Shown in pieces: positions 1 through 64,000 of a DNA stretch of 64,000 nucleotides; position 1 is the first letter of the stretch; the number at the start of each line of letters is the position of its first letter. The notes under the pieces were generated by a model. It was given only the letters and a program-made list of their open reading frames with translations. It searched no databases and was not told the origin of the DNA. The position numbers and the translations under genes were made by a program. The stretch comes from Achromobacter insolitus (GTDB lineage: Bacteria > Pseudomonadota > Gammaproteobacteria > Burkholderiales > Burkholderiaceae_B), in NCBI RefSeq assembly GCF_002209555.1, contig NZ_NJIF01000003.1, positions 186,001 to 250,000 on the forward strand, in the 5' to 3' direction.

Positions 1-205
1 CGGCGCGAAAGCTCGCCAGCTCCAGTTGGGGATGCAGGCCTTGGCGGCGGGCCTCGGCAAACAGGGCGTCGGGAAAGTGCAAGGCCGTGTCGGCGGGCCC
101 GCGGATCAGGCTTTCATGACCGTAGATGCGACTGTGGGAAAGATCGACCACCGGCTGGAACCGCGGGCGCAACAGCCGTTCGCGCAAGATGCCGGCAAGG
201 CTCAC
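1..205 (-). CDS. EAL-domain protein, N-terminal part (runs off left edge)
   Basis: Reading the minus strand from a GTG at 205 gives 68 codons to the window edge. The translation contains FQPVVDL, then YGHESLIRGP, and an FAEARRQG segment. This is the usual opening of an EAL cyclic-di-GMP phosphodiesterase domain: the F-Q-P-[IV]-V strand, then G-x-E-x-L-x-R-x-P, in which the E belongs to the EAL-equivalent position (here HESL). No PAS, GGDEF or membrane segment precedes the domain if GTG205 is the start. The ribosome binding site is not obvious and no ATG lies upstream in frame. The EAL family hydrolyses c-di-GMP, but whether this member is active cannot be judged because the metal-binding residues lie outside the window. 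Confidence 0.75.
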   Translation of the reverse strand, partial: MSLAGILRERLLRPRFQPVVDLSHSRIYGHESLIRGPADTALHFPDALFAEARRQGLHPQLELASFRA

Positions 206-488
206 GTGCGCTGACGCGCAGTCCAGGGGAGTTGAGGGCGCGCGGGCCGCTACCGGCCGGGGCAAAGCGTGAATGGGGTCCATCGCCGGTGCGTTCAGAT
301 ACTATCAGTGACAAGTTTGATCATATTGACAACGGAATATGTCTGCGTTGTTTCGCCGACGGCTGGCGCGCCATCTTCAGGCAACGGCCGTCCGGCTGTC
401 AACACAGATCCCGCCATATCCTTCCAACGCACCTGGGCATCGCGCATGCCGGGCGGCGCGCGACGCCGGCGCCCTATACAATTTGCCC
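206..488. other. Divergent intergenic region between EAL gene and rdgB
   Basis: This gap has no convincing gene. It contains a more AT-rich patch at about 300-345 with a TTGACA hexamer at 326-331, for which I found no well-spaced -10 partner on the plus strand. A TATACA hexamer at 475-480 sits only 8 bases before the rdgB ATG and could be its -10 box. Confidence 0.4.
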
Positions 489-1112
489 ATGACTGCTCCC
501 AAGATTCCCGATTCCCTGCGCCGCGTCGTGCTGGCCTCCAATAACGCCGGCAAGTTGCGCGAGTTCTCCGCCTTGTTCGCGCCCCTGGGCATAGAGCTGG
601 TGCCCCAAGGCGAACTGGGGGTGCCCGAAGCCGAAGAACCTCACGTTACGTTCGTTGAGAACGCGCTGGCCAAGGCCCGCCATGCGAGCCGCCTGACCGG
701 CTTGCCAGCCCTGGCGGACGACTCCGGCCTGTGCGTGGCGGCACTGGACGGCGCGCCGGGCGTGTATTCGGCGCGCTATGCCAAGATGCATGGCGGCGAA
801 AAGTCCGACCAGGCCAATAATGATCTGCTGGTGCGCAAGCTGGCCGGTGTCGCGGACCGTAGCGCCTGGTATGTCGCCGTGCTTGCGTTGGTGCGTTCCG
901 AGAATGACCCGCGGCCGCTCATCGGCGAAGGCCTGTGGCATGGCGAGATCATCGACCAGCCCGAAGGCGCCAACGGTTTTGGCTACGACCCGCATTTCTA
1001 CCTGCCCGACCAGGCCCTGACCGCCGCCGCCCTGGACCCGGAGGAAAAGAACCGGCTAAGCCACCGCGCCCGCGCGTTGCGCGAACTGTTGAGCAAGCTG
1101 AGCCAGGCTTGA
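489..1112 (+). CDS. rdgB: dITP/XTP pyrophosphatase (non-canonical purine NTPase)
   Basis: A 207-residue protein of the Ham1/RdgB family, which hydrolyses dITP, XTP and ITP to monophosphates and so keeps deaminated purines out of DNA. The family marks are all present: ASNNAGKLREF near the N-terminus (phosphate and sugar contacts), FVENALAKARHA, the catalytic ADDSGLCVAAL segment, GAPGVYSARYA, and GFGYDPHF with the SHRARAL tail. Length is normal for the family (about 200). I chose ATG489 because MTAPKIPDS precedes the conserved ASNN strand by the usual short distance; the longer open frame from 339 adds unconserved residues. No Shine-Dalgarno sequence is visible before this ATG. hemW follows after 37 bases in the same direction. 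Confidence 0.93.
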   Translation: MTAPKIPDSLRRVVLASNNAGKLREFSALFAPLGIELVPQGELGVPEAEEPHVTFVENALAKARHASRLTGLPALADDSGLCVAALDGAPGVYSARYAKMHGGEKSDQANNDLLVRKLAGVADRSAWYVAVLALVRSENDPRPLIGEGLWHGEIIDQPEGANGFGYDPHFYLPDQALTAAALDPEEKNRLSHRARALRELLSKLSQA

Positions 1113-1149
1113 CGAGAGCGCCGCACGGCGCCTGGTCCAGGAATTACGC

Positions 1150-2370
1150 ATGTCCATCATCATTCCCATCCGCAACGACCTGGGCGCGCAGCCGTCGCGC
1201 CTGAAGGTTCCGGCCGGCGCCACGCTGACCAGCCTGCCGCCCCTTTCGGTCTACGTGCACGTACCGTGGTGCGTGCGCAAATGTCCTTATTGCGACTTCA
1301 ATTCGCACGCTGCGGCGGGCGAGATTCCGGAACGCGCCTATCTGGATGCCTTGCGCAGCGATCTCGAGCAGGCGCTGCCCTCCATCTGGGGGCGCCAGGT
1401 GGTGTCGGTGTTCATCGGCGGGGGCACTCCCAGCCTGCTGTCATCGGCGGGGCTGGACGAACTGCTCGCGATGCTGCGCGCCTGTCTGAACCTGTGGCCT
1501 GACGCCGAGATCACGATGGAGGCCAATCCCGGCACCGCCGAGGCCGGGCGTTTCCGCGACTATGCCGCCAGCGGCGTGACGCGGTTCTCGCTAGGCATCC
1601 AGAGTTTCGACGACGCACAGTTGAAAAAGCTGGGCCGCATCCACGACAGCGCGCAGGCGAGGGCGGCGATCGAGATGGCGCAGCGCGCGGTCCCGCGCGT
1701 CAACCTGGACATGATGTTTGCCCTGCCCGGACAGACGCTGGACGCCTGTGTGGCGGATCTTCGGCAAGCCGTGGCGTTTGGCACCGAGCATCTCTCGCTC
1801 TATCACCTCACGATGGAGCCCAATACCGTCTTCGCGAAGTTTCCGCCCGAAGACCTGCCCGACGACGACACCAGCGCAGCCATGCAGGACGCCGTTGAAG
1901 CCGAGCTGGCGGCGGCGGGCCTCGCGCGTTATGAAGTTTCCGCGTATGCCAAGCCCGGCGCCCGCTGCCGCCATAACCTGAATTACTGGGAGTTCGGCGA
2001 TTACCTCGGCCTGGGGCCCGGCGCGCATGGCAAGCTGTCCTTCCATGACCGCATCTTGCGCGAGGCACGCCTGCGCGGGCCCGAGTCCTGGATGCAGGCC
2101 GCCATGGCCCGGGACGGCAGCCATATCGCCGAAAGCCGCCAGGTCGGCCCAGATGAGCTGCCCTTCGAATTCATGTTGAATGCCTTGCGGCTGAAGGACG
2201 GCGTCGCGGCCACCGCCTTCCATGAACGCACCGGCCTGTCGCTGGCGGCCATTGCGCACCAATTGGAGGCAGCATCCAGGCGGGGCTTGCTGGATGCCGA
2301 CCCCACGCGGCTGCGGGCCACTCCATTGGGCTGGAGATTCCTCAATGACCTGCAGGAAATGTTCCTGTAG
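1150..2370 (+). CDS. hemW: Radical-SAM heme chaperone HemW (HemN-like)
   Basis: A 406-residue radical SAM protein. The 4Fe-4S motif C-x3-C-x2-C is seen as WCVRKCPYC (Cys41, Cys45, Cys48), followed by DFNSH, which is typical of HemW. FIGGGTPSLL and a C-terminal HemN-type domain (ELPFEFMLNALRL) follow. Related HemN enzymes oxidise coproporphyrinogen III. HemW-type members carry heme to target proteins and are encoded next to rdgB in many proteobacteria, as here, so I prefer HemW. The start at 1150 has an AGGA at 1139-1142 with a 7-base gap. A hairpin at 2383-2408 directly downstream probably ends the rdgB-hemW transcript. Confidence 0.9.
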   Translation: MSIIIPIRNDLGAQPSRLKVPAGATLTSLPPLSVYVHVPWCVRKCPYCDFNSHAAAGEIPERAYLDALRSDLEQALPSIWGRQVVSVFIGGGTPSLLSSAGLDELLAMLRACLNLWPDAEITMEANPGTAEAGRFRDYAASGVTRFSLGIQSFDDAQLKKLGRIHDSAQARAAIEMAQRAVPRVNLDMMFALPGQTLDACVADLRQAVAFGTEHLSLYHLTMEPNTVFAKFPPEDLPDDDTSAAMQDAVEAELAAAGLARYEVSAYAKPGARCRHNLNYWEFGDYLGLGPGAHGKLSFHDRILREARLRGPESWMQAAMARDGSHIAESRQVGPDELPFEFMLNALRLKDGVAATAFHERTGLSLAAIAHQLEAASRRGLLDADPTRLRATPLGWRFLNDLQEMFL

Positions 2371-2376
2371 CCTCTA

Positions 2377-2393
2377 TGCACCATAGTGGGGCG
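2377..2393. promoter_or_regulatory. NtrC binding site, upstream copy (imperfect)
   Basis: The 17 bases starting TGCACCATAGTGG match the enteric NtrC consensus TGCACCA-n3-TGGTGCA well in the left half and partly in the right half (GGGGCG instead of GGTGCA). Its centre lies 33 bases, about three helical turns, upstream of the better site at 2410, so dimers on both would sit on the same face of the helix. This is the usual enhancer layout for glnA. Confidence 0.65.
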
Positions 2394-2408
2394 TTCGTGC
2401 CCCACTAT
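2383..2408 (+). terminator. Stem-loop after hemW, overlapping the NtrC enhancer
   Basis: ATAGTGGGGC (2383-2392) pairs perfectly with GCCCCACTAT (2399-2408) around a 6-base loop. Only two T residues follow, so termination may be weak. It lies 12 bases past the hemW stop codon and covers part of the upstream NtrC site. Confidence 0.5.
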
Positions 2409-2409
2409 T

Positions 2410-2426
2410 TGCACCATGATGGTGCT
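2410..2426. promoter_or_regulatory. NtrC binding site, strong copy
   Basis: TGCACCA-TGA-TGGTGCT differs from the perfect dyad TGCACCA-n3-TGGTGCA only in the last base. It lies about 55-60 bases upstream of the sigma-54 promoter element of glnA. Confidence 0.85.
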
Positions 2427-2478
2427 ACATTTTCCAATGACCGAGCCGACTTCCCCGGGGAATCCCGGGGGTAGAACC

Positions 2479-2494
2479 TGGCACGCTTATTGCT
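2479..2494 (+). promoter_or_regulatory. Sigma-54 promoter of glnA
   Basis: TGGCACG-CTTA-TTGCT matches the sigma-54 consensus TGGCACG-n4-TTGCW with the required GG and GC dinucleotides and spacing. With the two NtrC sites upstream it predicts transcription of glnA under nitrogen limitation. The leader to the ATG is about 50 bases. Confidence 0.88.
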
Positions 2495-2554
2495 TCCCTC
2501 TTTTATGCCAGTCGACGGGTGGAGCCCTCGACCTTTTTATCTAATGGAGATGAC

Positions 2555-3967
2555 ATGGCAAGCCCGAAAGACGTCCTGAAACAGATCGCCGATAACGAAG
2601 TCAAATTCGTGGATTTCCGCTTTACCGACACGGTTGGCCGCGAGCACCACGTTTCCGTGCCCGTCAGCCAGATCGACGAAGACAAGCTGGAAAGCGGGCA
2701 GGCTTTCGACGGTTCGTCGATCCCGGGTTGGAAGGGCATCGAAGCGTCCGACATGCTGCTCATCCCCGACTGCGCCACCGCCAACCTGGATCCGTTCCGC
2801 GAAGAGCCGACCATGATCCTGTCGTGCGACGTGGTCGAACCCTCCGACCTGAAGGGCTATGACCGCGACCCGCGTTCGCTGGCCAAGCGCGCCGAAGCCT
2901 ACCTGAAGTCCTCCGGCCTGGGCGATACCGCCTATTTCGGTCCGGAACCTGAATTCTTCGTGTTTGACGGCGTGACCTGGAATAGCGACATGTCCGGCAC
3001 TTTCGTCAAGATCAAGTCCGAAGAAGCGCCCTGGTCCTCGGGCCTGGAGTTCGAAGGCGGCAACACCGGCCACCGTCCCACCGTCAAGGGCGGCTACTTC
3101 CCCGTGCCGCCGGTCGATTCGTTCCAGGACATGCGTTCGGAAATGTGCCTGCTGATGGAACAAATGGGCGTGCCGGTCGAAGTGCACCACCATGAAGTGG
3201 CCGGCGCCGGCCAGCTCGAAATCGGCACCAAGTTCAGCACCCTGGTGCAGCGCGCCGACTGGACGCAGATCGTCAAGTACGTGATCCACAACGTGGCCCA
3301 CGCCTACGGCAAGACCGCCACGTTCATGCCCAAGCCCATCGTCGGCGACAACGGCTCCGGCATGCACGTCCACCAGTCCATCTGGAAGGACGGCCAGAAC
3401 CTGTTCGCGGGCAACGGCTACGCCGGCCTGTCCGAGTTCGCGCTGTACTACATCGGCGGCATCATCAAGCACGCTCGCGCGCTGAACGCCATTACCAACC
3501 CCGGCACGAACTCGTACAAGCGCCTGGTTCCGCACTACGAAGCGCCCGTGAAGCTGGCCTATTCGGCCCGCAACCGCTCGGCTTCGATCCGCATCCCGTA
3601 CGTGAGCAATCCGAAGGCCCGCCGCGTCGAAGCGCGTTTCCCGGATCCCCTGGCCAACCCGTACCTGGCTTTCTCGGCCCTGATGATGGCCGGCCTGGAC
3701 GGCGTGCAGAACAAGATTCACCCCGGCGATCCCGCCGACAAGAATCTGTACGACCTGCCGCCGGAAGAAGATGCCAAGATCCCGACCGTCTGCGCGTCGC
3801 TGGAGCAGGCTCTGGAAGCCCTGGACAACGACCGCGAGTTCCTGACCCGCGGCGGCGTGTTCAGCAACGACATGCTCAGCGCCTACATCGACCTGAAGAT
3901 GGGCGACGTGAACCGTCTGCGCATGACGCCGCACCCCGTCGAGTTCGACATGTACTACAGCCTCTGA
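2555..3967 (+). CDS. glnA: Glutamine synthetase type I
   Basis: A 470-residue type I glutamine synthetase, which makes glutamine from glutamate, ammonia and ATP. The N-terminal beta-grasp domain ([21 protein letters not shown]) is followed by the catalytic domain with [19 protein letters not shown], the [20 protein letters not shown] metal-binding stretch, [10 protein letters not shown] and [13 protein letters not shown]. Tyr399 in NLYDLPPEE is the expected adenylylation site, so post-translational control by GlnE is likely. ATG2555 is chosen over the in-frame ATG at 2519 because MASPKDVLK is the family N-terminus and the longer form would overlap the promoter leader. The first gene of glnA-ntrB-ntrC. 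Confidence 0.97.
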
Positions 3968-4147
3968 TGCGTTGAGGCCGTAGCTGGAGGTCGCGCGATG
4001 TAGGCAGAAACCAGGGCCCACACCACGCGCACCCCCAGCTCGCGGTTCGACGTATTGCCCGCCAGGCGCAACGCCCGGCGGGCAGCGCGCCGGATTCCGG
4101 CGCTGCCGTCGCATTCCGCCTTCCCCTCACATTCGGGTATGTAGAAA

Positions 4148-5212
4148 ATGAATGTAGAAGCTCTCGATTTGCTAGCCACGTCCGTTTTCCTGGTCAACGA
4201 ACGCGGTCATATCGAATACGCCAATGCGGCCGCGGAAGACTTGTTCGGCCGTTCGCGCAAGCAACTGAGCGGCCATTCCGCCGCCACATTGTTCGACAGT
4301 CCGGAAAACATCCAATCCTCCATCGATCGCGCCGCCGCCGGCCGCTACGCCGACGTCAGGCAGCTTGCCTCGTTGCGCCGTGCCGCCGAGTCCGTGGAAG
4401 TGTCGGTGACGACGGTCGGATTGACGGGCCAGCCTTGGCCCGTGCTGATTGAAACCCGCGAGATCGAGCAGCGCGTGCTGGCCGACCGCAACCACCGGCT
4501 GGTTGACGAGATCGAAGCCCACCGCGAACTGCTGCGCAATCTTGCGCATGAAGTCAAGAATCCCCTGGGCGGTCTGCGCGGCGCCGCGCAATTGCTCGAA
4601 GCCGAGCTGCCCAGCGCAGCCCTGGCCGAATACACCCAGGTCATCATTTCCGAAGCCGACCGCCTGCAGGCACTGGTGGACCGCCTGAGCGGTCCGCAAC
4701 GTGTGCCGCTGAACGCGCGGCCCGTGAACATCCATGAAATCTGCGAGCGCGTCTGCGCGCTGATCCAGGCCGAATTCCGCAATGACGTCACGCTGCTGCG
4801 CGACTACGATGCCTCGGTGCCCGACCTGAAGGGCGACGCCGCCCGTCTGATGCAGGCTGTTCTGAATGTGGCGCGCAATGCGGCGCAGGAACTGGTCGCG
4901 CGGCCCCAGGGGCCGCAAACCGAGCCGGGCGTGGTCACGCTGCGCACGCGTGTGGCGCGGCAAGTGATGCTGGCCCACCGGCAGCACCGCCTGGCGCTGG
5001 TGCTGTCCATCATCGACAACGGTCCCGGCGTGCCGGATCAGATACGCGACCGCATCTTTCATCCGCTGGTCACCGCCCGGGCAGGGGGCACCGGGCTGGG
5101 CCTGAGCCTGGCGCAGGACTTCGTGCAGCAGCACGGCGGCATCATCGAATTTGAATCCCGGCCCGGCCGCACCGAGTTCCGCCTGGTCCTTCCGATGGAG
5201 CCTGCACACTGA
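4148..5212 (+). CDS. ntrB: Nitrogen regulation sensor kinase NtrB
   Basis: A 354-residue soluble histidine kinase. Residues of about 5-120 form a PAS domain (ATSVFLVNERGHIEYANAAAEDLFG). The phospho-acceptor lies in AHEVKNPLGG (His134), the form typical of NtrB rather than HELRTP kinases. The C-terminal ATPase domain has DNGPGVPD, FHPLVTARAGGTGLGLSLAQ and a closing GRTEFRL strand. NtrB phosphorylates NtrC under nitrogen limitation and, with PII, dephosphorylates it in nitrogen excess. It lies 180 bases after glnA and overlaps ntrC by one base (TGATG), so the two are translationally coupled. No membrane segment is seen. Confidence 0.94.
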   Translation: MNVEALDLLATSVFLVNERGHIEYANAAAEDLFGRSRKQLSGHSAATLFDSPENIQSSIDRAAAGRYADVRQLASLRRAAESVEVSVTTVGLTGQPWPVLIETREIEQRVLADRNHRLVDEIEAHRELLRNLAHEVKNPLGGLRGAAQLLEAELPSAALAEYTQVIISEADRLQALVDRLSGPQRVPLNARPVNIHEICERVCALIQAEFRNDVTLLRDYDASVPDLKGDAARLMQAVLNVARNAAQELVARPQGPQTEPGVVTLRTRVARQVMLAHRQHRLALVLSIIDNGPGVPDQIRDRIFHPLVTARAGGTGLGLSLAQDFVQQHGGIIEFESRPGRTEFRLVLPMEPAH

Positions 5213-6711
5213 TGAAACCCGTATGGATCGTCGATGATGACCAGGCCATCCGCTGGGTCCTGGAAAAGGCCCTGGCCCGCGCCGGGGTCCCCACCCGCAG
5301 TTTTTCCCAGTCGGCCGACGTGCTGGAAGCGCTGTCGCGCGAAACGCCCGCCGCGCTGGTGTCCGATATCCGCATGCCTGGCGGGAACGGCCTGGAGCTG
5401 CTGCGTCAGCTGAAAGAACGCAATCCGGGCTTGCCCGTGATTGTGATGACGGCGTTCGCCGACCTGGACAGCACGGTATCCGCCTTCCAGGGTGGCGCTT
5501 TCGACTACCTGGCCAAGCCGTTCGATGTGAATGAGGCGGTGGCGCTGATCCAGCGCGCCATGCAGGAGTCGGCGCAGCCCGAAAATCCTGAAGGGCAGGG
5601 CGAGTCGGCACAGAACAACGAACGCTGGATGATGACGCAGTCCTCGTCCACCGCCATGCAGGAGGTGTTTCGCGCGATCGGCCGGCTGGCCCAGTCCAAG
5701 GTCACCGTGCTGATCACGGGCGAGTCCGGCACCGGCAAGGAGTTGGTGGCACGCGCCTTGCACGGCCACGGCGTGCGCGCCAGCGGCCCCTTCGTGGCGT
5801 TGAATGCGGCGGCCATTCCGCGCGACTTGCTGGAGGCCGAGCTGTTCGGCCACGAGCGTGGCGCGTTCACGGGCGCCAACAATCTGCGCCGCGGCCGCTT
5901 CGAAGAGGCGCACGGCGGCACGCTGTTCCTGGACGAAATCGGCGACATGCCGATCGAGTTGCAGACGCGTCTGCTGCGCGTGCTGGCCGAGGGCAGTTTC
6001 TACCGCGTCGGTGGCGCGCAACCCGTGCGCGTCGACGTGCGCATCGTCGCAGCCACCCACCAGCCGCTGGAGCAGCGGGTAGAGCAGGGGCTGTTCCGCG
6101 AGGACTTGTTCCACCGCCTGAATGTGATCCGGCTGCGCCTGCCGCCGCTGCGCGAACGGGTTGAGGACATTCCGGCGCTGGCGAGCCATTTCCTGACCGC
6201 CAGCGCCCGTGCCCTGGGCGTGCCGGTCAAGCGCCTGACGCCGGAAGCGCTGGCCGTGCTGTCCAAGTTCGACTTCCCGGGCAACGTGCGCCAGTTGGAG
6301 AACTTCTGCCACTGGTTGACGGTGATGGCGCCCGGCCAGACGGTGGAGCGGGCGGACTTGCCGCCGGAAATCCGTGCCATGGAGCACCAGCAGCAGCCAG
6401 GTCCGTCGCCGACGTTTTCGCGCCCCGCGGCGCCGATGGCGGGCGTGGGCACCGTGCTGCAGGCTGCGGCGCCCGTGGATGAAGGATCACCGCGCAACTG
6501 GCAGGATTCGCTGTTGCGCGATGCGCAGTACCGACTGGAACGCGGCGAGCCCGCGGTCATGGCGACGTTGACGCGCCAGTTCGAGAAAATCCTGCTGCAA
6601 AGCGCATTGGATGCCAGCCGTGGCCGCCGTGTGGAAGCGGCCACGCGCCTGGGCATAGGGCGCAACACCATCACGCGCAAGCTGCGCGAGCTGGGCATCG
6701 AAGACGAGTGA
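5212..6711 (+). CDS. ntrC: Nitrogen regulation response regulator NtrC
   Basis: A 499-residue sigma-54 activator in three domains. The receiver (about 1-120) has acidic residues DDD near the N-terminus, phospho-acceptor Asp52 in VSDIRMPGG, and a KPFD lysine. The AAA+ domain has the Walker A motif GESGTGKE, the sigma-54 contact loop GAFTGA, and the Walker B motif GGTLFLDEIGDM. The C-terminal Fis-type helix-turn-helix ends AATRLGIGRNTITRKLRELGI. It should bind the dyads at 2377 and 2410 and activate its own operon. The overlap with ntrB and a G+C-rich hairpin just after the stop mark the end of the operon. Confidence 0.95.
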   Translation: MKPVWIVDDDQAIRWVLEKALARAGVPTRSFSQSADVLEALSRETPAALVSDIRMPGGNGLELLRQLKERNPGLPVIVMTAFADLDSTVSAFQGGAFDYLAKPFDVNEAVALIQRAMQESAQPENPEGQGESAQNNERWMMTQSSSTAMQEVFRAIGRLAQSKVTVLITGESGTGKELVARALHGHGVRASGPFVALNAAAIPRDLLEAELFGHERGAFTGANNLRRGRFEEAHGGTLFLDEIGDMPIELQTRLLRVLAEGSFYRVGGAQPVRVDVRIVAATHQPLEQRVEQGLFREDLFHRLNVIRLRLPPLRERVEDIPALASHFLTASARALGVPVKRLTPEALAVLSKFDFPGNVRQLENFCHWLTVMAPGQTVERADLPPEIRAMEHQQQPGPSPTFSRPAAPMAGVGTVLQAAAPVDEGSPRNWQDSLLRDAQYRLERGEPAVMATLTRQFEKILLQSALDASRGRRVEAATRLGIGRNTITRKLRELGIEDE

Positions 6712-6717
6712 GGGTGG

Positions 6718-6734
6718 GGCGCGCGGTGCGCGCC
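6718..6734. terminator. Hairpin between convergent ntrC and lysR genes
   Basis: GGCGCGC (6718-6724) pairs with GCGCGCC (6728-6734) around a 3-base loop and is followed by TTAT. It fills the short gap between two converging genes, so it may end transcripts from both sides. Confidence 0.5.
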
Positions 6735-7649
6735 TTATCCCATCCCCAGCAGGCTTTCGCACAGCCGTGGCGACTTCAGTTTCTGCAGCCACCATTTCAA
6801 GGCCTCGCCCGGTGGTTCGGAGCGCCAGGCATAGGCTAGGTGTTCCGTCAGGGACATGCCTTCATCCGTTTCGCACACCATCAGCAGTCCCTGCGCCAGA
6901 TAGGGCGCGGCCAGCGTCAGCGGCAGATAGCCGCAGCCCAGGCCGCGCACCTGCGCGTCTATCTTGGCCTGCATGGTGGGCATGACCAGGGTAGGCTGTT
7001 CGGCCAGGATGCCGCGCGTTTGCGGCGCCAGGTTGCGGGAAGTGTCCGCCACCACCACGGCGCAATAGCGGGTGATGTCGGCGCGGCTCAAGGGCTGCGG
7101 CAGGGCAGCAAGCGGATGGTGCGCGGCCACGCAGAAGCCGAACTGAGATTGCCCGATGGCTTGCGAGCGATATGGGCCGGTGGGCTCTCCGGCTGCGCCC
7201 GCGCCGATAACCAGGTCGGCTCGTCCCGAGGTCAGCGCGTCCCAGTTGCCGCTTAGCACTTCACTGGAAAAACGCAGCGTGGTGGCGCTGCCCAATGCCT
7301 GGAATTCTTCTATCAAGTCGTATAGCGGCCGCCACGGCAGGACCGCGCTGACCGCGATGCGCAATTCCACTTCCCAGCCCGTCGCGATGCGCTTGACCCG
7401 GCAGGCCAGGTCGTCCAGCGATTGCAATACATGGCGTCCGTCCTTCAGCAATGTTTCGCCGGCCGGGGTCAATAGCGCGCGGTGCCCCGAACGGTCGAAC
7501 AACAACACGTCCAGCCCGTCTTCCAGCTTGCGGATCGAGTAGGTCACCGCGGAAGGCACCTTTCCCAGTTCGCGTGCCGCCTTGGCAAAGCTGCCGTGGC
7601 GCGCGATGGCGTCCACCAGGACGAGCAGTTCTGGGGTGATGGCTTGCAT
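6735..7649 (-). CDS. LysR-family transcriptional regulator
   Basis: A 304-residue LysR regulator. The N-terminal winged helix-turn-helix is clear (LLVLVDAIARHGSFAKAARELGKVPSAVTYSIRKLEDGLDVLLFDRS), followed by a type 2 periplasmic-binding-like effector domain (AVSAVLPWRPLYDLIEEF, GRADLVIGAG). It is transcribed away from the pirin gene at 7832 with a 182-base gap containing a LysR-type dyad close to its own start, so autorepression and control of the pirin are plausible. The effector is not known. The DNA-binding helix with AVTYS resembles the AaeR/DhcR-like subgroup only loosely, so no symbol is given. Confidence 0.9.
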   Translation of the reverse strand: MQAITPELLVLVDAIARHGSFAKAARELGKVPSAVTYSIRKLEDGLDVLLFDRSGHRALLTPAGETLLKDGRHVLQSLDDLACRVKRIATGWEVELRIAVSAVLPWRPLYDLIEEFQALGSATTLRFSSEVLSGNWDALTSGRADLVIGAGAAGEPTGPYRSQAIGQSQFGFCVAAHHPLAALPQPLSRADITRYCAVVVADTSRNLAPQTRGILAEQPTLVMPTMQAKIDAQVRGLGCGYLPLTLAAPYLAQGLLMVCETDEGMSLTEHLAYAWRSEPPGEALKWWLQKLKSPRLCESLLGMG

Positions 7650-7671
7650 GATGACGGGCTCCGGAGCAGAT

Positions 7672-7688
7672 ATTCAAAAAATTTGAAT
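7672..7688. promoter_or_regulatory. LysR-type operator dyad
   Basis: ATTCAAA (7672-7678) and TTTGAAT (7682-7688) are perfect inverted repeats separated by AAA, and they contain the T-n11-A core of LysR binding sites. The site lies about 23 bases upstream of the lysR start on the minus strand, and about 145 bases upstream of the pirin gene. Confidence 0.6.
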
Positions 7689-7831
7689 GGTTCCGTCAAA
7701 ATATAGCGCCAAACATGCGAGGCTGCACGCGCACAATATCACTCATGCCGGTGGTGCAGCAGCTTCCAGCGATAGAACGAATGGCAAGCCCGGCTGCATA
7801 ACCATTCACATAATTGAAATAGGAGTCCGCA

Positions 7832-8530
7832 ATGCTTACTACTCGCCGCGCCGCTGAACGGGGTCACGCCAACCATGGATGGCTGGACTCGTTTCACACC
7901 TTTTCCTTCGCCAACTATTACGATCCGGCCCACATGGGATTTGGCGCCCTGCGCGTGATCAATGACGACCGCATCGCGGCCGGCCGCGGGTTCGGCACGC
8001 ACGGCCATCGCGACATGGAGATCATCACCTATGTGCTGGACGGCGCGATCGCCCACAAAGACAGCATGGGCAGCGGTTCGACCATTCAGCCGGGCAACGT
8101 GCAGCGCATGAGCGCAGGCCGCGGCGTGATGCACTCGGAGTTCAACCCGCTGTCGGATCGGGAAACGCACATGCTGCAGATCTGGATCGAGCCCGACGTG
8201 GCCGGTATTGCGCCGGAATACGAAGAGCGCAGCTTCAGCGACGAGCAAAAGCGCGGTCGGCTGCAGGCCCTGGTGTCTTCTGATGGCGTGGACGGTTCGA
8301 TGAAGATCCATCAGGACGCGCGCCTGTATGCGGGGCTTTTCGACGGCGATGAAACGGCGGTCCTTGATCTGGCAGCCGGCCGCCGCGCCTGGGTGCACGT
8401 GGCGCGCGGCAGCCTGACCGTCAACGGGGTCGAACTCTCGGCCGGTGACGCGCTTGCCATCACCGATGAGCCTCGGGTCGAGCTCTCGGCGGGCAAGAAT
8501 GCCGAAGTGCTGGTTTTCGACCTGGCCTGA
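7832..8530 (+). CDS. Pirin-family protein (YhaK-like)
   Basis: A 232-residue two-cupin pirin. The N-terminal cupin has the metal-ligand pattern FGTHGHRDMEIITYVLDGAIAHKDSMG and later GRGVMHSEFNP, which supplies the His and Glu ligands. The second cupin (AWVHVARGSLTVNGVELSAGDALAI) is more degenerate, as usual. Pirins bind iron and some have quercetinase activity; YhaK-like members respond to oxidative or nitrosative stress. The physiological role here is unknown. A GGAG at 7821-7824 precedes the ATG. A 13-base-pair stem-loop follows the gene, so it is probably transcribed apart from the second pirin. Confidence 0.88.
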   Translation: MLTTRRAAERGHANHGWLDSFHTFSFANYYDPAHMGFGALRVINDDRIAAGRGFGTHGHRDMEIITYVLDGAIAHKDSMGSGSTIQPGNVQRMSAGRGVMHSEFNPLSDRETHMLQIWIEPDVAGIAPEYEERSFSDEQKRGRLQALVSSDGVDGSMKIHQDARLYAGLFDGDETAVLDLAAGRRAWVHVARGSLTVNGVELSAGDALAITDEPRVELSAGKNAEVLVFDLA

Positions 8531-8537
8531 AGCAGCA

Positions 8538-8568
8538 TGGCTGGCAAGCGGCTCGCGCTTGCCAGCCA
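8538..8568 (+). terminator. Stem-loop after the first pirin gene
   Basis: TGGCTGGCAAGCG (8538-8550) pairs perfectly with CGCTTGCCAGCCA (8556-8568) around a 5-base loop. A T5 run follows after seven bases. It resembles an intrinsic terminator with a displaced T tract. Confidence 0.6.
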
Positions 8569-8656
8569 GTACCATTTTTCCATGCAAGCGGCTGGCCTTA
8601 AGATGGGCCTTGGCCCCAACAACCGGCCCTAGGCCTCAATACCCGGAGACCCGATC

Positions 8657-9562
8657 ATGTCCACCTTGTCCGAAGCAGGCGAAAGCCAGATTGAATCCGT
8701 CGTGGTGCCGCGCACCAGCGACCTGGGCGGCTTTTCCGTGCGCCGCGCGATCCCGTCCGCGCAGCGCCGCACCGTGGGGCCTTTTGTTTTCCTGGATCAC
8801 ATGGGTCCGGTCGAATTCGCGCCCGGTTCGGGCATCGACGTGCGCCCGCATCCGCATATCGGCCTGTCCACCGTGACTTATCTGTACGAAGGGTCCATGG
8901 TGCACCGCGACGGGGCGGGCAATACCCAGACCATCCTGCCGGGCGAAGTCAACTGGATGACGGCCGGTCGCGGCATCGTGCATTCGGAACGTTCTTCGCC
9001 CGAAAGCCGGCAGGCCGCGCAGCGCCTCTGTGGCCTGCAGATCTGGGTGGGCCTGCCTAAGGAACACGAGGAAACCGATCCGGGCTTTACGCACTACGGG
9101 CTGGACGCCCAACCGGTGGTCGAAGGCGAGGGTGTGCGAGCCCAGGTGGTGGCGGGTTCGCTATTCGGCAAGACATCGTCGGTGAAAACGCTGTCGCCGC
9201 TGTTTTATGGCGACCTGCAGCTGCAGGCGGGCGCGACCACGGTGTTACCGGCCGAGCACGAAGAACGTGCCGCCTATTTGGCGCAAGGCACCGTGGAGAT
9301 CGACGGACAGGAGTTCGAGAGCGGCCGCCTGGTCGTGTTCGCACCCGGCCGTCCGGTGCAGATCCGTGCCAAGACCGCGGCGCGCTTCGCCGTGCTGGGT
9401 GGCGAGCCCTTGGACGGCCCGCGCTTCGTCTGGTGGAACTTCGTCTCCAGCAACAAGGACCGTATCGAACAGGCCAAGCAGGATTGGCAGCGCAACCGTT
9501 TTGACCAGATCGTGCCCGGCGACGAGACCGAGTACATCCCGCTGCCCGAGCCGCGCGCCTGA
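8657..9562 (+). CDS. Pirin-family protein (full-length type)
   Basis: A 301-residue pirin with both cupin halves well kept. The N-terminal half has GPFVFLDHMGPVEF, HPHIGLSTVTYLYEGSMVHRDGAGN and GRGIVHSERS, which gives the three His and one Glu ligands of the iron site. A C-terminal pirin domain with PGRPVQIRAKTAARFAVLGGEPLDGPRFVWWNFVSS follows, a strongly conserved segment of bacterial pirins. Family enzymes include quercetin 2,3-dioxygenase activity and redox sensing. It lies beside a shorter, YhaK-like pirin; the two share fold and not close sequence, so they are probably not a recent duplication. Confidence 0.9.
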   Translation: MSTLSEAGESQIESVVVPRTSDLGGFSVRRAIPSAQRRTVGPFVFLDHMGPVEFAPGSGIDVRPHPHIGLSTVTYLYEGSMVHRDGAGNTQTILPGEVNWMTAGRGIVHSERSSPESRQAAQRLCGLQIWVGLPKEHEETDPGFTHYGLDAQPVVEGEGVRAQVVAGSLFGKTSSVKTLSPLFYGDLQLQAGATTVLPAEHEERAAYLAQGTVEIDGQEFESGRLVVFAPGRPVQIRAKTAARFAVLGGEPLDGPRFVWWNFVSSNKDRIEQAKQDWQRNRFDQIVPGDETEYIPLPEPRA

Positions 9563-9575
9563 GCAGGCGGCGACC

Positions 9576-9600
9576 CTGCCGCGCGGGCATCGCGCGGCAG
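9576..9600 (+). terminator. GC-rich hairpin between pirin and Bug genes
   Basis: CTGCCGCGCG (9576-9585) pairs with CGCGCGGCAG (9591-9600) around GGCAT. There is no T tract, so it is either a weak terminator or a transcript-stabilising hairpin. Confidence 0.4.
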
Positions 9601-9649
9601 GCAGTATGATGCGCCTCCAACCGCAACAACAAACCGGGATGGAGACATC

Positions 9650-10627
9650 ATGCATCGTTATACCTACAACGCGCTGCGCGGCTTGGCCGCGCTGGCGCTG
9701 ATCCAGGGCGCCAACGCGGCACTCGCCGCCGGCTATCCGGCCAAACCCATTACTTTCATCGTGCCCTATACCGCAGGCGGCACCACCGACTTGGTGGCGC
9801 GCACAGCGGGCCAGAAAGTGGCTGAAAAGCTGGGTCAGCCCGTTATTGTCGAAAATCGGCCAGGCGCGGGTGGCAATATCGGGATGGATGCGGTGGCCAA
9901 GGCGGCGCCGGATGGCTACACCATCGGTTTCGGCGCCATATCCACGAACGCGTTGAATCCCTTTGTCTATCCGTCCATGCCTTTCGATCCGACCAAGGAT
10001 TTCACGGGCGTCAGCATGCTGGGCGCATCCACCGTGGTGCTGGAAGTCGGCCCCGCCTCGAAGGTGGACAGCGTCAAGGACCTCGTCGCCTATGCCAAGC
10101 AGCATCCGGGCACTTCATTCGGCACGCCGGGCACCGGCACCTCCATGCATTTGGCTGGCGTGATGTTTGATCAGTTGACCGGCGCGGGCATGCAGCACAT
10201 TCCGTACAAGGGCAGCGCGCAGGGGCTGAACGACCTGCTGGGCGGCCACCTGCCGGTCATGTTCGACAACCTGCCGGCGTCTTTGCCTCATATCAAGGCG
10301 GGCAAGGTCCAGGCCCTGGCGGTGACGGGCAGCAAGCGAGCGCCCGCCTTGCCGGACGTGCCGACGTTGGCCGAGCTGGGGTATGAGGCCGCCGTGGTGG
10401 ATCCGTGGTTTGCGGTCTATGGCCCTGCGAAGATGTCGCCGGAAGCGACCAAGGCGCTGAGCGACGCCTTCCAATGGGCGCTGGCCTTGCCGGAAGTGAA
10501 GACCAAGCTAGAGCAGGCCGGCTTCATGCCTTATGGCTCCACGCCCCAGGAGGTAGAGCGCTTGACGCAAAGCCAGCACGAGGCCTTCAAGGCGCTTTCG
10601 AAAAAAGTGAAGCTGTCGGCCGACTGA
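9650..10627 (+). CDS. Bug-family periplasmic solute receptor (TctC-like)
   Basis: A 325-residue tripartite-tricarboxylate-transporter receptor. A Sec signal peptide ending near ANAALAAG is followed by the family opening YPAKPITFIVPYTAGGTTDLVART, then ENRPGAGGNIGMDAVAKAAPDGYT, HIPYKGSAQGLNDLLGGHLPVMFDNL and the ALPDVPTLAELGYE segment. Bug proteins bind carboxylates, amino acids or amides, and most are encoded without TctA/TctB membrane partners, as here. The ligand cannot be read from sequence. It is the third gene downstream of the lysR/pirin intergenic region, and a hairpin separates it from the pirin. Confidence 0.92.
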   Translation: MHRYTYNALRGLAALALIQGANAALAAGYPAKPITFIVPYTAGGTTDLVARTAGQKVAEKLGQPVIVENRPGAGGNIGMDAVAKAAPDGYTIGFGAISTNALNPFVYPSMPFDPTKDFTGVSMLGASTVVLEVGPASKVDSVKDLVAYAKQHPGTSFGTPGTGTSMHLAGVMFDQLTGAGMQHIPYKGSAQGLNDLLGGHLPVMFDNLPASLPHIKAGKVQALAVTGSKRAPALPDVPTLAELGYEAAVVDPWFAVYGPAKMSPEATKALSDAFQWALALPEVKTKLEQAGFMPYGSTPQEVERLTQSQHEAFKALSKKVKLSAD

Positions 10628-10642
10628 TCGGCCGGCGTTGCC

Positions 10643-11428
10643 TCAGCGGCCGCGGGCGTACGCCTGCTCGCGCCGCTCTTCCAGGGCTTCCCGGCGGATG
10701 AAGTCGCGCACGAAGTCGCTGGCCGGATGGTGGTGCAGGTTGTAGGGCGTATCCCACTGCGCAATGCTGCCTTTGGACATGACGCCTATACGGTCGGCAA
10801 TGGCGAAAGCCTCGGCCTGGTTGTGCGTCACCAGGATGGCCGTGTGGCCGGTCGTCTTCAGGATGTCGCGCACTTCGAATGCCAGGCGCTCGCGCGTGTC
10901 CACGTCCAGGTTCGAGAAAGGCTCGTCCAGCAGCAGCAGGTCGGGCGAGGGGGCCAGCGCGCGCGCCAGCGCCACGCGTTGCTGCTGGCCGCCGGAGATT
11001 TCGTGCGGGTAGCTATTGGCCGCGTGCGCCAGGCCCACGAGTTCCAGCATTTCCTCCACGCGGCGAGCCCGCTCCGGACGCGCCATTTTTCGTAGGCCGA
11101 AGGCCACGTTGAGCGCCACCGTCAGGTGCGGGAACAACGCATAGTCCTGGAACATCATGCCTACGCGGCGGTGCTCCGGCGCGACCTGGACGGTGGGCGA
11201 TGAGATCACCGTGCCGTCCAGCAGGATGCGTCCGGCACGTACCGGTTCGAACCCGGCAATGGCGCGCAGTACCGTCGTTTTGCCGCAGCCGGATTCACCC
11301 AGCAGACAACCGATATGGCCGACGGGCAGGCCCAGCGTCAGGTCCTGCACCACGGGCTTGAGCCCCGCCGGCGTGTCGTAGGCGAGGGAGAGGTGATCGA
11401 GTTCTAACAGATCGGGCACGATGATCAA
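10643..11428 (-). CDS. fbpC: Ferric iron ABC transporter ATP-binding protein
   Basis: A 261-residue ABC ATPase with the Walker A motif GESGCGKTT, Q-loop in MMFQDYALFPHLTV, signature EISGGQQQRVALARALA, Walker B LLLLDEPFSNLD and H-loop LVTHNQ. The AFAIADRIGVMSKGSIAQWDTP tail is typical of the FbpC/PotA group. It overlaps the permease gene by four bases (11425-11428) and is the last gene of an fbpA-fbpB-fbpC set, so it should power ferric iron uptake across the inner membrane. It is shorter than the about 350 residues of Neisseria FbpC because the C-terminal regulatory domain is missing. Confidence 0.88.
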   Translation of the reverse strand: MIIVPDLLELDHLSLAYDTPAGLKPVVQDLTLGLPVGHIGCLLGESGCGKTTVLRAIAGFEPVRAGRILLDGTVISSPTVQVAPEHRRVGMMFQDYALFPHLTVALNVAFGLRKMARPERARRVEEMLELVGLAHAANSYPHEISGGQQQRVALARALAPSPDLLLLDEPFSNLDVDTRERLAFEVRDILKTTGHTAILVTHNQAEAFAIADRIGVMSKGSIAQWDTPYNLHHHPASDFVRDFIRREALEERREQAYARGR

Positions 11429-13095
11429 TGTCCCATTTTCAGATTGGTGCGCGCCAGCAGGATGACGGGGAACAGGCCGGCCAGGACGATGGCCAGCGCC
11501 GCGACGGCGCCTTCTTCATAGGTGCCGCGGGCCGCCTCCGCATAGAGCCAGGTGGCGAGTGTGTCGAAATTCATGGGCCGCAACAGTAGCGTGGCGGGCA
11601 ATTCCTTCATGGCGTCCACGAACACCAGCAAGGCACTGGCCGCAAGCGCGGGCCACAACAATGGCAGATGCACGCGGCGCAGGGTGCCTGCGGAGCTTTC
11701 GCCCAAGAGGCGCGACGCCTGCTCCAGCGAAGGCGGGATGCGGGCCAGCCCGGCTTCCAATGCGCCGGTTGAAATCGCCAGGAAGCGGATTGCATAGGCG
11801 CAGACGAGCGCGCCCATTGAACCCATCAGGAAAAGGCCGGTGCCGCCGAATACCTTGGCGAGCGCCGTATCGATCCAGACGAACGGGGTAAGCAGGCCGA
11901 TGGCCAGCACCGTGCCCGGCACCGCATAGCCCAGGCTGGCGATGCGCGCGCAGGCGCGGCCCGGGTTGAAGCCCGAACTCTCGCGCAGGGTGCGGCCGGC
12001 CCAGGCGACGATCAGTCCGCACAGCAAGGTAACGATGGTGGCACTGAAGGCCACGATCAGCGTGTTGCTCAAGCCGTTGAGCAGCTGTTGCGACACACCC
12101 CCAACGAGGTGCATGCGCTTGTAGGTTTCCACGACCAGATACAGCGCGGGCGCGACAAAACCGATCAGCACGGGAATCCAGCCCAGCACTGCCGCGACGG
12201 CCGCGGCGGCGCCGCGCAGGCGGCGTGGCTGCATCGGACGCATGCGCTGCGTATTGGCATAGCGCTGGCGCTTGCGGCCGTGACGTTCGAGCAGGATCAG
12301 GCCGATGACGATCGCCAGCATGGTGAGCGCGATCTGGGCCGCGCCGGCCAGATCGGAACGGGTAACCCACGTGGTGTAGACCGACACCGTCAGCGTCTGC
12401 ACGCCCAGGAATTCGGACGCGCCGATGTCATTCAGTGTTTCCAGCAGCGCCAGGCTGACGCCGACCACGATGGCGGGCCGGGCCAAGGGCAGGGCAACGC
12501 GGCAGAATACGGCGATGCGGCCGGCGCCAAGGGTGCGGGCGGCTTCCAGCAGGCTTGCGGCCTGCGTCATGAACATGACGCGCGTGCTGAGGTACACGTA
12601 GGGATACAGCACAAAGCCCAGCACGAAGATGGCGCCGTAGATCGAGCGCAGGTCCGGCAGGCGGAACTGACGCGGACTGTCGTAGCCCAGGAGTGTGCGG
12701 ATCGCCGTCTGTATCGGACCGATCGGATGCAGCAGGTCCAGATAGGCGAAGGCGATGATGTAGGTCGGCACCGCCAGCGGCAGCAGCAGCGCCCAGGTCA
12801 GGACGCGGCGGGTAGGGAAGTCGTAGGCGGTCACGAGCCAGGCCGCGCCCGTGCCCAGCAGGGTGACCAGCACGCCCACGCCGGCCAATAGCATGGCGGT
12901 ATTGGCCAGCGCCTGGGGCAATACATAACTGGCGAGATGCTGCCAGTGGGAAAGCTCGCCGCCCAGCGCCCACCACCCCAGCGTCAGCAGGGGAGCCAAT
13001 ACGGCCAGCGCGATCACGGCGGCGCCGGCCAGCCAGCCGGCCCCGCGTTCAGTCCAGCGCAGACGCAGCGGCCGGGGCAAAGAATCTGTGTGCAT
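11425..13095 (-). CDS. fbpB: Ferric iron ABC transporter permease (fused double permease)
   Basis: A 556-residue protein with about twelve membrane segments in two homologous halves, each with a binding-protein-dependent transport loop. The first half includes PLAVPTYIIAFAYLDLL and ARTLGAGRIAVFCRVALPLARPAIVVG, the second SLGYAVPGTVLAIGLL and ASRLLGESSAGTLRRVHLPLLWPALAA; the E-A-A/G-x-G-type loops couple to FbpC. FbpB (SfuB) proteins have this fused layout. It sits between fbpA and fbpC, 145 bases from fbpA, with a stem-loop in the gap that may set the ratio of binding protein to permease. Confidence 0.9.
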   Translation of the reverse strand: MHTDSLPRPLRLRWTERGAGWLAGAAVIALAVLAPLLTLGWWALGGELSHWQHLASYVLPQALANTAMLLAGVGVLVTLLGTGAAWLVTAYDFPTRRVLTWALLLPLAVPTYIIAFAYLDLLHPIGPIQTAIRTLLGYDSPRQFRLPDLRSIYGAIFVLGFVLYPYVYLSTRVMFMTQAASLLEAARTLGAGRIAVFCRVALPLARPAIVVGVSLALLETLNDIGASEFLGVQTLTVSVYTTWVTRSDLAGAAQIALTMLAIVIGLILLERHGRKRQRYANTQRMRPMQPRRLRGAAAAVAAVLGWIPVLIGFVAPALYLVVETYKRMHLVGGVSQQLLNGLSNTLIVAFSATIVTLLCGLIVAWAGRTLRESSGFNPGRACARIASLGYAVPGTVLAIGLLTPFVWIDTALAKVFGGTGLFLMGSMGALVCAYAIRFLAISTGALEAGLARIPPSLEQASRLLGESSAGTLRRVHLPLLWPALAASALLVFVDAMKELPATLLLRPMNFDTLATWLYAEAARGTYEEGAVAALAIVLAGLFPVILLARTNLKMGH

Positions 13096-13122
13096 GCTTC
13101 AAGTCGATTGCATCAATGGCAA

Positions 13123-13152
13123 GGCCTGCTCCCTCGGGAAAGGGAGCAGGCC
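13123..13152 (-). terminator. Stem-loop between fbpA and fbpB
   Basis: GGCCTGCTCCCT (13123-13134) pairs perfectly with AGGGAGCAGGCC (13141-13152) around a 6-base loop. No T tract follows in the direction of the operon. Such hairpins between a binding-protein gene and its permease commonly protect or partly end the message. Confidence 0.55.
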
Positions 13153-13240
13153 CTACGCGCGGGCCTGGGCGCGGCCCCCCGCGTTTCTCACTGCCACCAG
13201 GAAGGCGCCGCGCCGCGAGGCGTGGCCTCCCATGGGCTTA

Positions 13241-14284
13241 TCAGTTGTCGAAACCGACCTTGTCCACCAGTTCGCTGGCTTGCTTGCGATGCTTGGCGAT
13301 TTCGGTCAGCGGCAGCGGGTCCACCTTCAGTTCGCCAAAGCTGGCGATCACGGGATCCAGCTTCACGCCCTTGCGGACGGGGTATTCATAGTTGGCCTGG
13401 GCGTAGAGAGCCTGGGCCGGCTCGGAGACCAGGAAGTCCAGCAGCTTGACGGCATTGGCCTTGTTGGGCGCGTGGGCAGCAACGGCCGCGCCGCTGACGT
13501 TTACGTGCGTGCCGCCGCTCTTTGCGTTGGCAAACGTCGGGCGGATGACCTTGATGGCATCGCCCCACTTGCGGGCGTCGGTGCCGGGTTCCGCGTTCTT
13601 CATGTGGCCGACGTAATAGGCATTGGCCAGGCCGATGTCGCAGATGCCGCCCAGGATGTCGCGTGCCACGTCGCGGTCGCCGCCTGCTGCCTTGCGGGCC
13701 AGGTTGGCCTTGACGCCGCGCAGCCATTTTTCGGTGGCTTCCGCGCCATCGTGCGCAATCATCGAGGCGACCAGCGCGGTGTTGTAGGGGTGTTGGCCCG
13801 AACGGATGCAGACCTTGCCTTTCCACTTGGGGTCGGCCAGGTCTTCGTAGCGGAAGGCTTCCAGCTTCAGGTCCTTTTCCACGTACAGCACGCGGTCGCG
13901 CAGCGACAGGGCGTACCACTTGCCGTCGGCGCCGCGCAGGTTGGCCGGAATGACGGATTCCAGGGTTTCCGATTTGATCGACTGGGTCACGCCGCCGTCC
14001 ACCAGGTCCAGCAGATTGCCGATGTCCACCGTCATCAACACGTCGGCGGGCGACTTGGCGCCTTCGGCCTTGACGCGTTCCAGCAGGCCGTCCTTGACGA
14101 AGACTGTATTGACCTTGATGCCGCTTTCTTTGGTGAAGGCGTCCAGCAGCGGCTGGATCAGCTTCGGTTCCCGGGTGGTGTACAGGCTGACTTCCTCGGC
14201 GGCGTTAGCCGACACGGTGAAGGCGGCAGCGCCGGCCAGCGCCAGGGCGCGCAGCAGCGAGTTCAATTGGGGACGCTTGTTCAT
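13241..14284 (-). CDS. fbpA: Periplasmic ferric iron-binding protein
   Basis: A 347-residue periplasmic binding protein. The signal peptide (LLRALALAGAAAFTVSANAAEE) is cleaved after ANA. The mature protein starts EEVSLYTTREPKLIQPLLDAF, as in FbpA/SfuA/FutA proteins. ANAYYVGHM carries the adjacent tyrosines that bind Fe(III), and LRDRVLYVEKD is a conserved inner strand. It should carry ferric iron from the outer membrane to FbpBC. A Fur-like box lies about 80 bases upstream, which fits iron repression. A GGAG-type ribosome site (CTCC at 14290-14293 on the plus strand) precedes the start. Confidence 0.93.
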   Translation of the reverse strand: MNKRPQLNSLLRALALAGAAAFTVSANAAEEVSLYTTREPKLIQPLLDAFTKESGIKVNTVFVKDGLLERVKAEGAKSPADVLMTVDIGNLLDLVDGGVTQSIKSETLESVIPANLRGADGKWYALSLRDRVLYVEKDLKLEAFRYEDLADPKWKGKVCIRSGQHPYNTALVASMIAHDGAEATEKWLRGVKANLARKAAGGDRDVARDILGGICDIGLANAYYVGHMKNAEPGTDARKWGDAIKVIRPTFANAKSGGTHVNVSGAAVAAHAPNKANAVKLLDFLVSEPAQALYAQANYEYPVRKGVKLDPVIASFGELKVDPLPLTEIAKHRKQASELVDKVGFDN

Positions 14285-14621
14285 GAGGAGGTGCTCCGGC
14301 TAGGGCTGCAGAGGGAATTCCAGGTATCTGGGGCATCCCGCCGCTCAAAACAGTCTGCTAACGAAAATGATTATCAAATGAGAACGCGACGATAACAGGA
14401 AGCAAAGCGGCGTTCAACTCCTAGTAAGTCTGCCAGGGCATGGGCTTGATCCCCATCAATACGGCATAAGGGTATTACGGAATAATGAGAGCAGTTATCA
14501 TCAAGACCCTGTAGAATAGGGTCAACCCTAATGCCGGCCGCGTCTTTTTTGCGGCACGGAATGACCCAGCGGCGCAAACCGGACCCACGGCCCGGGGCCG
14601 GCCGCCCTTACTTGATACGAC
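14285..14621. other. Divergent fbpA/fpr regulatory region
   Basis: This 337-base gap has no gene I can support. Besides the Fur-like box it holds a TAGAAT hexamer at 14512-14517 inside a short dyad (GACCCT 14505-14510 and AGGGTC 14518-14523), a possible -10 region for fpr. No well-matched -35 was found. Confidence 0.4.
14363..14381. promoter_or_regulatory. Fur-type operator upstream of fbpA
   Basis: The 19 bases beginning GAAAATGATTATC agree at 12 positions with the Fur box GATAATGATAATCATTATC, with an intact central ATGAT-x-ATCA core. The position, about 80 bases before fbpA and about 240 before fpr, favours control of fbpABC. Confidence 0.7.
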
Positions 14622-15398
14622 ATGGCTGCTTTCAACACAGAGCGCGTACTAAGCGTGCACCACTGGAACGACACCCTGTTTTCCTTCACCACGACGCGTG
14701 ACTCGGCCTTGCGGTTCCACAATGGCCACTTCGTGATGATCGGACTGGAAGTTGAAGGCAAGCCTCTGCTGCGGGCCTACAGCATCGCCAGCGCCAACTA
14801 CGAAGAGAACCTCGAATTCCTCAGCATCAAGGTGCAGAATGGCCCGCTCACGTCGCGCCTGCAGCACCTGAAAGAAGGCGACACCATCCTGGTCAGCCGC
14901 AAGCCTGTCGGCACGCTGGTCGTCGACGACCTCAAGCCGGGCAAACATTTGTTCCTGTTCGGCACGGGCACCGGCCTGGCCCCCTTCATGAGCATCATCA
15001 AGGACCCGGACGTCTACGAGCGTTTCGACAAGGTCATCCTGGTGCACGGCGTGCGTTGGGTCAGCGAACTGGCCTACGCCGACTTTATCGAAAATGAATT
15101 GCCGAACAACGAATTCTTCGGCGACATCGTGCGCGAGAAGCTCGTGTACTACCCGACGGTGACGCGCGAACCCTTCCGCAACCAAGGCCGCATCACCGAA
15201 CTGATGGAAAACGGCAAGCTGTGCCAGGACATCGGCATTCCCCAGATCAATCCGGAAACCGATCGCGCGATGATCTGCGGCAGCCCGCATATGTTGGCCG
15301 ACATCAGCGCCATGCTGGACAAGCGCGGCTTCACGGTCTCGCCGGGAGTGGGCCAGCCGGGCGACTACGTGGTCGAGCGCGCTTTCGTGGATAAATAA
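14622..15398 (+). CDS. fpr: Ferredoxin/flavodoxin-NADP+ reductase
   Basis: A 258-residue flavoenzyme of the bacterial class I Fpr group. The FAD domain shows RFHNGHFVMIGL and LLRAYSIASANYEENLEF, the R-x-Y-S motif that binds FAD. The NADP domain shows LFGTGTGLAPFMSIIKD and MICGSPHMLADI. It ends in YVVERAFVDK, a C-terminal extension typical of Pseudomonas and Azotobacter Fpr. The enzyme passes electrons between NADPH and ferredoxin or flavodoxin and often supports oxidative-stress defence and iron release. A strong terminator follows. Confidence 0.94.
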   Translation: MAAFNTERVLSVHHWNDTLFSFTTTRDSALRFHNGHFVMIGLEVEGKPLLRAYSIASANYEENLEFLSIKVQNGPLTSRLQHLKEGDTILVSRKPVGTLVVDDLKPGKHLFLFGTGTGLAPFMSIIKDPDVYERFDKVILVHGVRWVSELAYADFIENELPNNEFFGDIVREKLVYYPTVTREPFRNQGRITELMENGKLCQDIGIPQINPETDRAMICGSPHMLADISAMLDKRGFTVSPGVGQPGDYVVERAFVDK

Positions 15399-15422
15399 GC
15401 CACAGGCAAGCCACCAACCAGA

Positions 15423-15454
15423 AAAACCCATCGCATCGCTGCGATGGGTTTTTT
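15423..15454 (+). terminator. Rho-independent terminator after fpr
   Basis: AAAACCCATCGCA (15423-15435) pairs with TGCGATGGGTTTT (15440-15452) around TCGC, and the T run continues to 15454. The A run on the left side makes it potentially active in both directions. Confidence 0.85.
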
Positions 15455-15508
15455 GTTTTCCGGCGTCCGATTAGGGTTAGCCCGCTGTGGCCGGGCGAGG
15501 TCAATCCT

Positions 15509-15514
15509 TATAAT
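15509..15514 (+). promoter_or_regulatory. Candidate -10 box of the cupin-Bug-SDR operon
   Basis: An exact TATAAT lies 40 bases upstream of the cupin ATG. The -35 position is poorly conserved (GC-rich), as expected for an activator-dependent or weak promoter. Confidence 0.5.
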
Positions 15515-15537
15515 TCGTCCATAAAGTAAACATATTG

Positions 15538-15550
15538 TCCATAATATGGA
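15538..15550. promoter_or_regulatory. Palindromic operator candidate (IclR type)
   Basis: TCCATA-A-TATGGA is a perfect 13-base palindrome, and another TCCATA half-site lies 20 bases upstream at 15518-15523, next to the TATAAT. IclR-family proteins bind such short AT-rich palindromes over promoters, and an iclR gene closes this operon at 18774. That pairing is an inference. Confidence 0.5.
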
Positions 15551-15553
15551 AGG

Positions 15554-16090
15554 ATGAAAGAGATGCCCGTAGACCAACCCGACGCTGAGCCCCTCACTCC
15601 ATACCAGTATCCAAATCCGCCGGATGCCTTGCCCGAACTGGTGGTCCCGCATGCGATTCCCACGGACGAAAGGCTTTGGGTGCCCCAAGCGGAAAACGTA
15701 TGGTTCCGGCCGCTCTGTCTGAACGCGAGCCAGGGTTACTGGATGAACCTGTTGCGTGTGCGCAAGTCCGGCGTGCTCAGCCGCCACCGGCATCCACAGG
15801 CCGTGCATGGTTTCGTGCTGAAAGGCCGCTGGCGCTATCTCGAACACGACTGGGAAGCCACCGAAGGCAGCTATGTGTTCGAACCGCCCGGCGAAACGCA
15901 CACGCTTTACGTGCCGCCAGACGTGGAGGAAATGATCACGTTTTTCCAGGTCAATGGCGTCATGTACTACACCGACCCTTGGGGCAAGGGTATGGGCTAT
16001 GAAGACGTGTTCACCAAGATCGACATGTGCCGCAAGCATTTCGCGGCGGTCGGCCTGGGCGAAGACTATGTGAAGCAGTTCATACGCTGA
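15554..16090 (+). CDS. Cupin protein, 2,4'-dihydroxyacetophenone dioxygenase family
   Basis: A 178-residue single-cupin protein. Metal ligands are expected from SRHRHPQAVHGFVLKG (His residues of cupin motif 1) and GETHTLYVPP (His of motif 2). The overall make-up, including an N-terminal PHAIPTDERLWVPQAENVWFRPLCLN and a C-terminal DMCRKHF segment, is that of the DAD-like group. The known member cleaves the side chain of 2,4'-dihydroxyacetophenone using non-heme iron. The substrate here is unknown. It is the first gene of an operon with a Bug receptor and two SDRs, which suggests one step of a small aromatic or keto-acid breakdown route. Confidence 0.75.
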   Translation: MKEMPVDQPDAEPLTPYQYPNPPDALPELVVPHAIPTDERLWVPQAENVWFRPLCLNASQGYWMNLLRVRKSGVLSRHRHPQAVHGFVLKGRWRYLEHDWEATEGSYVFEPPGETHTLYVPPDVEEMITFFQVNGVMYYTDPWGKGMGYEDVFTKIDMCRKHFAAVGLGEDYVKQFIR

Positions 16091-16138
16091 ACGACCGCAT
16101 TCCAACCCGCAGCACATAAAACATATACCGGAGACACC

Positions 16139-17110
16139 ATGAAACGTCGTGCGTTCAATCGCTGCATTCTTTCCGCGCTGCTGGCCGGCGCCGCGCTGGG
16201 CGCGGGGCCTGCGGCACAGGCGCAGAACTTCCCCAACAGGGCCATCGAGATCGTGGTGCCGTTTGCCGCGGGCGGCGGCACGGACGCGATGGCGCGCGCC
16301 ATGGGCGACGCGTCGCGCACGCATTTGCCGCAGCCGATCGTGGTGTTGAACAAGCCGGGCGCGGCGGGCGGCATCGGCCTGACCGAAGTTGCGAACGCCA
16401 AGCCCGACGGCTACAAGCTGGCATTGGTGACGGCTGACATGGTGATCATTCCGCACTTGGGGCTGACCAAGACGACCTATGAGAAGTTCACGCCCATCAT
16501 CCAGCTCAATGCGGATCCTTCGGCCATTACCGTGGCGGCCGATTCTCCGTACAACACGATCGAGGCATTCCTGGATGCGGCGCGCGCCAAGCCGGAGAGC
16601 ATGCAGGTGGGTAATGCGGGCATAGGTTCTATCTGGCACCTGGCGGCGGCCGCGCTGGAGGACAAAACGGGCGCCAAGTTCAACCACATTCCGTTCAATG
16701 GGGGCAACCCCGCGGTGCTGGCCTTGCTGGGCGGACACATCGACGCCGTGGCGGTCAGTCCGGCGGAAGTGATGCAGTACGTCAAGGCGGGCAAACTCAA
16801 ACCGCTGGCGGTCATGGCCGACGCGCGCGTGGCGGGCTTCGAGAACGTGCCGACGCTGAAGGAGCGCAACATCGATCTGTCTATCGGCACGTGGCGGGGC
16901 ATCGCCGCGCCCAAGGGCACGCCGCAGCCAGTGCTGGACACCTTGAGCGCGGCGTTCCGCCAGGCGGCCGCCGAAAACAGCCTCAAGCGTTTCATGGCGG
17001 AGCAGAATCTGGGTTACGCGGTGGCGGACCAACAGACCTTCACCGCCCTGATGGAGCGCGATAACGCCACCTTCAAGAACCTGATCGAGAAATTCGGCAT
17101 GCGCCAGTAG
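16139..17110 (+). CDS. Bug-family periplasmic solute receptor
   Basis: A 323-residue TctC/Bug protein. The signal peptide ends near GPAAQAQN. Family segments are FPNRAIEIVVPFAAGGGTDAMARAMG, LNKPGAAGGIGLTEVANAKPDGYK and HIPFNGGNPAVLALLGGHIDAVAVSP. It starts 48 bases after the cupin gene with GGAGA at 16130-16134 as ribosome site, and is followed after 29 bases by an SDR gene. It probably captures the compound degraded by the enzymes of this operon. No TctA/TctB membrane genes are nearby. Confidence 0.92.
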   Translation: MKRRAFNRCILSALLAGAALGAGPAAQAQNFPNRAIEIVVPFAAGGGTDAMARAMGDASRTHLPQPIVVLNKPGAAGGIGLTEVANAKPDGYKLALVTADMVIIPHLGLTKTTYEKFTPIIQLNADPSAITVAADSPYNTIEAFLDAARAKPESMQVGNAGIGSIWHLAAAALEDKTGAKFNHIPFNGGNPAVLALLGGHIDAVAVSPAEVMQYVKAGKLKPLAVMADARVAGFENVPTLKERNIDLSIGTWRGIAAPKGTPQPVLDTLSAAFRQAAAENSLKRFMAEQNLGYAVADQQTFTALMERDNATFKNLIEKFGMRQ

Positions 17111-17139
17111 ACCTGGCGGGCCAAGACAAGGAGCAAGAC

Positions 17140-17931
17140 ATGGATTTGGGTATTGCCGGCAAGACGGCGCTGGTGGGCGGCGCCAGCAAAGGCCTGGGTT
17201 ACGGCTGCGCGCTGGCGCTGGTGCGTGAAGGTGTCAACGTAGTGATCGTTGCGCGCGGCGCAGAGGCGCTCGAAGCCGCGAGGCAGCAATTGCTTAAGGC
17301 GCGGCCGGACGCCGCGGCCTTTGTTAAAGCCGTGGCGGCCGACATCACGACCCCGCGAGGACGCGAGGCGGTGTTCGCCGCGCATCCGGACTACGACATC
17401 GTGGTTACCAATGCGGGCGGGCCCCCGCCCGGGGACTTCCGAGACTGGGGCCGGGAGCAATGGCTGAACGCGGTCGAGGCCAACATGCTCACGCCGATCG
17501 AGCTGATCAAGGCCACGGTGGACGGTATGGCGGAGCGCGGCTTCGGACGCATCGTCAACATCACTTCCAGCGCGGTCAAGGCGCCCATCGACATCCTGGG
17601 GCTATCCAATGGCGCGCGCAGCGGGCTGACCGGGTTCGTGGCGGGCGTGGCGCGCAGCCATATCGCCGCCCGCGGCGTCACGATCAACAACCTGCTGCCC
17701 GGCGCCTTTGCGACCGACCGGCTGAGCTCGGCCCTGGCGGCTTCGGCGGCCAAGACCGGGCAGGATGCCGAGAAGGTAAGAGCCGAACGCCAGGGCGCGA
17801 TTCCAGCCCGCCGATTCGGCAACGCGGAGGAGTTCGGCGCCATCTGTGCCTTCCTGTGCAGTGTTCATGCGGGCTACGTCACCGGGCAGAACGTGCTGGC
17901 CGACGGCGGTGCCTATCCTGGCACTTTCTGA
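17140..17931 (+). CDS. SDR-family oxidoreductase with atypical active site
   Basis: A 263-residue short-chain dehydrogenase-like protein. The cofactor glycine motif is changed from TGxxxGxG to GGASKGLG (still fit for NAD(P)), with NNAG-like TNAGG and the ITSSAVK catalytic-serine strand. The usual Y-x3-K is replaced: the aligned segment reads L-S-N-G-A-R (Ser156 to Arg160), so the catalytic Tyr and Lys are missing. A group of FabG-like proteins shares this LSN-x-AR form. It may use another mechanism or act as a binding or lyase-type protein. It lies 29 bases after the Bug gene, and a second, canonical SDR follows 10 bases later. Confidence 0.85.
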   Translation: MDLGIAGKTALVGGASKGLGYGCALALVREGVNVVIVARGAEALEAARQQLLKARPDAAAFVKAVAADITTPRGREAVFAAHPDYDIVVTNAGGPPPGDFRDWGREQWLNAVEANMLTPIELIKATVDGMAERGFGRIVNITSSAVKAPIDILGLSNGARSGLTGFVAGVARSHIAARGVTINNLLPGAFATDRLSSALAASAAKTGQDAEKVRAERQGAIPARRFGNAEEFGAICAFLCSVHAGYVTGQNVLADGGAYPGTF

Positions 17932-17941
17932 GCGAGCGGCG

Positions 17942-18661
17942 ATGACGTATCAAGCAGAGTTGTTTGCCGGAAAGACGGCGCTGGTGACCGGCGCGACCCA
18001 AGGTATCGGCGCGGCCGTCGCCAACAGGCTGGCCGCACTGGGGGCCCGCACCATCGCCGCCGGGCTGCAATCCGATACGGGGGAATTGGCCCCGGGCATT
18101 GAAGTGCGTATCGCAGACGTCAGCCAGGCCGATGACGTCGCGGGCCTGTTGCACGGGCTGGACGAGCTGGACATCGTGGTGAACTGCGCCGGCATCATCC
18201 GTCGAGGCGCGGAACACGATCCTGCCGTATTCGAACAGGTGTTGGCCATCAACCTGACCGGCACCATGCGCGTGTGCACCGCCGCTCGGGAACGGCTTGC
18301 GCGGCGCGGGGGCTGCATCGTGAACACCGCCTCCATGCTCAGCTTCTTCGGCGGGTCATTGGTGCCGGCCTATGCGGCCAGCAAGGGCGGGGTGGCGCAA
18401 CTGACCAAGTCGCTGGCACTGGCGTACGCGGCGCAAGGCATCCGGGTTAACGCAGTCGCGCCTGGCTGGATCGCCACGCCGCTGACCCGCGCCCTGCAGG
18501 AGGACCCCGAACGCGCGGGGCCTATCCTGCAACGCACGCCGCTGGGCCGTTGGGGCAAACCGGAAGACGTGGCCGAAGGCGTGGTGTTCCTGTGCGCGCC
18601 TGCGGCCTCGTTCATGACCGGTGTGATCCTGCCGGTGGATGGGGGCTACCTGGTGGCCTGA
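17942..18661 (+). CDS. SDR-family oxidoreductase (canonical)
   Basis: A 239-residue SDR with TGATQGIGAAVA for cofactor binding, the NCAGI strand, the catalytic Ser in NTASMLSFFGG, and Y-x3-K in PAYAASKGG. The C-terminus (GKPEDVAEGVVFLCAPAASFMTGVILPVDGGYL) is that of FabG-like enzymes. ATG17942 is chosen because MTYQAELFAGKTALVTG gives the normal family N-terminus and the gene then starts 10 bases after the preceding stop codon; the upstream in-frame ATG would overlap that gene by 86 bases. It probably reduces or oxidises a keto/hydroxy intermediate of the same pathway. Confidence 0.9.
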   Translation: MTYQAELFAGKTALVTGATQGIGAAVANRLAALGARTIAAGLQSDTGELAPGIEVRIADVSQADDVAGLLHGLDELDIVVNCAGIIRRGAEHDPAVFEQVLAINLTGTMRVCTAARERLARRGGCIVNTASMLSFFGGSLVPAYAASKGGVAQLTKSLALAYAAQGIRVNAVAPGWIATPLTRALQEDPERAGPILQRTPLGRWGKPEDVAEGVVFLCAPAASFMTGVILPVDGGYLVA

Positions 18662-18773
18662 CGGGCAGCCTGGCGGTATGCCAGCGCCAGTGTTTGCGGG
18701 GATAATGGCGGGGCCGCGGCGCAGCCTGCGGCCTCGTTTGCCATTGCCGCCCTTCAAAGCCAAGTTTTTCGCC

Positions 18774-19604
18774 ATGTCAGAACTTCCGCCAGTCGCCAAC
18801 CCTCCCGCCGCGCAGGTGGCGGGCACCGCCGCCTTTTCGAAGTTCATGCACGTGCTGCAGGTCGTGGCCGATACGCCGGAATCCATGACGGTGGCCGAAC
18901 TCAGCAAGCGCAGCGGCTACCCGCGACCGACCGTTTACCGCACGGTGGCGGCGTTGGTGGCTGAACGCCTTCTGGCCGAACATCCCGTCACGGGCAAGCT
19001 GAGCCTGGGGCCGCGCCTGATCCAGCTTGCCAGCCGTAGTTGGGGGCGGTCCGAGATGCGGCTGGCGGCCGTCGAGAACCTGAAGCAGCTGCGGGACCTC
19101 ACCGGTGAAACCGTGCACCTGGCCGTGCCCAACGGGCAACACATGGTCTATATCGAGAAACTGGAAAGCCCCAGCGTGGTGCAGATGAATTCGCGTATCG
19201 GCACCAATGTGTCGATGTATTCGACAGCGGTGGGCAAAGCCTACCTGGCAATGCTGGACGAGCCTGCCTTGCAGGCCGCGCTGGACATGTTGCCGCAGCC
19301 CTTCGCCTGCCATACGCCGAATACCGTCAAGAACACCGAAGCGTTGCGGGAGCAGCTGGCGGCGGTGCGCCAGCGCGGCTGGGCCGTGGACGACGAAGAA
19401 AACGAAGCGGGCATCTATTGCTTTGGCGCGCCGATTTTTGGACAGAACGGCAGTCCGGTGGCGGCCATCAGCGTGAGCACGCTGCGTTTCCGCCAGAAGC
19501 CGGATCCTGAATCCGCCTACGTGGCGCCGCTGCTGGAGGCCTGCCGCGCCATCTCGCAGCGTATCGCCGGCACGCCGATGCTGGCGAGCAACGATTTGCT
19601 CTGA
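18774..19604 (+). CDS. IclR-family transcriptional regulator
   Basis: A 276-residue IclR regulator. The N-terminal winged helix is seen in FMHVLQVVADTPESMTVAELSKRSGYPRPTVYRTVAALVAERLL, and the effector domain contains LAVPNGQHMVYIEKLES, GTNVSMYSTAVGKAYLAML and the C-terminal AVDDEENEAGIYCFGAPIF segment. I start at ATG18774, inside a longer frame, because upstream residues are arginine- and proline-rich without family similarity. It closes the cupin-Bug-SDR-SDR operon and probably represses it through the palindrome near 15544. Confidence 0.88.
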   Translation: MSELPPVANPPAAQVAGTAAFSKFMHVLQVVADTPESMTVAELSKRSGYPRPTVYRTVAALVAERLLAEHPVTGKLSLGPRLIQLASRSWGRSEMRLAAVENLKQLRDLTGETVHLAVPNGQHMVYIEKLESPSVVQMNSRIGTNVSMYSTAVGKAYLAMLDEPALQAALDMLPQPFACHTPNTVKNTEALREQLAAVRQRGWAVDDEENEAGIYCFGAPIFGQNGSPVAAISVSTLRFRQKPDPESAYVAPLLEACRAISQRIAGTPMLASNDLL

Positions 19605-19654
19605 CCGCCAGGGGAGGCGCGCGATTGCGCGTTCCCGCCCTTGGCGCTTGCTGC

Positions 19655-20617
19655 CTATTCAGGCTGGATGCCGGCCTTCTTGATGATGTCGCCCCACTTT
19701 TTCGATTCGGCTTGCTGGAACTGCGCAAGTTCGCCCGGCGTAGAGCTTGCAGGGTCGGTGCCTGTCTGGGTGTAGAACTGTTTGGCGGGCGCGCTTTCCG
19801 TGGCCTTGACCAGCAGCTCGTTCAGACGCTTGACCACGTCTGGCGGAGTGCCAGCCGGCGCATAGGCGGCGAACCAGTAGCCCATTTCGTAGCCCGGCAC
19901 GCCGGCCTCCGAGATGGTGGGCACATCGGGCGCAAGCGGCGAGCGCGCCTGGCCGGTCACGCCCAGGGCGCGCAGCTTGCCGGATTTGACCTGGGGCAGG
20001 CCGGTGGCGGTGTCGGTGATCATCATGTCGATCTGGCCGCCCAGGAGATCCGTGACCGCCAGCGGATTGCTCTTGTAAGGCACATGGAGCAATTGCACGC
20101 CTGCCATCTGCTGCAGCAGTTCGCCCGCAATGCGGCTGCTGGAGCTGCCGCTGCCAAAGCTAAGCTTGCCGGGCGATTGCCTGGCTTGCGCCAGGAAGTC
20201 GCCCACCGTCTTTGCCTGCGAACTGGGGTTCACCACCATGATCTGGCCGCCCTTGCCAAGCAAGGTCAGGGGAGCATAGTCCTTGACCGGGTCGTAGGTC
20301 AGGGTCTTGTAAAGATGTTCGTTTGCGGCATGCGTGGTGTTGGTGGTGATCAGCACCGTATAGCCGTCCGGGGCCGCGCGGGCGCCGGCTGCCGCGCCGA
20401 TCATCGCGCTGGCGCCGGGCTTGTTCTCGATCACCACCGCCTGGCCGGTCTGTTCGGTAACACCCTGGCCGATGGCGCGGCCGATCTGGTCGGTGGCGCT
20501 GCCGGCCGCGAACGGCACGATGAAAGTGATGGGCTTGGCGGGGAATTGGGCCATCGCCGTGACGGGCAGGGCGGCCGCAAGCAGCAAGGCCAGCCGGCCT
20601 TTGAAAGCAATGCGCAT
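19655..20617 (-). CDS. Bug-family periplasmic solute receptor
   Basis: A 320-residue TctC/Bug protein. The signal peptide is LALLLAAALPVTAMAQ. Family blocks follow: FPAKPITFIVPFAAGSATDQIGRA, ENKPGASAMIGAAAGARAAPDGYT, HVPYKSNPLAVTDLLGGQIDMMIT and LAPDVPTISEAGVPGYE. It is transcribed with the two AtuA-type genes upstream (36-base gap), so its ligand is likely the substrate or precursor of that enzyme pair. It converges on the iclR gene with a 50-base gap. Confidence 0.92.
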   Translation of the reverse strand: MRIAFKGRLALLLAAALPVTAMAQFPAKPITFIVPFAAGSATDQIGRAIGQGVTEQTGQAVVIENKPGASAMIGAAAGARAAPDGYTVLITTNTTHAANEHLYKTLTYDPVKDYAPLTLLGKGGQIMVVNPSSQAKTVGDFLAQARQSPGKLSFGSGSSSSRIAGELLQQMAGVQLLHVPYKSNPLAVTDLLGGQIDMMITDTATGLPQVKSGKLRALGVTGQARSPLAPDVPTISEAGVPGYEMGYWFAAYAPAGTPPDVVKRLNELLVKATESAPAKQFYTQTGTDPASSTPGELAQFQQAESKKWGDIIKKAGIQPE

Positions 20618-20653
20618 GTGTGTCTCCTGTGGGGTTTTTTATAGGAATGGATA

Positions 20654-21037
20654 TCAGGCGGCCGCTGGGCGGTCGCCGGGTATGTCCGGCAGGCGGCCTG
20701 CCAGCGATGGGCTGACTTCGACCGTCATGTCCAGCAACCTGAAAGACAGGCTCTTGCCGTGCGTGTCCAGGTTGAGGGCATCGTTGACGCCGCCATCCAG
20801 CACGCCTTCGAGCACGAAGTTCATGGCGTGCAGCGTCGGCAGTGCGTAGCGGGTGACGCGGCGGGGATGGCGGTACGCGAACCAGGCGGCAACGCGGGCT
20901 TCGGTGACCTGAGCCGTCAGCACTTCGTAGCATTCCGGGTCCCAGGCAATGAGGCTCAGATTGGAAATGTCGCCCTTGTCGCCGGAGCGGCTGTGAGCCA
21001 GGCGGTACAAAGGGACCGCGATCAGCGGCGGATTCAT
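20654..21037 (-). CDS. AtuA-type small C-terminal subunit
   Basis: A 127-residue protein with PLYRLAHSRSGDKGDISNLSLIAWDPECYEVL, the opening of the small C-terminal domain found in acyclic terpene utilisation protein AtuA and relatives. In Pseudomonas AtuA this domain is fused to the DUF1446 domain; here it is a separate gene whose start overlaps the stop of the DUF1446 gene by four bases (ATGA). The domain has no settled biochemical function. Neighbouring Bug and LysR genes suggest a role in carboxylate or terpenoid acid breakdown. Confidence 0.8.
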   Translation of the reverse strand: MNPPLIAVPLYRLAHSRSGDKGDISNLSLIAWDPECYEVLTAQVTEARVAAWFAYRHPRRVTRYALPTLHAMNFVLEGVLDGGVNDALNLDTHGKSLSFRLLDMTVEVSPSLAGRLPDIPGDRPAAA

Positions 21038-22392
21038 TGCGCGGTTTCCTCCAGGAAGGTCCAGCCGCTAGGCACGGCGTCGCGTGGCAACGTGCAGGAC
21101 ATCATGTTCAGGCGGGGACGCAGGGCGGTGCGCACGCCGCCGCCGCCGGCCGGGCCGCAGGTATAAAGCGCGGTCACTTCGCGCAGCAGGCTCTCGGCCA
21201 GCTTGCGGTCCAGGTGCTCGGTTGCAATGCGCAGGCGGACGTCGCGCGCATGGCCGTCGGGCAGGCCGGACAGCAGTTCGCCCGCGTCGTCGCCCAGTAT
21301 GCTGACGGCGCCAATCAGGTCGGCGCGCAGGCGCAGCGCCGGATCCACGCGCTTGCGCACGATATCCGCGGCCAGGCGCGCCCGTGCCTCGGCCTGAACG
21401 CCGGCATAGGAGATCTCGGCCTCGGCGAGCCAGCCGCCGCGGTAGCACACGTTGACTTTGAGCTCGTCCGGGCGCGAATGGCCGGTGATGCCGCGCACCG
21501 CCACGCGGTTGCCGCCCAGCTCCGCCACGGTGGCTCGGCTCAGGTCGGCGACGACGTCGGGTGTCAGGTAGCGCGAGGGATCATGCACCTCATACAGTAA
21601 CTGCTCCTTGACCGTACGCGCGTCGACCATGCCGCCGGTGCCGTCCGCTTTGCCGATGACGAATTCGCCGTCCGCCTGGATCTCGGCAATGGGAAAGCCC
21701 GCGCTATGCACGTCGGGCACGTCCTTCAGGCCGGGCACGCAGAAGTAGCCTCCGGTCACCTGCAGGCCGCACTCCAGCATATGTCCGGCCATGGTGGCGC
21801 GCCCCAGGCGCGGCCAATCGTCCAGGCTCCAGCCGAAATGGGCCAAGGCCGGGCCCAGTGTGAGGGAAGGATCCGATACTCGGCCGGCCACCACGACCTG
21901 TGCGCCGGCCGTCAGCGCTTGCGCGATCTCGGCGGCGCCCAGGTAGGCTGTGGCGCTCACCACGTCCAGCCCGTCCAGCGCGGCGCCCAGGCGCTCGCGC
22001 AGCAGTTTGCGCTGTGCATCGCTGGTGAGCGCGTCGCCATGGACCACCGCAATGCGGGGCACGGGCAATCCCTGTTGCCGGGCAAGCGCGGCAATGCGCC
22101 TGGCCGCGGCTGCCGGGTTGGCGGCGCCAAAGTTGCCGACGATGCTGATGCCATGGCGCAGGCAGTCGCCCAGTACCGGACCGACCAGCTCGTCCAGCAA
22201 GGGTTCGTAGCCGCGCTCCGGGTTTTCGTTACGCGCCAACTGCGCGAGGGCCAGCGTGCGCTCGGCCAAGGTTTCGTAGATCAGCACGCCGCCGCCTCGG
22301 GCGACAAGCGTGCGCACCACCGCGGCGGCGCCATCGCTGCGATCGCCCGAGAATCCGGAGGCGCAGCCGATATAAAGAGGGGATTGGGGCAT
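21034..22392 (-). CDS. AtuA-like DUF1446 protein (large part)
   Basis: A 452-residue DUF1446 protein. Seen segments are YIGCASGFSGDRSDGA, LIYETLAERTLALAQ, GNFGAANPAAAARRI, GRVSDPSLTLGPALAHFGW, GHMLECGLQVTGGYF, GKADGTGGMVD and the closing YTCGPAGGGGVR. The family includes Pseudomonas AtuA of the citronellol/geranyl pathway, whose exact reaction is unsettled. ATG22392 is used because MPQSPLYIGCASGFSG is the family start. It is divergent from a lysR gene 97 bases away and is followed by its small partner and a Bug receptor. Confidence 0.85.
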   Translation of the reverse strand: MPQSPLYIGCASGFSGDRSDGAAAVVRTLVARGGGVLIYETLAERTLALAQLARNENPERGYEPLLDELVGPVLGDCLRHGISIVGNFGAANPAAAARRIAALARQQGLPVPRIAVVHGDALTSDAQRKLLRERLGAALDGLDVVSATAYLGAAEIAQALTAGAQVVVAGRVSDPSLTLGPALAHFGWSLDDWPRLGRATMAGHMLECGLQVTGGYFCVPGLKDVPDVHSAGFPIAEIQADGEFVIGKADGTGGMVDARTVKEQLLYEVHDPSRYLTPDVVADLSRATVAELGGNRVAVRGITGHSRPDELKVNVCYRGGWLAEAEISYAGVQAEARARLAADIVRKRVDPALRLRADLIGAVSILGDDAGELLSGLPDGHARDVRLRIATEHLDRKLAESLLREVTALYTCGPAGGGGVRTALRPRLNMMSCTLPRDAVPSGWTFLEETAQ

Positions 22393-22489
22393 ACGGGTTT
22401 GGTGCGAGATCCATGTGTATGAATCCACTATAGGCATGGATCGATGATCAGTAAAATAGAAAGATCGGATCAATTCATAGAGAAAAGCC

Positions 22490-23428
22490 ATGAATCTGTC
22501 GGCTCGGCAATTGCGCGCTTTTGTCGCCTTGGCGGATGAAAAGCACTTCACCCGGGCGGCTCAACGTTGCCACCTGACCCAGCCGGCCTTCAGCGCCCTG
22601 ATTCGCCAGCTGGAGGAAAGCGCGGGCGCGCGCCTGTTTGACCGCAACACGCGCCACGTGGAGCTGACGATCGAAGGCCAGGTGCTGGACGCTACCGCCC
22701 GCCGGCTGCTGGCCGACATGGACCTGGTCATGGAAGACCTGCGCGATCACGCCGCAAGACGGCGCGGGCGGGTGGCGCTGGCGGCCTTGCCTTCGCTTGC
22801 CGCGGGTTGGCTTCCCGGGCTATTGGCGCGCTTTCGCGAGACCTATCCCGGAATCTCGGTGGACCTGCGCGATGCCTTGCTGGACCCCTGCCTGGACTTG
22901 GTGCAGGCGGGGCAAGTGGATTTTGCCGTGGCATCGCGGCGGCCGGACATGAACGAACTCGACAGCGAATTCCTGCATGCGGACCGGTACTTCCTCGTTT
23001 GCCGCGCCGACCATCCGCTTGCGGAAGCCGACGAGGCCCGGCTGCGCGACATCCTGCGTTATCCCATGATCCAGCTCGCGCGCGGCAGCAGCGTGCGCAA
23101 GCACCTGGATGCCGCCCTCGGCGCCGACGCGCCGGCCCCGGTCTTCGAGGTGGAGCACCTGGCCACCGCCACCGGACTGGTGCGGGCCGGGCTGGGCATC
23201 GCCGTGGTGCCCGCGATGACGCTGTTCCATTTTGGCGGCGCCGACCTGCGCATCGTGCCCTTGGCCGGCAAGGCCTTGACCCGGCCGCTCTATCTGGTGC
23301 GGCGCAAGGGGCGCACGCTGTCAGTGGCGGCGCAGGCGCTGTATGACCTACTGCGGGAACACCGGGGGGATATAGATGGTCCGTCCTACGGCGTTCAGCT
23401 ACTTTCGCAAAAGTCTATTGCTGGATAA
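22490..23428 (+). CDS. LysR-family transcriptional regulator
   Basis: A 312-residue LysR protein with the helix-turn-helix LRAFVALADEKHFTRAAQRCHLTQPAFSALIRQLEESAGARLFDRNTRHVELT, which places it in the CysB/CbbR-like main group, and an effector domain (ALAALPSLAAGWLPGLLARF, GQVDFAVASRRPD, ATGLVRAGLGIAVVPAMT). It is transcribed away from the AtuA-like operon across a 97-base gap and probably controls it, perhaps with the product or substrate of that pathway as effector. Confidence 0.9.
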   Translation: MNLSARQLRAFVALADEKHFTRAAQRCHLTQPAFSALIRQLEESAGARLFDRNTRHVELTIEGQVLDATARRLLADMDLVMEDLRDHAARRRGRVALAALPSLAAGWLPGLLARFRETYPGISVDLRDALLDPCLDLVQAGQVDFAVASRRPDMNELDSEFLHADRYFLVCRADHPLAEADEARLRDILRYPMIQLARGSSVRKHLDAALGADAPAPVFEVEHLATATGLVRAGLGIAVVPAMTLFHFGGADLRIVPLAGKALTRPLYLVRRKGRTLSVAAQALYDLLREHRGDIDGPSYGVQLLSQKSIAG

Positions 23429-23474
23429 ACTTCGATAGTTGTAGCTTCTATCCGTCCACCCAAGGATTCCGCCC

Positions 23475-23861
23475 ATGAGCAAGCAAATCATTCATACCGA
23501 CACCGCGCCCGCCGCGGTAGGCCCTTACTCGCAAGCGGTTGCCGTAAGCGGCACCAAGACTGTCTACCTTTCGGGCCAGATCGGCCTGGAGCCGGGCACC
23601 GGCGATCTGGTTTCCGAGAACTTCGATGCCCAGGTGCGCCAGGCATTCGCGAATATGCAGGAAGTCATCAAGGCTGCCGGCGGCACGCTGGACAACGTGG
23701 TCAAGCTCACGCTGTTCCTGACCGACCTGGGCAAGTTCACGGCCGCCAATGCCATCATGGCCGAGATCATTCCGCAGCCGTTCCCGGCACGCTCGACCAT
23801 CGGCGTGGCCAGCCTGCCCAAGGGCGCGCAGTTCGAGGTCGAAGCCATTCTGGTCCTGTAA
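23475..23861 (+). CDS. ridA: Enamine/imine deaminase RidA
   Basis: A 128-residue RidA (YjgF/UK114) protein. It has APAAVGPYSQAV with the Tyr of the active-site loop, VYLSGQIGLEPGTGDL with the serine-proximal turn, QAFANMQEVIKAAGGTLDNVVKLTLFLTDL, the FPARSTIGVASLPKGAQFEVEAI strand with the catalytic Arg and Glu, and normal length. RidA hydrolyses reactive 2-aminoacrylate and other enamines made by PLP enzymes, and so protects PLP proteins. An AAGGA ribosome site precedes the start. Confidence 0.95.
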   Translation: MSKQIIHTDTAPAAVGPYSQAVAVSGTKTVYLSGQIGLEPGTGDLVSENFDAQVRQAFANMQEVIKAAGGTLDNVVKLTLFLTDLGKFTAANAIMAEIIPQPFPARSTIGVASLPKGAQFEVEAILVL

Positions 23862-23900
23862 GGCCCGCCCGGACTTTTCAATCCAGGGGTTCGTTTCTCC

Positions 23901-25991
23901 ATGCCGGCCGCAGCCGCGGCTTCCAAGCGAACCGGCGCCGACAACAAAGGCGCCGGCAAGGCAATGACGGATACGGAGCGCAAGCTCCGTAACCTCGGGC
24001 TTGTGCTGCCCGAGGACTTCGTGCTGCACCTGCCGCTGCGCTACGAAGATGAAACCCGCATCGTTCCGATCAGCGCGCTGCGCCCCGGCTTTGCCGGACA
24101 GGTGGAAGGCGAGATCATCAAATCCGAGGTGCTTTATCGGCCCCGGCGTCAGCTGACCGCCACCTTGGCGGACGACAGCGGCGAACTGCAATTGCGCTGG
24201 CTGAATTTCTATCCAAGCCAGCAAAAACAGGTCAGCGTGGGCAAGCGCTTGCGCGCGCGCGGCGAGGTCCGCGGCGGCCTGTTCGGGCGCGAGATGGTTC
24301 ATCCGCGCATGACCAATGCCGACGCGCCGCTGCCCACGGCGCTGACGCCCGTCTATCCCAGTACCGAAGGGCTGCCTCAGATAACCTTGCGCCGCGCTAT
24401 CGCGCAGGCGCTGGACCGCGCAGACCTGTCCGACACGCTGCCCGACGAAGCGCGCGCGCGCTACGACCTGCCGCCGTTCGAACCGGCGATCCGCGCCCTG
24501 CATACCCCCGCGCAAGGGGAGTCCGAGCAGGCCTTGCTGGACCGTGTGCATCCCGCTTGGCGCCGTATCAAGTTCGACGAACTGCTGGCGCAGCAGCTAT
24601 CGCTGGCCGCAGCCCGTGCCGCCCGCCGCGTCAAGGAGGCCGAATCGCTGCCGGCGCGCAGCGAACCCGACGGCCTGGTCGCCAGGCTGTACGAGACGCT
24701 GCCGTTCAAACTGACCGCCGCGCAAGAGCGCGTGGTCGCGGAAATCTCTGCGGACCTGGGCAAGCCATACCCCATGCACCGCCTGTTGCAGGGCGACGTG
24801 GGCAGCGGCAAGACGGTCGTGGCCGCGATTGCCGCGGCCCAGGCCATCGCCAGCGGCGCCCAGGTTGCGCTGATGGCCCCGACGGAAATCCTGGCCGAGC
24901 AGCACTTCCGCAAACTGGTGTCGTGGCTGCAACCGCTGGGCGTGAACGTGGCCTGGCTGAGCGGTAGCCTGTCGGCCAAGGCGCGGCGCGCAGCGGTCGC
25001 GGCAGCGGCAGATGGCAGCGTGCAATTGGTCGTGGGCACCCAGGCCCTGATTCAGGATCATGTCGAGTTCCACCGCCTGGGCCTGTCCATCGTGGATGAG
25101 CAGCACCGATTCGGCGTCGGGCAGCGCCTGGCGCTGACGCGCAAAGGTGAGACCGTGCGCGGGCGCATCGTGCCGCATCAACTCAACATGAGCGCGACGC
25201 CGATACCGCGCACGCTCGCCATGACTTTCTTTGCCGACCTGGACGTTTCCGTCATCGACGAACTGCCGCCCGGACGCAGCCCGGTCGTCACCAAGCTGGT
25301 GTCCGACGTGCGGCGCGAAGAGGTCATCGCCCACATTGCCCAGGCTGCGCGCGGCGGCCAGCAGGCCTATTGGGTATGCCCTTTGGTCGAGGAAAGCGAG
25401 GCCCTCGAGCTCCAGACCGCCGTCGATACCTACGAAGGCATGCGGGTAGATCTGCCAGACTTGCGCATCGGCCTGGTGCACGGCCGACTGCCGCAGGCCG
25501 AGAAAGCCGCTGTGATGGAAGCCTTTCGCGAGGGCGAAATAGACCTGCTGGTCGCCACCACCGTCATCGAGGTCGGCGTGGACGTGCCGAACGCCTCGCT
25601 CATGGTGATCGAGCACGCCGAGCGTTTTGGCCTGGCCCAATTGCACCAATTGCGCGGCCGGGTAGGGCGGGGCACCGCCGAATCTGTATGCGTGCTGCTT
25701 TATCAGACGCCGCTGTCGCAAGTGGCGCGCGAACGGCTGCGCGCCATGTTCGAAACGTCGGACGGCTTTGAAATCGCCCGCCGCGATCTGGAGCAACGCG
25801 GCCCGGGTGAGTTCCTGGGCACGCGCCAGTCCGGCATGGCGCTGTTGCGCTTCGCCGATCTGGAAACGGACGCGGCCATTGCCGAAGACGCGCGTGACGC
25901 CGCCGTATGGCTGCGCGCGGAGCATCCGGCCGCGGTCGAAGCGCACCTGGCGCGCTGGATGCGCGGGCGCGAGGATTTCCTGCGCACCTGA
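23901..25991 (+). CDS. recG: ATP-dependent DNA helicase RecG
   Basis: A 696-residue RecG. The N-terminal wedge/OB domain (LHLPLRYEDETRIVPI, LRARGEVRGGLFGREMVHPR) is followed by SF2 helicase motifs: Walker A QGDVGSGKT, TEILAEQH, DEQHRFGVGQR, SATPIPRTLAM, and the second RecA-like lobe with VATTVIEVGVDVPNASLMVIEHAERFGLAQLHQLRGRVGRG. The C-terminal RecG helical hook (RRDLEQRGPGEFLGTRQSG) is complete. RecG unwinds branched DNA and regresses stalled forks. The start may instead be ATG23964 (MTDTERKLRNLGL), which has a GGCAAGG before it. It lies 40 bases after ridA. Confidence 0.95.
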   Translation: MPAAAAASKRTGADNKGAGKAMTDTERKLRNLGLVLPEDFVLHLPLRYEDETRIVPISALRPGFAGQVEGEIIKSEVLYRPRRQLTATLADDSGELQLRWLNFYPSQQKQVSVGKRLRARGEVRGGLFGREMVHPRMTNADAPLPTALTPVYPSTEGLPQITLRRAIAQALDRADLSDTLPDEARARYDLPPFEPAIRALHTPAQGESEQALLDRVHPAWRRIKFDELLAQQLSLAAARAARRVKEAESLPARSEPDGLVARLYETLPFKLTAAQERVVAEISADLGKPYPMHRLLQGDVGSGKTVVAAIAAAQAIASGAQVALMAPTEILAEQHFRKLVSWLQPLGVNVAWLSGSLSAKARRAAVAAAADGSVQLVVGTQALIQDHVEFHRLGLSIVDEQHRFGVGQRLALTRKGETVRGRIVPHQLNMSATPIPRTLAMTFFADLDVSVIDELPPGRSPVVTKLVSDVRREEVIAHIAQAARGGQQAYWVCPLVEESEALELQTAVDTYEGMRVDLPDLRIGLVHGRLPQAEKAAVMEAFREGEIDLLVATTVIEVGVDVPNASLMVIEHAERFGLAQLHQLRGRVGRGTAESVCVLLYQTPLSQVARERLRAMFETSDGFEIARRDLEQRGPGEFLGTRQSGMALLRFADLETDAAIAEDARDAAVWLRAEHPAAVEAHLARWMRGREDFLRT

Positions 25992-26071
25992 CCATGCCGT
26001 CCGCCGCCAACCTTAATCTAGCAAGCGCCAGCCTAGCGGCTGGGGCATAACCCCCGGGGGCGTAGTCCACC

Positions 26072-27022
26072 ATGACTCTCACCGAACTCAAGTACATCGT
26101 CGCCGTTGCGCGCGAACGGCATTTTGGCCGGGCGGCCGAGGCCTGTTTCGTCAGTCAGCCCACGCTGTCGGTGGCGATACGCAAGCTGGAGGACGAGCTG
26201 GGCGTCACGCTGTTCGAGCGCGGCGGCGCCGAGGTCGGCGTCACCCCCATCGGCCAGCGCATCGTCGCCCAGGCGCAGAAAGTGCTGGAGGAAAGCGCCA
26301 GCATCAAGGAGATCGCGCGCCAGGGGCATGATCCGCTGGCCGGGCCCTTGCGCGTCGGGGTCATCCACACCATAGGTCCGTATCTGCTGCCGCGCCTGGT
26401 GCCCGTGCAAATCAGCCGCACGCCGCAGATGCCATTGCTGCTGCAGGAAAACTTCACCGTCCGGCTGGTTGAATTGCTGCGCCAGGGCGAGATCGATTGC
26501 GCCATCATGGCTTTGCCGCTGCCCGAGGCGGGCCTGGTCATGCAACCGCTGTACGACGAACCATTCGTCGTGGCCGTGCCGAATGACCACGAACTGGCCC
26601 GGCGCGAAGCCATCGATGCGCAGGACCTGAAACAGCAGACCATGTTGCTGCTGGGCAGCGGCCATTGCTTTCGTGACCAGGTATTGGAGGTCTGTCCCGA
26701 ACTGTCGCGTTTTTCGGCGGCCAGCGACGGGATCCAGCGCACCTTCGAAGGCTCCTCGCTGGAAACCATCCGCCACATGGTCGCCGCAGGCATCGGGGTG
26801 ACCGTGCTGCCCGTGACCGCTGTGCCGGAGCAGCCGCCGTCCAACAGCTTGCTGCGCTATCTGCCGTTTGATGGCCATGTGCCCGAGCGCCGCGTGGTCC
26901 TGGCCTGGCGCCGCAGCTTCCCGCGGCTGGCCGCCATCGAGGCGCTGGCGCAGGCGGTGTACGCCTGCGAGCTGCCCGGCGTGAAGATGCTGACCGAGGA
27001 GGTTGCGGCAGTACAGGATTAG
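26072..27022 (+). CDS. oxyR: Hydrogen-peroxide sensing regulator OxyR
   Basis: A 316-residue LysR-family regulator. The N-terminal helix-turn-helix (LKYIVAVARERHFGRAAEACFVSQPTLSVAIRKLEDELGVTLFER) matches OxyR, and the redox pair is exactly placed: Cys199 in GSGHCFRDQV and Cys208 in EVCPEL, the same numbers as in E. coli. Peroxide forms the 199-208 disulfide and switches the protein to an activator. dps, a classic target, lies 158 bases downstream in the same direction, so the neighbours form a sensor-effector pair. Confidence 0.94.
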   Translation: MTLTELKYIVAVARERHFGRAAEACFVSQPTLSVAIRKLEDELGVTLFERGGAEVGVTPIGQRIVAQAQKVLEESASIKEIARQGHDPLAGPLRVGVIHTIGPYLLPRLVPVQISRTPQMPLLLQENFTVRLVELLRQGEIDCAIMALPLPEAGLVMQPLYDEPFVVAVPNDHELARREAIDAQDLKQQTMLLLGSGHCFRDQVLEVCPELSRFSAASDGIQRTFEGSSLETIRHMVAAGIGVTVLPVTAVPEQPPSNSLLRYLPFDGHVPERRVVLAWRRSFPRLAAIEALAQAVYACELPGVKMLTEEVAAVQD

Positions 27023-27180
27023 GATTGATTTCCGTGCAAGACGTCCGGCGTCCTGGAACGCGTGGTTTGCGCCGCGTCAAAAGGTCGCGGGACTTATTGA
27101 GCGGCGCCGCGGATATTGCGGCATTTCGCCGTATTTGCAGTGTTATTCTTGTTTCGCACATTCATCCCTAGGAGCTAGCA
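27023..27180 (+). promoter_or_regulatory. oxyR-dps intergenic region with strong dps ribosome site
   Basis: This stretch is expected to hold the dps promoter. A consensus AGGAG ribosome site lies at 27170-27174, six bases before ATG27181. A TATTCT-like -10 candidate lies at 27144-27149. I could not place a convincing OxyR four-part binding motif by eye. Confidence 0.4.
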
Positions 27181-27681
27181 ATGGCCAAGTCCCCCAAGAA
27201 GACCTCCAGCGTTCCGCGCATCAACATCGGTATCTCGGACAAGGACCGCGCCGCCGTCGCCGGCGAACTGTCCAAGCTGCTTGCAGACTCGTATACGCTG
27301 TACCTGATGACGCACAACTTCCACTGGAACGTCACGGGGCCCATGTTCAACACGCTGCACCTGATGTTCATGACGCAGTACACGGAAGAGTGGAATGCCC
27401 TGGACAGCATCGCCGAACGTATCCGCGCGCTGGGTCACTACGCGCCGGGCACCTACCGCGAATTCGGCAAGCTGTCCTCGATTTCCGAGCCTGATTCGGT
27501 CCCCGAAGCCCTGGAGATGGTCCGCCTGCTGGTGACGGCCAATGAATCCGTCGCCAAGACCGCGCGCGCCGCATTCGAAAAGGCCGATGCCGCCAACGAC
27601 CAGCCCACCGCTGACCTGCTGACGCAGCGTCTGGACGTGCACGAGAAGAACGCCTGGATGCTGCGTAGCTTGCTGCAATAA
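27181..27681 (+). CDS. dps: Dps ferritin-like DNA-protecting protein
   Basis: A 166-residue Dps. The dinuclear ferroxidase site at subunit interfaces is marked by THNFHWNVTGPMF (His ligand) and TQYTEEWNALDSIAERIRALG (Asp and Glu ligands). A lysine-rich N-terminus (MAKSPKKTSS) could give DNA contacts. Dps dodecamers oxidise and store iron with peroxide as oxidant. It is next to oxyR and ends at a strong intrinsic terminator at 27716, which separates it from the capsule locus. Confidence 0.95.
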   Translation: MAKSPKKTSSVPRINIGISDKDRAAVAGELSKLLADSYTLYLMTHNFHWNVTGPMFNTLHLMFMTQYTEEWNALDSIAERIRALGHYAPGTYREFGKLSSISEPDSVPEALEMVRLLVTANESVAKTARAAFEKADAANDQPTADLLTQRLDVHEKNAWMLRSLLQ

Positions 27682-27715
27682 CATTAGTCCGTTTCGCACT
27701 TCATTCAAGAAGTCT

Positions 27716-27753
27716 GGCCGTTTCCCCGGCAAAGGGGAAACGGCCTTTTTCTT
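27716..27753 (+). terminator. Strong Rho-independent terminator after dps
   Basis: GGCCGTTTCCCC (27716-27727) pairs perfectly with GGGGAAACGGCC (27734-27745) around a 6-base loop, then TTTTTCTT. It cleanly separates dps from the capsule operon. Confidence 0.93.
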
Positions 27754-27931
27754 GGGTCATGGTTATGGTCGCCCACGGCTGCCGCGTCGGAATCTGCCTC
27801 CGCGGCAGCGCTGTCTATGTATGGAGACAGCCCCCGCCAGCGCTTGACAGCGGGCAGGTGGGTACAGACAGACCGTCCAGATGATGGAGGGTCCGCCGAA
27901 ATAACAAGAGATTGCACTTCGCTTACAATAG
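27754..27931. other. Non-coding leader region upstream of capsule operon 1
   Basis: About 180 bases between the dps terminator and the second hairpin carry no supported gene. A TTGACA hexamer lies at 27844-27849 and a TACAAT at 27924-27929, but they are not at promoter spacing from each other. The region could hold the promoter of the phyH-kps operon and a long leader or a small RNA. Confidence 0.35.
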
Positions 27932-27971
27932 CCGACCGTTTTCCGTGTCAATAGGAAACGGTCGGATTTTT
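27932..27971 (+). terminator. Intrinsic terminator or attenuator just before capsule operon 1
   Basis: CCGACCGTTTTCC (27932-27944) pairs with GGAAACGGTCGG (27954-27965) with one bulged T and a 9-base loop, then ATTTTTG. It ends only 12 bases before the first possible ATG of the capsule operon, so transcription of the operon from any promoter upstream must read through it. Confidence 0.75.
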
Positions 27972-27982
27972 GAACACTGACA

Positions 27983-29095
27983 ATGGCCGCCGAAAGGCGG
28001 CCGTGTCTATGCGACGTGCCCAAGAAAACGCCTCAGACGCCACTTTCTGCCATCTTCTCATCCGCCGCGCACTGGTTGCGCTGGCTGTGCGCGCCAGTGT
28101 GGCTGCTGGCGCTGGCGACCGAAGCCAAATCCTTCAAAGACAATCCCATTCTAGGTAGCCGCCGGCTGAACCGCGCTGGCCTGCATATCGGCCGCGTGCG
28201 GCTGGCGCAATGCATGGCCGACCGCAGGCGCAAACGCTTGGCGCACCTGCTCAATGATCAGGACCGTCAGGATTTCGACCGCAACGGTTTCATTCTGAAG
28301 TCCGACTTCCTGCCTCCGGCCACTTTTGCCTTAGTGGAACGGGAGTTGACGCAGTGCAATGGTCAGGTGCGAGCGATGGAGCAGGGCGACGCGATCACCC
28401 GTCGCATGTCGCTGGACGCGGGCACGCTCAAGCGCATGCCCGCGACGCGCCAGCTGCTGCAAGGCAAACAATGGCTGGGGCTGCTCAGCTACGTTGGGTC
28501 GTTCCGCTGCCACCCCATGAATTACCTGCAGACCATCCAGGCCCGCGCGGGCCAGGGAAGGGCAGACCCACAGCTCCAGCTGCATTCCGACACTTTCCAT
28601 CCCACGGTAAAAGCCTGGCTTTTCCTGAGCGACGTAGGCGTGGAGGACGGCCCCTTTACCTATGTGCCCGGATCACACCGCGTCAACCGCCGTCGACTCG
28701 CGTGGCTGCGCCGCCAATCCATCGACGCCCGCAGGCTCGACCGGCTGAGCGCCCGCGGCTCGCTACGTGTGTCGCGGGCGGCGCTGCGCCGCATGGGCTA
28801 CCCCGAGCCGCAAGCCTTCGCTGTCAAGAAAAACACCTTAGTCGTCGCGGACACGTCGGGCTTCCATGCGCGCGGCGAAAGTCGCCAGGCCTCCACCCGG
28901 ATCGAAATCTGGGGGTACGGCCGCCGCAATCCTTTCCTGCCATGGACCGGTTGGGACATTCAAGGTTTGCCGGGCGTGAAGGGACGGACCGTTCCGCTCT
29001 ATTGGCGCGCCCGGGATATAGGCGAGGCCCTGGGCCTGCGTCGTAATCCATGGCGTCGCGTCCCCTCTGACAAGGCAGGCCATGAATCGCAGTGA
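27983..29095 (+). CDS. Phytanoyl-CoA dioxygenase-like Fe(II)/2-oxoglutarate oxygenase
   Basis: Up to 370 residues with the double-stranded beta-helix facial triad: His201 and Asp203 in QLHSDTFHP, distal His295 in TSGFHARGE with Arg residues just after it for 2-oxoglutarate. YVPGSHRVNRRRLAWLR also fits the PhyH family. The family hydroxylates fatty acyl chains or small metabolites next to a carboxylate. It opens the capsule operon and its end overlaps the SDR gene by 14 bases, so a hydroxylation of the capsule-linked lipid is a fair inference. ATG27983 lies inside a hairpin and lacks a clear ribosome site, so GTG28016 (VPKKTP) is a possible true start. A hydrophobic stretch at about residues 31-47 (WLRWLCAPVWLLALA) may tether it to the membrane. 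Confidence 0.75.
   Translation: MAAERRPCLCDVPKKTPQTPLSAIFSSAAHWLRWLCAPVWLLALATEAKSFKDNPILGSRRLNRAGLHIGRVRLAQCMADRRRKRLAHLLNDQDRQDFDRNGFILKSDFLPPATFALVERELTQCNGQVRAMEQGDAITRRMSLDAGTLKRMPATRQLLQGKQWLGLLSYVGSFRCHPMNYLQTIQARAGQGRADPQLQLHSDTFHPTVKAWLFLSDVGVEDGPFTYVPGSHRVNRRRLAWLRRQSIDARRLDRLSARGSLRVSRAALRRMGYPEPQAFAVKKNTLVVADTSGFHARGESRQASTRIEIWGYGRRNPFLPWTGWDIQGLPGVKGRTVPLYWRARDIGEALGLRRNPWRRVPSDKAGHESQ
27985..28002 (+). promoter_or_regulatory. GNRA hairpin over the 5' end of the dioxygenase gene
   Basis: GGCCGCC (27985-27991) and GGCGGCC (27996-28002) form a perfect 7-base-pair stem closed by a GAAA tetraloop. It begins directly after the ATG at 27983 and would hinder ribosome entry there. Confidence 0.5.
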
Positions 29096-29876
29096 AGCCC
29101 GTGAATCCGGTTTTCCGCGTTGTGTGCTGATCACTGGCGCGACAGGCGGCATCGGCGGCGCCTTGGCCTTGGAGTACGCGGCGTCCGGGGCCAAGGTACT
29201 CATCCTGCAGGGACGCAACGCTGAGAGATTGAGCCAGTTGCGAGACGCCTGCGAGGTTCTCGGCGCGCGCGTCCTCACCCAGGTCCTGGACGTGCGCGAC
29301 CATGACGCGTTGATGGCCTGGCTGGCAGCGGTTTGCGAGACCGAAATGCCGGAGCTCGTTATCGCCAATGCGGGCGTCAATATCAATACCGGGCCACAAC
29401 AGCAAGGCGAAGACTGGCACGACGTGCATCGCCTGCTCGATGTCAACGTCAAAGCAGTGTTCGCCACCGTGCACGGCGTGCTGCCCGCGATGCGCAAGCG
29501 CGGCCATGGCCAGGTTGCCCTGATCAGTTCTTTGGCCGCCTGGCGCGGCTTGCCTGAAACGCCCAGCTACAGCGCCAGCAAAGCCGCCGTAAAGGTATAC
29601 GGCGAAGCCATGCGCGATGCCCTGAGCGACGAGGGCATACGCTTTAACGTCATCATGCCCGGCTACGTCGAATCCCAGATGTGCTTCGACATGCCCGGCC
29701 CCAAGCCATTTCTGTGGAAGGCCGACAAGGCCGCCCGCGTCATCCGGCGCGGCCTGCAGGCCAACCGTGCGCGTATCAGCTTCCCGTTCCCGTTGAACCT
29801 GGGTTGCTTCCTGCTGTCGGTCATCCACCCCGCGGTATCCGGTTGGATACTGAAAAGGCTGGGCTACGGTGATTGA
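29082..29876 (+). CDS. Capsule-associated SDR (RkpH/WcbP-like)
   Basis: A 264-residue short-chain dehydrogenase with TGATGGIGGALALEYA, NAGVNINTG, SSLAAWRGLPETPSYSASK (Tyr163, Lys167) and a hydrophobic C-terminal tail (FPLNLGCFLLSVIHPAVSGWILKRLG) that may anchor it to the inner membrane. Similar membrane-tailed SDRs occur in capsule loci as RkpH (Sinorhizobium) and WcbP (Burkholderia), next to RkpI/WcbQ as here. In a lipid pathway it could reduce the 3-keto group made by the AONS-like enzyme at 50193, as 3-ketosphinganine reductases (also SDRs) do. That role is inferred. It overlaps its neighbours by 14 and 8 bases. Confidence 0.85.
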   Translation: MNRSEARESGFPRCVLITGATGGIGGALALEYAASGAKVLILQGRNAERLSQLRDACEVLGARVLTQVLDVRDHDALMAWLAAVCETEMPELVIANAGVNINTGPQQQGEDWHDVHRLLDVNVKAVFATVHGVLPAMRKRGHGQVALISSLAAWRGLPETPSYSASKAAVKVYGEAMRDALSDEGIRFNVIMPGYVESQMCFDMPGPKPFLWKADKAARVIRRGLQANRARISFPFPLNLGCFLLSVIHPAVSGWILKRLGYGD

Positions 29877-31503
29877 CGCGTTCTGGATCCCGCTGCTTCC
29901 GCCTTACCTGATCGGATTGGTGCTGTCGTGGGCAATCGAAATCCTGCTGACGCCCCGGCCCGTGGCGCCATGGCGCCGACCCGCCGCCGCTCTGGGCGTG
30001 CACGTGGGTGTGTGGACGTTGGCGTTCGCGCTGGAACTTGCTCTTTTCCGGCGGCCGTACTTTGGCGTAGCCAACGTGCTGGCGATCCAACTGTTGATTG
30101 TGCTGGTCAGCAACGCCAAGTACCACGCTTTGCGCGAACCCTTTGTTTATCCAGATTTTGAATATTTCACCGACGCCATCAAGCACCCTCGGCTGTATTT
30201 GCCGTTCTTCGGTTTGATGCGGGCATTGGCCGCGGGGGGCGGGTACGGCGCTGCATTGTGGGCAGGGCTGGCATTGGAAGATTCGGTCACTGCCGGGGCG
30301 GGAATCTGGCTGGTGTCGTTTGCAGAATTGCCGCAGGAGCACATGTTCGACCCCACGGCCCCCGTTGTGCCGTTCTTTGCCCATACCTTCGCGTTGGCGG
30401 CTAGCGGCCTGGTGCTGGCCATCACCGCAGGTAGACGAATTCTTGTTGCATTCCACGCATCGGACGATCTGCAGCGGCTCGGATTGATGGCTGCGCTCTG
30501 GGCATATGGCCGTAGCGAGCGTCAATCCAGCTCCGAGCTGCGCGCCCAAGCCCCGTTTGCCAATGTCCAAGCTCCGAAGGTCCTGCCGGACCCTCTGCCC
30601 GACCTCATCGTTATACAGAGCGAGTCCTTCTTCGACGCGCGACGCGCATACCCGGACCTGCTGCGCCAGGACATCCTGGCCAATTTCGACTTGCTCAAAT
30701 CGGAAGCCGTCGCGCACGGCCAGTTGAAAGTGGCGGCATGGGGCGCGAACACGGTGCGCACAGAATTCGCGTTTCTTAGCGGGATGGGCCCGGAGGCGCT
30801 GGGCATCCATCAATACAACCCGTATCGCAAGCTGGCGGGGCAGGGGATGCCAACCGTCGCGTCATATTTGAAATCGCTTGGCTATCGCACGGTGTGTGTA
30901 CATCCGTACCACCGTAGTTTTTACCGGCGAGACAAGGTGTTGCCACTGCTTGGATTCGACGAGTTCATCGGTATCGAAGCGTTTCAAGACGCCCAAAGGG
31001 ACGGACCGTATGTCGGGGACAGGGCGCTGGGGGAGTACGTCGTACGAATGCTCCAGGAGCGATCCGACAGGCCGTTGTATGTCCACGTGATCACCATGGA
31101 GAACCACGGCCCCTTGCATTGGGAGCACGTCGATCCGACCAATGTGGCGGACGTCCTTGAGGGCCCATTGCCTGTAGCGTGTCGGGACTTGGTTGCCTAT
31201 GCCCGACACTTGCGCAACGCGGATGAAATGCTGGGGTACCTCCGGACCAGAGTTTTGGAACGCCGCGCGCCAGCGCTACTTTGCCTGTTCGGGGACCACG
31301 TACCGATCATGCCGTCAGTCTACAAAACGATTGGCGCACCGGAAGGGACGACAGATTACGTCATATGGGGCACAGCTAGCCGATTCGCGGGCGGGGTGCC
31401 GCCTCAAGATTGCAGTGTTGCCGATCTTGTGTACACGTATCTATCAACTACGAACTTGCTACGCAAACAGGGCACGTTCCCCTTTGCAGTCAATTTCGAT
31501 TAG
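29869..31503 (+). CDS. LTA-synthase-like membrane enzyme (RkpI/WcbQ-like)
   Basis: A 544-residue protein starting with GTG. About five membrane segments fill residues 5-190, followed by an alkaline-phosphatase/sulfatase-type domain: DLIVIQSESFFD, GANTVRTEFAFLSGM with a likely nucleophile Thr (Thr295 or Thr298), VHVITMENHGPLH and LLCLFGDHVPIMPSVY with the metal-binding D-H. The family includes LtaS, MdoB and phosphoethanolamine transferases, which move head groups on the periplasmic side. Capsule loci with RkpI or WcbQ carry the same type. It may modify the capsule lipid or sugar with a phospho-group; the donor is unknown. The last gene of a GC-rich translationally coupled trio; DNA becomes AT-richer right after it. 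Confidence 0.82.
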   Translation: MIDAFWIPLLPPYLIGLVLSWAIEILLTPRPVAPWRRPAAALGVHVGVWTLAFALELALFRRPYFGVANVLAIQLLIVLVSNAKYHALREPFVYPDFEYFTDAIKHPRLYLPFFGLMRALAAGGGYGAALWAGLALEDSVTAGAGIWLVSFAELPQEHMFDPTAPVVPFFAHTFALAASGLVLAITAGRRILVAFHASDDLQRLGLMAALWAYGRSERQSSSELRAQAPFANVQAPKVLPDPLPDLIVIQSESFFDARRAYPDLLRQDILANFDLLKSEAVAHGQLKVAAWGANTVRTEFAFLSGMGPEALGIHQYNPYRKLAGQGMPTVASYLKSLGYRTVCVHPYHRSFYRRDKVLPLLGFDEFIGIEAFQDAQRDGPYVGDRALGEYVVRMLQERSDRPLYVHVITMENHGPLHWEHVDPTNVADVLEGPLPVACRDLVAYARHLRNADEMLGYLRTRVLERRAPALLCLFGDHVPIMPSVYKTIGAPEGTTDYVIWGTASRFAGGVPPQDCSVADLVYTYLSTTNLLRKQGTFPFAVNFD

Positions 31504-31698
31504 CCCAGAAAGATACATTCATACACATAAAGAAATAAAATTAATAACTTCTAAGGCGTTGGTCGTCGTGTTCGTAACGATTTACCAAGACAGTACCGTA
31601 CAATCGTCGCGCCATACCGTAATTACATGGAAAAAGAGGGAGAAGCTGCAATATTGATGCATTCATTGCATGATTTTGTAGGCTTTCAACATTATTAG
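31504..31698. other. AT-rich gap before kpsE
   Basis: About 195 bases that are strikingly rich in A and T compared with the genes before them. No gene is supported. It may hold an internal promoter for the kps genes and marks the switch in base composition. Confidence 0.4.
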
Positions 31699-32805
31699 AT
31701 GATCAACTTCGAAAAGATTAAGTCGAAACGCCTTGCGGTGTGCCTGGTGGCTATACCGATGTTGCTGGCCCTTGTCTATTACAGTTTCTTCGCTCTGGAT
31801 CGTTATGTCAGCGTGGCGCAAGTTGCCGTGCGCCAAGTGGGTAATAACGAAACCCCACAAATTCCCGGGCTGGCTGTAATGCTCAGTGGATTGAATCCGA
31901 CGTCTCGGGAAGAAACGCTATATCTACGTGAATTCCTCACGTCGCAGGATATGCTGAACGTGCTCCAAGAAAAACTCAATTGGTCGGAGCACTATTCTGA
32001 ACGCTGGCGCGATCCCTTGTACTGGCTGTTTGCGGATGCAGCGCGTGAAGAGTTGCTGAAATTCTATCAGCGTATGGTTGTCGCGCATTTTGATGAGCAA
32101 ACGGGCTTGCTGAGCGTTGAAGTTCAGTCTTTCGATCCTGACTTTGCCGAGCAGACGTTGCGGGTAATGCTGAGTGAGAGCGAGCGATTCGTGAATGAGC
32201 TGTCGCACCGTATGGCCCGTGATCAGATGGCGTTTGCGCAGGGGGAATTGGCAAAAGCTCGCCAAAACTATGAAGAGCGCCGAGAGGCAATGCTCGCATT
32301 TCAAAGCAGCAATAACCTGTTGGATGCCGAGGCAGCGGCAAAAGCGCGCGCGGACGTGATTGCAGAACTGGAGGCAAATCTTACTAAAGAGCGAACTACC
32401 CTCAAGGGGATGCTCGCGACGCTCGACTCGAGTACGCCGCAAGTTCGTCAGCAGCGCAATCGTATCAGCGCCATGGAGCAGCAACTCGCAGCAGAAAGCC
32501 GGCGCCTGCTGTCACAGAAAGGCGGCGACAAGCTGAACGTCGTGGCCTCGTTGTATCGCAATCTCTCCATTGATGCCGCGATTGCGGAAGAGACATACAA
32601 GTTCGCGGTGAGCTCCGTCGAATCCGCGCGCATCGAGGCCAGCAAAAAGCTACGGAGCTTGGTAACGATCGTGTCGCCCAATATGCCGGACAAGGCAATC
32701 TACCCCGAACGCATATATAACTTGGTAACGCTACTTATTGCGTTGCTTTTGTTCTACGGAATTGCGCGTTTTGTGATCGCCACGATCGAAGATCACCGTG
32801 ATTGA
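31699..32805 (+). CDS. kpsE: Capsule export inner-membrane protein KpsE (PCP family)
   Basis: A 368-residue protein with an N-terminal membrane segment (LAVCLVAIPMLLALVYYSFFAL), a long helical coiled-coil periplasmic region (about 150-280, e.g. GELAKARQNYEERREAMLAF), and a C-terminal membrane segment (LVTLLIALLLFYGIARFVI). PEVELIP-like sequence is replaced by SPNMPDKAIYPERIY near the second segment, as in KpsE/CtrB/WcbD. KpsE couples the KpsMT pump with the outer-membrane channel. The stop overlaps the frame of the next gene; the lipoprotein start lies 17 bases later. No clear ribosome site is seen before ATG31699. Confidence 0.9.
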   Translation: MINFEKIKSKRLAVCLVAIPMLLALVYYSFFALDRYVSVAQVAVRQVGNNETPQIPGLAVMLSGLNPTSREETLYLREFLTSQDMLNVLQEKLNWSEHYSERWRDPLYWLFADAAREELLKFYQRMVVAHFDEQTGLLSVEVQSFDPDFAEQTLRVMLSESERFVNELSHRMARDQMAFAQGELAKARQNYEERREAMLAFQSSNNLLDAEAAAKARADVIAELEANLTKERTTLKGMLATLDSSTPQVRQQRNRISAMEQQLAAESRRLLSQKGGDKLNVVASLYRNLSIDAAIAEETYKFAVSSVESARIEASKKLRSLVTIVSPNMPDKAIYPERIYNLVTLLIALLLFYGIARFVIATIEDHRD

Positions 32806-32822
32806 TATTTAACATCGATCTT

Positions 32823-33926
32823 ATGAAAACCAGAAAAACTCGTTTTACTCTCCGCGTTGCCGCGCTATGTCTGCCACTCGTTCTTGCAGGATGCGGTAGT
32901 CTGCTTTCCTCCGCGGGGCCCTCGCGTTATGCCGTGATGAACAGCGACGAGGCGCAAAACTACACGTTGGTAGATCTGACGGCAGAGACTATCGCGCCAT
33001 ACATGAGGCCTCGTGAGACCGACCTGGAGGTCTCTGTCGCATTGCCGAAGGTGCCGGAGGTGAGATTGGTGCCCGGAGACGTGCTCAGGGTGATGATCGC
33101 CGAGAGTGTCGTGGAAGGGGCTGTGTTTGCTCCGCTTGCTACCGGTGGAACTGTGTTCGACAACGTGAGAGTCGACAGTCAGGGAACGATCTCGCTGCCA
33201 TACATCGGCCGGCAGACCGTTGCCGGAAAGAGCCCGCTCGAGGTTGAGACGCTGATCCGCAAGAAGCTGAAAGGGGTGACGACGGATGCTCAAGTGCAAG
33301 TCGGCCTCACTGGCGATCTCTCGGGTTCCGTACTCGTTGCAGGGGCGGTGAAGGCGCCCGGTCGTTTTTCGGCCCTGGAAGGTCCCCTGACCCTCTTGGA
33401 CGCCATTAACCGTGCAGGCGGACCGTTGCTTGAACCACATCTCATCCGTGTGGTCGTTCGCACGGGGAAGAAGTCATATGAATTCAATTATCAGGATCTG
33501 CTGTCAGGCAAGAACCAAGTGGTACCGCCGGGCGCCGAGGTCGTGCTGGAACGCGCACGCAAGCGATTTGTCGCCATGGGCGCTGTCGGAGATCCGGGCC
33601 TCCATGACCTTCCGTCCAACAATCCCAGCCTCTTGGAAGTGCTTGGATCGGTAAAGGGCCTGAGCGAGGTAAAGGCGGATGCGGCGGGCGTATTCGTTTT
33701 CAGATTGATCGACGAAAAAAATCCGGAAACGGGAGAGATATCGCCCAAGGCGGAAGTGTTTCGGTTGAACTTGAAGGAACCCGCGGCAATGTTTTTGGCC
33801 CGACAATTTCTCATACAACCCGAGGATGCGATCTACGTAACGAACGCCGCAGTCTATGAGTGGCAGAAGATCATTTCCCCGATCGTTCAGGTTCTGGTGT
33901 TGGGCCGAACGATTGAGTCTTTTTAG
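32823..33926 (+). CDS. kpsD: Capsule export outer-membrane lipoprotein (KpsD/Wza/CtrA-like)
   Basis: A 367-residue lipoprotein. With ATG32823 the lipobox LVLAGC puts the lipidated cysteine at residue 24. A polysaccharide export domain follows (VRLVPGDVLRVMIAESV ... VRVDSQGTISLPYIGRQTVAGKSPLEVETLIRKKL) and then SLBB-like beta-grasp repeats (GSVLVAGAVKAPGRFSALEGPLTLLDAINRAGG). Oligomers form the outer-membrane portal for the capsule. The size is closer to CtrA/WcbC (about 380) than to E. coli KpsD (about 560). The frame is open from 32802, but the earlier residues lack a signal peptide form. Confidence 0.9.
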   Translation: MKTRKTRFTLRVAALCLPLVLAGCGSLLSSAGPSRYAVMNSDEAQNYTLVDLTAETIAPYMRPRETDLEVSVALPKVPEVRLVPGDVLRVMIAESVVEGAVFAPLATGGTVFDNVRVDSQGTISLPYIGRQTVAGKSPLEVETLIRKKLKGVTTDAQVQVGLTGDLSGSVLVAGAVKAPGRFSALEGPLTLLDAINRAGGPLLEPHLIRVVVRTGKKSYEFNYQDLLSGKNQVVPPGAEVVLERARKRFVAMGAVGDPGLHDLPSNNPSLLEVLGSVKGLSEVKADAAGVFVFRLIDEKNPETGEISPKAEVFRLNLKEPAAMFLARQFLIQPEDAIYVTNAAVYEWQKIISPIVQVLVLGRTIESF

Positions 33927-33951
33927 TTAAGCTCCAGCAAGCGCGAATTTC

Positions 33952-34737
33952 ATGCAGAAGAGAAGGCCCTTCAAAATTCTACGATCGGTCCTGTTCGCTC
34001 TGGTAATCAGAGAGGTGCGGGGAAAGTTCGGAGCAAACCGGTTGGGTGCGTTTTGGTTCGTGTTTGAGCCGCTCGCGCATATTATTGTGCTGTTGACAAT
34101 ATTTACCCTGGTAAGGGGTGAAACACACTACGGCCCCCCGCTGCCGATGTTTCTGGTCACGGGCATAATTCCGTTCATTCTCTTTAAGAATATAGCCCTA
34201 AAGGGGATGGAAGCCGTCGCGGCAAATAAAGCGTTGTTTGCATATCGTCAGATAAAACCGTTTGACACGATAATCGCCAGGGTGATCGTCGAATGCGCCC
34301 TGATGGCCTGCGTTTATATCGCGATTAATTTTGTCTTGGGATTCTGGCTTGGTTACGACGTAGCAATCCACTATCCTTTGAAGTGGATTGCTGTGTTCCT
34401 GACGGGAATCATGTTCTCCACCGGGTTGGCATTGATCTTCTGCGTGATTGGTGAGGCGTTGCCAGAACTGAAGAGCTTCATAAAAATACTTTTCATGCCT
34501 CTCTACTTCATGTCTTGCGTCATCGTGCCGCTTTGGGTGATCCCGGCCAAGTTTCGTGAATGGTTATGGTGGAACCCGCTCTTGCACTTGGTCGATGGGG
34601 TGAGAGAGGCGACTTTCCTGCATTATCCAAAAATCAATGGCGTCAGTATTACTTATGCCGCCTCAGCGGCTTTGGTAACGCTATTTGTCGGAATCACCCT
34701 CTACAGATTCCGGCGAGAACAGTTGCAAGCAATATGA
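33952..34737 (+). CDS. kpsM: Capsule ABC transporter permease KpsM
   Basis: A 261-residue ABC-2 type permease with about six membrane segments and the family opening IREVRGKFGANRLGAFWFVFEPLAHIIVLLTIF, then MFLVTGIIPFILFKN and VDGVREATFLHYPKI near the end. With KpsT it flips the lipid-linked capsule polymer through the inner membrane. The stop codon overlaps the kpsT start by four bases (ATGA), so the two are translationally coupled. Confidence 0.94.
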   Translation: MQKRRPFKILRSVLFALVIREVRGKFGANRLGAFWFVFEPLAHIIVLLTIFTLVRGETHYGPPLPMFLVTGIIPFILFKNIALKGMEAVAANKALFAYRQIKPFDTIIARVIVECALMACVYIAINFVLGFWLGYDVAIHYPLKWIAVFLTGIMFSTGLALIFCVIGEALPELKSFIKILFMPLYFMSCVIVPLWVIPAKFREWLWWNPLLHLVDGVREATFLHYPKINGVSITYAASAALVTLFVGITLYRFRREQLQAI

Positions 34738-35390
34738 TCGAATTACGCTCCGTCAGCAAATCGTACCGAACCCCCCGGGGGAGGAAATACGTTTTTCGGG
34801 ATTTGTCCTTCGTTATTCCGCCCGACAAGAATGTTGCGATCATTGGGAGGAATGGTGCCGGCAAGTCCACGCTTATGCGACTTTTGGGGGGGCAAGACTC
34901 GCCTGATTCGGGAAAAATAATAACGACAAATACAATTTCGTGGCCGGTCGGTTTGAGCGGCGGGTTTCAGGGCTCGATGACAGGTCGTCAGAATGTCAAG
35001 TTTGTGGCGCGTGTGTATGGCGCTGAACGAGAACGCATGGCAGAGGTGGTGAAGTATGTAGAGGACTTTGCCGAGCTCGGCGAGTACTTTGACCAACCGG
35101 TGAATACGTATTCGTCGGGCATGCGAGGGCGGTTGGCGTTCGGGTTAAGCATGGCATTTGATTTTGATTATTATCTGGTTGATGAGGCCATGTCGGTAGG
35201 TGATGCAAGTTTCAAGAAGAAGGCGACTATCGAGTTCAGCAAAAGGACGCATAGAGCCAACCTTCTCCTGGTCACGCACGGCATGACGCAGGTCCGTTCG
35301 CTATGTGACATCGTTCTGCTGTTGAATAACGGAAAAGTCGAACAGTTTGACAATGTGGAAGAGGGCATAGCTGCGTACACCGCGCTTTAG
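34734..35390 (+). CDS. kpsT: Capsule ABC transporter ATPase KpsT
   Basis: A 218-residue ATPase beginning MIELRSVSKSY. Walker A is GRNGAGKST, the signature is YSSGMRGRLAFGLSMA, and the Walker B region is YYLVDEAMSVGD. An H-loop (LLVTHGM) follows. Length and the YSSGM form of the signature are typical of KpsT/CtrD/Wzt2 capsule exporters that lack a C-terminal sugar-binding domain. The start ATG34734 overlaps the kpsM stop, so the longer in-frame extension is not used. Confidence 0.95.
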   Translation: MIELRSVSKSYRTPRGRKYVFRDLSFVIPPDKNVAIIGRNGAGKSTLMRLLGGQDSPDSGKIITTNTISWPVGLSGGFQGSMTGRQNVKFVARVYGAERERMAEVVKYVEDFAELGEYFDQPVNTYSSGMRGRLAFGLSMAFDFDYYLVDEAMSVGDASFKKKATIEFSKRTHRANLLLVTHGMTQVRSLCDIVLLLNNGKVEQFDNVEEGIAAYTAL

Positions 35391-35470
35391 GATGAGCTGC
35401 CTTTTCACGCGATATTTTTGGTCGTTCATTTGCTCGACGACCACACGAGAATTGCCGGGATCAAATCTTT

Positions 35471-37189
35471 ATGAACAAGCTCCTTATTGTTGGCCATCCC
35501 TCGACTCCTTGCGAGGATATTGAGAACCTGTTGAACCAGTGTGGCATGGCCGCGCCTTTGCCCAGCCGTCAAGAAGGCATGAGTCCTCAGCAGATTAATG
35601 ATTCGATACTCAAAGGGAATGTGTCGAAGAATAGTCACGATTCGACGCTCAGCGTATTGTCTCCGATTGCGCCCGGTCCCATCTGGAACGGCTTAGTTCT
35701 GGATTTGATCCTGGGGAACATAGATCAGAGCTTCTGGGGGTGGTCAGACCCCAACGCGGCACGTCTTCTCGACTACTGGAAAGATGTAGATCCGACGATG
35801 AAGTTCGTGCTTGTCTATTCGGATCCGAGTGCCGCCATAAAAAAGGAACTGCTCGAATCCGGAGATGTGGATGCCACCACGGTTGAAAAGCTGTTGGCGA
35901 ACTGGTGCGCGGTAAATTCAACCATTCTAAGGTTCCACAATTTCAATCGCGATCGCAGTGTGCTGGTGCATGCCGATGAGGCATTGTCATCTGTCCATAC
36001 ATACGTGCAGCAGTTGCGTACACGCTTGGATGCTCCTTTGAATGAGCCGCCGGCCAAGTATGTTCCGGAGGGTTTCGATGAGCGCGAGCAATCTGGACAC
36101 CGGGTCGATCTGCTGGAGCCGAGGGCGGAGTTGGCAGATGCCGAGGAACATGCGGAGAGCGTTATCGCTCACGTCGCGGGATCGTCAATCCCCAGCGTTG
36201 CGGAATATGGCGCGGGCAATGACGCATTGGAGAACTATCTCGTTCAGCAGCTGCTGAATGAGTATCCGGACGTATGTCAACTGTATGAGGAAATGCAAGC
36301 CTGCGCCAATTTGCCGGCCAACCACGATTCCGAGATGGCGGTTGATATAAAGGCGGCATTGGTGCAGTTTCGCGGAGTGAAAAGTCGTGCCGGCCGGCTG
36401 GCCGATATGCTAAAGACAGCCCAGTTCGAACAAGCGGCACGAGCGGAAGCACTCAGTACCCGCATCCAGTACCTGACGAATGCAGCTGAGGCAGCGCAGG
36501 CGGAGGAGCAGGAGAAGATAAAAAGCCTCGCGGAAAGGATCGAGCACCTCGAAGTCTCCGAAAGCGCGCTGCGTACCGTCAATGAACAGCTGTCCTTGGG
36601 AAGGGTGCAACTGCAATCTACGATTGACGCATTGACGGTGGAGAAAGCGACTGTCGAGGCAGAGTGGAAGCGTACCGCCGAAAAACTTCAGCACAGCAGC
36701 GGACTGCTGCAGCAAAATAATGTTCGATTGGAGCACAGCAACACGCTTTTGCTTGAACAGCTGCATGCGGTTCAAGAAGAGGTGGAAAGAAATTTTGCAA
36801 CAATCAAAAAGCTGAAGGAAGAGCAAACAAAACAACCGGTTCTCCGCGGCGCTGCTGATCGAATCAAGCGAGAGTTGGCATACCGGCTTGGTGCGAAGAT
36901 GATCCAGCAATCAAAATCCCTGCGCGGACAACTGGGCATGTTGGGCGCACTTCGCCAAGTTAAATTGGATTACCGCGCCGAGCAGGATCTGAACAAGGAA
37001 ATCCTCTTGCCGCCGATTTCCAGTTATAGCGACGCACATGAGGCGGCGCGGGTGACTCAACATCTCTCCTACAGACTGGGCGTTGCGTATCTGGAAAATT
37101 CCGGTTCCGCCACCGGTTGGATAAAGCTACCGTTCGCATTGAAGCGCGCAATAAAAGAATTTGAACGGGACCGTGGTGCCAAGTACTAG
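35471..37189 (+). CDS. Sulfotransferase-like coiled-coil protein of the capsule core
   Basis: A 572-residue protein I cannot name. The first about 200 residues look like a divergent P-loop sulfotransferase: KLLIVGHPSTPCEDIENLLNQCGM, SFWGWSDPNAARLLDYWKDVDPTMKFVLVYSDPSAAI. The usual SGTT of the PAPS loop is not there (STPCED), so activity is doubtful. A long heptad-rich coiled coil fills about residues 300-460. The C-terminus has two copies of a YRLG-type motif (starting at Tyr471 and Tyr534, each about 33 residues and ending A-L). The gene is AT-rich and lies between kpsT and a methyltransferase-like gene, so a role in chain modification or in scaffolding the synthase complex is likely. Confidence 0.6.
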   Translation: MNKLLIVGHPSTPCEDIENLLNQCGMAAPLPSRQEGMSPQQINDSILKGNVSKNSHDSTLSVLSPIAPGPIWNGLVLDLILGNIDQSFWGWSDPNAARLLDYWKDVDPTMKFVLVYSDPSAAIKKELLESGDVDATTVEKLLANWCAVNSTILRFHNFNRDRSVLVHADEALSSVHTYVQQLRTRLDAPLNEPPAKYVPEGFDEREQSGHRVDLLEPRAELADAEEHAESVIAHVAGSSIPSVAEYGAGNDALENYLVQQLLNEYPDVCQLYEEMQACANLPANHDSEMAVDIKAALVQFRGVKSRAGRLADMLKTAQFEQAARAEALSTRIQYLTNAAEAAQAEEQEKIKSLAERIEHLEVSESALRTVNEQLSLGRVQLQSTIDALTVEKATVEAEWKRTAEKLQHSSGLLQQNNVRLEHSNTLLLEQLHAVQEEVERNFATIKKLKEEQTKQPVLRGAADRIKRELAYRLGAKMIQQSKSLRGQLGMLGALRQVKLDYRAEQDLNKEILLPPISSYSDAHEAARVTQHLSYRLGVAYLENSGSATGWIKLPFALKRAIKEFERDRGAKY

Positions 37190-37233
37190 CACTCGCGGAT
37201 GATCTCGGACATACGGTATTACAAAAAAAGGGG

Positions 37234-39129
37234 ATGGTTTTGAGGGAACAGCTCGCGGTTAATACTGTCCGCAGCCAACTGCGTACGTTTTTCCCGGTAA
37301 CGGGATGGCTGTACGTCGGCGCAGGTGCGGGCTCGGCATTCGACGAGACGCGTGACGTTCCGCATCTGGTGGCGATCGAGGCCGTCGGCCGCACGTTCTT
37401 GCAGTTAACGCGTGCAATTTCTCGTAATCCGAATTGGCACGCGCGGCACATGTTGGTTGGGCCGAACTCGGATCAACATATTCTATTTGAGGCCTCCAGT
37501 TCTCGCGAAAGCGGCCTGGTGGATCCTGCGGAGCTGACAGCTCTGTGGCCAAATCTTCACCAGCAGGATAGTCGCCACGTATGCGGCAGGACGCTCGAAG
37601 ACGTGTTGGCGGAGGAAGAGTTATCCGGCGTGTGCTTCAACTGGCTAACCGTGGACTGTCTGCCTGGCGTAGATATACTCCGTGGCCTTGGCGATCGCGC
37701 AGGCCAATTCGATGTTATTGAAGTGCGCGCCACCAATTTCGAGATGGAACGCACTGCATGGACATGCTCCGGTGACGCCATCGAAGCTTTGCTCGCACCG
37801 ATAGGGTTTGCCCGCCGCGTGGCATGCACTGAGTTGCATCCCGGTATACAGCATCTCTTCTTTGTACGGAATTGGCGTTCGGCGTATGAGACAGAGGTCG
37901 CGAGAGGGGAGGCGGCACAAGGGGTTTCTGACCAGCGCGAGATCGAATACTTACAAAAGATCGATCGCCTCTCGCATTCCGTCACTGATATGCAGACGGC
38001 ATTGGACCAAGCGGACTCGGATCGTCGGACTATCGAGGAAGACCTTGAGCGAGCGCGGCTTGAAAACAGTCAGCTTAACAATTCCTTGCGCGCAGAGTTA
38101 AACAAAGAGGCCAAATTTGATTCCATCTTGCAGGAGATAAAAAAACAGGGAATCAATATGGGTGGCGATTTCCAGCGCTTATTCGCGGAGTTGCCAGCGC
38201 TCGATAAGACGATACAGGAGAAGATGAGGCTCCTTTCGGACAGGGTGGATGCCTCTAAGGCTGCGATGGCTGGCATTGACGAATTCGTAAAGAGTCGGCT
38301 TGGTTCAAGTAAGAGTGCTGACATGTTGACGGAACTTTCCCAGGCGCTCGAGAAACTTGCCGTCGCACGAGAAGATAAGTTGGAGAAGGCGTTGGTATCA
38401 ACGCGGAAAGCCATCGAGCGAGTGGTGAGAGGGGCGACTTCCAATTCCACCAAGCAGATTGAAGCCTATCTGGGGATTCAGGATTACATTCGCCATGGAA
38501 CCCACCTGCCTGCGTTCCACGGTTGGCCAATAAGTCCTGACTTCGCGCTATTTATGCTCGATATGCTGGATCGGAATAGGTACGACGTCATCGTCGAATT
38601 CGGCTCAGGATCGTCCACTCTTCTGCTTGCCTCCAGCAGGGAGCGTCTGCATGGAAATGCAGGGCTCGGTGTTACGCAACATCTGGCGTTCGAACACTCT
38701 GAAGAATACTACGAAGAGACGCTGGCCAGTCTGAAGCGAAGAGGGTTGGACAACAGCGTGAGATTGGTACACGCGCCGCTACAGTCTTACGCGGCACCGG
38801 ATAATGCGGTGTACGACTTTTACAATTGCCGCAGTGAATTGGCAGATGCTCGTCGCATCGTAACGAAGCCAGACGCCAGGATATTGGTGATAGTGGATGG
38901 TCCCCCAGCTGCGACCGGGCCTCATGCGAGATATCCGGCTCTACCGATCATTTTGGAGAGTTTTTCTGGCCTTTATATAGATATCCTCCTGGATGATTAT
39001 TCAAGAGAAGACGAGAAAGAAGTGGTGCAAAAATGGGCAGAGGAATCGGAGGCTGCCGGATTCCTGGTTGATATTGAAGCGATAAACCTGGAAAAGGATG
39101 CATGTTTTATGAGTATTAGGCCGAAATAA
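37234..39129 (+). CDS. Two-domain methyltransferase-like protein with central coiled coil
   Basis: A 631-residue protein. Residues about 1-215 resemble an FkbM-type methyltransferase fold (GWLYVGAGAGSAFDE, VGPNSDQHILFEASS, LTVDCLPGVDILRG, DVIEVRATNFEME, ending in LFFVRNWRS). Residues about 220-400 are coiled coil. The C-terminal part has VIVEFGSGSSTLLLASS (residues 453-469), a SAM-type glycine loop, followed by FEHSEEYYEETLASLKRRGLDNSVRLVHAPL, as in class I methyltransferases acting on surface glycans. The combination suggests sugar O-methylation coupled to a chain-length ruler, as known for WbdD-type terminators; that analogy is an inference. Confidence 0.6.
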   Translation: MVLREQLAVNTVRSQLRTFFPVTGWLYVGAGAGSAFDETRDVPHLVAIEAVGRTFLQLTRAISRNPNWHARHMLVGPNSDQHILFEASSSRESGLVDPAELTALWPNLHQQDSRHVCGRTLEDVLAEEELSGVCFNWLTVDCLPGVDILRGLGDRAGQFDVIEVRATNFEMERTAWTCSGDAIEALLAPIGFARRVACTELHPGIQHLFFVRNWRSAYETEVARGEAAQGVSDQREIEYLQKIDRLSHSVTDMQTALDQADSDRRTIEEDLERARLENSQLNNSLRAELNKEAKFDSILQEIKKQGINMGGDFQRLFAELPALDKTIQEKMRLLSDRVDASKAAMAGIDEFVKSRLGSSKSADMLTELSQALEKLAVAREDKLEKALVSTRKAIERVVRGATSNSTKQIEAYLGIQDYIRHGTHLPAFHGWPISPDFALFMLDMLDRNRYDVIVEFGSGSSTLLLASSRERLHGNAGLGVTQHLAFEHSEEYYEETLASLKRRGLDNSVRLVHAPLQSYAAPDNAVYDFYNCRSELADARRIVTKPDARILVIVDGPPAATGPHARYPALPIILESFSGLYIDILLDDYSREDEKEVVQKWAEESEAAGFLVDIEAINLEKDACFMSIRPK

Positions 39130-39191
39130 AATCGGGCTGGGCATAAATTGAAAGTGCAAGGCGGGGTCGGTTTAAGAATTTATATGGGTAT

Positions 39192-41156
39192 TTGATTATG
39201 AATTTCGCTAAAGAAGCAATATTGGCCTATAAGGGAAAAGATTACGCAAAGGCGCTTCAGTTGTATCTGAAAGCGGGGGAATCGTACGGAGCCCACCTGT
39301 TTGCGGCCAATGTGGAGCTTTGTAAGCAACATCTAGCGATGCCCATCGCATCGATAGCGGTGCCGGAGTTCCCGCCTGCGATGCGCGATGCTCCCGCGGC
39401 TGAGATCCCCGCAGCCGTGCAGCTGCAGGCGGCACCGGCTACGCCTTTGGCAACGGACTTTGCACTCAAATCGCTGGCCCAGTTCAAAGGGATGAAGCAG
39501 ATCCCGGAAGGCACCAAGCTTGACGAGTTGCCACTCGTGACGTTCGTGATGACGTCGCATAACGCCGTTGAGACCGTTGAGAATGCGGTCATGTCGCTGC
39601 TGAATCAGTCTTATCCGAATGTCGAAGTTGTAGTTTGCGACGATCGTAGCAGTGATGGGACTTGGGAGTTGTTGGTTCAACTGGCGAGCCGCGTTCCGAA
39701 GGCCCTGCGTGTGCTCAGACTGGATTGCAATAGTGGAACCTACTTGGCGAAGAACGCGGCCATTTCAATTGCGCGCGGCTCTATCATCATGTTTCAGGAC
39801 TCGGACGACTATTCGCATCCGGAGCGCGCGTCTGTCCAAGTGCTCCCCTTGTTGAAGGACAAGGCGCTGGTGGCTACGCGTACAAAATATTGCAGGTTTA
39901 ATCCTGAAACTGGTCACGTGGTCCCGGTGGGCAGCGCGTTGTCCAAATATGGGCTGATTACGCTTGCAGTGCGCAGGGAAGCGTTTGACGAGATCGGCTT
40001 TTTTGATGCCGTTCGCAAAGCGGGAGATGATGAATGGTTTCAACGTCTCCAGCACTTGTATGGCAAGAATCGTATCGGACAGCTGGATGTGACGCTTTAT
40101 CTGGCTGAGCTTCGTTCGGGCTCGCTGGTTGCCGACATGCTGACTTTCAATGCGGATGGATCCGTAGAACAGGCGAGTTCGAAGGAGCGCAAAGAATACG
40201 TAAAGCAATTCAAGAGCCGCTTTGACGACAGCAAGAAGAGGCGATTCTGGTATCGGAACAATTTTCCCGCAGCGCCGTTAAGGCCGGTTGCCCGTTATCC
40301 GGAGTCGGTGGCGGCAATTACCGCTCCAGCCGAGCGGGTTTATGCATCGGTTTGCAGCATTCCAAAACGCATAAATCAATTGAAGTGCGTCGTGAGCCGC
40401 TTGCTCCCCCAGGTCGATCATCTGTTTGTATATTTGGACAAATACGAAGAAACTCCGGATTTTTTGGCTGACAACATCAAAATTACTGTAAGTCATTCAA
40501 AAAATTTTGACATCGACTATAGAGATAACGCAAAATTCATTAATTTCAACAAGTTGAAAGAAAAAGGTGAATTTTTCTACTTTACCTGCGACGATGATTT
40601 GATTTACCCCTTTGATTATGTACGAGCCCTCATTGCTGATATTGTCGCCTACAAGAAGAAGGTTGTAGTCGGCCTGCACGGGGTGGTGTACGAAGAATCG
40701 GCGGAGAAGTACTTCCGTAGGCGATTCATCTATCATTTCAAGGATGATCTCAGTCAGCCCAGGATCGTGAACAATCTTGGGACGGGTACCGTTGCTTTCC
40801 ATTCATCCATTTTCCAGTCCATAGAGCCGGCGAAGTGGAAGATGGGGGGGATGGTCGATATTTACTTTGCAAATGAGGCGCTGGCGCGCCAGATTCCGAT
40901 GCTATGTGTCGCACGCCATGCGGGCTGGCTTCTTGAAAATGAGATGCCGGAAGATAACTCCACGCTGTTTGGCGAGTTTAAGGACAAAGAAAAATACATA
41001 GTCCAGGAGTTGAAGCAGGGCGCGCCTTGGGGCTATAAGTCTATTCTTCGCGTTCTGGAAAAACAGGAACGTGACGTTGAGTCACTGCTTCGAAAGTCTC
41101 TTCCAATATTTCCTGATAATTTGAATGTATCCAAGATATTCCCGCGGCTTCGTTGA
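39192..41156 (+). CDS. Bifunctional glycosyltransferase with two GT-A domains
   Basis: A 654-residue protein. A short helical N-terminus and a low-complexity Ala/Pro linker (about 50-95) precede a GT2 domain (about 115-340): LVTFVMTSHNAVETVENAVMSLLNQSYPNVEVVVCDDRSSDGTWELL, then the DxD-like FQDSDDYSHPER, and REAFDEIGFFD and ADDEWFQR-like (AGDDEWFQRL) acceptor-site acids. A second GT-A-like domain (about 385-600) has YASVCSIPKRINQLKCVVSRLLPQVDHLFVYLD and FFYFTCDDDLIYPFDYV with a DDD cluster. Such double-domain enzymes polymerise repeating disaccharides in capsule loci. It is the most likely polymerase together with the GT at 44198. Confidence 0.8.
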   Translation: MIMNFAKEAILAYKGKDYAKALQLYLKAGESYGAHLFAANVELCKQHLAMPIASIAVPEFPPAMRDAPAAEIPAAVQLQAAPATPLATDFALKSLAQFKGMKQIPEGTKLDELPLVTFVMTSHNAVETVENAVMSLLNQSYPNVEVVVCDDRSSDGTWELLVQLASRVPKALRVLRLDCNSGTYLAKNAAISIARGSIIMFQDSDDYSHPERASVQVLPLLKDKALVATRTKYCRFNPETGHVVPVGSALSKYGLITLAVRREAFDEIGFFDAVRKAGDDEWFQRLQHLYGKNRIGQLDVTLYLAELRSGSLVADMLTFNADGSVEQASSKERKEYVKQFKSRFDDSKKRRFWYRNNFPAAPLRPVARYPESVAAITAPAERVYASVCSIPKRINQLKCVVSRLLPQVDHLFVYLDKYEETPDFLADNIKITVSHSKNFDIDYRDNAKFINFNKLKEKGEFFYFTCDDDLIYPFDYVRALIADIVAYKKKVVVGLHGVVYEESAEKYFRRRFIYHFKDDLSQPRIVNNLGTGTVAFHSSIFQSIEPAKWKMGGMVDIYFANEALARQIPMLCVARHAGWLLENEMPEDNSTLFGEFKDKEKYIVQELKQGAPWGYKSILRVLEKQERDVESLLRKSLPIFPDNLNVSKIFPRLR

Positions 41157-41224
41157 GATAACGGATGCGAAGTTGCAGAAAGGGTTGCCGGCCCGCCGGC
41201 TGCTAACAATGATAGGTGTGAGAA

Positions 41225-42058
41225 TTGAATAGTCTTACTGAGGCAAGGGTTGTCGGATCACTGGGCAACATCACTATCGACCGAAATGCTCCGAGCGTGG
41301 TTTGCAACTTCTCCGAAAATGGATGGCGATTCGACTATTTTTTCCATGGAATTGGCGCGAAAAATCTTTTGGTATTCTTCCCATCTGCGCTAGTGCGAGG
41401 GAAGCGGCACGTCCCGAGTTTTCACCGTTGGTCGTGGGCCAAGAATTTTGAGAATGCTGATGTGATCTGCGTTTCGGATCCGACATTGTTTTTGCACCAG
41501 GAAATGCTTGGTGCTTGGTGTCAGGGTAAAAGGGATGATTGGATTCTCCCAAGAACACTTGCGCATATTCTGCAACTGCAGCAGAAGTTTGGATACAGCA
41601 GGATTGTGTTTTGCGGCTCGTCGTTGGGCGGGTTTCTTGCGCTGCAAGCGGGAACGCTTGCTCCATCACTGGGCTTTGATGCTGAGAAATGTCGCGTATT
41701 CTCTGAGAATCCCCAAGTGTCACTCCCAAAATACATGTGGACTTCTCACATGAATAGGTTAGCGCAAGTTAGTTTTGGCGTACCTACGATTAGCGATGTG
41801 GAAGACAAATATCTACCTCAATTGGACGTCGTGGAGCTTATAAAGAAGACCAATCATATTCCAAAGGGGCTGCTGGTTATTAAGGAGTCTGACGCTCATC
41901 ACTATGAGGCTCACGTGGGCTACCTGCAGGGTGGCGTATCGCTAGACGCAGAAAATAATTTGCGCGTTGAGGTCATATCTGCAGCAGTAGACTCGACTGG
42001 TCATACTCCTCTGACATTCGACGAGATGAGTGCGCGCGTCATACCATTTTTTCATTAA
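41225..42058 (+). CDS. Alpha/beta-hydrolase-like protein of the capsule core
   Basis: A 277-residue protein from a TTG start (an in-frame stop lies two codons upstream, so it cannot begin earlier; a later start is possible). NLLVFFPSALVRG forms a strand and oxyanion-type turn, and RIVFCGSSLGGFLALQAG is the nucleophile elbow G-x-S-x-G with Ser133. TGHTPLTFDEM near the end could carry the catalytic His. It resembles accessory hydrolases found in polysaccharide loci that may trim or transfer acyl groups, but no close family is recognised. AT-rich, in the same direction as and 68 bases after the glycosyltransferase. Confidence 0.55.
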   Translation: MNSLTEARVVGSLGNITIDRNAPSVVCNFSENGWRFDYFFHGIGAKNLLVFFPSALVRGKRHVPSFHRWSWAKNFENADVICVSDPTLFLHQEMLGAWCQGKRDDWILPRTLAHILQLQQKFGYSRIVFCGSSLGGFLALQAGTLAPSLGFDAEKCRVFSENPQVSLPKYMWTSHMNRLAQVSFGVPTISDVEDKYLPQLDVVELIKKTNHIPKGLLVIKESDAHHYEAHVGYLQGGVSLDAENNLRVEVISAAVDSTGHTPLTFDEMSARVIPFFH

Positions 42059-42175
42059 ATTGGCGTCGTTACCACTTGCGTGTCGTTCGTTCATTCCAGA
42101 TCTGTCGATTAACGGAAATCTTATTGTTTTCAATTGATCAATTCGTTGGTAAACGAGTTGGTTTAGGATTTTAAT

Positions 42176-44008
42176 ATGGCTTTATTGGGCAAACGAAGTC
42201 GGAAGGGCGCGGCACCGGTGGTGGTTTGGACTTTGTCGCCAATAAAGGACGAGCATTGCGTGGTCCCCCGTGTTTATGTCGATGGGGATTGTCAAATTGA
42301 CCCCGCAAAGAGCGCGATATTCGCCGTAGGAGGATGCGGGGTATTGGCAGGCAAGTTCGTCAGGCACACGAATGATGCCAATGAAGTACTGGAGGGGCGG
42401 ACCGAGGGTGTCGTGGATGCGGCCCGCTCCATCAGAGGCTCGCTGTGTTTGTATGCGTGGGATGCGCTGACTCGGGCCGTGTATCTGGTCCCTGATCCGT
42501 TTGGCGCTGCACTCGTATTCTATTATCAAGGAAATGGGATCTCTGCAGCATCTTCGGATCTTGGCGCCTTGGTAGCACGCTTGAGAGATCTCGGACAGTC
42601 TCTGACGTTGTCTATAAAGTATGCAGTCGAGATGGCATTTGTAGGAAATGCTGGTTTAATCCACACTCCGTATGACGAAATTCGAGTTTTGCCGAATTTT
42701 TCCCACTTTTCTATTTCCTCTGAGGAATGTAAGGTCCGGCCCTATAATTGGGCGAGGGATGTATTCAACGATACACCGGCTGGTCTGGAGGGGGCAGACT
42801 TCGTCGCCAACGACATATTAATGAATACTCAAGCTGCGATAAGCGCACCTTCGCATAGAAAAGTAGCTCATTTGACTGCTGGGTTTGATTCTCGCCTTGT
42901 ATTGGCTACAATTTTGCACCACGGGGCGAAAGACGCGTTTACATGGCACACCACCGGTGGTACGAATAGCCTGGATGTGGCAGTCGCTCAAGAACTGGCT
43001 CAAGCAGAAGGGCTGCGAATGTCGCACTACCCCGGGTATGGCTTTTCTTCTAATCCGCGTGGCCATGAGTTTCGTATCCGAGCCCCACTCGATTATTCGG
43101 AGGGAATGATCAGTGTTGGCCCGCATGAAAGAAATTTTCATGACGGATCTATTCTGCTCAGCGGAGGGTACGGGGAAATTCTTCGTTCTTTTTTTGATGT
43201 GCGCTTCGTTGCGGAAGGAATGTCGACCGCAGAGCAATTTGAACGAATATCATGGGTCGGCCGCAAGGTTAACCCGGAACGTTCTGCTCCTTTGATGAAG
43301 AAGGATTTCTCGTTATATCTCCATGACGAGTTTAAGAAGCATTTGGCCCGAGGCAGTGATTTTGGTATAAAGCCAAACGCTCTGCTCGATTACTATTATC
43401 TAGCCAACAGAAACAGATATTGGGTAGGCCTCGGCGCCCGCCTCTGGTCTGACGTGTGTTATAAATTTGATCCGCTTTATTCATTGGCCGGTGCGGCCGT
43501 TGGATTGAACCAGGCGCGCGATCAAAGGATAAGTAATTTTCTTGGGCTGGACATTATGTTCAAGGTCCGGCCGCAATTGCTGCAACACCGGTATGGGCGC
43601 GAGGTGATATGTGATGCTTATAGGGCTATTCGGCCCGTGCCGATGATGAATTCCACTGCCGGGCCGGTGCTTGCGGGTTCTCCCTGGATCGACGGACCGT
43701 ATGGCGAGGGAAGGGAATGGTCCGACCCTCTATGTAGGGAAGATGCGTTTCCTCGGTTGACAAAGTCAGATTTGGAGGCAGCGAAAAAGGTCCGGGTATC
43801 GCCGCGACAATGGGCGAGCCGCCATTTGATACGTGACCGCGTACGGGAGTTGATGGAGATAGTGGAGGACGAGGATTTACGATCAGTGTTTGACATGACT
43901 GAATTATCGCTGATGCTCAAATCTGCGCCTTCCACGATGGGCAGCATTCGACTATTGAATAGCTTACATGGTTCGCTGCTATGGATGGATGCAAGAACTC
44001 GCGAATGA
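42176..44008 (+). CDS. Asparagine-synthetase-like protein without a glutaminase cysteine
   Basis: A 610-residue protein. Residues about 200-560 match the Asn-synthase/PP-loop domain: VAHLTAGFDSRLVLATIL (TAGFDS, residues 234-239, is the ATP pyrophosphatase loop). The N-terminal part looks like a worn Ntn-hydrolase fold (RSIRGSLCLYAWDALTRAVYLVPDPFGAALVFYY), but the protein begins MALLG, so the Cys2 nucleophile that releases ammonia from glutamine is missing. It may adenylate a carboxylate and use ammonia or another amine. With a UDP-uronic-acid-type dehydrogenase in the locus, amidation of a uronic acid is one possibility. The last gene of the plus-strand operon. Confidence 0.65.
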   Translation: MALLGKRSRKGAAPVVVWTLSPIKDEHCVVPRVYVDGDCQIDPAKSAIFAVGGCGVLAGKFVRHTNDANEVLEGRTEGVVDAARSIRGSLCLYAWDALTRAVYLVPDPFGAALVFYYQGNGISAASSDLGALVARLRDLGQSLTLSIKYAVEMAFVGNAGLIHTPYDEIRVLPNFSHFSISSEECKVRPYNWARDVFNDTPAGLEGADFVANDILMNTQAAISAPSHRKVAHLTAGFDSRLVLATILHHGAKDAFTWHTTGGTNSLDVAVAQELAQAEGLRMSHYPGYGFSSNPRGHEFRIRAPLDYSEGMISVGPHERNFHDGSILLSGGYGEILRSFFDVRFVAEGMSTAEQFERISWVGRKVNPERSAPLMKKDFSLYLHDEFKKHLARGSDFGIKPNALLDYYYLANRNRYWVGLGARLWSDVCYKFDPLYSLAGAAVGLNQARDQRISNFLGLDIMFKVRPQLLQHRYGREVICDAYRAIRPVPMMNSTAGPVLAGSPWIDGPYGEGREWSDPLCREDAFPRLTKSDLEAAKKVRVSPRQWASRHLIRDRVRELMEIVEDEDLRSVFDMTELSLMLKSAPSTMGSIRLLNSLHGSLLWMDARTRE

Positions 44009-44197
44009 GTTGGAAAGAATTTCTGGATACAAGCAAGCGGCTCCGCGACTTTTAGCCTATTGCCCAGTCGCGCCGGCCTGCTCGCTACAGTCCTAATTCC
44101 GGGTACAGAACGATGTGCACGATCGTTTTTTATGGGGAGAGTGCGTGTAGGGCCAAGGACGGCGGAAGATACTCCCTTTTTCTATGCCACTCTTCAC
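44009..44197. other. Junction between the two convergent capsule operons
   Basis: About 190 bases with no supported gene and no clear hairpin terminator that I can see. The AsnB-like gene ends at 44008 and the oppositely directed glycosyltransferase ends at 44198. Confidence 0.4.
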
Positions 44198-45511
44198 TTA
44201 AATTCCGACAATTTTTTGGAGAATACGCTCTGCCGCGTATTCTCGATAATTTATGCGTGCTGCGGAATAGCCGTACTCATCAATGCCGGTGATTGAGCCG
44301 TGCATGAGAGAAGTGGAGCGTCCCATCGCTACCAGATTTACCTCTTGCTGAAAATTCAGCCTATGGTCGCCGAAATGGGCGCGTAGCGCCTCAAAAAAAC
44401 TGGTGTCGGCACCCACTTTGACTTCGTCAAAATGTCCTATCGCTCGAAGCACCGGTTCGCGACGAAAAACGAGGGTGTTGGGTGACCATTGCCGAATTGG
44501 CCAACGGGCCGGTGAATAGAATTTTCCGTCCTCGCTCAATCTCACATACCTGGAGGTCGTGGCGATGCGGCGTGGGCTTGCCTTCAGCCATTCGAGGGCG
44601 GTTGCAAGCCGGGCAGGGTGAGACCAATCATCGGCATCTTGGAACGCAACGAACTCCCGCGTGCACAGGGTCAAGCCCAGGTTTTTTGCCCTGTATGTTC
44701 CGACGTTCATCGGGAGACGCTCGGAGATGATTCTGCCGGGAAATCGGCGTTGCAGTGCGTTGATTATGCTCCACGTGCCATCATTGCTCGCGTCATCAAT
44801 GATGATTAGCTCGAGCGGAACATTGTTTTGCTCCAGGATGGATAGGGCGGCCGCAAGGAGATAACGTTCCCCATTGTGGACAGTCATGACCACCGAAACG
44901 ATAGGCGTTGCGTCGACAGTTTTTCCCGTTGGCACAAAACATCTTATATCGAAGGGGTCCGAACCTCCTTGTGAACATACCTCGGATAGCCCCATTTCGC
45001 GCCAATAGGCATTCAGTGAGGTTGTTTTGCCTGAGATGGAGAGTTGGGCGTTCGCATTAAGCAGATGCTCATCGCCTTTGGCGTCCGGAAGGAAGCAGGC
45101 CTCGGCATCCCGTGCCGCTTGTATCTGGAGGGATAGGCGTGAATGGCTACCGTCTTTAGCCCAAGAAATTACATCGCAGGGCGACAAGCGAGTTAGCAAC
45201 TTTACAGCGCGGTCGATCTCTTTGGGCGTGGATGGTTCTGCTTGGAGCGCCTGCCGTAAATATTCGATCGCCTCCAAGTTATTGCCGCGCATGTACTCGA
45301 GCTTGCCTAGTGACGCAAGCGAGAATAACTGCGTATGCGTCTCGCGATATGCTGATGCCCTTGCCAGGAATCCGTAGTCGAGCAACAGGTGCACGGCCGG
45401 GCAGCTTGAGCTGCTAGTGACGCTATGAGCGAGCTTATGGTATGGGGAATGCCACTTGAAGCCCGGCTGAACCCAATATTTGGAGAGAAATCGTAGACTC
45501 TTTGGCGACAT
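44198..45511 (-). CDS. TPR-GT2 capsule glycosyltransferase
   Basis: A 437-residue protein. Residues about 55-105 look like tetratricopeptide-type helices (LASLGKLEYMRGNNLEAIEYLRQAL). A GT2 domain follows from about 205: PIVSVVMTVHNGERYLLAAALSILEQNNVPLELIIIDDASNDGTW, the DxD region AFQDADDWSHPARL, and FRREPVLRAIGHFDEVKVGADTSFFEAL. It resembles the first domain of the glycosyltransferase at 39192 (both have an xFQDxDDxSHP core), so the two may share sugar specificity. It ends the minus-strand operon, 60 bases after the dehydrogenase gene. Confidence 0.85.
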   Translation of the reverse strand: MSPKSLRFLSKYWVQPGFKWHSPYHKLAHSVTSSSSCPAVHLLLDYGFLARASAYRETHTQLFSLASLGKLEYMRGNNLEAIEYLRQALQAEPSTPKEIDRAVKLLTRLSPCDVISWAKDGSHSRLSLQIQAARDAEACFLPDAKGDEHLLNANAQLSISGKTTSLNAYWREMGLSEVCSQGGSDPFDIRCFVPTGKTVDATPIVSVVMTVHNGERYLLAAALSILEQNNVPLELIIIDDASNDGTWSIINALQRRFPGRIISERLPMNVGTYRAKNLGLTLCTREFVAFQDADDWSHPARLATALEWLKASPRRIATTSRYVRLSEDGKFYSPARWPIRQWSPNTLVFRREPVLRAIGHFDEVKVGADTSFFEALRAHFGDHRLNFQQEVNLVAMGRSTSLMHGSITGIDEYGYSAARINYREYAAERILQKIVGI

Positions 45512-45571
45512 GCCTTACCCGCAGTAGATAAAAGGGCGCTGCCCATTGCAGGGGCGCGCCTCTTTCTTCCG

Positions 45572-46852
45572 TCACAGTCGCAAATCGGACGCTTCAGCCG
45601 CGAGCACGTGCTTCAGGTCGTAGAGGACGTGACCGGTGGTTTTGCCGAGTTTGCGAATGGCCGCAGCCCCCATTTCAAAGAACTGCTTATGGGAAACCGC
45701 GATTATGATGCCATCATAGATTCCTTCGGCAAGGATCTCGATGGGAAGAATGCCATATTCGCGCTTTGCTTCTTCAGATTCTACCCAAGGGTCGTATACG
45801 TCGACGGTTACGTTGTAGTCACGCAGCTCCGCGATAATGTCCACGACTCGAGTATTGCGGAGGTCGGGGCAGTTTTCCTTGAATGTCAGCCCCAGAATAA
45901 GGACCCGCGACCCATCAACATGTATGCGATTGCGGGTCATAGCCTTGGTGAGCTGACTTGCGGCGTATGCACCCATTGAGTCATTCAGCCGGCGGCCGGC
46001 CAAAATCACCTCGGGATGGTAGCCGATGGATTGAGCCTTGTGAGTCAGGTAGTAGGGATCGACCCCGATGCAATGGCCGCCAACCAGCCCGGGCCGGAAA
46101 GGCAGAAAATTCCATTTTGTTCCGGCTGCTTCGAGCACTGCTTCAGTATCGATTCCCATTTTGTTGAAAATGAGAGCCAACTCGTTGATCAGGGCAATGT
46201 TCACATCGCGTTGCGTGTTTTCGATTACTTTTGCCGCTTCGGCCACGCGGATCGACGTCGCCTTATGAGTGCCTGCCCGGATGATGGTGCGATAGAGCGC
46301 ATCGACGAGGTCGGCAACTTCTGGTGTCGAACCGGACGTGACCTTTTTGATGTCGCTTACACGATGTTCCTTGTCGCCAGGATTGATGCGCTCCGGACTG
46401 TATCCGGCAAAGAAGTCAATGTTGTACTTTAGTCCGGAAACTCGCTCGAGCACCGGAACGCAATCTTCCTCGGTGGCCCCGGGATAAACGGTAGATTCGT
46501 AGATGACGATGTCACCCGGTTTGAGCGACGCGCCAATCGTCTCGCTGGCTTTGATCAACGGCGTGAGGTCCGGACGCTTGAAATCATCGATGGGCGTGGG
46601 GACGGTCACCACGAACGTGTTGCAGCCCGCCAATGCTGTCTTGTCAGTCGTGTATGTGAGCTCACGAGCTTCGGCGAGTTCTGCGTCACTGACTTCAAGT
46701 GTGCTGTCGTGACCAGCCCGTAATTCGGCTACACGGGACTGGTTGATGTCGAATCCGATGACAGAGCGTTGTTTTCCAAACTCGACCGCTAACGGCAGGC
46801 CCACGTATCCCAGACCGACGATGGCGAGTTTAATATCTTCGATTTTGTGCAT
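45572..46852 (-). CDS. tviB: UDP-N-acetylhexosamine 6-dehydrogenase (TviB/WbpO-like)
   Basis: A 426-residue nucleotide sugar dehydrogenase. The N-terminal Rossmann motif is [19 protein letters not shown]; the middle has [19 protein letters not shown] and [11 protein letters not shown]; the catalytic Cys261 lies in [17 protein letters not shown]; and the C-terminal Rossmann domain has [21 protein letters not shown]. The form is that of TviB and WbpO, which oxidise UDP-GlcNAc or UDP-GalNAc to the uronic acid. The start ATG46852 ([13 protein letters not shown]) is used because it sits 20 bases after the kpsS stop and starts the family N-terminus. It is the only nucleotide-sugar gene in the locus, so the polymer should contain a HexNAc uronic acid. 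Confidence 0.9.
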
Positions 46853-46872
46853 GGTTTTGTACGTCGATGGAA

Positions 46873-48078
46873 CTAATAGAGTAGTTTTCGCAGTGAATTC
46901 TTCACGGACAGGTCGATCCCCGGCTTGCAATAGAATCCACCGTTGATCTGAGTATCATGGATGACCACATTTCTGAAGCTCTTGAAGAGTTGCATATCGG
47001 GCCGCTGCTGGTGATGCCAGAACTCGTCGAGGCTTCGTTGATCGGTAAGACCCGGCATGTTGTAGATCGCCCGGCCTAGCGCTTTCGTGGGCTTGCCGTG
47101 CAGCAATGCAGACGCGCCTACCGTGCTGTTTACCGTTACTACCGCCTTGCTGCCGTTGATCAGGGCCGGCAGGTGCCCCCCGTCGATATAGACAACACGG
47201 CCGCCTAGCGCTAGCTCTTTGCTCAAGCGGCGAATATGTTTTGCATAATTAATCAGACCCGGGTCTAAGGGGTGGGCTTTGATGAGCAGTAGCGTATTTG
47301 GGGGGGCATGGAGCGCGAAGGAGCGAACCACCGTGTCGATAACATGCTTCATGCTATCGAACTCAGAATGATGAATGATCTGTGCGTCGGTCGTGAGTTG
47401 AAGCGGGAAGAGGTAGTAAGGCGGATTCGTCGCGTGCGCAACTCTAGCCTGTATGACCTGGGCCCTTCGGCGACTGACACGACTGCCTAAGCTCTTGCGA
47501 AGGTAGTTGACGTACTCAGTGGCCGGACTATAGGGCACATGGCTTTTCACGCCCCGATGAAGCACGGGGTTCAGCCCTGCCCAGAAGTTGTAGCCCACGT
47601 CATACGCAGCTCGTTTCCAGAATGGCGAGATGAAGGGCATGCCGTTGTCGTACTCTGGAACTTCCTTCGCCCGTTTCCGGTAGTAATCTGGATCAGCGGG
47701 CAAGCCCGAATAGCCGTTTACCCCACCTCGTTCCAAGGTTATCCAATACGGGCGGAAATAGCCTTCTTCGAAGACATGAACTCTCACTCCCGCCTGTGCG
47801 GCAAGTTCAATTGCGGGTCGATGAACAGGGCGGCAGTCACCGAAGAGGACCAAATCAGTTGTCCCGTGGTGCTCGAACTCGCGGCGGTAGAACGCCGGAA
47901 GGTTTTCCATGGGCCCACGGTACGAGATAGCGCCGCCCTGGCGCCAGTACACACGGTCGCCAACGGTGAAATTCACCTTTCGAACGAGTCCACCTTCCTG
48001 TCGCAGTCCCTTCGCCAAGCTCGGGAAAAAAGGCGAACACACCCCTTGCAAGAACAAAAAACGCTGTCTTTTGTTCAT
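46873..48078 (-). CDS. kpsS: Capsule beta-Kdo transferase KpsS
   Basis: A 401-residue KpsS/LipB-type protein ([108 protein letters not shown]). KpsS adds the first beta-linked Kdo to a lysophosphatidylglycerol acceptor and KpsC extends it, in known group 2 capsules. ATG48078 overlaps the kpsC stop (ATGA), which fixes the start and implies coupling. Homologues in capsule loci with rkpA-type synthases (WcbO, RkpJ) may use a different lipid. Confidence 0.92.
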
Positions 48079-50141
48079 CGCGTCACCATGAACCCGGCTT
48101 TGACCCACAGGCGGAGCTTATGCAATTGTCGCTGCAGGTATGTCCTGCGTACCGCAGACAGGTCTCCGGCCGAGAGTATCTCCGCTCGGCGTTGGATTAT
48201 TCTGTGCAGTGCCGCTTCGCAGGTCGTGTAGCCCTTTAAGGTCCAGTCCCAATAGACAGGATAGTGAAGCATTACGCCGGCGATCAGCTCAAGCAGGGTC
48301 AGCGTGCGAGTTCGGCGCGGAACGGGCATGCGGTCTTGCGTCAGACCCCAGCCTGAGTAGAAAGGCATGCCGTAGACAACTACGGTTTTGTCCCGAAGCA
48401 GAGCGTCAAAACCGCTCAATGAAGTCATCGTATGGACTTCATGGCAGGCGTCGAGGCAACTGACTATGGAGACCTCGGTCTCGATGTGATCGACGTAGCG
48501 CAATGCATCGGCGGTATGGACTTTTCCCTTGCGGTTGCGGACCGCAACATCAGGATGCGGCTTGTAGACAAGGTATGCGTCCGGGTGAGCTTGCCGGGCG
48601 GCCTTGATCAGGGATAGATTGTCCCGGACCGAGCCGCAGCCGAACTTGATTGACGCATCATCTTCCACTTGGCCGGGGACGAGCACGACGTGACGGTCGC
48701 CCGCCAGCCAATTCGGCGTTTGCGTGGGCTCTATGTTGTATTTGGTGAGAGCATTTTCGACTATCAGCCGTCGTACTTTCTCGGCTCTCTCATTGTCGCA
48801 GGGCGTGAATACCCTGTTGTTGAGCAGACTTTCCAAATCGTGGGACTGCCGGGCATCAAAATATAGTCCTTGCCCATCCATAACCAAGGCGTGGGGCGGG
48901 ACGAAGTCCGATCCCAGGCCCACCGATCGGATGAACCCGTCTTCCATGCGCAACAGGGAGGCTCCGCTGCTATGTGCCAGATCCGAGGTGTCGGGCGACG
49001 GGGAGGCTCCCCAAACTATCAAGCGGTCGCTGGAGTCCGGTGCAAGTGCCTCAGCCGCTTTGGCATCAGGCACAAAGTGCACGTGTTCTGGGTCGGCACC
49101 CAGGAACGGCCGGACGTTTTCCGCTTTCCAGCGCCGGTAGCCGACTGCGATGCTGCGGCCTTTCATTGCGCGTTTCATACGGCGCTGTAGATCGAGCCAT
49201 TCAATGACATCGAATATGGAGCCGGGCCGGAGCGTTTCGGGGTTCAGGTAACGGGTGTAGTGCAGATAGGCCGCCGCGAACAACTCATCCGTGGTGCGCT
49301 GCCGGGCGCGCCGCTCGCATCTTGTGACGTCTGTCGTGGCCCCCCAGCCGGCATACCAAGGCATGCCGAAACAGGTCACGGGTACGCCATGAAGCAACGC
49401 TTCAAACCCCAGGTGTGAGGTCACCGCATAAACACGGTCTACTTGAGCGAGCAGGCTGCCAGGCGCTATCGGATCGCGCAGGAGAACGGTGTGGCTATCT
49501 TCCTCTGTGTCCGAGAGGTAGCCTCGCTTGGATCCGCGGCTGACCTCGGGGTGAGTCTTGACGTAAATCGTGGCGCCCGGATTTTCGTCTCTCGCACTCT
49601 GGAGCATTTGCTCGAAACTCTCGCCACGCGCCAAGCCATAACCAATGCTGGCGTCGCCCACCGTCTGATCAACAACAAGTATCCGCGTGCCTTTGGCAGG
49701 GCCTGGAAGCGATTGGATATCGGGCGCGAGGTTGTACTTGCTAAGGCCTTTGGCGATGACTTGGTCACGCGCCTGCGCATATTCCACGCCCGGTCCGCAG
49801 AAAAGGTCAGTACTTGAGGCCAGCAGAGTTTCCAATCGGGAACTCCGATCTGCCGCATAGTAAATGCCTGCATCATCCACGACCAGGGATAGCGTTGGAT
49901 AGCCTTGACCGGTCCCGTAGGAGCGAAGGAAGCCGTCCTCCAACCCTATAAACGGCAATCCATGAGCAGCAGCCAGCGCCCGAGGCCGCTCTGTGGATGG
50001 ACGAAACCCCCAGCCTGCCAACGCGGTGACCCCTCTGGATTCGGGCGATTGGCCCGGCCTCAGGTAAACCAGCGGTTCCCCAAGAAACGCCTCAATACCA
50101 GGCAATTGGGATAAACGGCGAGAGTAAGTTCCAATGGACAC
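48075..50141 (-). CDS. kpsC: Capsule beta-Kdo transferase KpsC (two-domain)
   Basis: A 688-residue protein of two homologous halves. LEDGFLRSYG in the first half matches MEDGFIRSVG in the second; VYAVTSHLGFEALLHGVPVTCFGMPWYAGWG matches VHTMTSLSGFDALLRDKTVVVYGMPFYSGWG. E. coli KpsC has the same layout, with each half adding beta-Kdo in a different linkage to make the poly-Kdo linker. Full length for the family. It starts 51 bases after the AONS-like gene and overlaps kpsS by four bases. Confidence 0.95.
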   Translation of the reverse strand: MSIGTYSRRLSQLPGIEAFLGEPLVYLRPGQSPESRGVTALAGWGFRPSTERPRALAAAHGLPFIGLEDGFLRSYGTGQGYPTLSLVVDDAGIYYAADRSSRLETLLASSTDLFCGPGVEYAQARDQVIAKGLSKYNLAPDIQSLPGPAKGTRILVVDQTVGDASIGYGLARGESFEQMLQSARDENPGATIYVKTHPEVSRGSKRGYLSDTEEDSHTVLLRDPIAPGSLLAQVDRVYAVTSHLGFEALLHGVPVTCFGMPWYAGWGATTDVTRCERRARQRTTDELFAAAYLHYTRYLNPETLRPGSIFDVIEWLDLQRRMKRAMKGRSIAVGYRRWKAENVRPFLGADPEHVHFVPDAKAAEALAPDSSDRLIVWGASPSPDTSDLAHSSGASLLRMEDGFIRSVGLGSDFVPPHALVMDGQGLYFDARQSHDLESLLNNRVFTPCDNERAEKVRRLIVENALTKYNIEPTQTPNWLAGDRHVVLVPGQVEDDASIKFGCGSVRDNLSLIKAARQAHPDAYLVYKPHPDVAVRNRKGKVHTADALRYVDHIETEVSIVSCLDACHEVHTMTSLSGFDALLRDKTVVVYGMPFYSGWGLTQDRMPVPRRTRTLTLLELIAGVMLHYPVYWDWTLKGYTTCEAALHRIIQRRAEILSAGDLSAVRRTYLQRQLHKLRLWVKAGFMVTR

Positions 50142-50192
50142 AAGCGTAGTTCTAGGTCTGGCGGTTAACGGTGAAGAGGGTGTCGCGCTGTC

Positions 50193-51533
50193 TCAAGACA
50201 GGCGCGCTGTTGCTCGCACGGTTTCTCGGATTTCGGCTTCCGTGTGCATACAGGAAATAAAGAACCGCAGTCTTGCCGCCTTTTCCGGAACTGCCGGATA
50301 GAGAATCGGCTGCACATTAATGCCAAGCCTGAATAGCTCAGCGGATATGCGCGTCGCCTTCAACGAACTCCCCGTAATCGCCGGCACCACGGCCAATCCT
50401 GTGCTCGTCCCGGTGTTGATGCCGGCTGCCTTGGCCTGTTCCAGAAAGAACCTGCCCCGTGCCTGCAGCGTCGCGACGCGATCCGGCAGTTCCTTCATCC
50501 GCCGCAACGCCGCCAAGGACGCTGCCGCTACGCTGGGCGGCATGCCGACGCTATACAGAAATCCGGGCGCCAGGAACTTCAGATGTTCCACCAGCGCCGT
50601 TTCGCCGGCGATATAGCCGCCGCAGCCCGCCAGCGTCTTGCTGAGGGTGCCCATCCAGATGTCGACGTCCTTGCCGTCCAAGCCAAAGTGTTCGCGGATG
50701 CCGTAGCCGCGCGCGCCCATGACACCAAGAGAATGAGCTTCGTCGACCATCAGGAAGGCGCGATGGCGCTGCTTGATTTCGACGAAGCGAGGCAGGTCGG
50801 GGTAGTCGCCGTCCATGCTGTAGATGCCTTCCAGCACAATCAGGACGCGTTCGAACTGATGGCGTTGCTCTTGCAGGATCGCGTCCAGGGCTTCCCAATC
50901 GTTATGGGGGAAGGGCAGGCGGCGCGCGCCGGACAGCTGAATGCCTTGCAGGACGCTGTTGTGGATCAGCTCATCGTGCAGGACGAGATCGCGTGGGCCA
51001 AACAGATAACCGATGGTGGAAACATTGGTCGCGTGACCGCTGACGAAGGTGATTGCGTCGTCGACGCCGTAGAGGGCGGCGATTTCGGTTTCGAGATCGC
51101 GGTGCACGGGGCGTTCGCCGGAGACCAGGCGGCTGGCCGAGACGGAGGTGCCGTAGCGGTCGATCGCGGCTTTGGCGGCGGCGGTGACGACCGGGTCGCC
51201 CGACATGTTCAGGTAGTTGTAGCTGGCGTAATTGATGTAGCCGCTGCCGCTGATCTGGGTGCCGGCGCCCGCTGTGCCTTCGTGCAGTTTGAAGAAGGGG
51301 TTCTTGACGCCGAGGCGGCTCGCGCCGTCGTTGATGATGCGCAGCTGCTGGTAGCCGGGATGCAGGTGGAACCGGTAGTGTTCCTCAGGGATTTCGGCTT
51401 TCTTTTCGGCGGGGCGCGCGGGCGCCTGGCCCGCGGGTGCGGCGGCCAGGCGCAGTTTGCGCTCCAGTGCTTGCTGGATGAGTCTGTCTTTGATGCCAGT
51501 GGCAAGGCCGGGTAGCTTCTTTACTGTACTCAC
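50193..51533 (-). CDS. AONS-like alpha-oxoamine synthase (RkpG/WcbT-like)
   Basis: A 446-residue PLP enzyme of the 8-amino-7-oxononanoate synthase / serine palmitoyltransferase / KBL family. An N-terminal extension of about 60 residues is followed by NYASYNYLNMSGDP, GTSVSASRLVSGERPVHRDLE, MVDEAHSLGVMG and the Schiff-base Lys299 in GTLSKTLAG. These enzymes condense an amino acid with an acyl thioester and lose CO2, giving a 3-keto-amine. The start is 7 bases after the stop of the giant synthase, so the substrate is most likely the acyl chain held on that synthase's ACP. RkpG and WcbT are known relatives in rhizobial and Burkholderia capsule loci. A role in biotin synthesis is unlikely because no bio genes are near. 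Confidence 0.88.
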   Translation of the reverse strand: MSTVKKLPGLATGIKDRLIQQALERKLRLAAAPAGQAPARPAEKKAEIPEEHYRFHLHPGYQQLRIINDGASRLGVKNPFFKLHEGTAGAGTQISGSGYINYASYNYLNMSGDPVVTAAAKAAIDRYGTSVSASRLVSGERPVHRDLETEIAALYGVDDAITFVSGHATNVSTIGYLFGPRDLVLHDELIHNSVLQGIQLSGARRLPFPHNDWEALDAILQEQRHQFERVLIVLEGIYSMDGDYPDLPRFVEIKQRHRAFLMVDEAHSLGVMGARGYGIREHFGLDGKDVDIWMGTLSKTLAGCGGYIAGETALVEHLKFLAPGFLYSVGMPPSVAAASLAALRRMKELPDRVATLQARGRFFLEQAKAAGINTGTSTGLAVVPAITGSSLKATRISAELFRLGINVQPILYPAVPEKAARLRFFISCMHTEAEIRETVRATARLS

Positions 51534-51540
51534 TTCTTGC

Positions 51541-54500
51541 CTACTGGATCATGCGTTGCTTGGGAAGGCTGCCGTTGAGTTTGATTTCATCGACGAATTC
51601 AGACACCGAGGCAGACGTGACCTCGGCAGCGTGGTGGGCGACGACTTGCTGAACGCTGGCTGCGACGGCGTCGCCAGCCTCATGTTCGTCGCGCAGCAGC
51701 AGCACCAGCCGTTCGGCGAGCTTGGCCGGCGTGGGGCTCTCATTGAGCGCCATGACCGGCAGACGGATGCCGAATCGGTTCTCCAGTGCCACGACCAGCT
51801 CCACGCCCATGAGCGAGTCCAGCCCCATGTCGTAGACCGATCGAGTCGCTTCGATCTTGTCGGGCGCCACGCGCAGGATTTCCCCGATCTCGGCCTTGAG
51901 CATTTCGGTAAAGCGTTCGTGCAGGGCGGCATCGTCAAGCGTGGCGATCAGGTGGGCGATGTCGTCCGCGTTACTGTCGTCGTCACCGCCGTCGCCGGCG
52001 TGGCGGGCAATGTCGGAGAACTTGGGCAGGCCTGCGGTGGGCAGGAAGCGGCTCAAAGCGCGCCAGTCCAGTTCCAGCACGCCCAGGCCGGAAGCGTTGG
52101 ACGCAATCATGGCACCCAGAGCGTCCAGGGCGACCTGGGACGCGAGCGCGCCACCGCCCATGCGGCCTTGCAGGGCCTCCTTGATTTTCTCATTGCGAGC
52201 CAGGAAGCCGACGTCATCGATCGCGCCCCAGCGCACGCAGGTCGCGGGAAGGCCTTCCGCGCGGCGTTGGGCGGCCAGGCGTTCCAGCCAGGCGTTGGCG
52301 GCGACGTAATTGCTTTGTCCCGGGTTGCCGAATAGCGTGGTGGCAGAGGAGTAGCAGATGAACAGATCCAAGGGCAGGGCACGCGTAAGTTCATGCAGGT
52401 GCTGGGCGCCCAGCACCTTGGCGGCCAGGGTGCGGTGGATCTGCTCGGCCGTGGCGCTGCGGGCCAGGCCGTCGTCGATGACGACGGCAGCGTGGACCAC
52501 GCCCTTTAGCGGAGGCATCGTGGCTGCCGTCTGCGCCAGCACGCTGGCCAGCGCGGCGCGGTCGGTGACGTCGCATGCCGCCGCGTGCACGCGCACGCCC
52601 TGGGCTTCGAATGCAGTGATGGCAGCCTGCGCGGCCTCGCTGGCCGGGCCGCTACGGCTGATCAGGATCAGGTTGCGCGCGCCGTGATCCGCCAGCCACT
52701 GCGCCGTACGGAGGCCGAAACCGCCCAACCCGCCGGTAACCAGGTAGCTGGCGTCGGCCGGCAGCGTCAGGCCGCTGGCGGCTTGCGTTGCGACCTGATG
52801 GACGCTGCTGATGCCATTGCGGTAGGTAACGACGATCTTGCCGATCTGTCTGGCCTGCTGCATGTACCGGAAGGCGTCAACGATGTCGTTGGCGTCGAAG
52901 ACGGTGTAGGGCAGCGGATGCAGCGCGCCTTGACGGAAGAGCGCCATCATTTCCGCGAACAGGCGCTGGGTGAGTTCGGGGCGCTCGTTCATCAACTGAT
53001 CGGCGTCTATGCCGAAGTAGCTGATGTTGTTGCGGAAGGGGCGCAGGCCGATACGGGTGTTCTCGTAGAAGTCCCGCTTGCCCAATTCGAGGAATCGGCC
53101 GAATGGCTTGAGCACGCGCAGGTTGCGGTTGACGGCTTCGCCCGCCAAGGAATTGAGCACGACGTCCACACCGCGGCCATCGGTGTCGGCGAGGATTTCG
53201 TCAGCGTAGGACAGCGAGCGGGAGTCGTAGATATGCCGCACGCCCAGCAGGCGCAGCAGGTCGCGCTTTTCGTCCGAGCCTGCGGTGGCGTAGATTTCCG
53301 CGCCCAGCCATTGGGCGAACTGGATGGCCGCTATGCCGACACCGCCCGCGGCGCCGTGGATCAGGATCTTCTCGCCTTCTTCCAGGCGCGCAAGGTGATG
53401 CAGTGCGTAGTAGACCGTGAAGAAGGTGCTGGGGATGGTCGCCGCGGCTTCGAACGAGAAGCCATCGGGTATATGCGAGATGGCGCTGGGGCGGGTCAGG
53501 ACGCGGTCGCCGAAGCTGGCCGGGCCGAAGCCGACCACGGCATCGCCTTCCTTGTAGCCGACGGCATCGGGGCCGACGCGAGTGACCGTGCCGGCGAATT
53601 CCAGGCCCAGCGTCGGGCCGGCGAACCCGTTTTCGATGGCCTCGTCGGACAGCAGGCCCAACGCATACATCACGTCGCGGAAGTTCAGGCCCGTGGCTTC
53701 GATCCGCACTTCCAGCTGGTCGCCGGCGGGCGCAGGGGCGGCGCAGGCTTCCCAGCGCAGGTTGCGCAATTGCCCGGGGAACTCGAAGCCCAGGCGCACG
53801 GCCTGCGCCTCGGCAGCTGCGGGGGTGGCGGCGGCGGGGCGGGAGACGACCCGCAAGCGCGGGACATAACGTTCGCCGCCGTCACCAAGCAGCACCTCGT
53901 CTTCGTCGTCCGCGCAGGTCAGTTCGCGGGCCAGGGCATCCGCCATGCGACCGGCCTGCGCCAGCGGCACGTCAACCATGCGGATACGGAAGTTGGAGGC
54001 CTCGTTGGCCAGCGTGCGGCCATAGCCCCATAGCGACGCGTCATTGAGCGCATGCATATTGGCGGCTTGCGGCTCGGCGCGCAGATACTGAGCCGCGTCG
54101 GCCGTGATGAGCCATACCGTTGCCGGCACTTGCAGACGTTCGCACGACTGGATGATGGCGGCAGCCAGGGCGCATCGTTGCGTCTGCTTTGCCAGCAGCG
54201 CGTCCGGCGTTTCGTGCGTATCTGTCCAGGCCAGGCGCTGCAGGTGCACCACGTGCTGTACCGGGCCCGCGGCATCGTCTGCGAGCAGGCTGTCCAGTGT
54301 CTGCGGCGTGACGCCGGTTTCCAGGCGGACCCGATGGCCGGCGGCGTTCAGGCGGGCCTGCAAGGCTTGGGCGAGGCCGGCGCCTTGTTCAGGATTGCGA
54401 TCGGCCAGGATCAGCCAGTGAGCGGGCTCGCTCGTCGCCACAGCTGGCGTTGCAACAGGCTCAGCGTCCAGCCGGGCGGTCAGCAGATAGGCGCCGGTGG

Positions 54501-57500
54501 CCGGCGATTGCGTGAACTCCAGGCAGTCGCCGCACAGCAGGCCGAGGGTTTCAAGCTCCGCCTGCCAGAACCCGGCGGGTTGCTGAGTCGAGAGTTGTTC
54601 GCCTTGTTCGCCAGCTTGCCACCATTCCTGACGGCCGCCGAAGACGAAATCCGCCCACGATGCCGGATGGGCGCCGCAGAACAACAGGATGCCGCCGGGG
54701 CGCAGGCTGGCGCGGGCGTGCTTGAGCGCCTTGCGGGTTACGTCCAGCGTATCGAAGTCGGAATGGAAGATGACCAGGTCATGGCACGGGAGCGCGCCTT
54801 CGGCCGCGTCGCCGATAGGCTGGATGCTGGCGTTGGGGTAGCGCTCGGCATGCTGGTGGCTGACGTGCTCCAACATATCGGCGTTGGTCGACGCGTAGCA
54901 ATAGTCGGCCACATTGAAGTCGAGCGTGTCGCAGCAACTGAAATTGAACAGCGGCGCGGCCCCGCTCACTTCCATGACCGCCAGGCGCTGGCCGGGCAGG
55001 CGCGCGGCCTGGGCCTGAGCCAGTGCGGCGCGCAGGGACGTGCCCAGGCGTTGGCCGCTGGCGGCGCCCAGCAGGCTGTGGTTGATGACGGCCGGCGTGG
55101 TGGCGCGCGGGCAGATATCGTCAAAGGCGGCTTCGCCGCGCAGCAAGGCGGGCAGGTGCAGGCCGATCCGGCCGACCGCGTGGACGATCTGCGCATAGTC
55201 GGGATACTCGCGCAGCAGCGTATTCCAGATGTCGCTGGTACCGCCTTCGCCGCCGTCGCTGGCGGGCAGGTCCAGGCCGGACGTCTGGGCCTCGACATAG
55301 CCAGCAGCGGTCAGGCGATCGACGATGTGCTGCAGGAGCGGCGCGGATTCCGGCGCATGGCGGCCCAGTTCGGTGATCAGGGCCTGAGGCACATGCTTGC
55401 CGTCAGGCGCGATCTCGCGCAGCGCATCAAGCGCAAAGCTGTAGCACAGGCTTTCAAGGAGCGGATCGACCTCTTCCGCGTAGCGCGCGTGCGACCCGCT
55501 GTCGCGGCATTGCTCGATAGCATCTGCCAACGCGGCGCGCAGTCCGGCGCCATCGATCGGATTAGGGCCAAACGGCGTCTGCGGACGCGGCGTGGCGACG
55601 GTGTCAAGAAAGCTCAGATGGTCGGCCGCGGGTTTGCGCAGGCGGATGCTGCGGAAGCGGGCCTGTTCCACGGCGGCGATCTGCACGCCTTCGGCGTTGT
55701 AGAGCTCGAAGCTGGCCGTGAGGGAATGCGGCGCGCGGCGTTCCAATCGTACACGCGCCGCAGCAGGCTGGCCGGCGTTGGCGCGCAGGCTCAGGCGTCC
55801 GATCTTGGACGGCACGTAGGCAATGCCAAGATGCATCGCCGGGTCGTTCCTGAGCAATTGGATGATGAGCTGGAAAGCACAATCCAGCAGGGCGGGGTGC
55901 AGGCGCGTGGCGTCGAGTTCGCCAGCAAGGCTGGGGTCCGCTTCCAGCACGGCGAGCGCGCTGGTGTCGGATTCCAGCCACCCATGTTTCACTGCCTGAA
56001 AGCCCGGGCCGTAGTCCAGGCCTACCGCGCGCGTTAGCGCGTTGTGGCTCTCGCCGGTGAAATCGGGCGGACGCTCGGGCAACAGCAACGCCAGCTGCGT
56101 AAGGCGGGACAGGCGGGGCTCGCGCAGCAGGCGGCCGCTGGCGTGCTTGACCCAGGGCTCGGTGCTGCCGGAGTCTTTGGCAGTGATGCGGAAGCGGCCG
56201 TCGCTGTCATCGAGCAGGAAGCGCGTGACCTTGCTGGGCGCGGCGTTGAGCAGCAGCGGCGCATGGATCTCGAGTTCTTCGAGTTCGGCGCCGTCGCCGT
56301 CTTGCCAGCAAAGCGCGGCCGCCAGGGCGATTTCGGCGAAGCCCGTGCCGGGAAAAACGACTGCGTCGCCAACAACGTGGTCAGCCAGCACCGGGTGGGA
56401 TTGCGTATCCAGCCGGTTTTCCCAGGTGTGCTCATGCTGCTGCATGGGGTAGCCCAACAGCGGATGCACCTGGCGGCGCGTGAGCAGGCCGAGGGATTCG
56501 GTGGTAACGGGATGCCAGTAGCGTTCGCGCTGCCAGGGGTAGGTAGGCAACTCGACCGGAGACCCGGTCCAGGGGAACAGCGACTGCAGGTCCAGATGGC
56601 CGCCGCTGACGATAACCTGGCCGGCGGCGTTCCAGATCTTTTCGGGATCGTCTCCGCCGCGAGTGGCGGTGCTCAGCACGCGGCCTTGCTGGTCCGCGGT
56701 CTTGAGGGCGTCATTGAGATACGAACGCAGTACCGGATGGGGGCCGACTTCAACGTAGATATTGTTGCCTTCGGCGGTCAACTGGTTTGCGGCCTGCTCG
56801 AAGCGAACGGCCAGGCGCACGTTGCGCCACCAGTAGTCGGCGGTCAATTCGGCGCCGTCCAGGAGCGCGCCCGTGACCGTGGAATAAAAAGGCACGGCGC
56901 CCGAGCGCGGCTGGATGTCCGCCAACGATTCGCGGATTCCGGCTTCGATGCTATCCATCGCCGGACTATGGAAGGCGTAATCCAGATCCAGGCGGCGATG
57001 GAACAGCGATTGTTCCGCCAGCGCTGCCTCGAGCACGTCCAGGGCTTCGGGAGATCCGGCGACGGTGGCGCCGCGGCTGCTGTTGAAGCCGGCCACGCAC
57101 AGGTTGGCGCCGAGCTTGTGTTCCGTAATGAGCGCCAGGGTTTCTTCGCCGCTGATGCCGACGGCGGTCATGCGGCCCTGGCCCCTGGTCTGGCCTTGCA
57201 GGCGGCTACGCTGGAAGATGACGCGAACCGCGTCGGGCAGGGTCAGCGCGCCACTCGCCCAGGCGGCGGCCACTTCGCCGACGCTATGGCCGATCACCGC
57301 GGACGGCACGACGCCGCGCTGCGCCAACATGCGGGTAATGCCGACCTGCAGGGCGAACAGCGCCGGCTGGGCGACTTCGGTGCGCACATAGCGGTCGTCG
57401 CCGTTTTCACCGGCGAGTTCCTTGCGCAGCGAGAAGTCGGCATAGCCGGAGAACAACGAGTCCACTTCATCGATGGCTGCAGAGAAGACGGGATCCGCAA

Positions 57501-59145
57501 GCAGGCGGCGTCCCATGTTGGCCCACTGCGAGCCATTGCCGGAATAGACGAGCACCGGGCCGCGAGCGGCGGGCAGGGCGCTGCCCTCGACGACGCCGGA
57601 TTTAGTGTCGCCGCCCTCTGCAAATTGCTGCAGCAGGTCGGCGACGGCGTTGCATTGGGTGCCGAAGACCACGGCGCGCTCGTTGTGCCAGTCGCGGCGC
57701 ATGGCGGCGTGGTACGCGGCGTTGTACAGGAACTTGGCGGGCTGGTCGCGCAGGGTCTGGGCCATCAAGCCGGCTGCGTCTTTCAGGGCCTGGGCGGACT
57801 TGCCCGAGACCACGACGGGAATCGGCGCGGTCTTTGCCATCTTGCCTTCGGCGGCAGGACTTGCGGGCGCGGCGCTCTCGAGGATTACGTGAGCGTTGGC
57901 GCCGCCAAAGCCGAACGAGTTCACGCCCACCACCAGCTTGCCGCTGGGGCGCAGCTTGCGGTTCTGGGTGACGACGTCCAGGTTCCAGTCCTGGAACTCG
58001 ATTTTGGGGTTGAGGGTCTTGATGCCGATGGTGGCAGGCACTTCCCGATGCCGCAACACGTAGAGCGCCTTGACCAGCCCGGCCACGCCCGAAGCGGCCT
58101 CCAGGTGGCCCAGATTGCTTTTTACCGAGCCGATGGGCAGGGGAGTCTGCTTGCCGCGGGGCTGGCCCAGAGCTAGCCCGATCGCGCGCGTTTCGATCGG
58201 ATCGCCGACCGCGGTGCCCGTGCCGTGCGCTTCGAGGTAGTCGATATCCGCGGGCGAAATGCCGGCCTGTTCGTAGGCCTGGCGCATCAGGGCGGTCTGG
58301 GCGTCGACGCTGGGGACGGTCAGGCCGGACTTGCGGCCGTCCGTATTGACGGCGGTACCGGCGACCACGGCCAGGATATTGTCGCCGTCGGCGACGGCCT
58401 GGTCATAATCCTTCAGCAGGAACACGCCACCGCCTTCGGAACGCACGTAGCCATCGCCCGACGCATCGAAAACATTGCAGCGGCCGCGAGGCGACAGCAT
58501 GGACGCCTTGGAGAAGGTGATGAATCCGTAAGGATGCAGGTGCAGGCTGACTCCGCCCGCCAGCGCCTGGGTGCATTCGCCGGAAACGATTGCGCGGCAG
58601 GCCTGGTGGAATGCGACCAGGGACGACGAGCAGGCCGTGTCCATGGCGATGCTCGGTCCGCGCAGGTCGAAGAAGTACGACAGCCGGTTCGCGGCGATGC
58701 TGGCGGTGTTGCCGGTTGCCATGGAGGCGTCGACGGCGCCCAGGTCTTCGGCCATGCGGTAGGCGTAGTCGGAACTGGCGATACCGATATAGACGCCGCA
58801 ATTGGAGCCACGCAGGGTGGACGGCGGGACGCCGGCGTCTTCCATGGCTTCCCAGCTCATTTCCAGCAGCAGGCGCTGTTGCGGATCCATCAAGGCCGCT
58901 TCACGCGGGGAAATGCCGAAGAACCCGGCGTCGAAGCCGGCGACATCTCCAATCGAACCGGCGGCGAATGTATAGGCGGTGCCGGGATGCTCTTTGGCGG
59001 GGTGCAGGTACGCGTCGCTGGACCAGCGGTCTTGGGCGACCTGTGTCACCAGGTCGCGGCCTTCAAGCAGAGCTGGCCAGTAGCTGTCATTGGTGGTGCT
59101 GGGGAATCGGAACGAAAGTCCGATAACGGCAACGCGCTTACGCAT
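51541..59145 (-). CDS. Type I polyketide/fatty acid synthase of the capsule locus (RkpA/WcbR-like)
   Basis: A 2534-residue single-module synthase. Order: KS (about 1-430; Cys172 in DTACSSS, HGTGTAVGDP, NLGHLEAASG); AT (about 520-840; Ser621 in GHSVGE); DH (about 890-1170; His923 in HVVGDAVVFPG, Asp1088 in LLDCAFQ); a methyltransferase-like stretch (about 1240-1560; RPGGILLF kept but the SAM loop worn to MEVSGAAP); ER (about 1790-2110; LNFRDVMYALG, HGAAGGVGIAAIQ); KR (about 2130-2310; VTGGLGGFGL, Tyr2280 in SNYVAANAW); ACP (Ser2444 in GLDSLMG). All reductive domains are present, so it should make a saturated acyl chain by repeated use. No thioesterase is seen; the AONS-like enzyme encoded next probably takes the chain off. 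AAGGA at 59152-59156 is the ribosome site. RkpA and WcbR have the same length class and context. Confidence 0.93.
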   Translation of the reverse strand: MRKRVAVIGLSFRFPSTTNDSYWPALLEGRDLVTQVAQDRWSSDAYLHPAKEHPGTAYTFAAGSIGDVAGFDAGFFGISPREAALMDPQQRLLLEMSWEAMEDAGVPPSTLRGSNCGVYIGIASSDYAYRMAEDLGAVDASMATGNTASIAANRLSYFFDLRGPSIAMDTACSSSLVAFHQACRAIVSGECTQALAGGVSLHLHPYGFITFSKASMLSPRGRCNVFDASGDGYVRSEGGGVFLLKDYDQAVADGDNILAVVAGTAVNTDGRKSGLTVPSVDAQTALMRQAYEQAGISPADIDYLEAHGTGTAVGDPIETRAIGLALGQPRGKQTPLPIGSVKSNLGHLEAASGVAGLVKALYVLRHREVPATIGIKTLNPKIEFQDWNLDVVTQNRKLRPSGKLVVGVNSFGFGGANAHVILESAAPASPAAEGKMAKTAPIPVVVSGKSAQALKDAAGLMAQTLRDQPAKFLYNAAYHAAMRRDWHNERAVVFGTQCNAVADLLQQFAEGGDTKSGVVEGSALPAARGPVLVYSGNGSQWANMGRRLLADPVFSAAIDEVDSLFSGYADFSLRKELAGENGDDRYVRTEVAQPALFALQVGITRMLAQRGVVPSAVIGHSVGEVAAAWASGALTLPDAVRVIFQRSRLQGQTRGQGRMTAVGISGEETLALITEHKLGANLCVAGFNSSRGATVAGSPEALDVLEAALAEQSLFHRRLDLDYAFHSPAMDSIEAGIRESLADIQPRSGAVPFYSTVTGALLDGAELTADYWWRNVRLAVRFEQAANQLTAEGNNIYVEVGPHPVLRSYLNDALKTADQQGRVLSTATRGGDDPEKIWNAAGQVIVSGGHLDLQSLFPWTGSPVELPTYPWQRERYWHPVTTESLGLLTRRQVHPLLGYPMQQHEHTWENRLDTQSHPVLADHVVGDAVVFPGTGFAEIALAAALCWQDGDGAELEELEIHAPLLLNAAPSKVTRFLLDDSDGRFRITAKDSGSTEPWVKHASGRLLREPRLSRLTQLALLLPERPPDFTGESHNALTRAVGLDYGPGFQAVKHGWLESDTSALAVLEADPSLAGELDATRLHPALLDCAFQLIIQLLRNDPAMHLGIAYVPSKIGRLSLRANAGQPAAARVRLERRAPHSLTASFELYNAEGVQIAAVEQARFRSIRLRKPAADHLSFLDTVATPRPQTPFGPNPIDGAGLRAALADAIEQCRDSGSHARYAEEVDPLLESLCYSFALDALREIAPDGKHVPQALITELGRHAPESAPLLQHIVDRLTAAGYVEAQTSGLDLPASDGGEGGTSDIWNTLLREYPDYAQIVHAVGRIGLHLPALLRGEAAFDDICPRATTPAVINHSLLGAASGQRLGTSLRAALAQAQAARLPGQRLAVMEVSGAAPLFNFSCCDTLDFNVADYCYASTNADMLEHVSHQHAERYPNASIQPIGDAAEGALPCHDLVIFHSDFDTLDVTRKALKHARASLRPGGILLFCGAHPASWADFVFGGRQEWWQAGEQGEQLSTQQPAGFWQAELETLGLLCGDCLEFTQSPATGAYLLTARLDAEPVATPAVATSEPAHWLILADRNPEQGAGLAQALQARLNAAGHRVRLETGVTPQTLDSLLADDAAGPVQHVVHLQRLAWTDTHETPDALLAKQTQRCALAAAIIQSCERLQVPATVWLITADAAQYLRAEPQAANMHALNDASLWGYGRTLANEASNFRIRMVDVPLAQAGRMADALARELTCADDEDEVLLGDGGERYVPRLRVVSRPAAATPAAAEAQAVRLGFEFPGQLRNLRWEACAAPAPAGDQLEVRIEATGLNFRDVMYALGLLSDEAIENGFAGPTLGLEFAGTVTRVGPDAVGYKEGDAVVGFGPASFGDRVLTRPSAISHIPDGFSFEAAATIPSTFFTVYYALHHLARLEEGEKILIHGAAGGVGIAAIQFAQWLGAEIYATAGSDEKRDLLRLLGVRHIYDSRSLSYADEILADTDGRGVDVVLNSLAGEAVNRNLRVLKPFGRFLELGKRDFYENTRIGLRPFRNNISYFGIDADQLMNERPELTQRLFAEMMALFRQGALHPLPYTVFDANDIVDAFRYMQQARQIGKIVVTYRNGISSVHQVATQAASGLTLPADASYLVTGGLGGFGLRTAQWLADHGARNLILISRSGPASEAAQAAITAFEAQGVRVHAAACDVTDRAALASVLAQTAATMPPLKGVVHAAVVIDDGLARSATAEQIHRTLAAKVLGAQHLHELTRALPLDLFICYSSATTLFGNPGQSNYVAANAWLERLAAQRRAEGLPATCVRWGAIDDVGFLARNEKIKEALQGRMGGGALASQVALDALGAMIASNASGLGVLELDWRALSRFLPTAGLPKFSDIARHAGDGGDDDSNADDIAHLIATLDDAALHERFTEMLKAEIGEILRVAPDKIEATRSVYDMGLDSLMGVELVVALENRFGIRLPVMALNESPTPAKLAERLVLLLRDEHEAGDAVAASVQQVVAHHAAEVTSASVSEFVDEIKLNGSLPKQRMIQ

Positions 59146-59874
59146 GCAGTGTCCTTCTAGCCCGTCGAACGGCGGCGGGAAATGAAAAGTGCGGTGGAAT
59201 CGTCAGGAGTATCGAAATGGCGGGCTCCGGCGGCAGGCCGGCAACGTGGCGCGCGCCGGTCGGTCAGGCGCGGATGCTCTGGCCCGAAATTGAGAGAAAC
59301 TCCTGTCTTGCCGCCGCTTGAAGGGCTTTGTCGCCGCGTGTATTAACCGTGCGCCGCTGAAGGCGCTTGCTTGTATTGCTTTGCATTTTCATTTCTTATG
59401 TGTCGATCGTCGCCGGCAGTCGGGCCTCAAGGTACATTGACACCGGGGGGACGCTGCTGCGGTCCGACCGTCGTGACAGATGTACGTAGGCCGTTGTGAC
59501 ATATGAAAGTTTTACTATGTGTATCAGGCGCAGCCGTCGCTGCTGCTGCATGGATGAGACGGGCAGGGGCTTGCCCGAATTGCAGCTTTGAAATGCCTGT
59601 CCCCGAAAAGTATCCCGGCCGCGAGTATATCAATCAGTTGTAACAATTTCGGAGCAAAGATAATCAAAACGCTTCAACACCGCAAAATAAAGTCACCCCG
59701 GCGGTTTTGAGCTGAAAGGTTTGCAGGAAATGGTCAACAATTATCGTAATACTTGTATCCGGGGACGATTCCTGCGTCCGCAATACCTCCCGCCCGTCAT
59801 GTTTCGAGCGTCGGATGCGACGGATTTGCGGTGCTGCGGCGCTTCGGCGGCGAGGCCGTTCCGGAGCGATCCGG
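59146..59874. other. Long non-coding region upstream of the synthase operon
   Basis: About 730 bases without a supported gene; the part 59330-59720 is more AT-rich than the surroundings. A repeated GTGACA-x-ATG element occurs at 59472-59481 and 59495-59504 (9 of 10 bases the same). A candidate minus-strand promoter is listed separately. I saw no JUMPstart/ops GGCGGTAG element, though the leader of about 470 bases would suit such control. Confidence 0.4.
59624..59632 (-). promoter_or_regulatory. Candidate extended -10 promoter of the synthase operon
   Basis: On the minus strand TGATATACT gives the extended -10 form TG-n-TATACT. No good -35 is present, as is common for extended -10 promoters. 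Transcription would begin near 59617, leaving a leader of about 470 bases before the synthase. Confidence 0.3.
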
Positions 59875-60471
59875 TCAAGGCGCGTCGCAGAGGGGAATCG
59901 GAGGGATGCGCTTGGGAGGCGTGGGAATGCGCCAGGTGGCTCGGCGGCGCAGGGCGCCGAACAGCTTCAGGCCTTGGGCCCAGTCGCCCAGGCCGCTGTC
60001 CGCGTTGATGTGGCCGGCGCCCGGCAGCACGACGAACCGGCTGCCCCAGTCCTGGGCGAACGCTCGGGCACGCTCCAGGCGACAGTAGGGGTCATTGTCG
60101 CTGGACACCACGACGCTCTGGAAGGGCAGCGGCTGGCAGGGAACCGGAGCGAAACCTCGCAGGCAATCCGGCGTGTCGGGCCGCTCCACGTCGGCGGGCG
60201 CGACCAACAAGGCGCCAGCGACCTTCGCGCGCAAGGGGATGGGCAACGCGGCGCTAATCACGCAGCCCAGGCTGTGGGCGATCAGCAGCACGGGGCTGCG
60301 CGCCCGGTCGACCTCGGCGGCGAGCGTGGCAATCCATTCAGGCGCGGCGGGATTTTCCCAGTCCCGTTGTTCAATGCGCACCGCGTGAGGCAGCAGTACC
60401 GCCCAGCGGGATTGCCAGTGTTCGGGCCCGGAGTTTTTCCAGCCAGGGACGATAATCGGTTGGAGTCTCAT
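59875..60471 (-). CDS. RBBP9/YdeN-family serine hydrolase
   Basis: A 198-residue alpha/beta hydrolase. IIVPGWKNSGPEHWQSRWAVLLP is the family opening, followed by the nucleophile elbow LLIAHSLGCV with Ser, ALLVAPADVERPD, VVVSSDNDPYC with the likely Asp, and VLPGAGHINADSGLGDW with the catalytic His. The family has esterase activity on small substrates; the natural one is unknown. ATG60471 (MRLQPIIVPGW) is preferred because the sequence before it is not conserved; ATG60480 is possible. The gene lies outside the capsule operon, behind its promoter region. Confidence 0.85.
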   Translation of the reverse strand: MRLQPIIVPGWKNSGPEHWQSRWAVLLPHAVRIEQRDWENPAAPEWIATLAAEVDRARSPVLLIAHSLGCVISAALPIPLRAKVAGALLVAPADVERPDTPDCLRGFAPVPCQPLPFQSVVVSSDNDPYCRLERARAFAQDWGSRFVVLPGAGHINADSGLGDWAQGLKLFGALRRRATWRIPTPPKRIPPIPLCDAP

Positions 60472-60787
60472 GGCGGCCATGATGCCGCTCGTGCCTTGTC
60501 GCGCAAACGAATAAATGGTCTTTTGCATATATCGCCGCAGGCATAAGCCAGGCCGGAATGGATGTCGCGGCGCAATAAGCGGAAGGCGCCGGAAATTGGC
60601 ATGGCGCAGGCCCTAAAACGGGCGATTTTTCAGTGTATGCTTGCCGTGCAATCGCAATGCAACCGGGCGTGACCAGGGCCGAAACCCCTGCAAAGGGCAG
60701 TCCAGCAGGCATGCTTGGCCTGGAGATGATCCGGCGTCCGCTACGGTGCAAAAACTAACGATTACAAATCATTAGAGGAGTCCACAC
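60472..60787. other. Divergent region between hydrolase and LivJ-type gene
   Basis: 316 bases with no gene supported. A GAGGAG ribosome site lies at 60775-60780, upstream of ATG60788. An AT-rich stretch (ACTAACGATTACAAATCATT, 60753-60772) just before it may hold the -10 region. Confidence 0.4.
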
Positions 60788-61915
60788 ATGAAGCCAGTAT
60801 TTCGTCTGACCCCGGTCATTGCAGCGCTGGGCGTCGCGGCCGGCCTGGCGTTTGCGACGGGAGCGCAAGCACAAACCATCAAGATCGGCGTCGTCGGCCC
60901 CACCACCGGCGCGGTCACACAGTATGGCGATATGGTCCGTGAAGGGGTCGATACCGCGGTCGAGCGCATCAACGCCGCTGGCGGCATCAACGGCAAGAAG
61001 CTGGAAACCGTCGTCATCGACGACGGCTGCGAACCCAAGCAAGGCCCGGTCGCCGCCAACCGCGTGGTCAATAGCAAGATCGGTTTCGTCGTGGGCCATG
61101 TTTGCTCGGGCGCCACCATCGCCGCCGCCGACGTCTACAACAACGAAGGCGTGGTCATGGTCACGCCGTCGGCCACGTCGCCGGCGCTGACCGACGGCAA
61201 GAACTACGAGTTCATCTTCCGCACCATCGGCCGCGATGACCAGCAGGGCCCTGCCGCCGCCAAGTTCATCCTGGACAAGATCAAGCCCAAGAAGGTCGCC
61301 GTGCTGCACGACAAGCAGTCGTATGGCCAGGGTATCGCCACCGCGGTCAAGAACGACCTGGAGAAAGGCGGGGTGGCCGTCGCCGTGTTCGAAGGCATCA
61401 ACGCCGGCGACAGCGACTACTCCGCGGTCATCACCAAGCTCAAGAGCCAGGGCGTGGACTTTGTCTACTACGGCGGCTACCACCCCGAAATGGGCCTGCT
61501 GCTGCGCCAGGCGGCCGAACAGGGCGTGAAGGCCAAGTGGATGGGTCCGGAAGGCACGGGCAACCCGGACATCAACGCCATTGCAGGCGACGCCGTCGAA
61601 GGCATGTTGCTGACGTTGCCAGCCGACTTTACCCAGAATGCCGCCAACGCCGACGTCGTCAAGGCCTTCGAAGCCAAGAAGCGCAACGCCAGCGGCGCCT
61701 TCCAGATGACCGCCTACACGGCGACCCAGGTCATTGCGGATGGCATCAAGGGCGCGGGCAGCGACGACCCGACCAAGGTCGCCAAATACCTGCACGCCAA
61801 TTCCTTCGATACGCCGATCGGCAAGGTGTCCTGGAACAAGCAAGGCGACCTGACGAATTTCCAGTTCGACGTGTTCACCTGGCACAAGGACGGATCCAAG
61901 ACCGTCTACAAGTAA
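60788..61915 (+). CDS. Branched-chain amino acid ABC transporter binding protein (LivJ-like)
   Basis: A 375-residue periplasmic binding protein. The signal peptide (ALGVAAGLAFATGAQAQT) is followed by IKIGVVGPTTGAVTQYGDMVREGVDTAVERINAAGGINGKKLE, GHVCSGATIAAADVYNNEGVVMVTPSATSPALT, KKVAVLHDKQSYGQGIA and VDFVYYGGYHPEMGLLLRQAAEQG, all of the Leu/Ile/Val-binding family. No permease or ATPase genes lie next to it; a strong terminator follows at once, so it is a single-gene unit serving a transporter encoded elsewhere. Confidence 0.93.
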   Translation: MKPVFRLTPVIAALGVAAGLAFATGAQAQTIKIGVVGPTTGAVTQYGDMVREGVDTAVERINAAGGINGKKLETVVIDDGCEPKQGPVAANRVVNSKIGFVVGHVCSGATIAAADVYNNEGVVMVTPSATSPALTDGKNYEFIFRTIGRDDQQGPAAAKFILDKIKPKKVAVLHDKQSYGQGIATAVKNDLEKGGVAVAVFEGINAGDSDYSAVITKLKSQGVDFVYYGGYHPEMGLLLRQAAEQGVKAKWMGPEGTGNPDINAIAGDAVEGMLLTLPADFTQNAANADVVKAFEAKKRNASGAFQMTAYTATQVIADGIKGAGSDDPTKVAKYLHANSFDTPIGKVSWNKQGDLTNFQFDVFTWHKDGSKTVYK

Positions 61916-61972
61916 ATCTGCCCGTGGGCCTTGCGCCCACGACCCCGGCGGAACCACTTGATGGTCCCAGGT

Positions 61973-62013
61973 AAACCGGGCCGGAAGCAATAGTCTTCCG
62001 GCCCGGTTTTCGT
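61973..62013 (+). terminator. Strong Rho-independent terminator after the LivJ-type gene
   Basis: AAACCGGGCCGGAAG (61973-61987) pairs perfectly over 15 bases with CTTCCGGCCCGGTTT (61995-62009) around a 7-base loop, with T-rich sequence after it. Confidence 0.92.
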
Positions 62014-62121
62014 TTGCATGCCGTGCCGGGGAACCGGCTGTGGGCGTCCCGGTCGAACGCCCGCCCGCTGTGTTTGCGTAGAATGCGGCGCCATCGATCT
62101 CACTTTTTCTGTCTGGACACC

Positions 62122-62823
62122 ATGACCAAGGCCTTGTTAGTCGAAGACGATCCGAAACTGTCGCGCCTGATTGCGCAGTTCCTGGAGCAGCACGGGTTCA
62201 ATGTCGCCCAGGCCTACCGCGGCGATCACGCGGTGGAGGCTTTCCGCCGGCACGATCCGGCCATCACCATCCTGGACCTGATGTTGCCCGGCCGCGACGG
62301 GCTCCAGGTCTGCCGCGACCTGCGCGCATTTTCGTCGGCGCCCATTCTGATGCTCACGGCCCGCGAGGACGACCTGGACCAGATCCTGGGCCTGGAGTCT
62401 GGCGCGGACGATTACGTGATCAAGCCTGTGGAGCCCCGCGTGCTGCTGGCGCGCGTGCGGGCGCTGCTGCGGCGGCACAGCCAACTGGACGAGCCGCCGG
62501 AGCGCCTGGAGTTCGGGCCGCTGACCATAGACCGGCGCACGCGCGCCGTGGTCCATGCGGGCTCCGAGGTGGACCTGACCACGATGGAGTTCGAGATGCT
62601 CTGGGCCCTGGCCAGCCAGGCCGGCCAGGTATTGACCCGAGACGACCTGCTCAACGCCGTGCGCGGCATCGAGTTCAATGGGCTGGACCGCAGTGTCGAT
62701 GTCTGCGTCAGCAAGCTTCGGCGCAAGCTGGATGACGATCCGCGCGACCCCGCGCGCATCAAGACCGTGTGGGGCAAGGGCTATCTGTTCTCGCCCAAGG
62801 CGCACGAGGGCGGTGATGCTTAA
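62122..62823 (+). CDS. OmpR-family response regulator (RstA-like)
   Basis: A 233-residue regulator. The receiver domain has LLVEDDPKLSRLI, phospho-acceptor Asp52 in TILDLMLPGRDG, and KPVEPRVLLARVRALLRRH. The C-terminal winged helix has VDLTTMEFEMLWALASQAGQVLTRDDLLNAVRG and RSVDVCVSKLRRKLDDDPRDPARIKTVWGKGYLF. The form is closest to RstA. ATG62122 is the family start; the longer frame adds unrelated residues. It overlaps the kinase gene by eight bases, so the pair is coupled. Confidence 0.93.
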   Translation: MTKALLVEDDPKLSRLIAQFLEQHGFNVAQAYRGDHAVEAFRRHDPAITILDLMLPGRDGLQVCRDLRAFSSAPILMLTAREDDLDQILGLESGADDYVIKPVEPRVLLARVRALLRRHSQLDEPPERLEFGPLTIDRRTRAVVHAGSEVDLTTMEFEMLWALASQAGQVLTRDDLLNAVRGIEFNGLDRSVDVCVSKLRRKLDDDPRDPARIKTVWGKGYLFSPKAHEGGDA

Positions 62824-64000
62824 GTTTGTCCTGCGGCTGTTCGTGGTGCTGGCGGTGGGCTTCGTGATTTCCAATGAAGTCGTGGACCGGTCCGCCAACT
62901 ACTTTTTCGAACCCGTCAGCGACGCTTATACGCGCGAAGCGGTGCGCGGCCAGATTCACAGCCTGGTGCAGGAACTTGCCCGCCTGCCGCCCTCGGAGCG
63001 CGAAGCGCATGTGCGCGATGCGCTGGCTCCTTACTATGGCTTGGCGCTCAAGGTGGTCGACGCGAACAGCTACGGCGCTACGCAGGACGAGCGCGCCATG
63101 GTGGATTCCGGCAGTTTCTTCGTGCGGGACAAGCAGCAGACCTTCGTGGCGGCGATTCCCGGGGCGGGCAGCCAGTGGCTGGAGGTCAAGCTCCCGCCCG
63201 AACCGTCCATCGGGCCGTGGTTGATGGCGGCGGTGTATTCCGCCTTGGGCCTGCTGCTGTGCGCATTCATGCTGGTTTGGGCGCTGCCCATATGGCGCGA
63301 CCTGGAAGCGCTGAAAACCGCGGCCCAGCGCATGGGGCAGGGCGATCTGCAGGCGCGGGCGCGCTTGTCGCGGCATTCTAGCATCCGGAACCTGGGCGAT
63401 ACCTTCAACCAGATGTCCGACCGCATCAGCGCGTTGGTGGGTAACCAGCGCGACCTGACCAATGCGGTGTCGCATGAACTGCGCACGCCGATTGCGCGCC
63501 TGTCGTTCGAACTGGACATGATGGATCGCGAGGACGACCCCGCCGCGCGCAGGCGGCTGGTCGAAGAAATGAAGAGCGACGTGGCCGAGCTGGACGCCAT
63601 GGCCTCCGAATTGTTGATGTATGCCCGGCTCGAACACAAGGGCGACGGCGTGGCGCTGCAAGCGCAGGACGCGCGCGGCTGGCTGGATTCGGTGGTGCAG
63701 CACGCCGGATTCGAGGCTGGAGTGTCGGGTGTGCGTTGTGAGGTCGCGCTGTGCCAGGTGGCCGAAGTGCATCTGCATCAGCGCTACATGACGCGCGCGC
63801 TGCTCAACCTGCTGCAGAACGCCATCCGGCATGCCGGGCGCCAGGTGCAGGTCAGCCTGATCAGCCACGGCGTGCGCGAGTATGTGTTGATCGTGGACGA
63901 CGATGGCCCCGGCATTGCGCCTGCCGACCGCGAACGCGTCTTTGAACCCTTCATCCGCCTGGACGAAAGCCGCGACCGCGGCACGGGCGGGGTGGGGCTG
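62816..64000 (+). CDS. Sensor histidine kinase (RstB-like), cut by the right edge
   Basis: 395 codons are open from ATG62816 to the window end. An N-terminal membrane segment (LKFVLRLFVVLAVGFVISNEVV) is followed by a periplasmic loop of about 110 residues, a second membrane segment (AAVYSALGLLLCAFMLVWALP), a HAMP region (RMGQGDLQARARLS), the phospho-acceptor His220 in SHELRTPIARL, the N box in LLNLLQNAIRHAG, the G1 box DDDGPGIAP and the start of G2 (GTGGVGL). The C-terminus is outside the window. The periplasmic loop of RstB-type kinases senses an envelope signal; the ligand here is unknown. Confidence 0.93.
   Translation, partial: MLKFVLRLFVVLAVGFVISNEVVDRSANYFFEPVSDAYTREAVRGQIHSLVQELARLPPSEREAHVRDALAPYYGLALKVVDANSYGATQDERAMVDSGSFFVRDKQQTFVAAIPGAGSQWLEVKLPPEPSIGPWLMAAVYSALGLLLCAFMLVWALPIWRDLEALKTAAQRMGQGDLQARARLSRHSSIRNLGDTFNQMSDRISALVGNQRDLTNAVSHELRTPIARLSFELDMMDREDDPAARRRLVEEMKSDVAELDAMASELLMYARLEHKGDGVALQAQDARGWLDSVVQHAGFEAGVSGVRCEVALCQVAEVHLHQRYMTRALLNLLQNAIRHAGRQVQVSLISHGVREYVLIVDDDGPGIAPADRERVFEPFIRLDESRDRGTGGVGL

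Follow-up and report, generated by a model that had tools for sequence, protein, structure and literature searches.

A capsule locus of Achromobacter insolitus that probably builds its own amino-lipid acceptor

The capsule locus described here, found in Achromobacter insolitus, carries genes for a polyketide-type synthase, a PLP (pyridoxal phosphate) enzyme, an SDR (short-chain dehydrogenase/reductase) and an LTA (lipoteichoic acid)-synthase-like enzyme around its kps genes. Our analysis suggests that the locus probably builds a dedicated amino-lipid, which would serve as the membrane acceptor of the capsule in place of (lyso)phosphatidylglycerol; that this lipid is sphingoid is something we infer. 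The proposal comes mainly from the behaviour of the two Kdo transferases across genomes, as the lineage of KpsS follows the lipid genes and that of KpsC does not, and from a group of genomes in which three glycosyltransferases accompany the same genes for lipid synthesis and export.

RESULTS AND DISCUSSION

Layout of the locus

The window (the whole stretch of 64000 nucleotides that was analysed, from a genome of 6.44 Mb) contains the lipid genes in two groups. On the forward strand are genes for a PhyH-family oxygenase (27983..29095; Pfam PF05721, E 1.4e-7), an SDR of the RkpH/WcbP type (29082..29876; Pfam adh_short) and an LTA-synthase/GacH-type phosphoglycerol transferase-like membrane enzyme of the RkpI/WcbQ type (29869..31503; Pfam Sulfatase, E 2.6e-32), with frames that overlap by 14 bases (PhyH/SDR) and 8 bases (SDR/LTA). 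They stand ahead of the exporter genes on the same strand, encoding KpsE (31699..32805; TIGR01010, E 1.8e-86, under the model cut-off), a KpsD-like outer membrane export protein (32802..33926; Pfam Poly_export), KpsM (33952..34737; NF050053, E 6.2e-55, under the model cut-off) and KpsT (34734..35390, a start chosen within the longest frame of 34560-35390; Pfam ABC_tran). On the reverse strand lie genes for a GT2 glycosyltransferase (44198..45511; Pfam), a member of the UDP-glucose/GDP-mannose dehydrogenase family (45572..46930; Pfam), KpsS (46873..48108; PF05159, E 2.9e-88), assigned by trees and alignment columns (S25, D170 and Y199) to a cassette-linked lineage, the dual beta-Kdo transferase KpsC (48075..50141; PF05159, E 3.4e-84), an AONS-family PLP enzyme of the RkpG/WcbT type (50193..51533; Pfam Aminotran_1_2) and a single-module type I synthase of the RkpA/WcbR type (51541..59145; Pfam domains).

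ORF and Pfam checks showed that the initial annotation had placed the five lipid-gene frames correctly, with the right strands and all of them intact; the gap between the PLP and synthase genes was recomputed as 7 bases, and the lipid genes do flank the kps genes, with KpsE/D/M/T (31699-35390) and KpsS/KpsC (46873-50141) between them. The set is thus split, PhyH-SDR-LTA standing ahead of kpsEDMT and synthase-PLP-KpsC-KpsS on the opposite strand approximately 15 kb from the LTA gene, and kpsS of the window is not contiguous with SDR-LTA. The locus also encodes two large proteins (35471-37189 and 37234-39129) for which Pfam gave nothing at E 0.001; the second has 27-39% matches in other cassette loci. 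The stretch 41225-44008 holds a frame resembling alpha/beta-hydrolases (E 0.008) and another, of 610 aa, whose GATase_7 match is below the threshold.

The lipid genes as a unit

A contig scan returned at least 552 relatives of the PLP enzyme, and the best 80 were kept as a locus set with 10-kb flanks. The synthase was detected in 78 of these best 80 of at least 552, in every case on the same strand and upstream of the PLP gene; the set was collected by the PLP gene, so that synthases without one are not visible in it. Within the flanks of the same 80 loci, the SDR was found in 36, the LTA-type gene in 35 and KpsS in 43. All 32 loci holding the last three showed them contiguous in the order kpsS-SDR-LTA, and KpsS was missing from the flanks in two of the 36 SDR loci and two of the 35 LTA loci.

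We also surveyed 397 genomes of the phylum with completeness of at least 90%, using thresholds of E 1e-80 for the PLP clade and E 1e-20 for PF05159 (KpsS/KpsC); these counts take two draws of 397 genomes as identical. The PLP (AONS) clade occurred in 26 genomes and PF05159 in 76; 19 genomes had the two together (odds ratio 15, p 6.7e-10). When a synthase at E 1e-200 was also required, 18 of 21 genomes held PF05159 (odds ratio 33, p 1.6e-11), or 18 of 22 if G189 is included, in which a weaker synthase adjoins the PLP gene and PF05159 is absent. As the lipid and kps genes are found together across many genera, their linkage is not due to chance. Two genomes, G403 and G161, have the synthase and PLP gene with neither PF05159 nor the glycosyltransferase trio described below in the stretches searched; G161 holds two synthase-PLP pairs (L188 and L193), one of them near KpsT/E/M.

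Additional genes were observed beside the unit in some loci. A plasmid of Pseudomonas sp. TMW 2.1634 (L256), typed as mobilizable, carries the lipid unit together with KpsS, kdsA, kdsB, kpsF and a GNAT gene, relatives of which occur in nine Pseudomonas loci and in L081. In Paraburkholderia dioscoreae pII (L279:29175-32169) an LpxC-family deacetylase gene lies between the synthase and PLP genes and a GNAT acyltransferase gene comes after, possibly representing extra N-acylation steps.

KpsS, but not KpsC, follows the lipid genes

According to passages in two papers on Escherichia coli (PMC10148158 and PMC11666461), KpsS attaches the first Kdo to (lyso)phosphatidylglycerol, and extension from there is the task of KpsC. 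If the cassette provided a different acceptor, KpsS would be expected to differ, whereas KpsC need not. The KpsS tree contained 72 of 99 rows, namely 24 positive and 32 negative G genomes and 16 of 43 loci picked for spread; genomes were labelled cassette-negative from the PLP search at E 1e-80 alone. A length cut-off of 300 aa was applied, with no row reported as dropped, and G215, which has the PLP clade and PF05159 without a synthase, was left out. Across these rows (40 with and 32 without the PLP clade) only three label changes were counted, compared with a mean of 23.8 after shuffling of the labels, and none of 500 shuffles was as low. Rows from many families grouped by the cassette, and the cassette-less G053, from the window's own family, grouped with the negatives.

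For KpsC, five of 50 candidates were shorter than 500 aa and were dropped (G093, G262, L037, L068 and L071). The tree of the other 45 gave ten label changes against a shuffle mean of 13.9, with 13 of 500 shuffles as low, a slight clustering by label. In a matched set of 40 rows, from which G398 and G354 (long KpsC branches) and G278, G307 and G339 (no KpsS row) were also removed, KpsS showed two label changes and KpsC eight. When the 27 positives were forced into one clade, the constraint was not rejected for KpsS (AU p 0.5) but was rejected for KpsC (AU p 7.6e-38). Both trees are quick searches without bootstraps; kinship inflates label-change counts, and the KpsC control therefore matters.

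The three KpsS columns that separated the groups best correspond to S25, D170 and Y199 of the window. Tyr199 was present in 66 of 67 pathway rows (23 of 24 G genomes and 43 of 43 loci, with at least one genome, G138 and L042, counted twice) and in none of the 32 other rows. KpsS from an E. coli plasmid grouped with the negatives and had none of the three residues, whereas those of Sinorhizobium meliloti, Shinella, Paraburkholderia, Methylobacterium and Pseudomonas, where a synthase is present, grouped with the positives. Thus, by trees and columns, the window has a KpsS that is not of the E. coli lineage, within a set in which KpsS, KpsC and KpsMTED are all present. A search of solved structures with KpsS gave no match.

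Four PLP-negative genomes (G408, G386, G476 and G398) fell on the side of the positives in the KpsS tree. Each carries an LTA homologue close to kpsS, and in G386 the two genes overlap by one base; no such homologue was found in the 19 kb examined in each of the ordinary negatives G180, G266, G053 and G093. The KpsS of a Cupriavidus sp. USMAA2-4 plasmid, which has no lipid gene in the 37 kb examined, belongs to the group of G398, as do those of two Novosphingobium plasmids and an Acidisoma plasmid, where LTA, SDR and sterol-desaturase-family genes lie in the same stretch. The Cupriavidus and G398 rows lack Y199, and the Novosphingobium and Acidisoma rows lack S25, D170 and Y199. Y199 follows the synthase-PLP pair, not the LTA-type gene. 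We also mapped the presence of the LTA-type gene onto the KpsS tree as a further marker, which gave three changes (34 LTA-positive and 11 LTA-negative rows, nine of the latter in one clade), but did not rely on it, because the LTA-negative label used E 1e-30 and the LTA-like genes of S. meliloti and Shinella, whose KpsS group with the clade of nine, reach only approximately 1e-29 to 1e-32.

On the Novosphingobium plasmid stretches (L278 and L283), the sterol-desaturase-family gene (PF04116, tested on one of them) is accompanied by SDR, LTA and KpsS genes, and neither a synthase nor a PLP gene was found there. Sphingomonads make sphingolipids by the ordinary sphingolipid pathway, and this pattern fits a lipid from that source; as their KpsS proteins lack S25, D170 and Y199, such lipids may differ from that of the cassette.

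A glycosyltransferase trio in the place of KpsS and KpsC

G107, G405 and G061 possess the synthase, PLP, SDR, LTA and KpsMTE genes, and KpsS/KpsC were not found in them apart from a weak PF05159 match on another contig in G405. Instead, they carry a trio made up of a GT4 enzyme, a 361-aa glycosyltransferase and a membrane GT2 enzyme, 60-71% identical between the genomes. The trio neighbours SDR-LTA in two of them (G405 and G061) and LTA in the third (G107). Two further genomes, Achromobacter sp. HZ34 and Bordetella sp. LUAb4, have it next to the PLP gene. Among the 23 cassette genomes searched, these were the only two lacking PF05159; the gene orders at their loci are SDR-LTA-KpsDMTE and trio-PLP-synthase, and the trio occupies the place that KpsS/KpsC take in the window. 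None of the five trio genomes has KpsS/KpsC adjacent, and none was found genome-wide in four of them, whereas both modules occur in Bordetella pseudohinzii. On plasmid p2 of Caballeronia insecticola RPE64 the trio lies approximately 14-20 kb from PLP and KpsDMTE genes. The trio was sought in fetched loci, and its GT2 alone also in the 397 phylum genomes, where it was found in one (G405), and in plasmids. With the trio joined to the same lipid and export genes and KpsS/KpsC missing, the lipid and the exporter appear to be the constant part of the system. The GT2 gave a GT21 Pfam match (E ~1e-8), but cellulose synthases were the best relatives in the PDB, and we make no claim that it is a ceramide glucosyltransferase.

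The initial annotation had offered two roles for the lipid, a replacement of the usual KpsS acceptor or a capsule cap. The first is supported by the split between KpsS and KpsC with respect to the cassette and by the presence of the trio on the same lipid genes, and a cap is the less likely role. It could still be argued that KpsS works on ordinary phosphatidylglycerol, as it does in E. coli, and that the cassette makes a separate envelope lipid or a cap and merely shares the operon. KpsS and KpsC are recognisable PF05159 members, the active site of the LTA-type enzyme is expected outside, and the solved E. coli group 2 acceptor is (lyso)phosphatidylglycerol in the parts of the reports concerned (PMC10148158 and PMC11666461). 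However, KpsS tracks the cassette and KpsC does not, kpsS adjoins SDR and LTA in each of the 32 loci with all three (among the best 80 of at least 552), and the cassette and exporter persist where KpsS/KpsC were not found. We therefore regard an ordinary acceptor as rather unlikely.

The synthase

Pfam matched KS (3-424), AT (532-843), DH (894-1168), ER (1790-2107), KR (2132-2310) and ACP (2416-2480) domains, in agreement with the earlier description of a complete single-module synthase, and a degenerate MT region at approximately 1330-1560 and a pseudo-KR precede the ER. To examine the motifs, 32 chosen loci were aligned with the window, giving 32 rows (the window and 31 relatives), as L185 yielded none. 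All 32 rows had the cysteine of the KS, HGTGT, the GHSVGE motif of the AT and the serine of the ACP. The motifs of the DH, ER and KR domains were retained in most of the listed forms, the DH showing some variation. In the interval between DH and ER, the expected methyltransferase site, the median identity was 25% and the SAM motif was not conserved. YAFH, which we take to be a malonyl signature, was found in 28 of the 32. A related IAFH has been read as malonyl in another synthase, in a passage of PMC3908369. From these domain motifs, the product reads as a straight, saturated acyl chain built from malonyl units. No thioesterase was matched by Pfam in the window synthase, and another protein should therefore release the chain. 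When plasmid DNA was searched for one end of the synthase gene, nothing matched.

An acyl chain of this kind might simply be supplied to an ordinary glycerophospholipid acceptor, with the PLP enzyme and SDR modifying the chain or acting elsewhere. An LTA-type enzyme near kpsS in the AONS-negative G386, G476 and G408 would agree with such a scheme, as would the fact that Y199 follows the synthase-PLP pair rather than LTA. Set against this, the thioesterase-less synthase precedes the PLP gene in 78 of the 80 loci (the best 80 of at least 552, themselves selected by the PLP gene), and we consider supply to a glycerophospholipid improbable compared with release of the chain by the PLP enzyme into an amino-lipid.

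The PLP enzyme

The PLP enzyme of the window, which shares 91-93% identity with its counterparts in five Achromobacter genomes, contains Lys299 and an HNS motif at residues 191-193. Its score was under the cut-off of every NCBIfam model concerned, with bioF the highest (331 bits against a cut-off of 426), KBL at 284 against 460, the SPT models at 269 against 640, 256 against 500 and 200 against 670, and ALAS at 232 against 339. Four relatives and the Acidisoma enzyme were likewise under the cut-offs for SPT, KBL, ALAS and BioF. In a tree of capsule enzymes and annotated BioF, KBL and ALAS proteins, which held no SPT rows, 19 capsule enzymes lay on one side of a branch with an SH-aLRT of 99, apart from BioF, KBL and ALAS. 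Six more rows fell on the same side, namely G189, G129 and four HNS-type enzymes with no synthase found beside them. The capsule enzymes read HN(S/C) where the BioF, KBL and ALAS rows read HAS (a Paraburkholderia row was left out of this reading, as the pattern matched another place), and N192 was invariant in ten of ten aligned relatives. By sequence, the capsule PLP enzyme is a family of its own and not BioF. Given sub-cut-off scores in all models and HNS instead of HAS, serine as its substrate is a guess.

That the PLP enzyme is a second BioF, with a synthase of biotin or secondary metabolism linked to the capsule by accident, is close to refuted: bioF does give the highest NCBIfam score at 331 bits, but that score misses the cut-off, the capsule clade is separate from BioF, KBL and ALAS and strongly linked to kps genes, and the only other family member elsewhere in the genome is a bioF-type gene (L002) already in its own biotin operon, next to genes whose translations read as bioA, bioH and bioC. 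Related PLP genes occur in other settings too. L113, L114, L116 and L118 (G311, G215, G426 and G354) form a sister group; their enzymes are of the HNS type, and no adjacent synthase was found. In Acidisoma a similar HNS-type gene, again with no synthase, is beside FA_hydroxylase, near LTA and KpsS.

The SDR, the LTA-type enzyme and PhyH

A C-terminal FPFPL stretch of the SDR is largely conserved. The LTA-type protein aligned with GacH, to which its similarity is weak (E 3.8e-11), and with the LTA primase. Residues E252, T295, H413, D476 and H477 were present in all 28 rows, the window included, and line up with the GacH catalytic positions; we take them to be the metal and nucleophile residues of LtaS/GacH. 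The enzyme was found in 32 of 36 cassette genomes in one set and in 19 of 35 in the G-genome set at E 1e-30, a cut-off likely to miss distant forms. G048 had no LTA-type gene in the 19 kb examined, with typical KpsS and SDR, and no recurrent replacement gene emerged from the LTA-less loci when eleven stretches were compared and ten proteins scanned. Catalytic domains of the LTA type face the periplasm, and KpsS is cytoplasmic. As five N-terminal membrane spans can be read from the sequence, placing the domain of the window protein outside, the head-group step would need a flip or would follow export, and it is the weakest step of the pathway.

PhyH had been put forward as the hydroxylating step of lipid synthesis, which is doubtful. 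In the window and in three of six other Achromobacter/Bordetella loci it adjoins the SDR (L247-L249 with PhyH, L250-L252 without it), whereas outside Achromobacter it mostly occurs with KpsC or Kdo genes. Within the 10-kb flanks of the best 80 of at least 552 loci, which can miss PhyH, it was found in five, all from Pseudomonas, and adjoins KpsC in four of the five. It also adjoins KpsC in the AONS-negative G266 and on one Novosphingobium plasmid, lies approximately 1 kb from kdsA on another, and on a Pseudomonas plasmid is next to the gene for a 709-aa capsular polysaccharide biosynthesis protein. Because of the KpsC and kdsA neighbours in Pseudomonas, Novosphingobium and G266, a sphingoid hydroxylase is disfavoured, and we lean towards an optional enzyme that may act on the Kdo linker or the glycan rather than on the lipid.

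A pathway for the lipid acceptor

We propose the following order of reactions for the dedicated amino-lipid. The synthase, working iteratively with malonyl units, would assemble an unbranched, saturated acyl chain on the ACP that it carries, as its conserved motifs suggest. The adjacent PLP enzyme, to judge from its family, would then release the chain by condensing it with an amino acid, for which serine is our favoured guess, to give a 3-keto-amine, and the SDR would reduce the ketone to an amino-alcohol. The LTA/GacH-type enzyme, in which the catalytic residues are observed, could add phosphoglycerol from phosphatidylglycerol and so produce a look-alike of lyso-phosphatidylglycerol, the reaction and its direction being putative. 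Finally, a KpsS lineage adapted to this lipid, as the observed co-variation points to, would add the first Kdo and KpsC would extend it, after which glycosyltransferases would build the chain and KpsMTED export it. In a minority of genomes, the glycosyltransferase trio would replace KpsS and KpsC on the same lipid.

More tentatively, ABC-exported capsules could fall into two lipid classes, one on phosphatidylglycerol and the other on a purpose-made sphingoid-type phospho-lipid, the second comprising the Y199 lineage of KpsS and a Kdo-free branch in which the trio would start the chain directly on the synthase-AONS lipid. A second anchor chemistry would then exist for capsules in many Proteobacteria, plant symbionts and opportunists among them, and the presence of a polyketide-type synthase in such capsule loci would be explained. 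The contrast between KpsS and KpsC, Y199 and the variants without Kdo transferases make direct tests of acceptor identity possible in rhizobia.

Comparison with known systems

In the open-licence literature searched, which included no search aimed at the trio, we did not meet the KpsS/KpsC contrast, the Y199 marker or the priming trio, and no structure of the rkp lipid was found there, in line with the earlier remark that the product is unsolved. A 2025 review on how capsules are attached (PMC12220298) was searched for rkp, wcb and sphing- words, and none was found. According to part of another review (PMC4881576), the products of rkp-1 are responsible for making, and also for modifying, a specific lipid carrier, and a paper on sponge symbionts (PMC3908369) treats, in the passages concerned, the wcb and rkp clusters as homologues centred on a type I synthase and WcbR/RkpA as a separate KS group.

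The E. coli group 2 capsule has KpsC, KpsS and the exporter in common with the window, and no gene of the lipid cassette was found in the part of the E. coli plasmid examined (7 kb). GacH and LtaS share catalytic positions with the LTA-type enzyme, although the similarity is weak. Among fungal systems, fumonisin Fum1/Fum8 and sphingofungin SphA pair a reducing synthase with an AONS-type releasing enzyme, and a chain named SphA gave a match in the PDB set (9pep; residues 128-436, E 8.7e-27). The fungal synthase-AONS systems are an analogy of mechanism only, as they make secreted metabolites and not capsule lipids. WcbT/P/Q of Burkholderia are presumably counterparts of the window genes.

The closest comparison is with rkp-1 on pSymB of S. 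meliloti Ak57, and the kinship proposed in the initial annotation holds. There, a synthase, a PLP enzyme (51% identical to that of the window), an annotated SDR, an LTA-like protein (33%) and KpsS (40%) follow one another in one direction, genes which, by their order, we take to be rkpA/G/H/I/J. The LTA-like match falls in a gap of the gene table, and the S. meliloti SDR was not matched by that of the window at E 1e-4. The pSymB set runs in one direction, whereas that of the window is split over two strands. The locus is a member of the rkp-1/wcb-type set, known but chemically unsolved.
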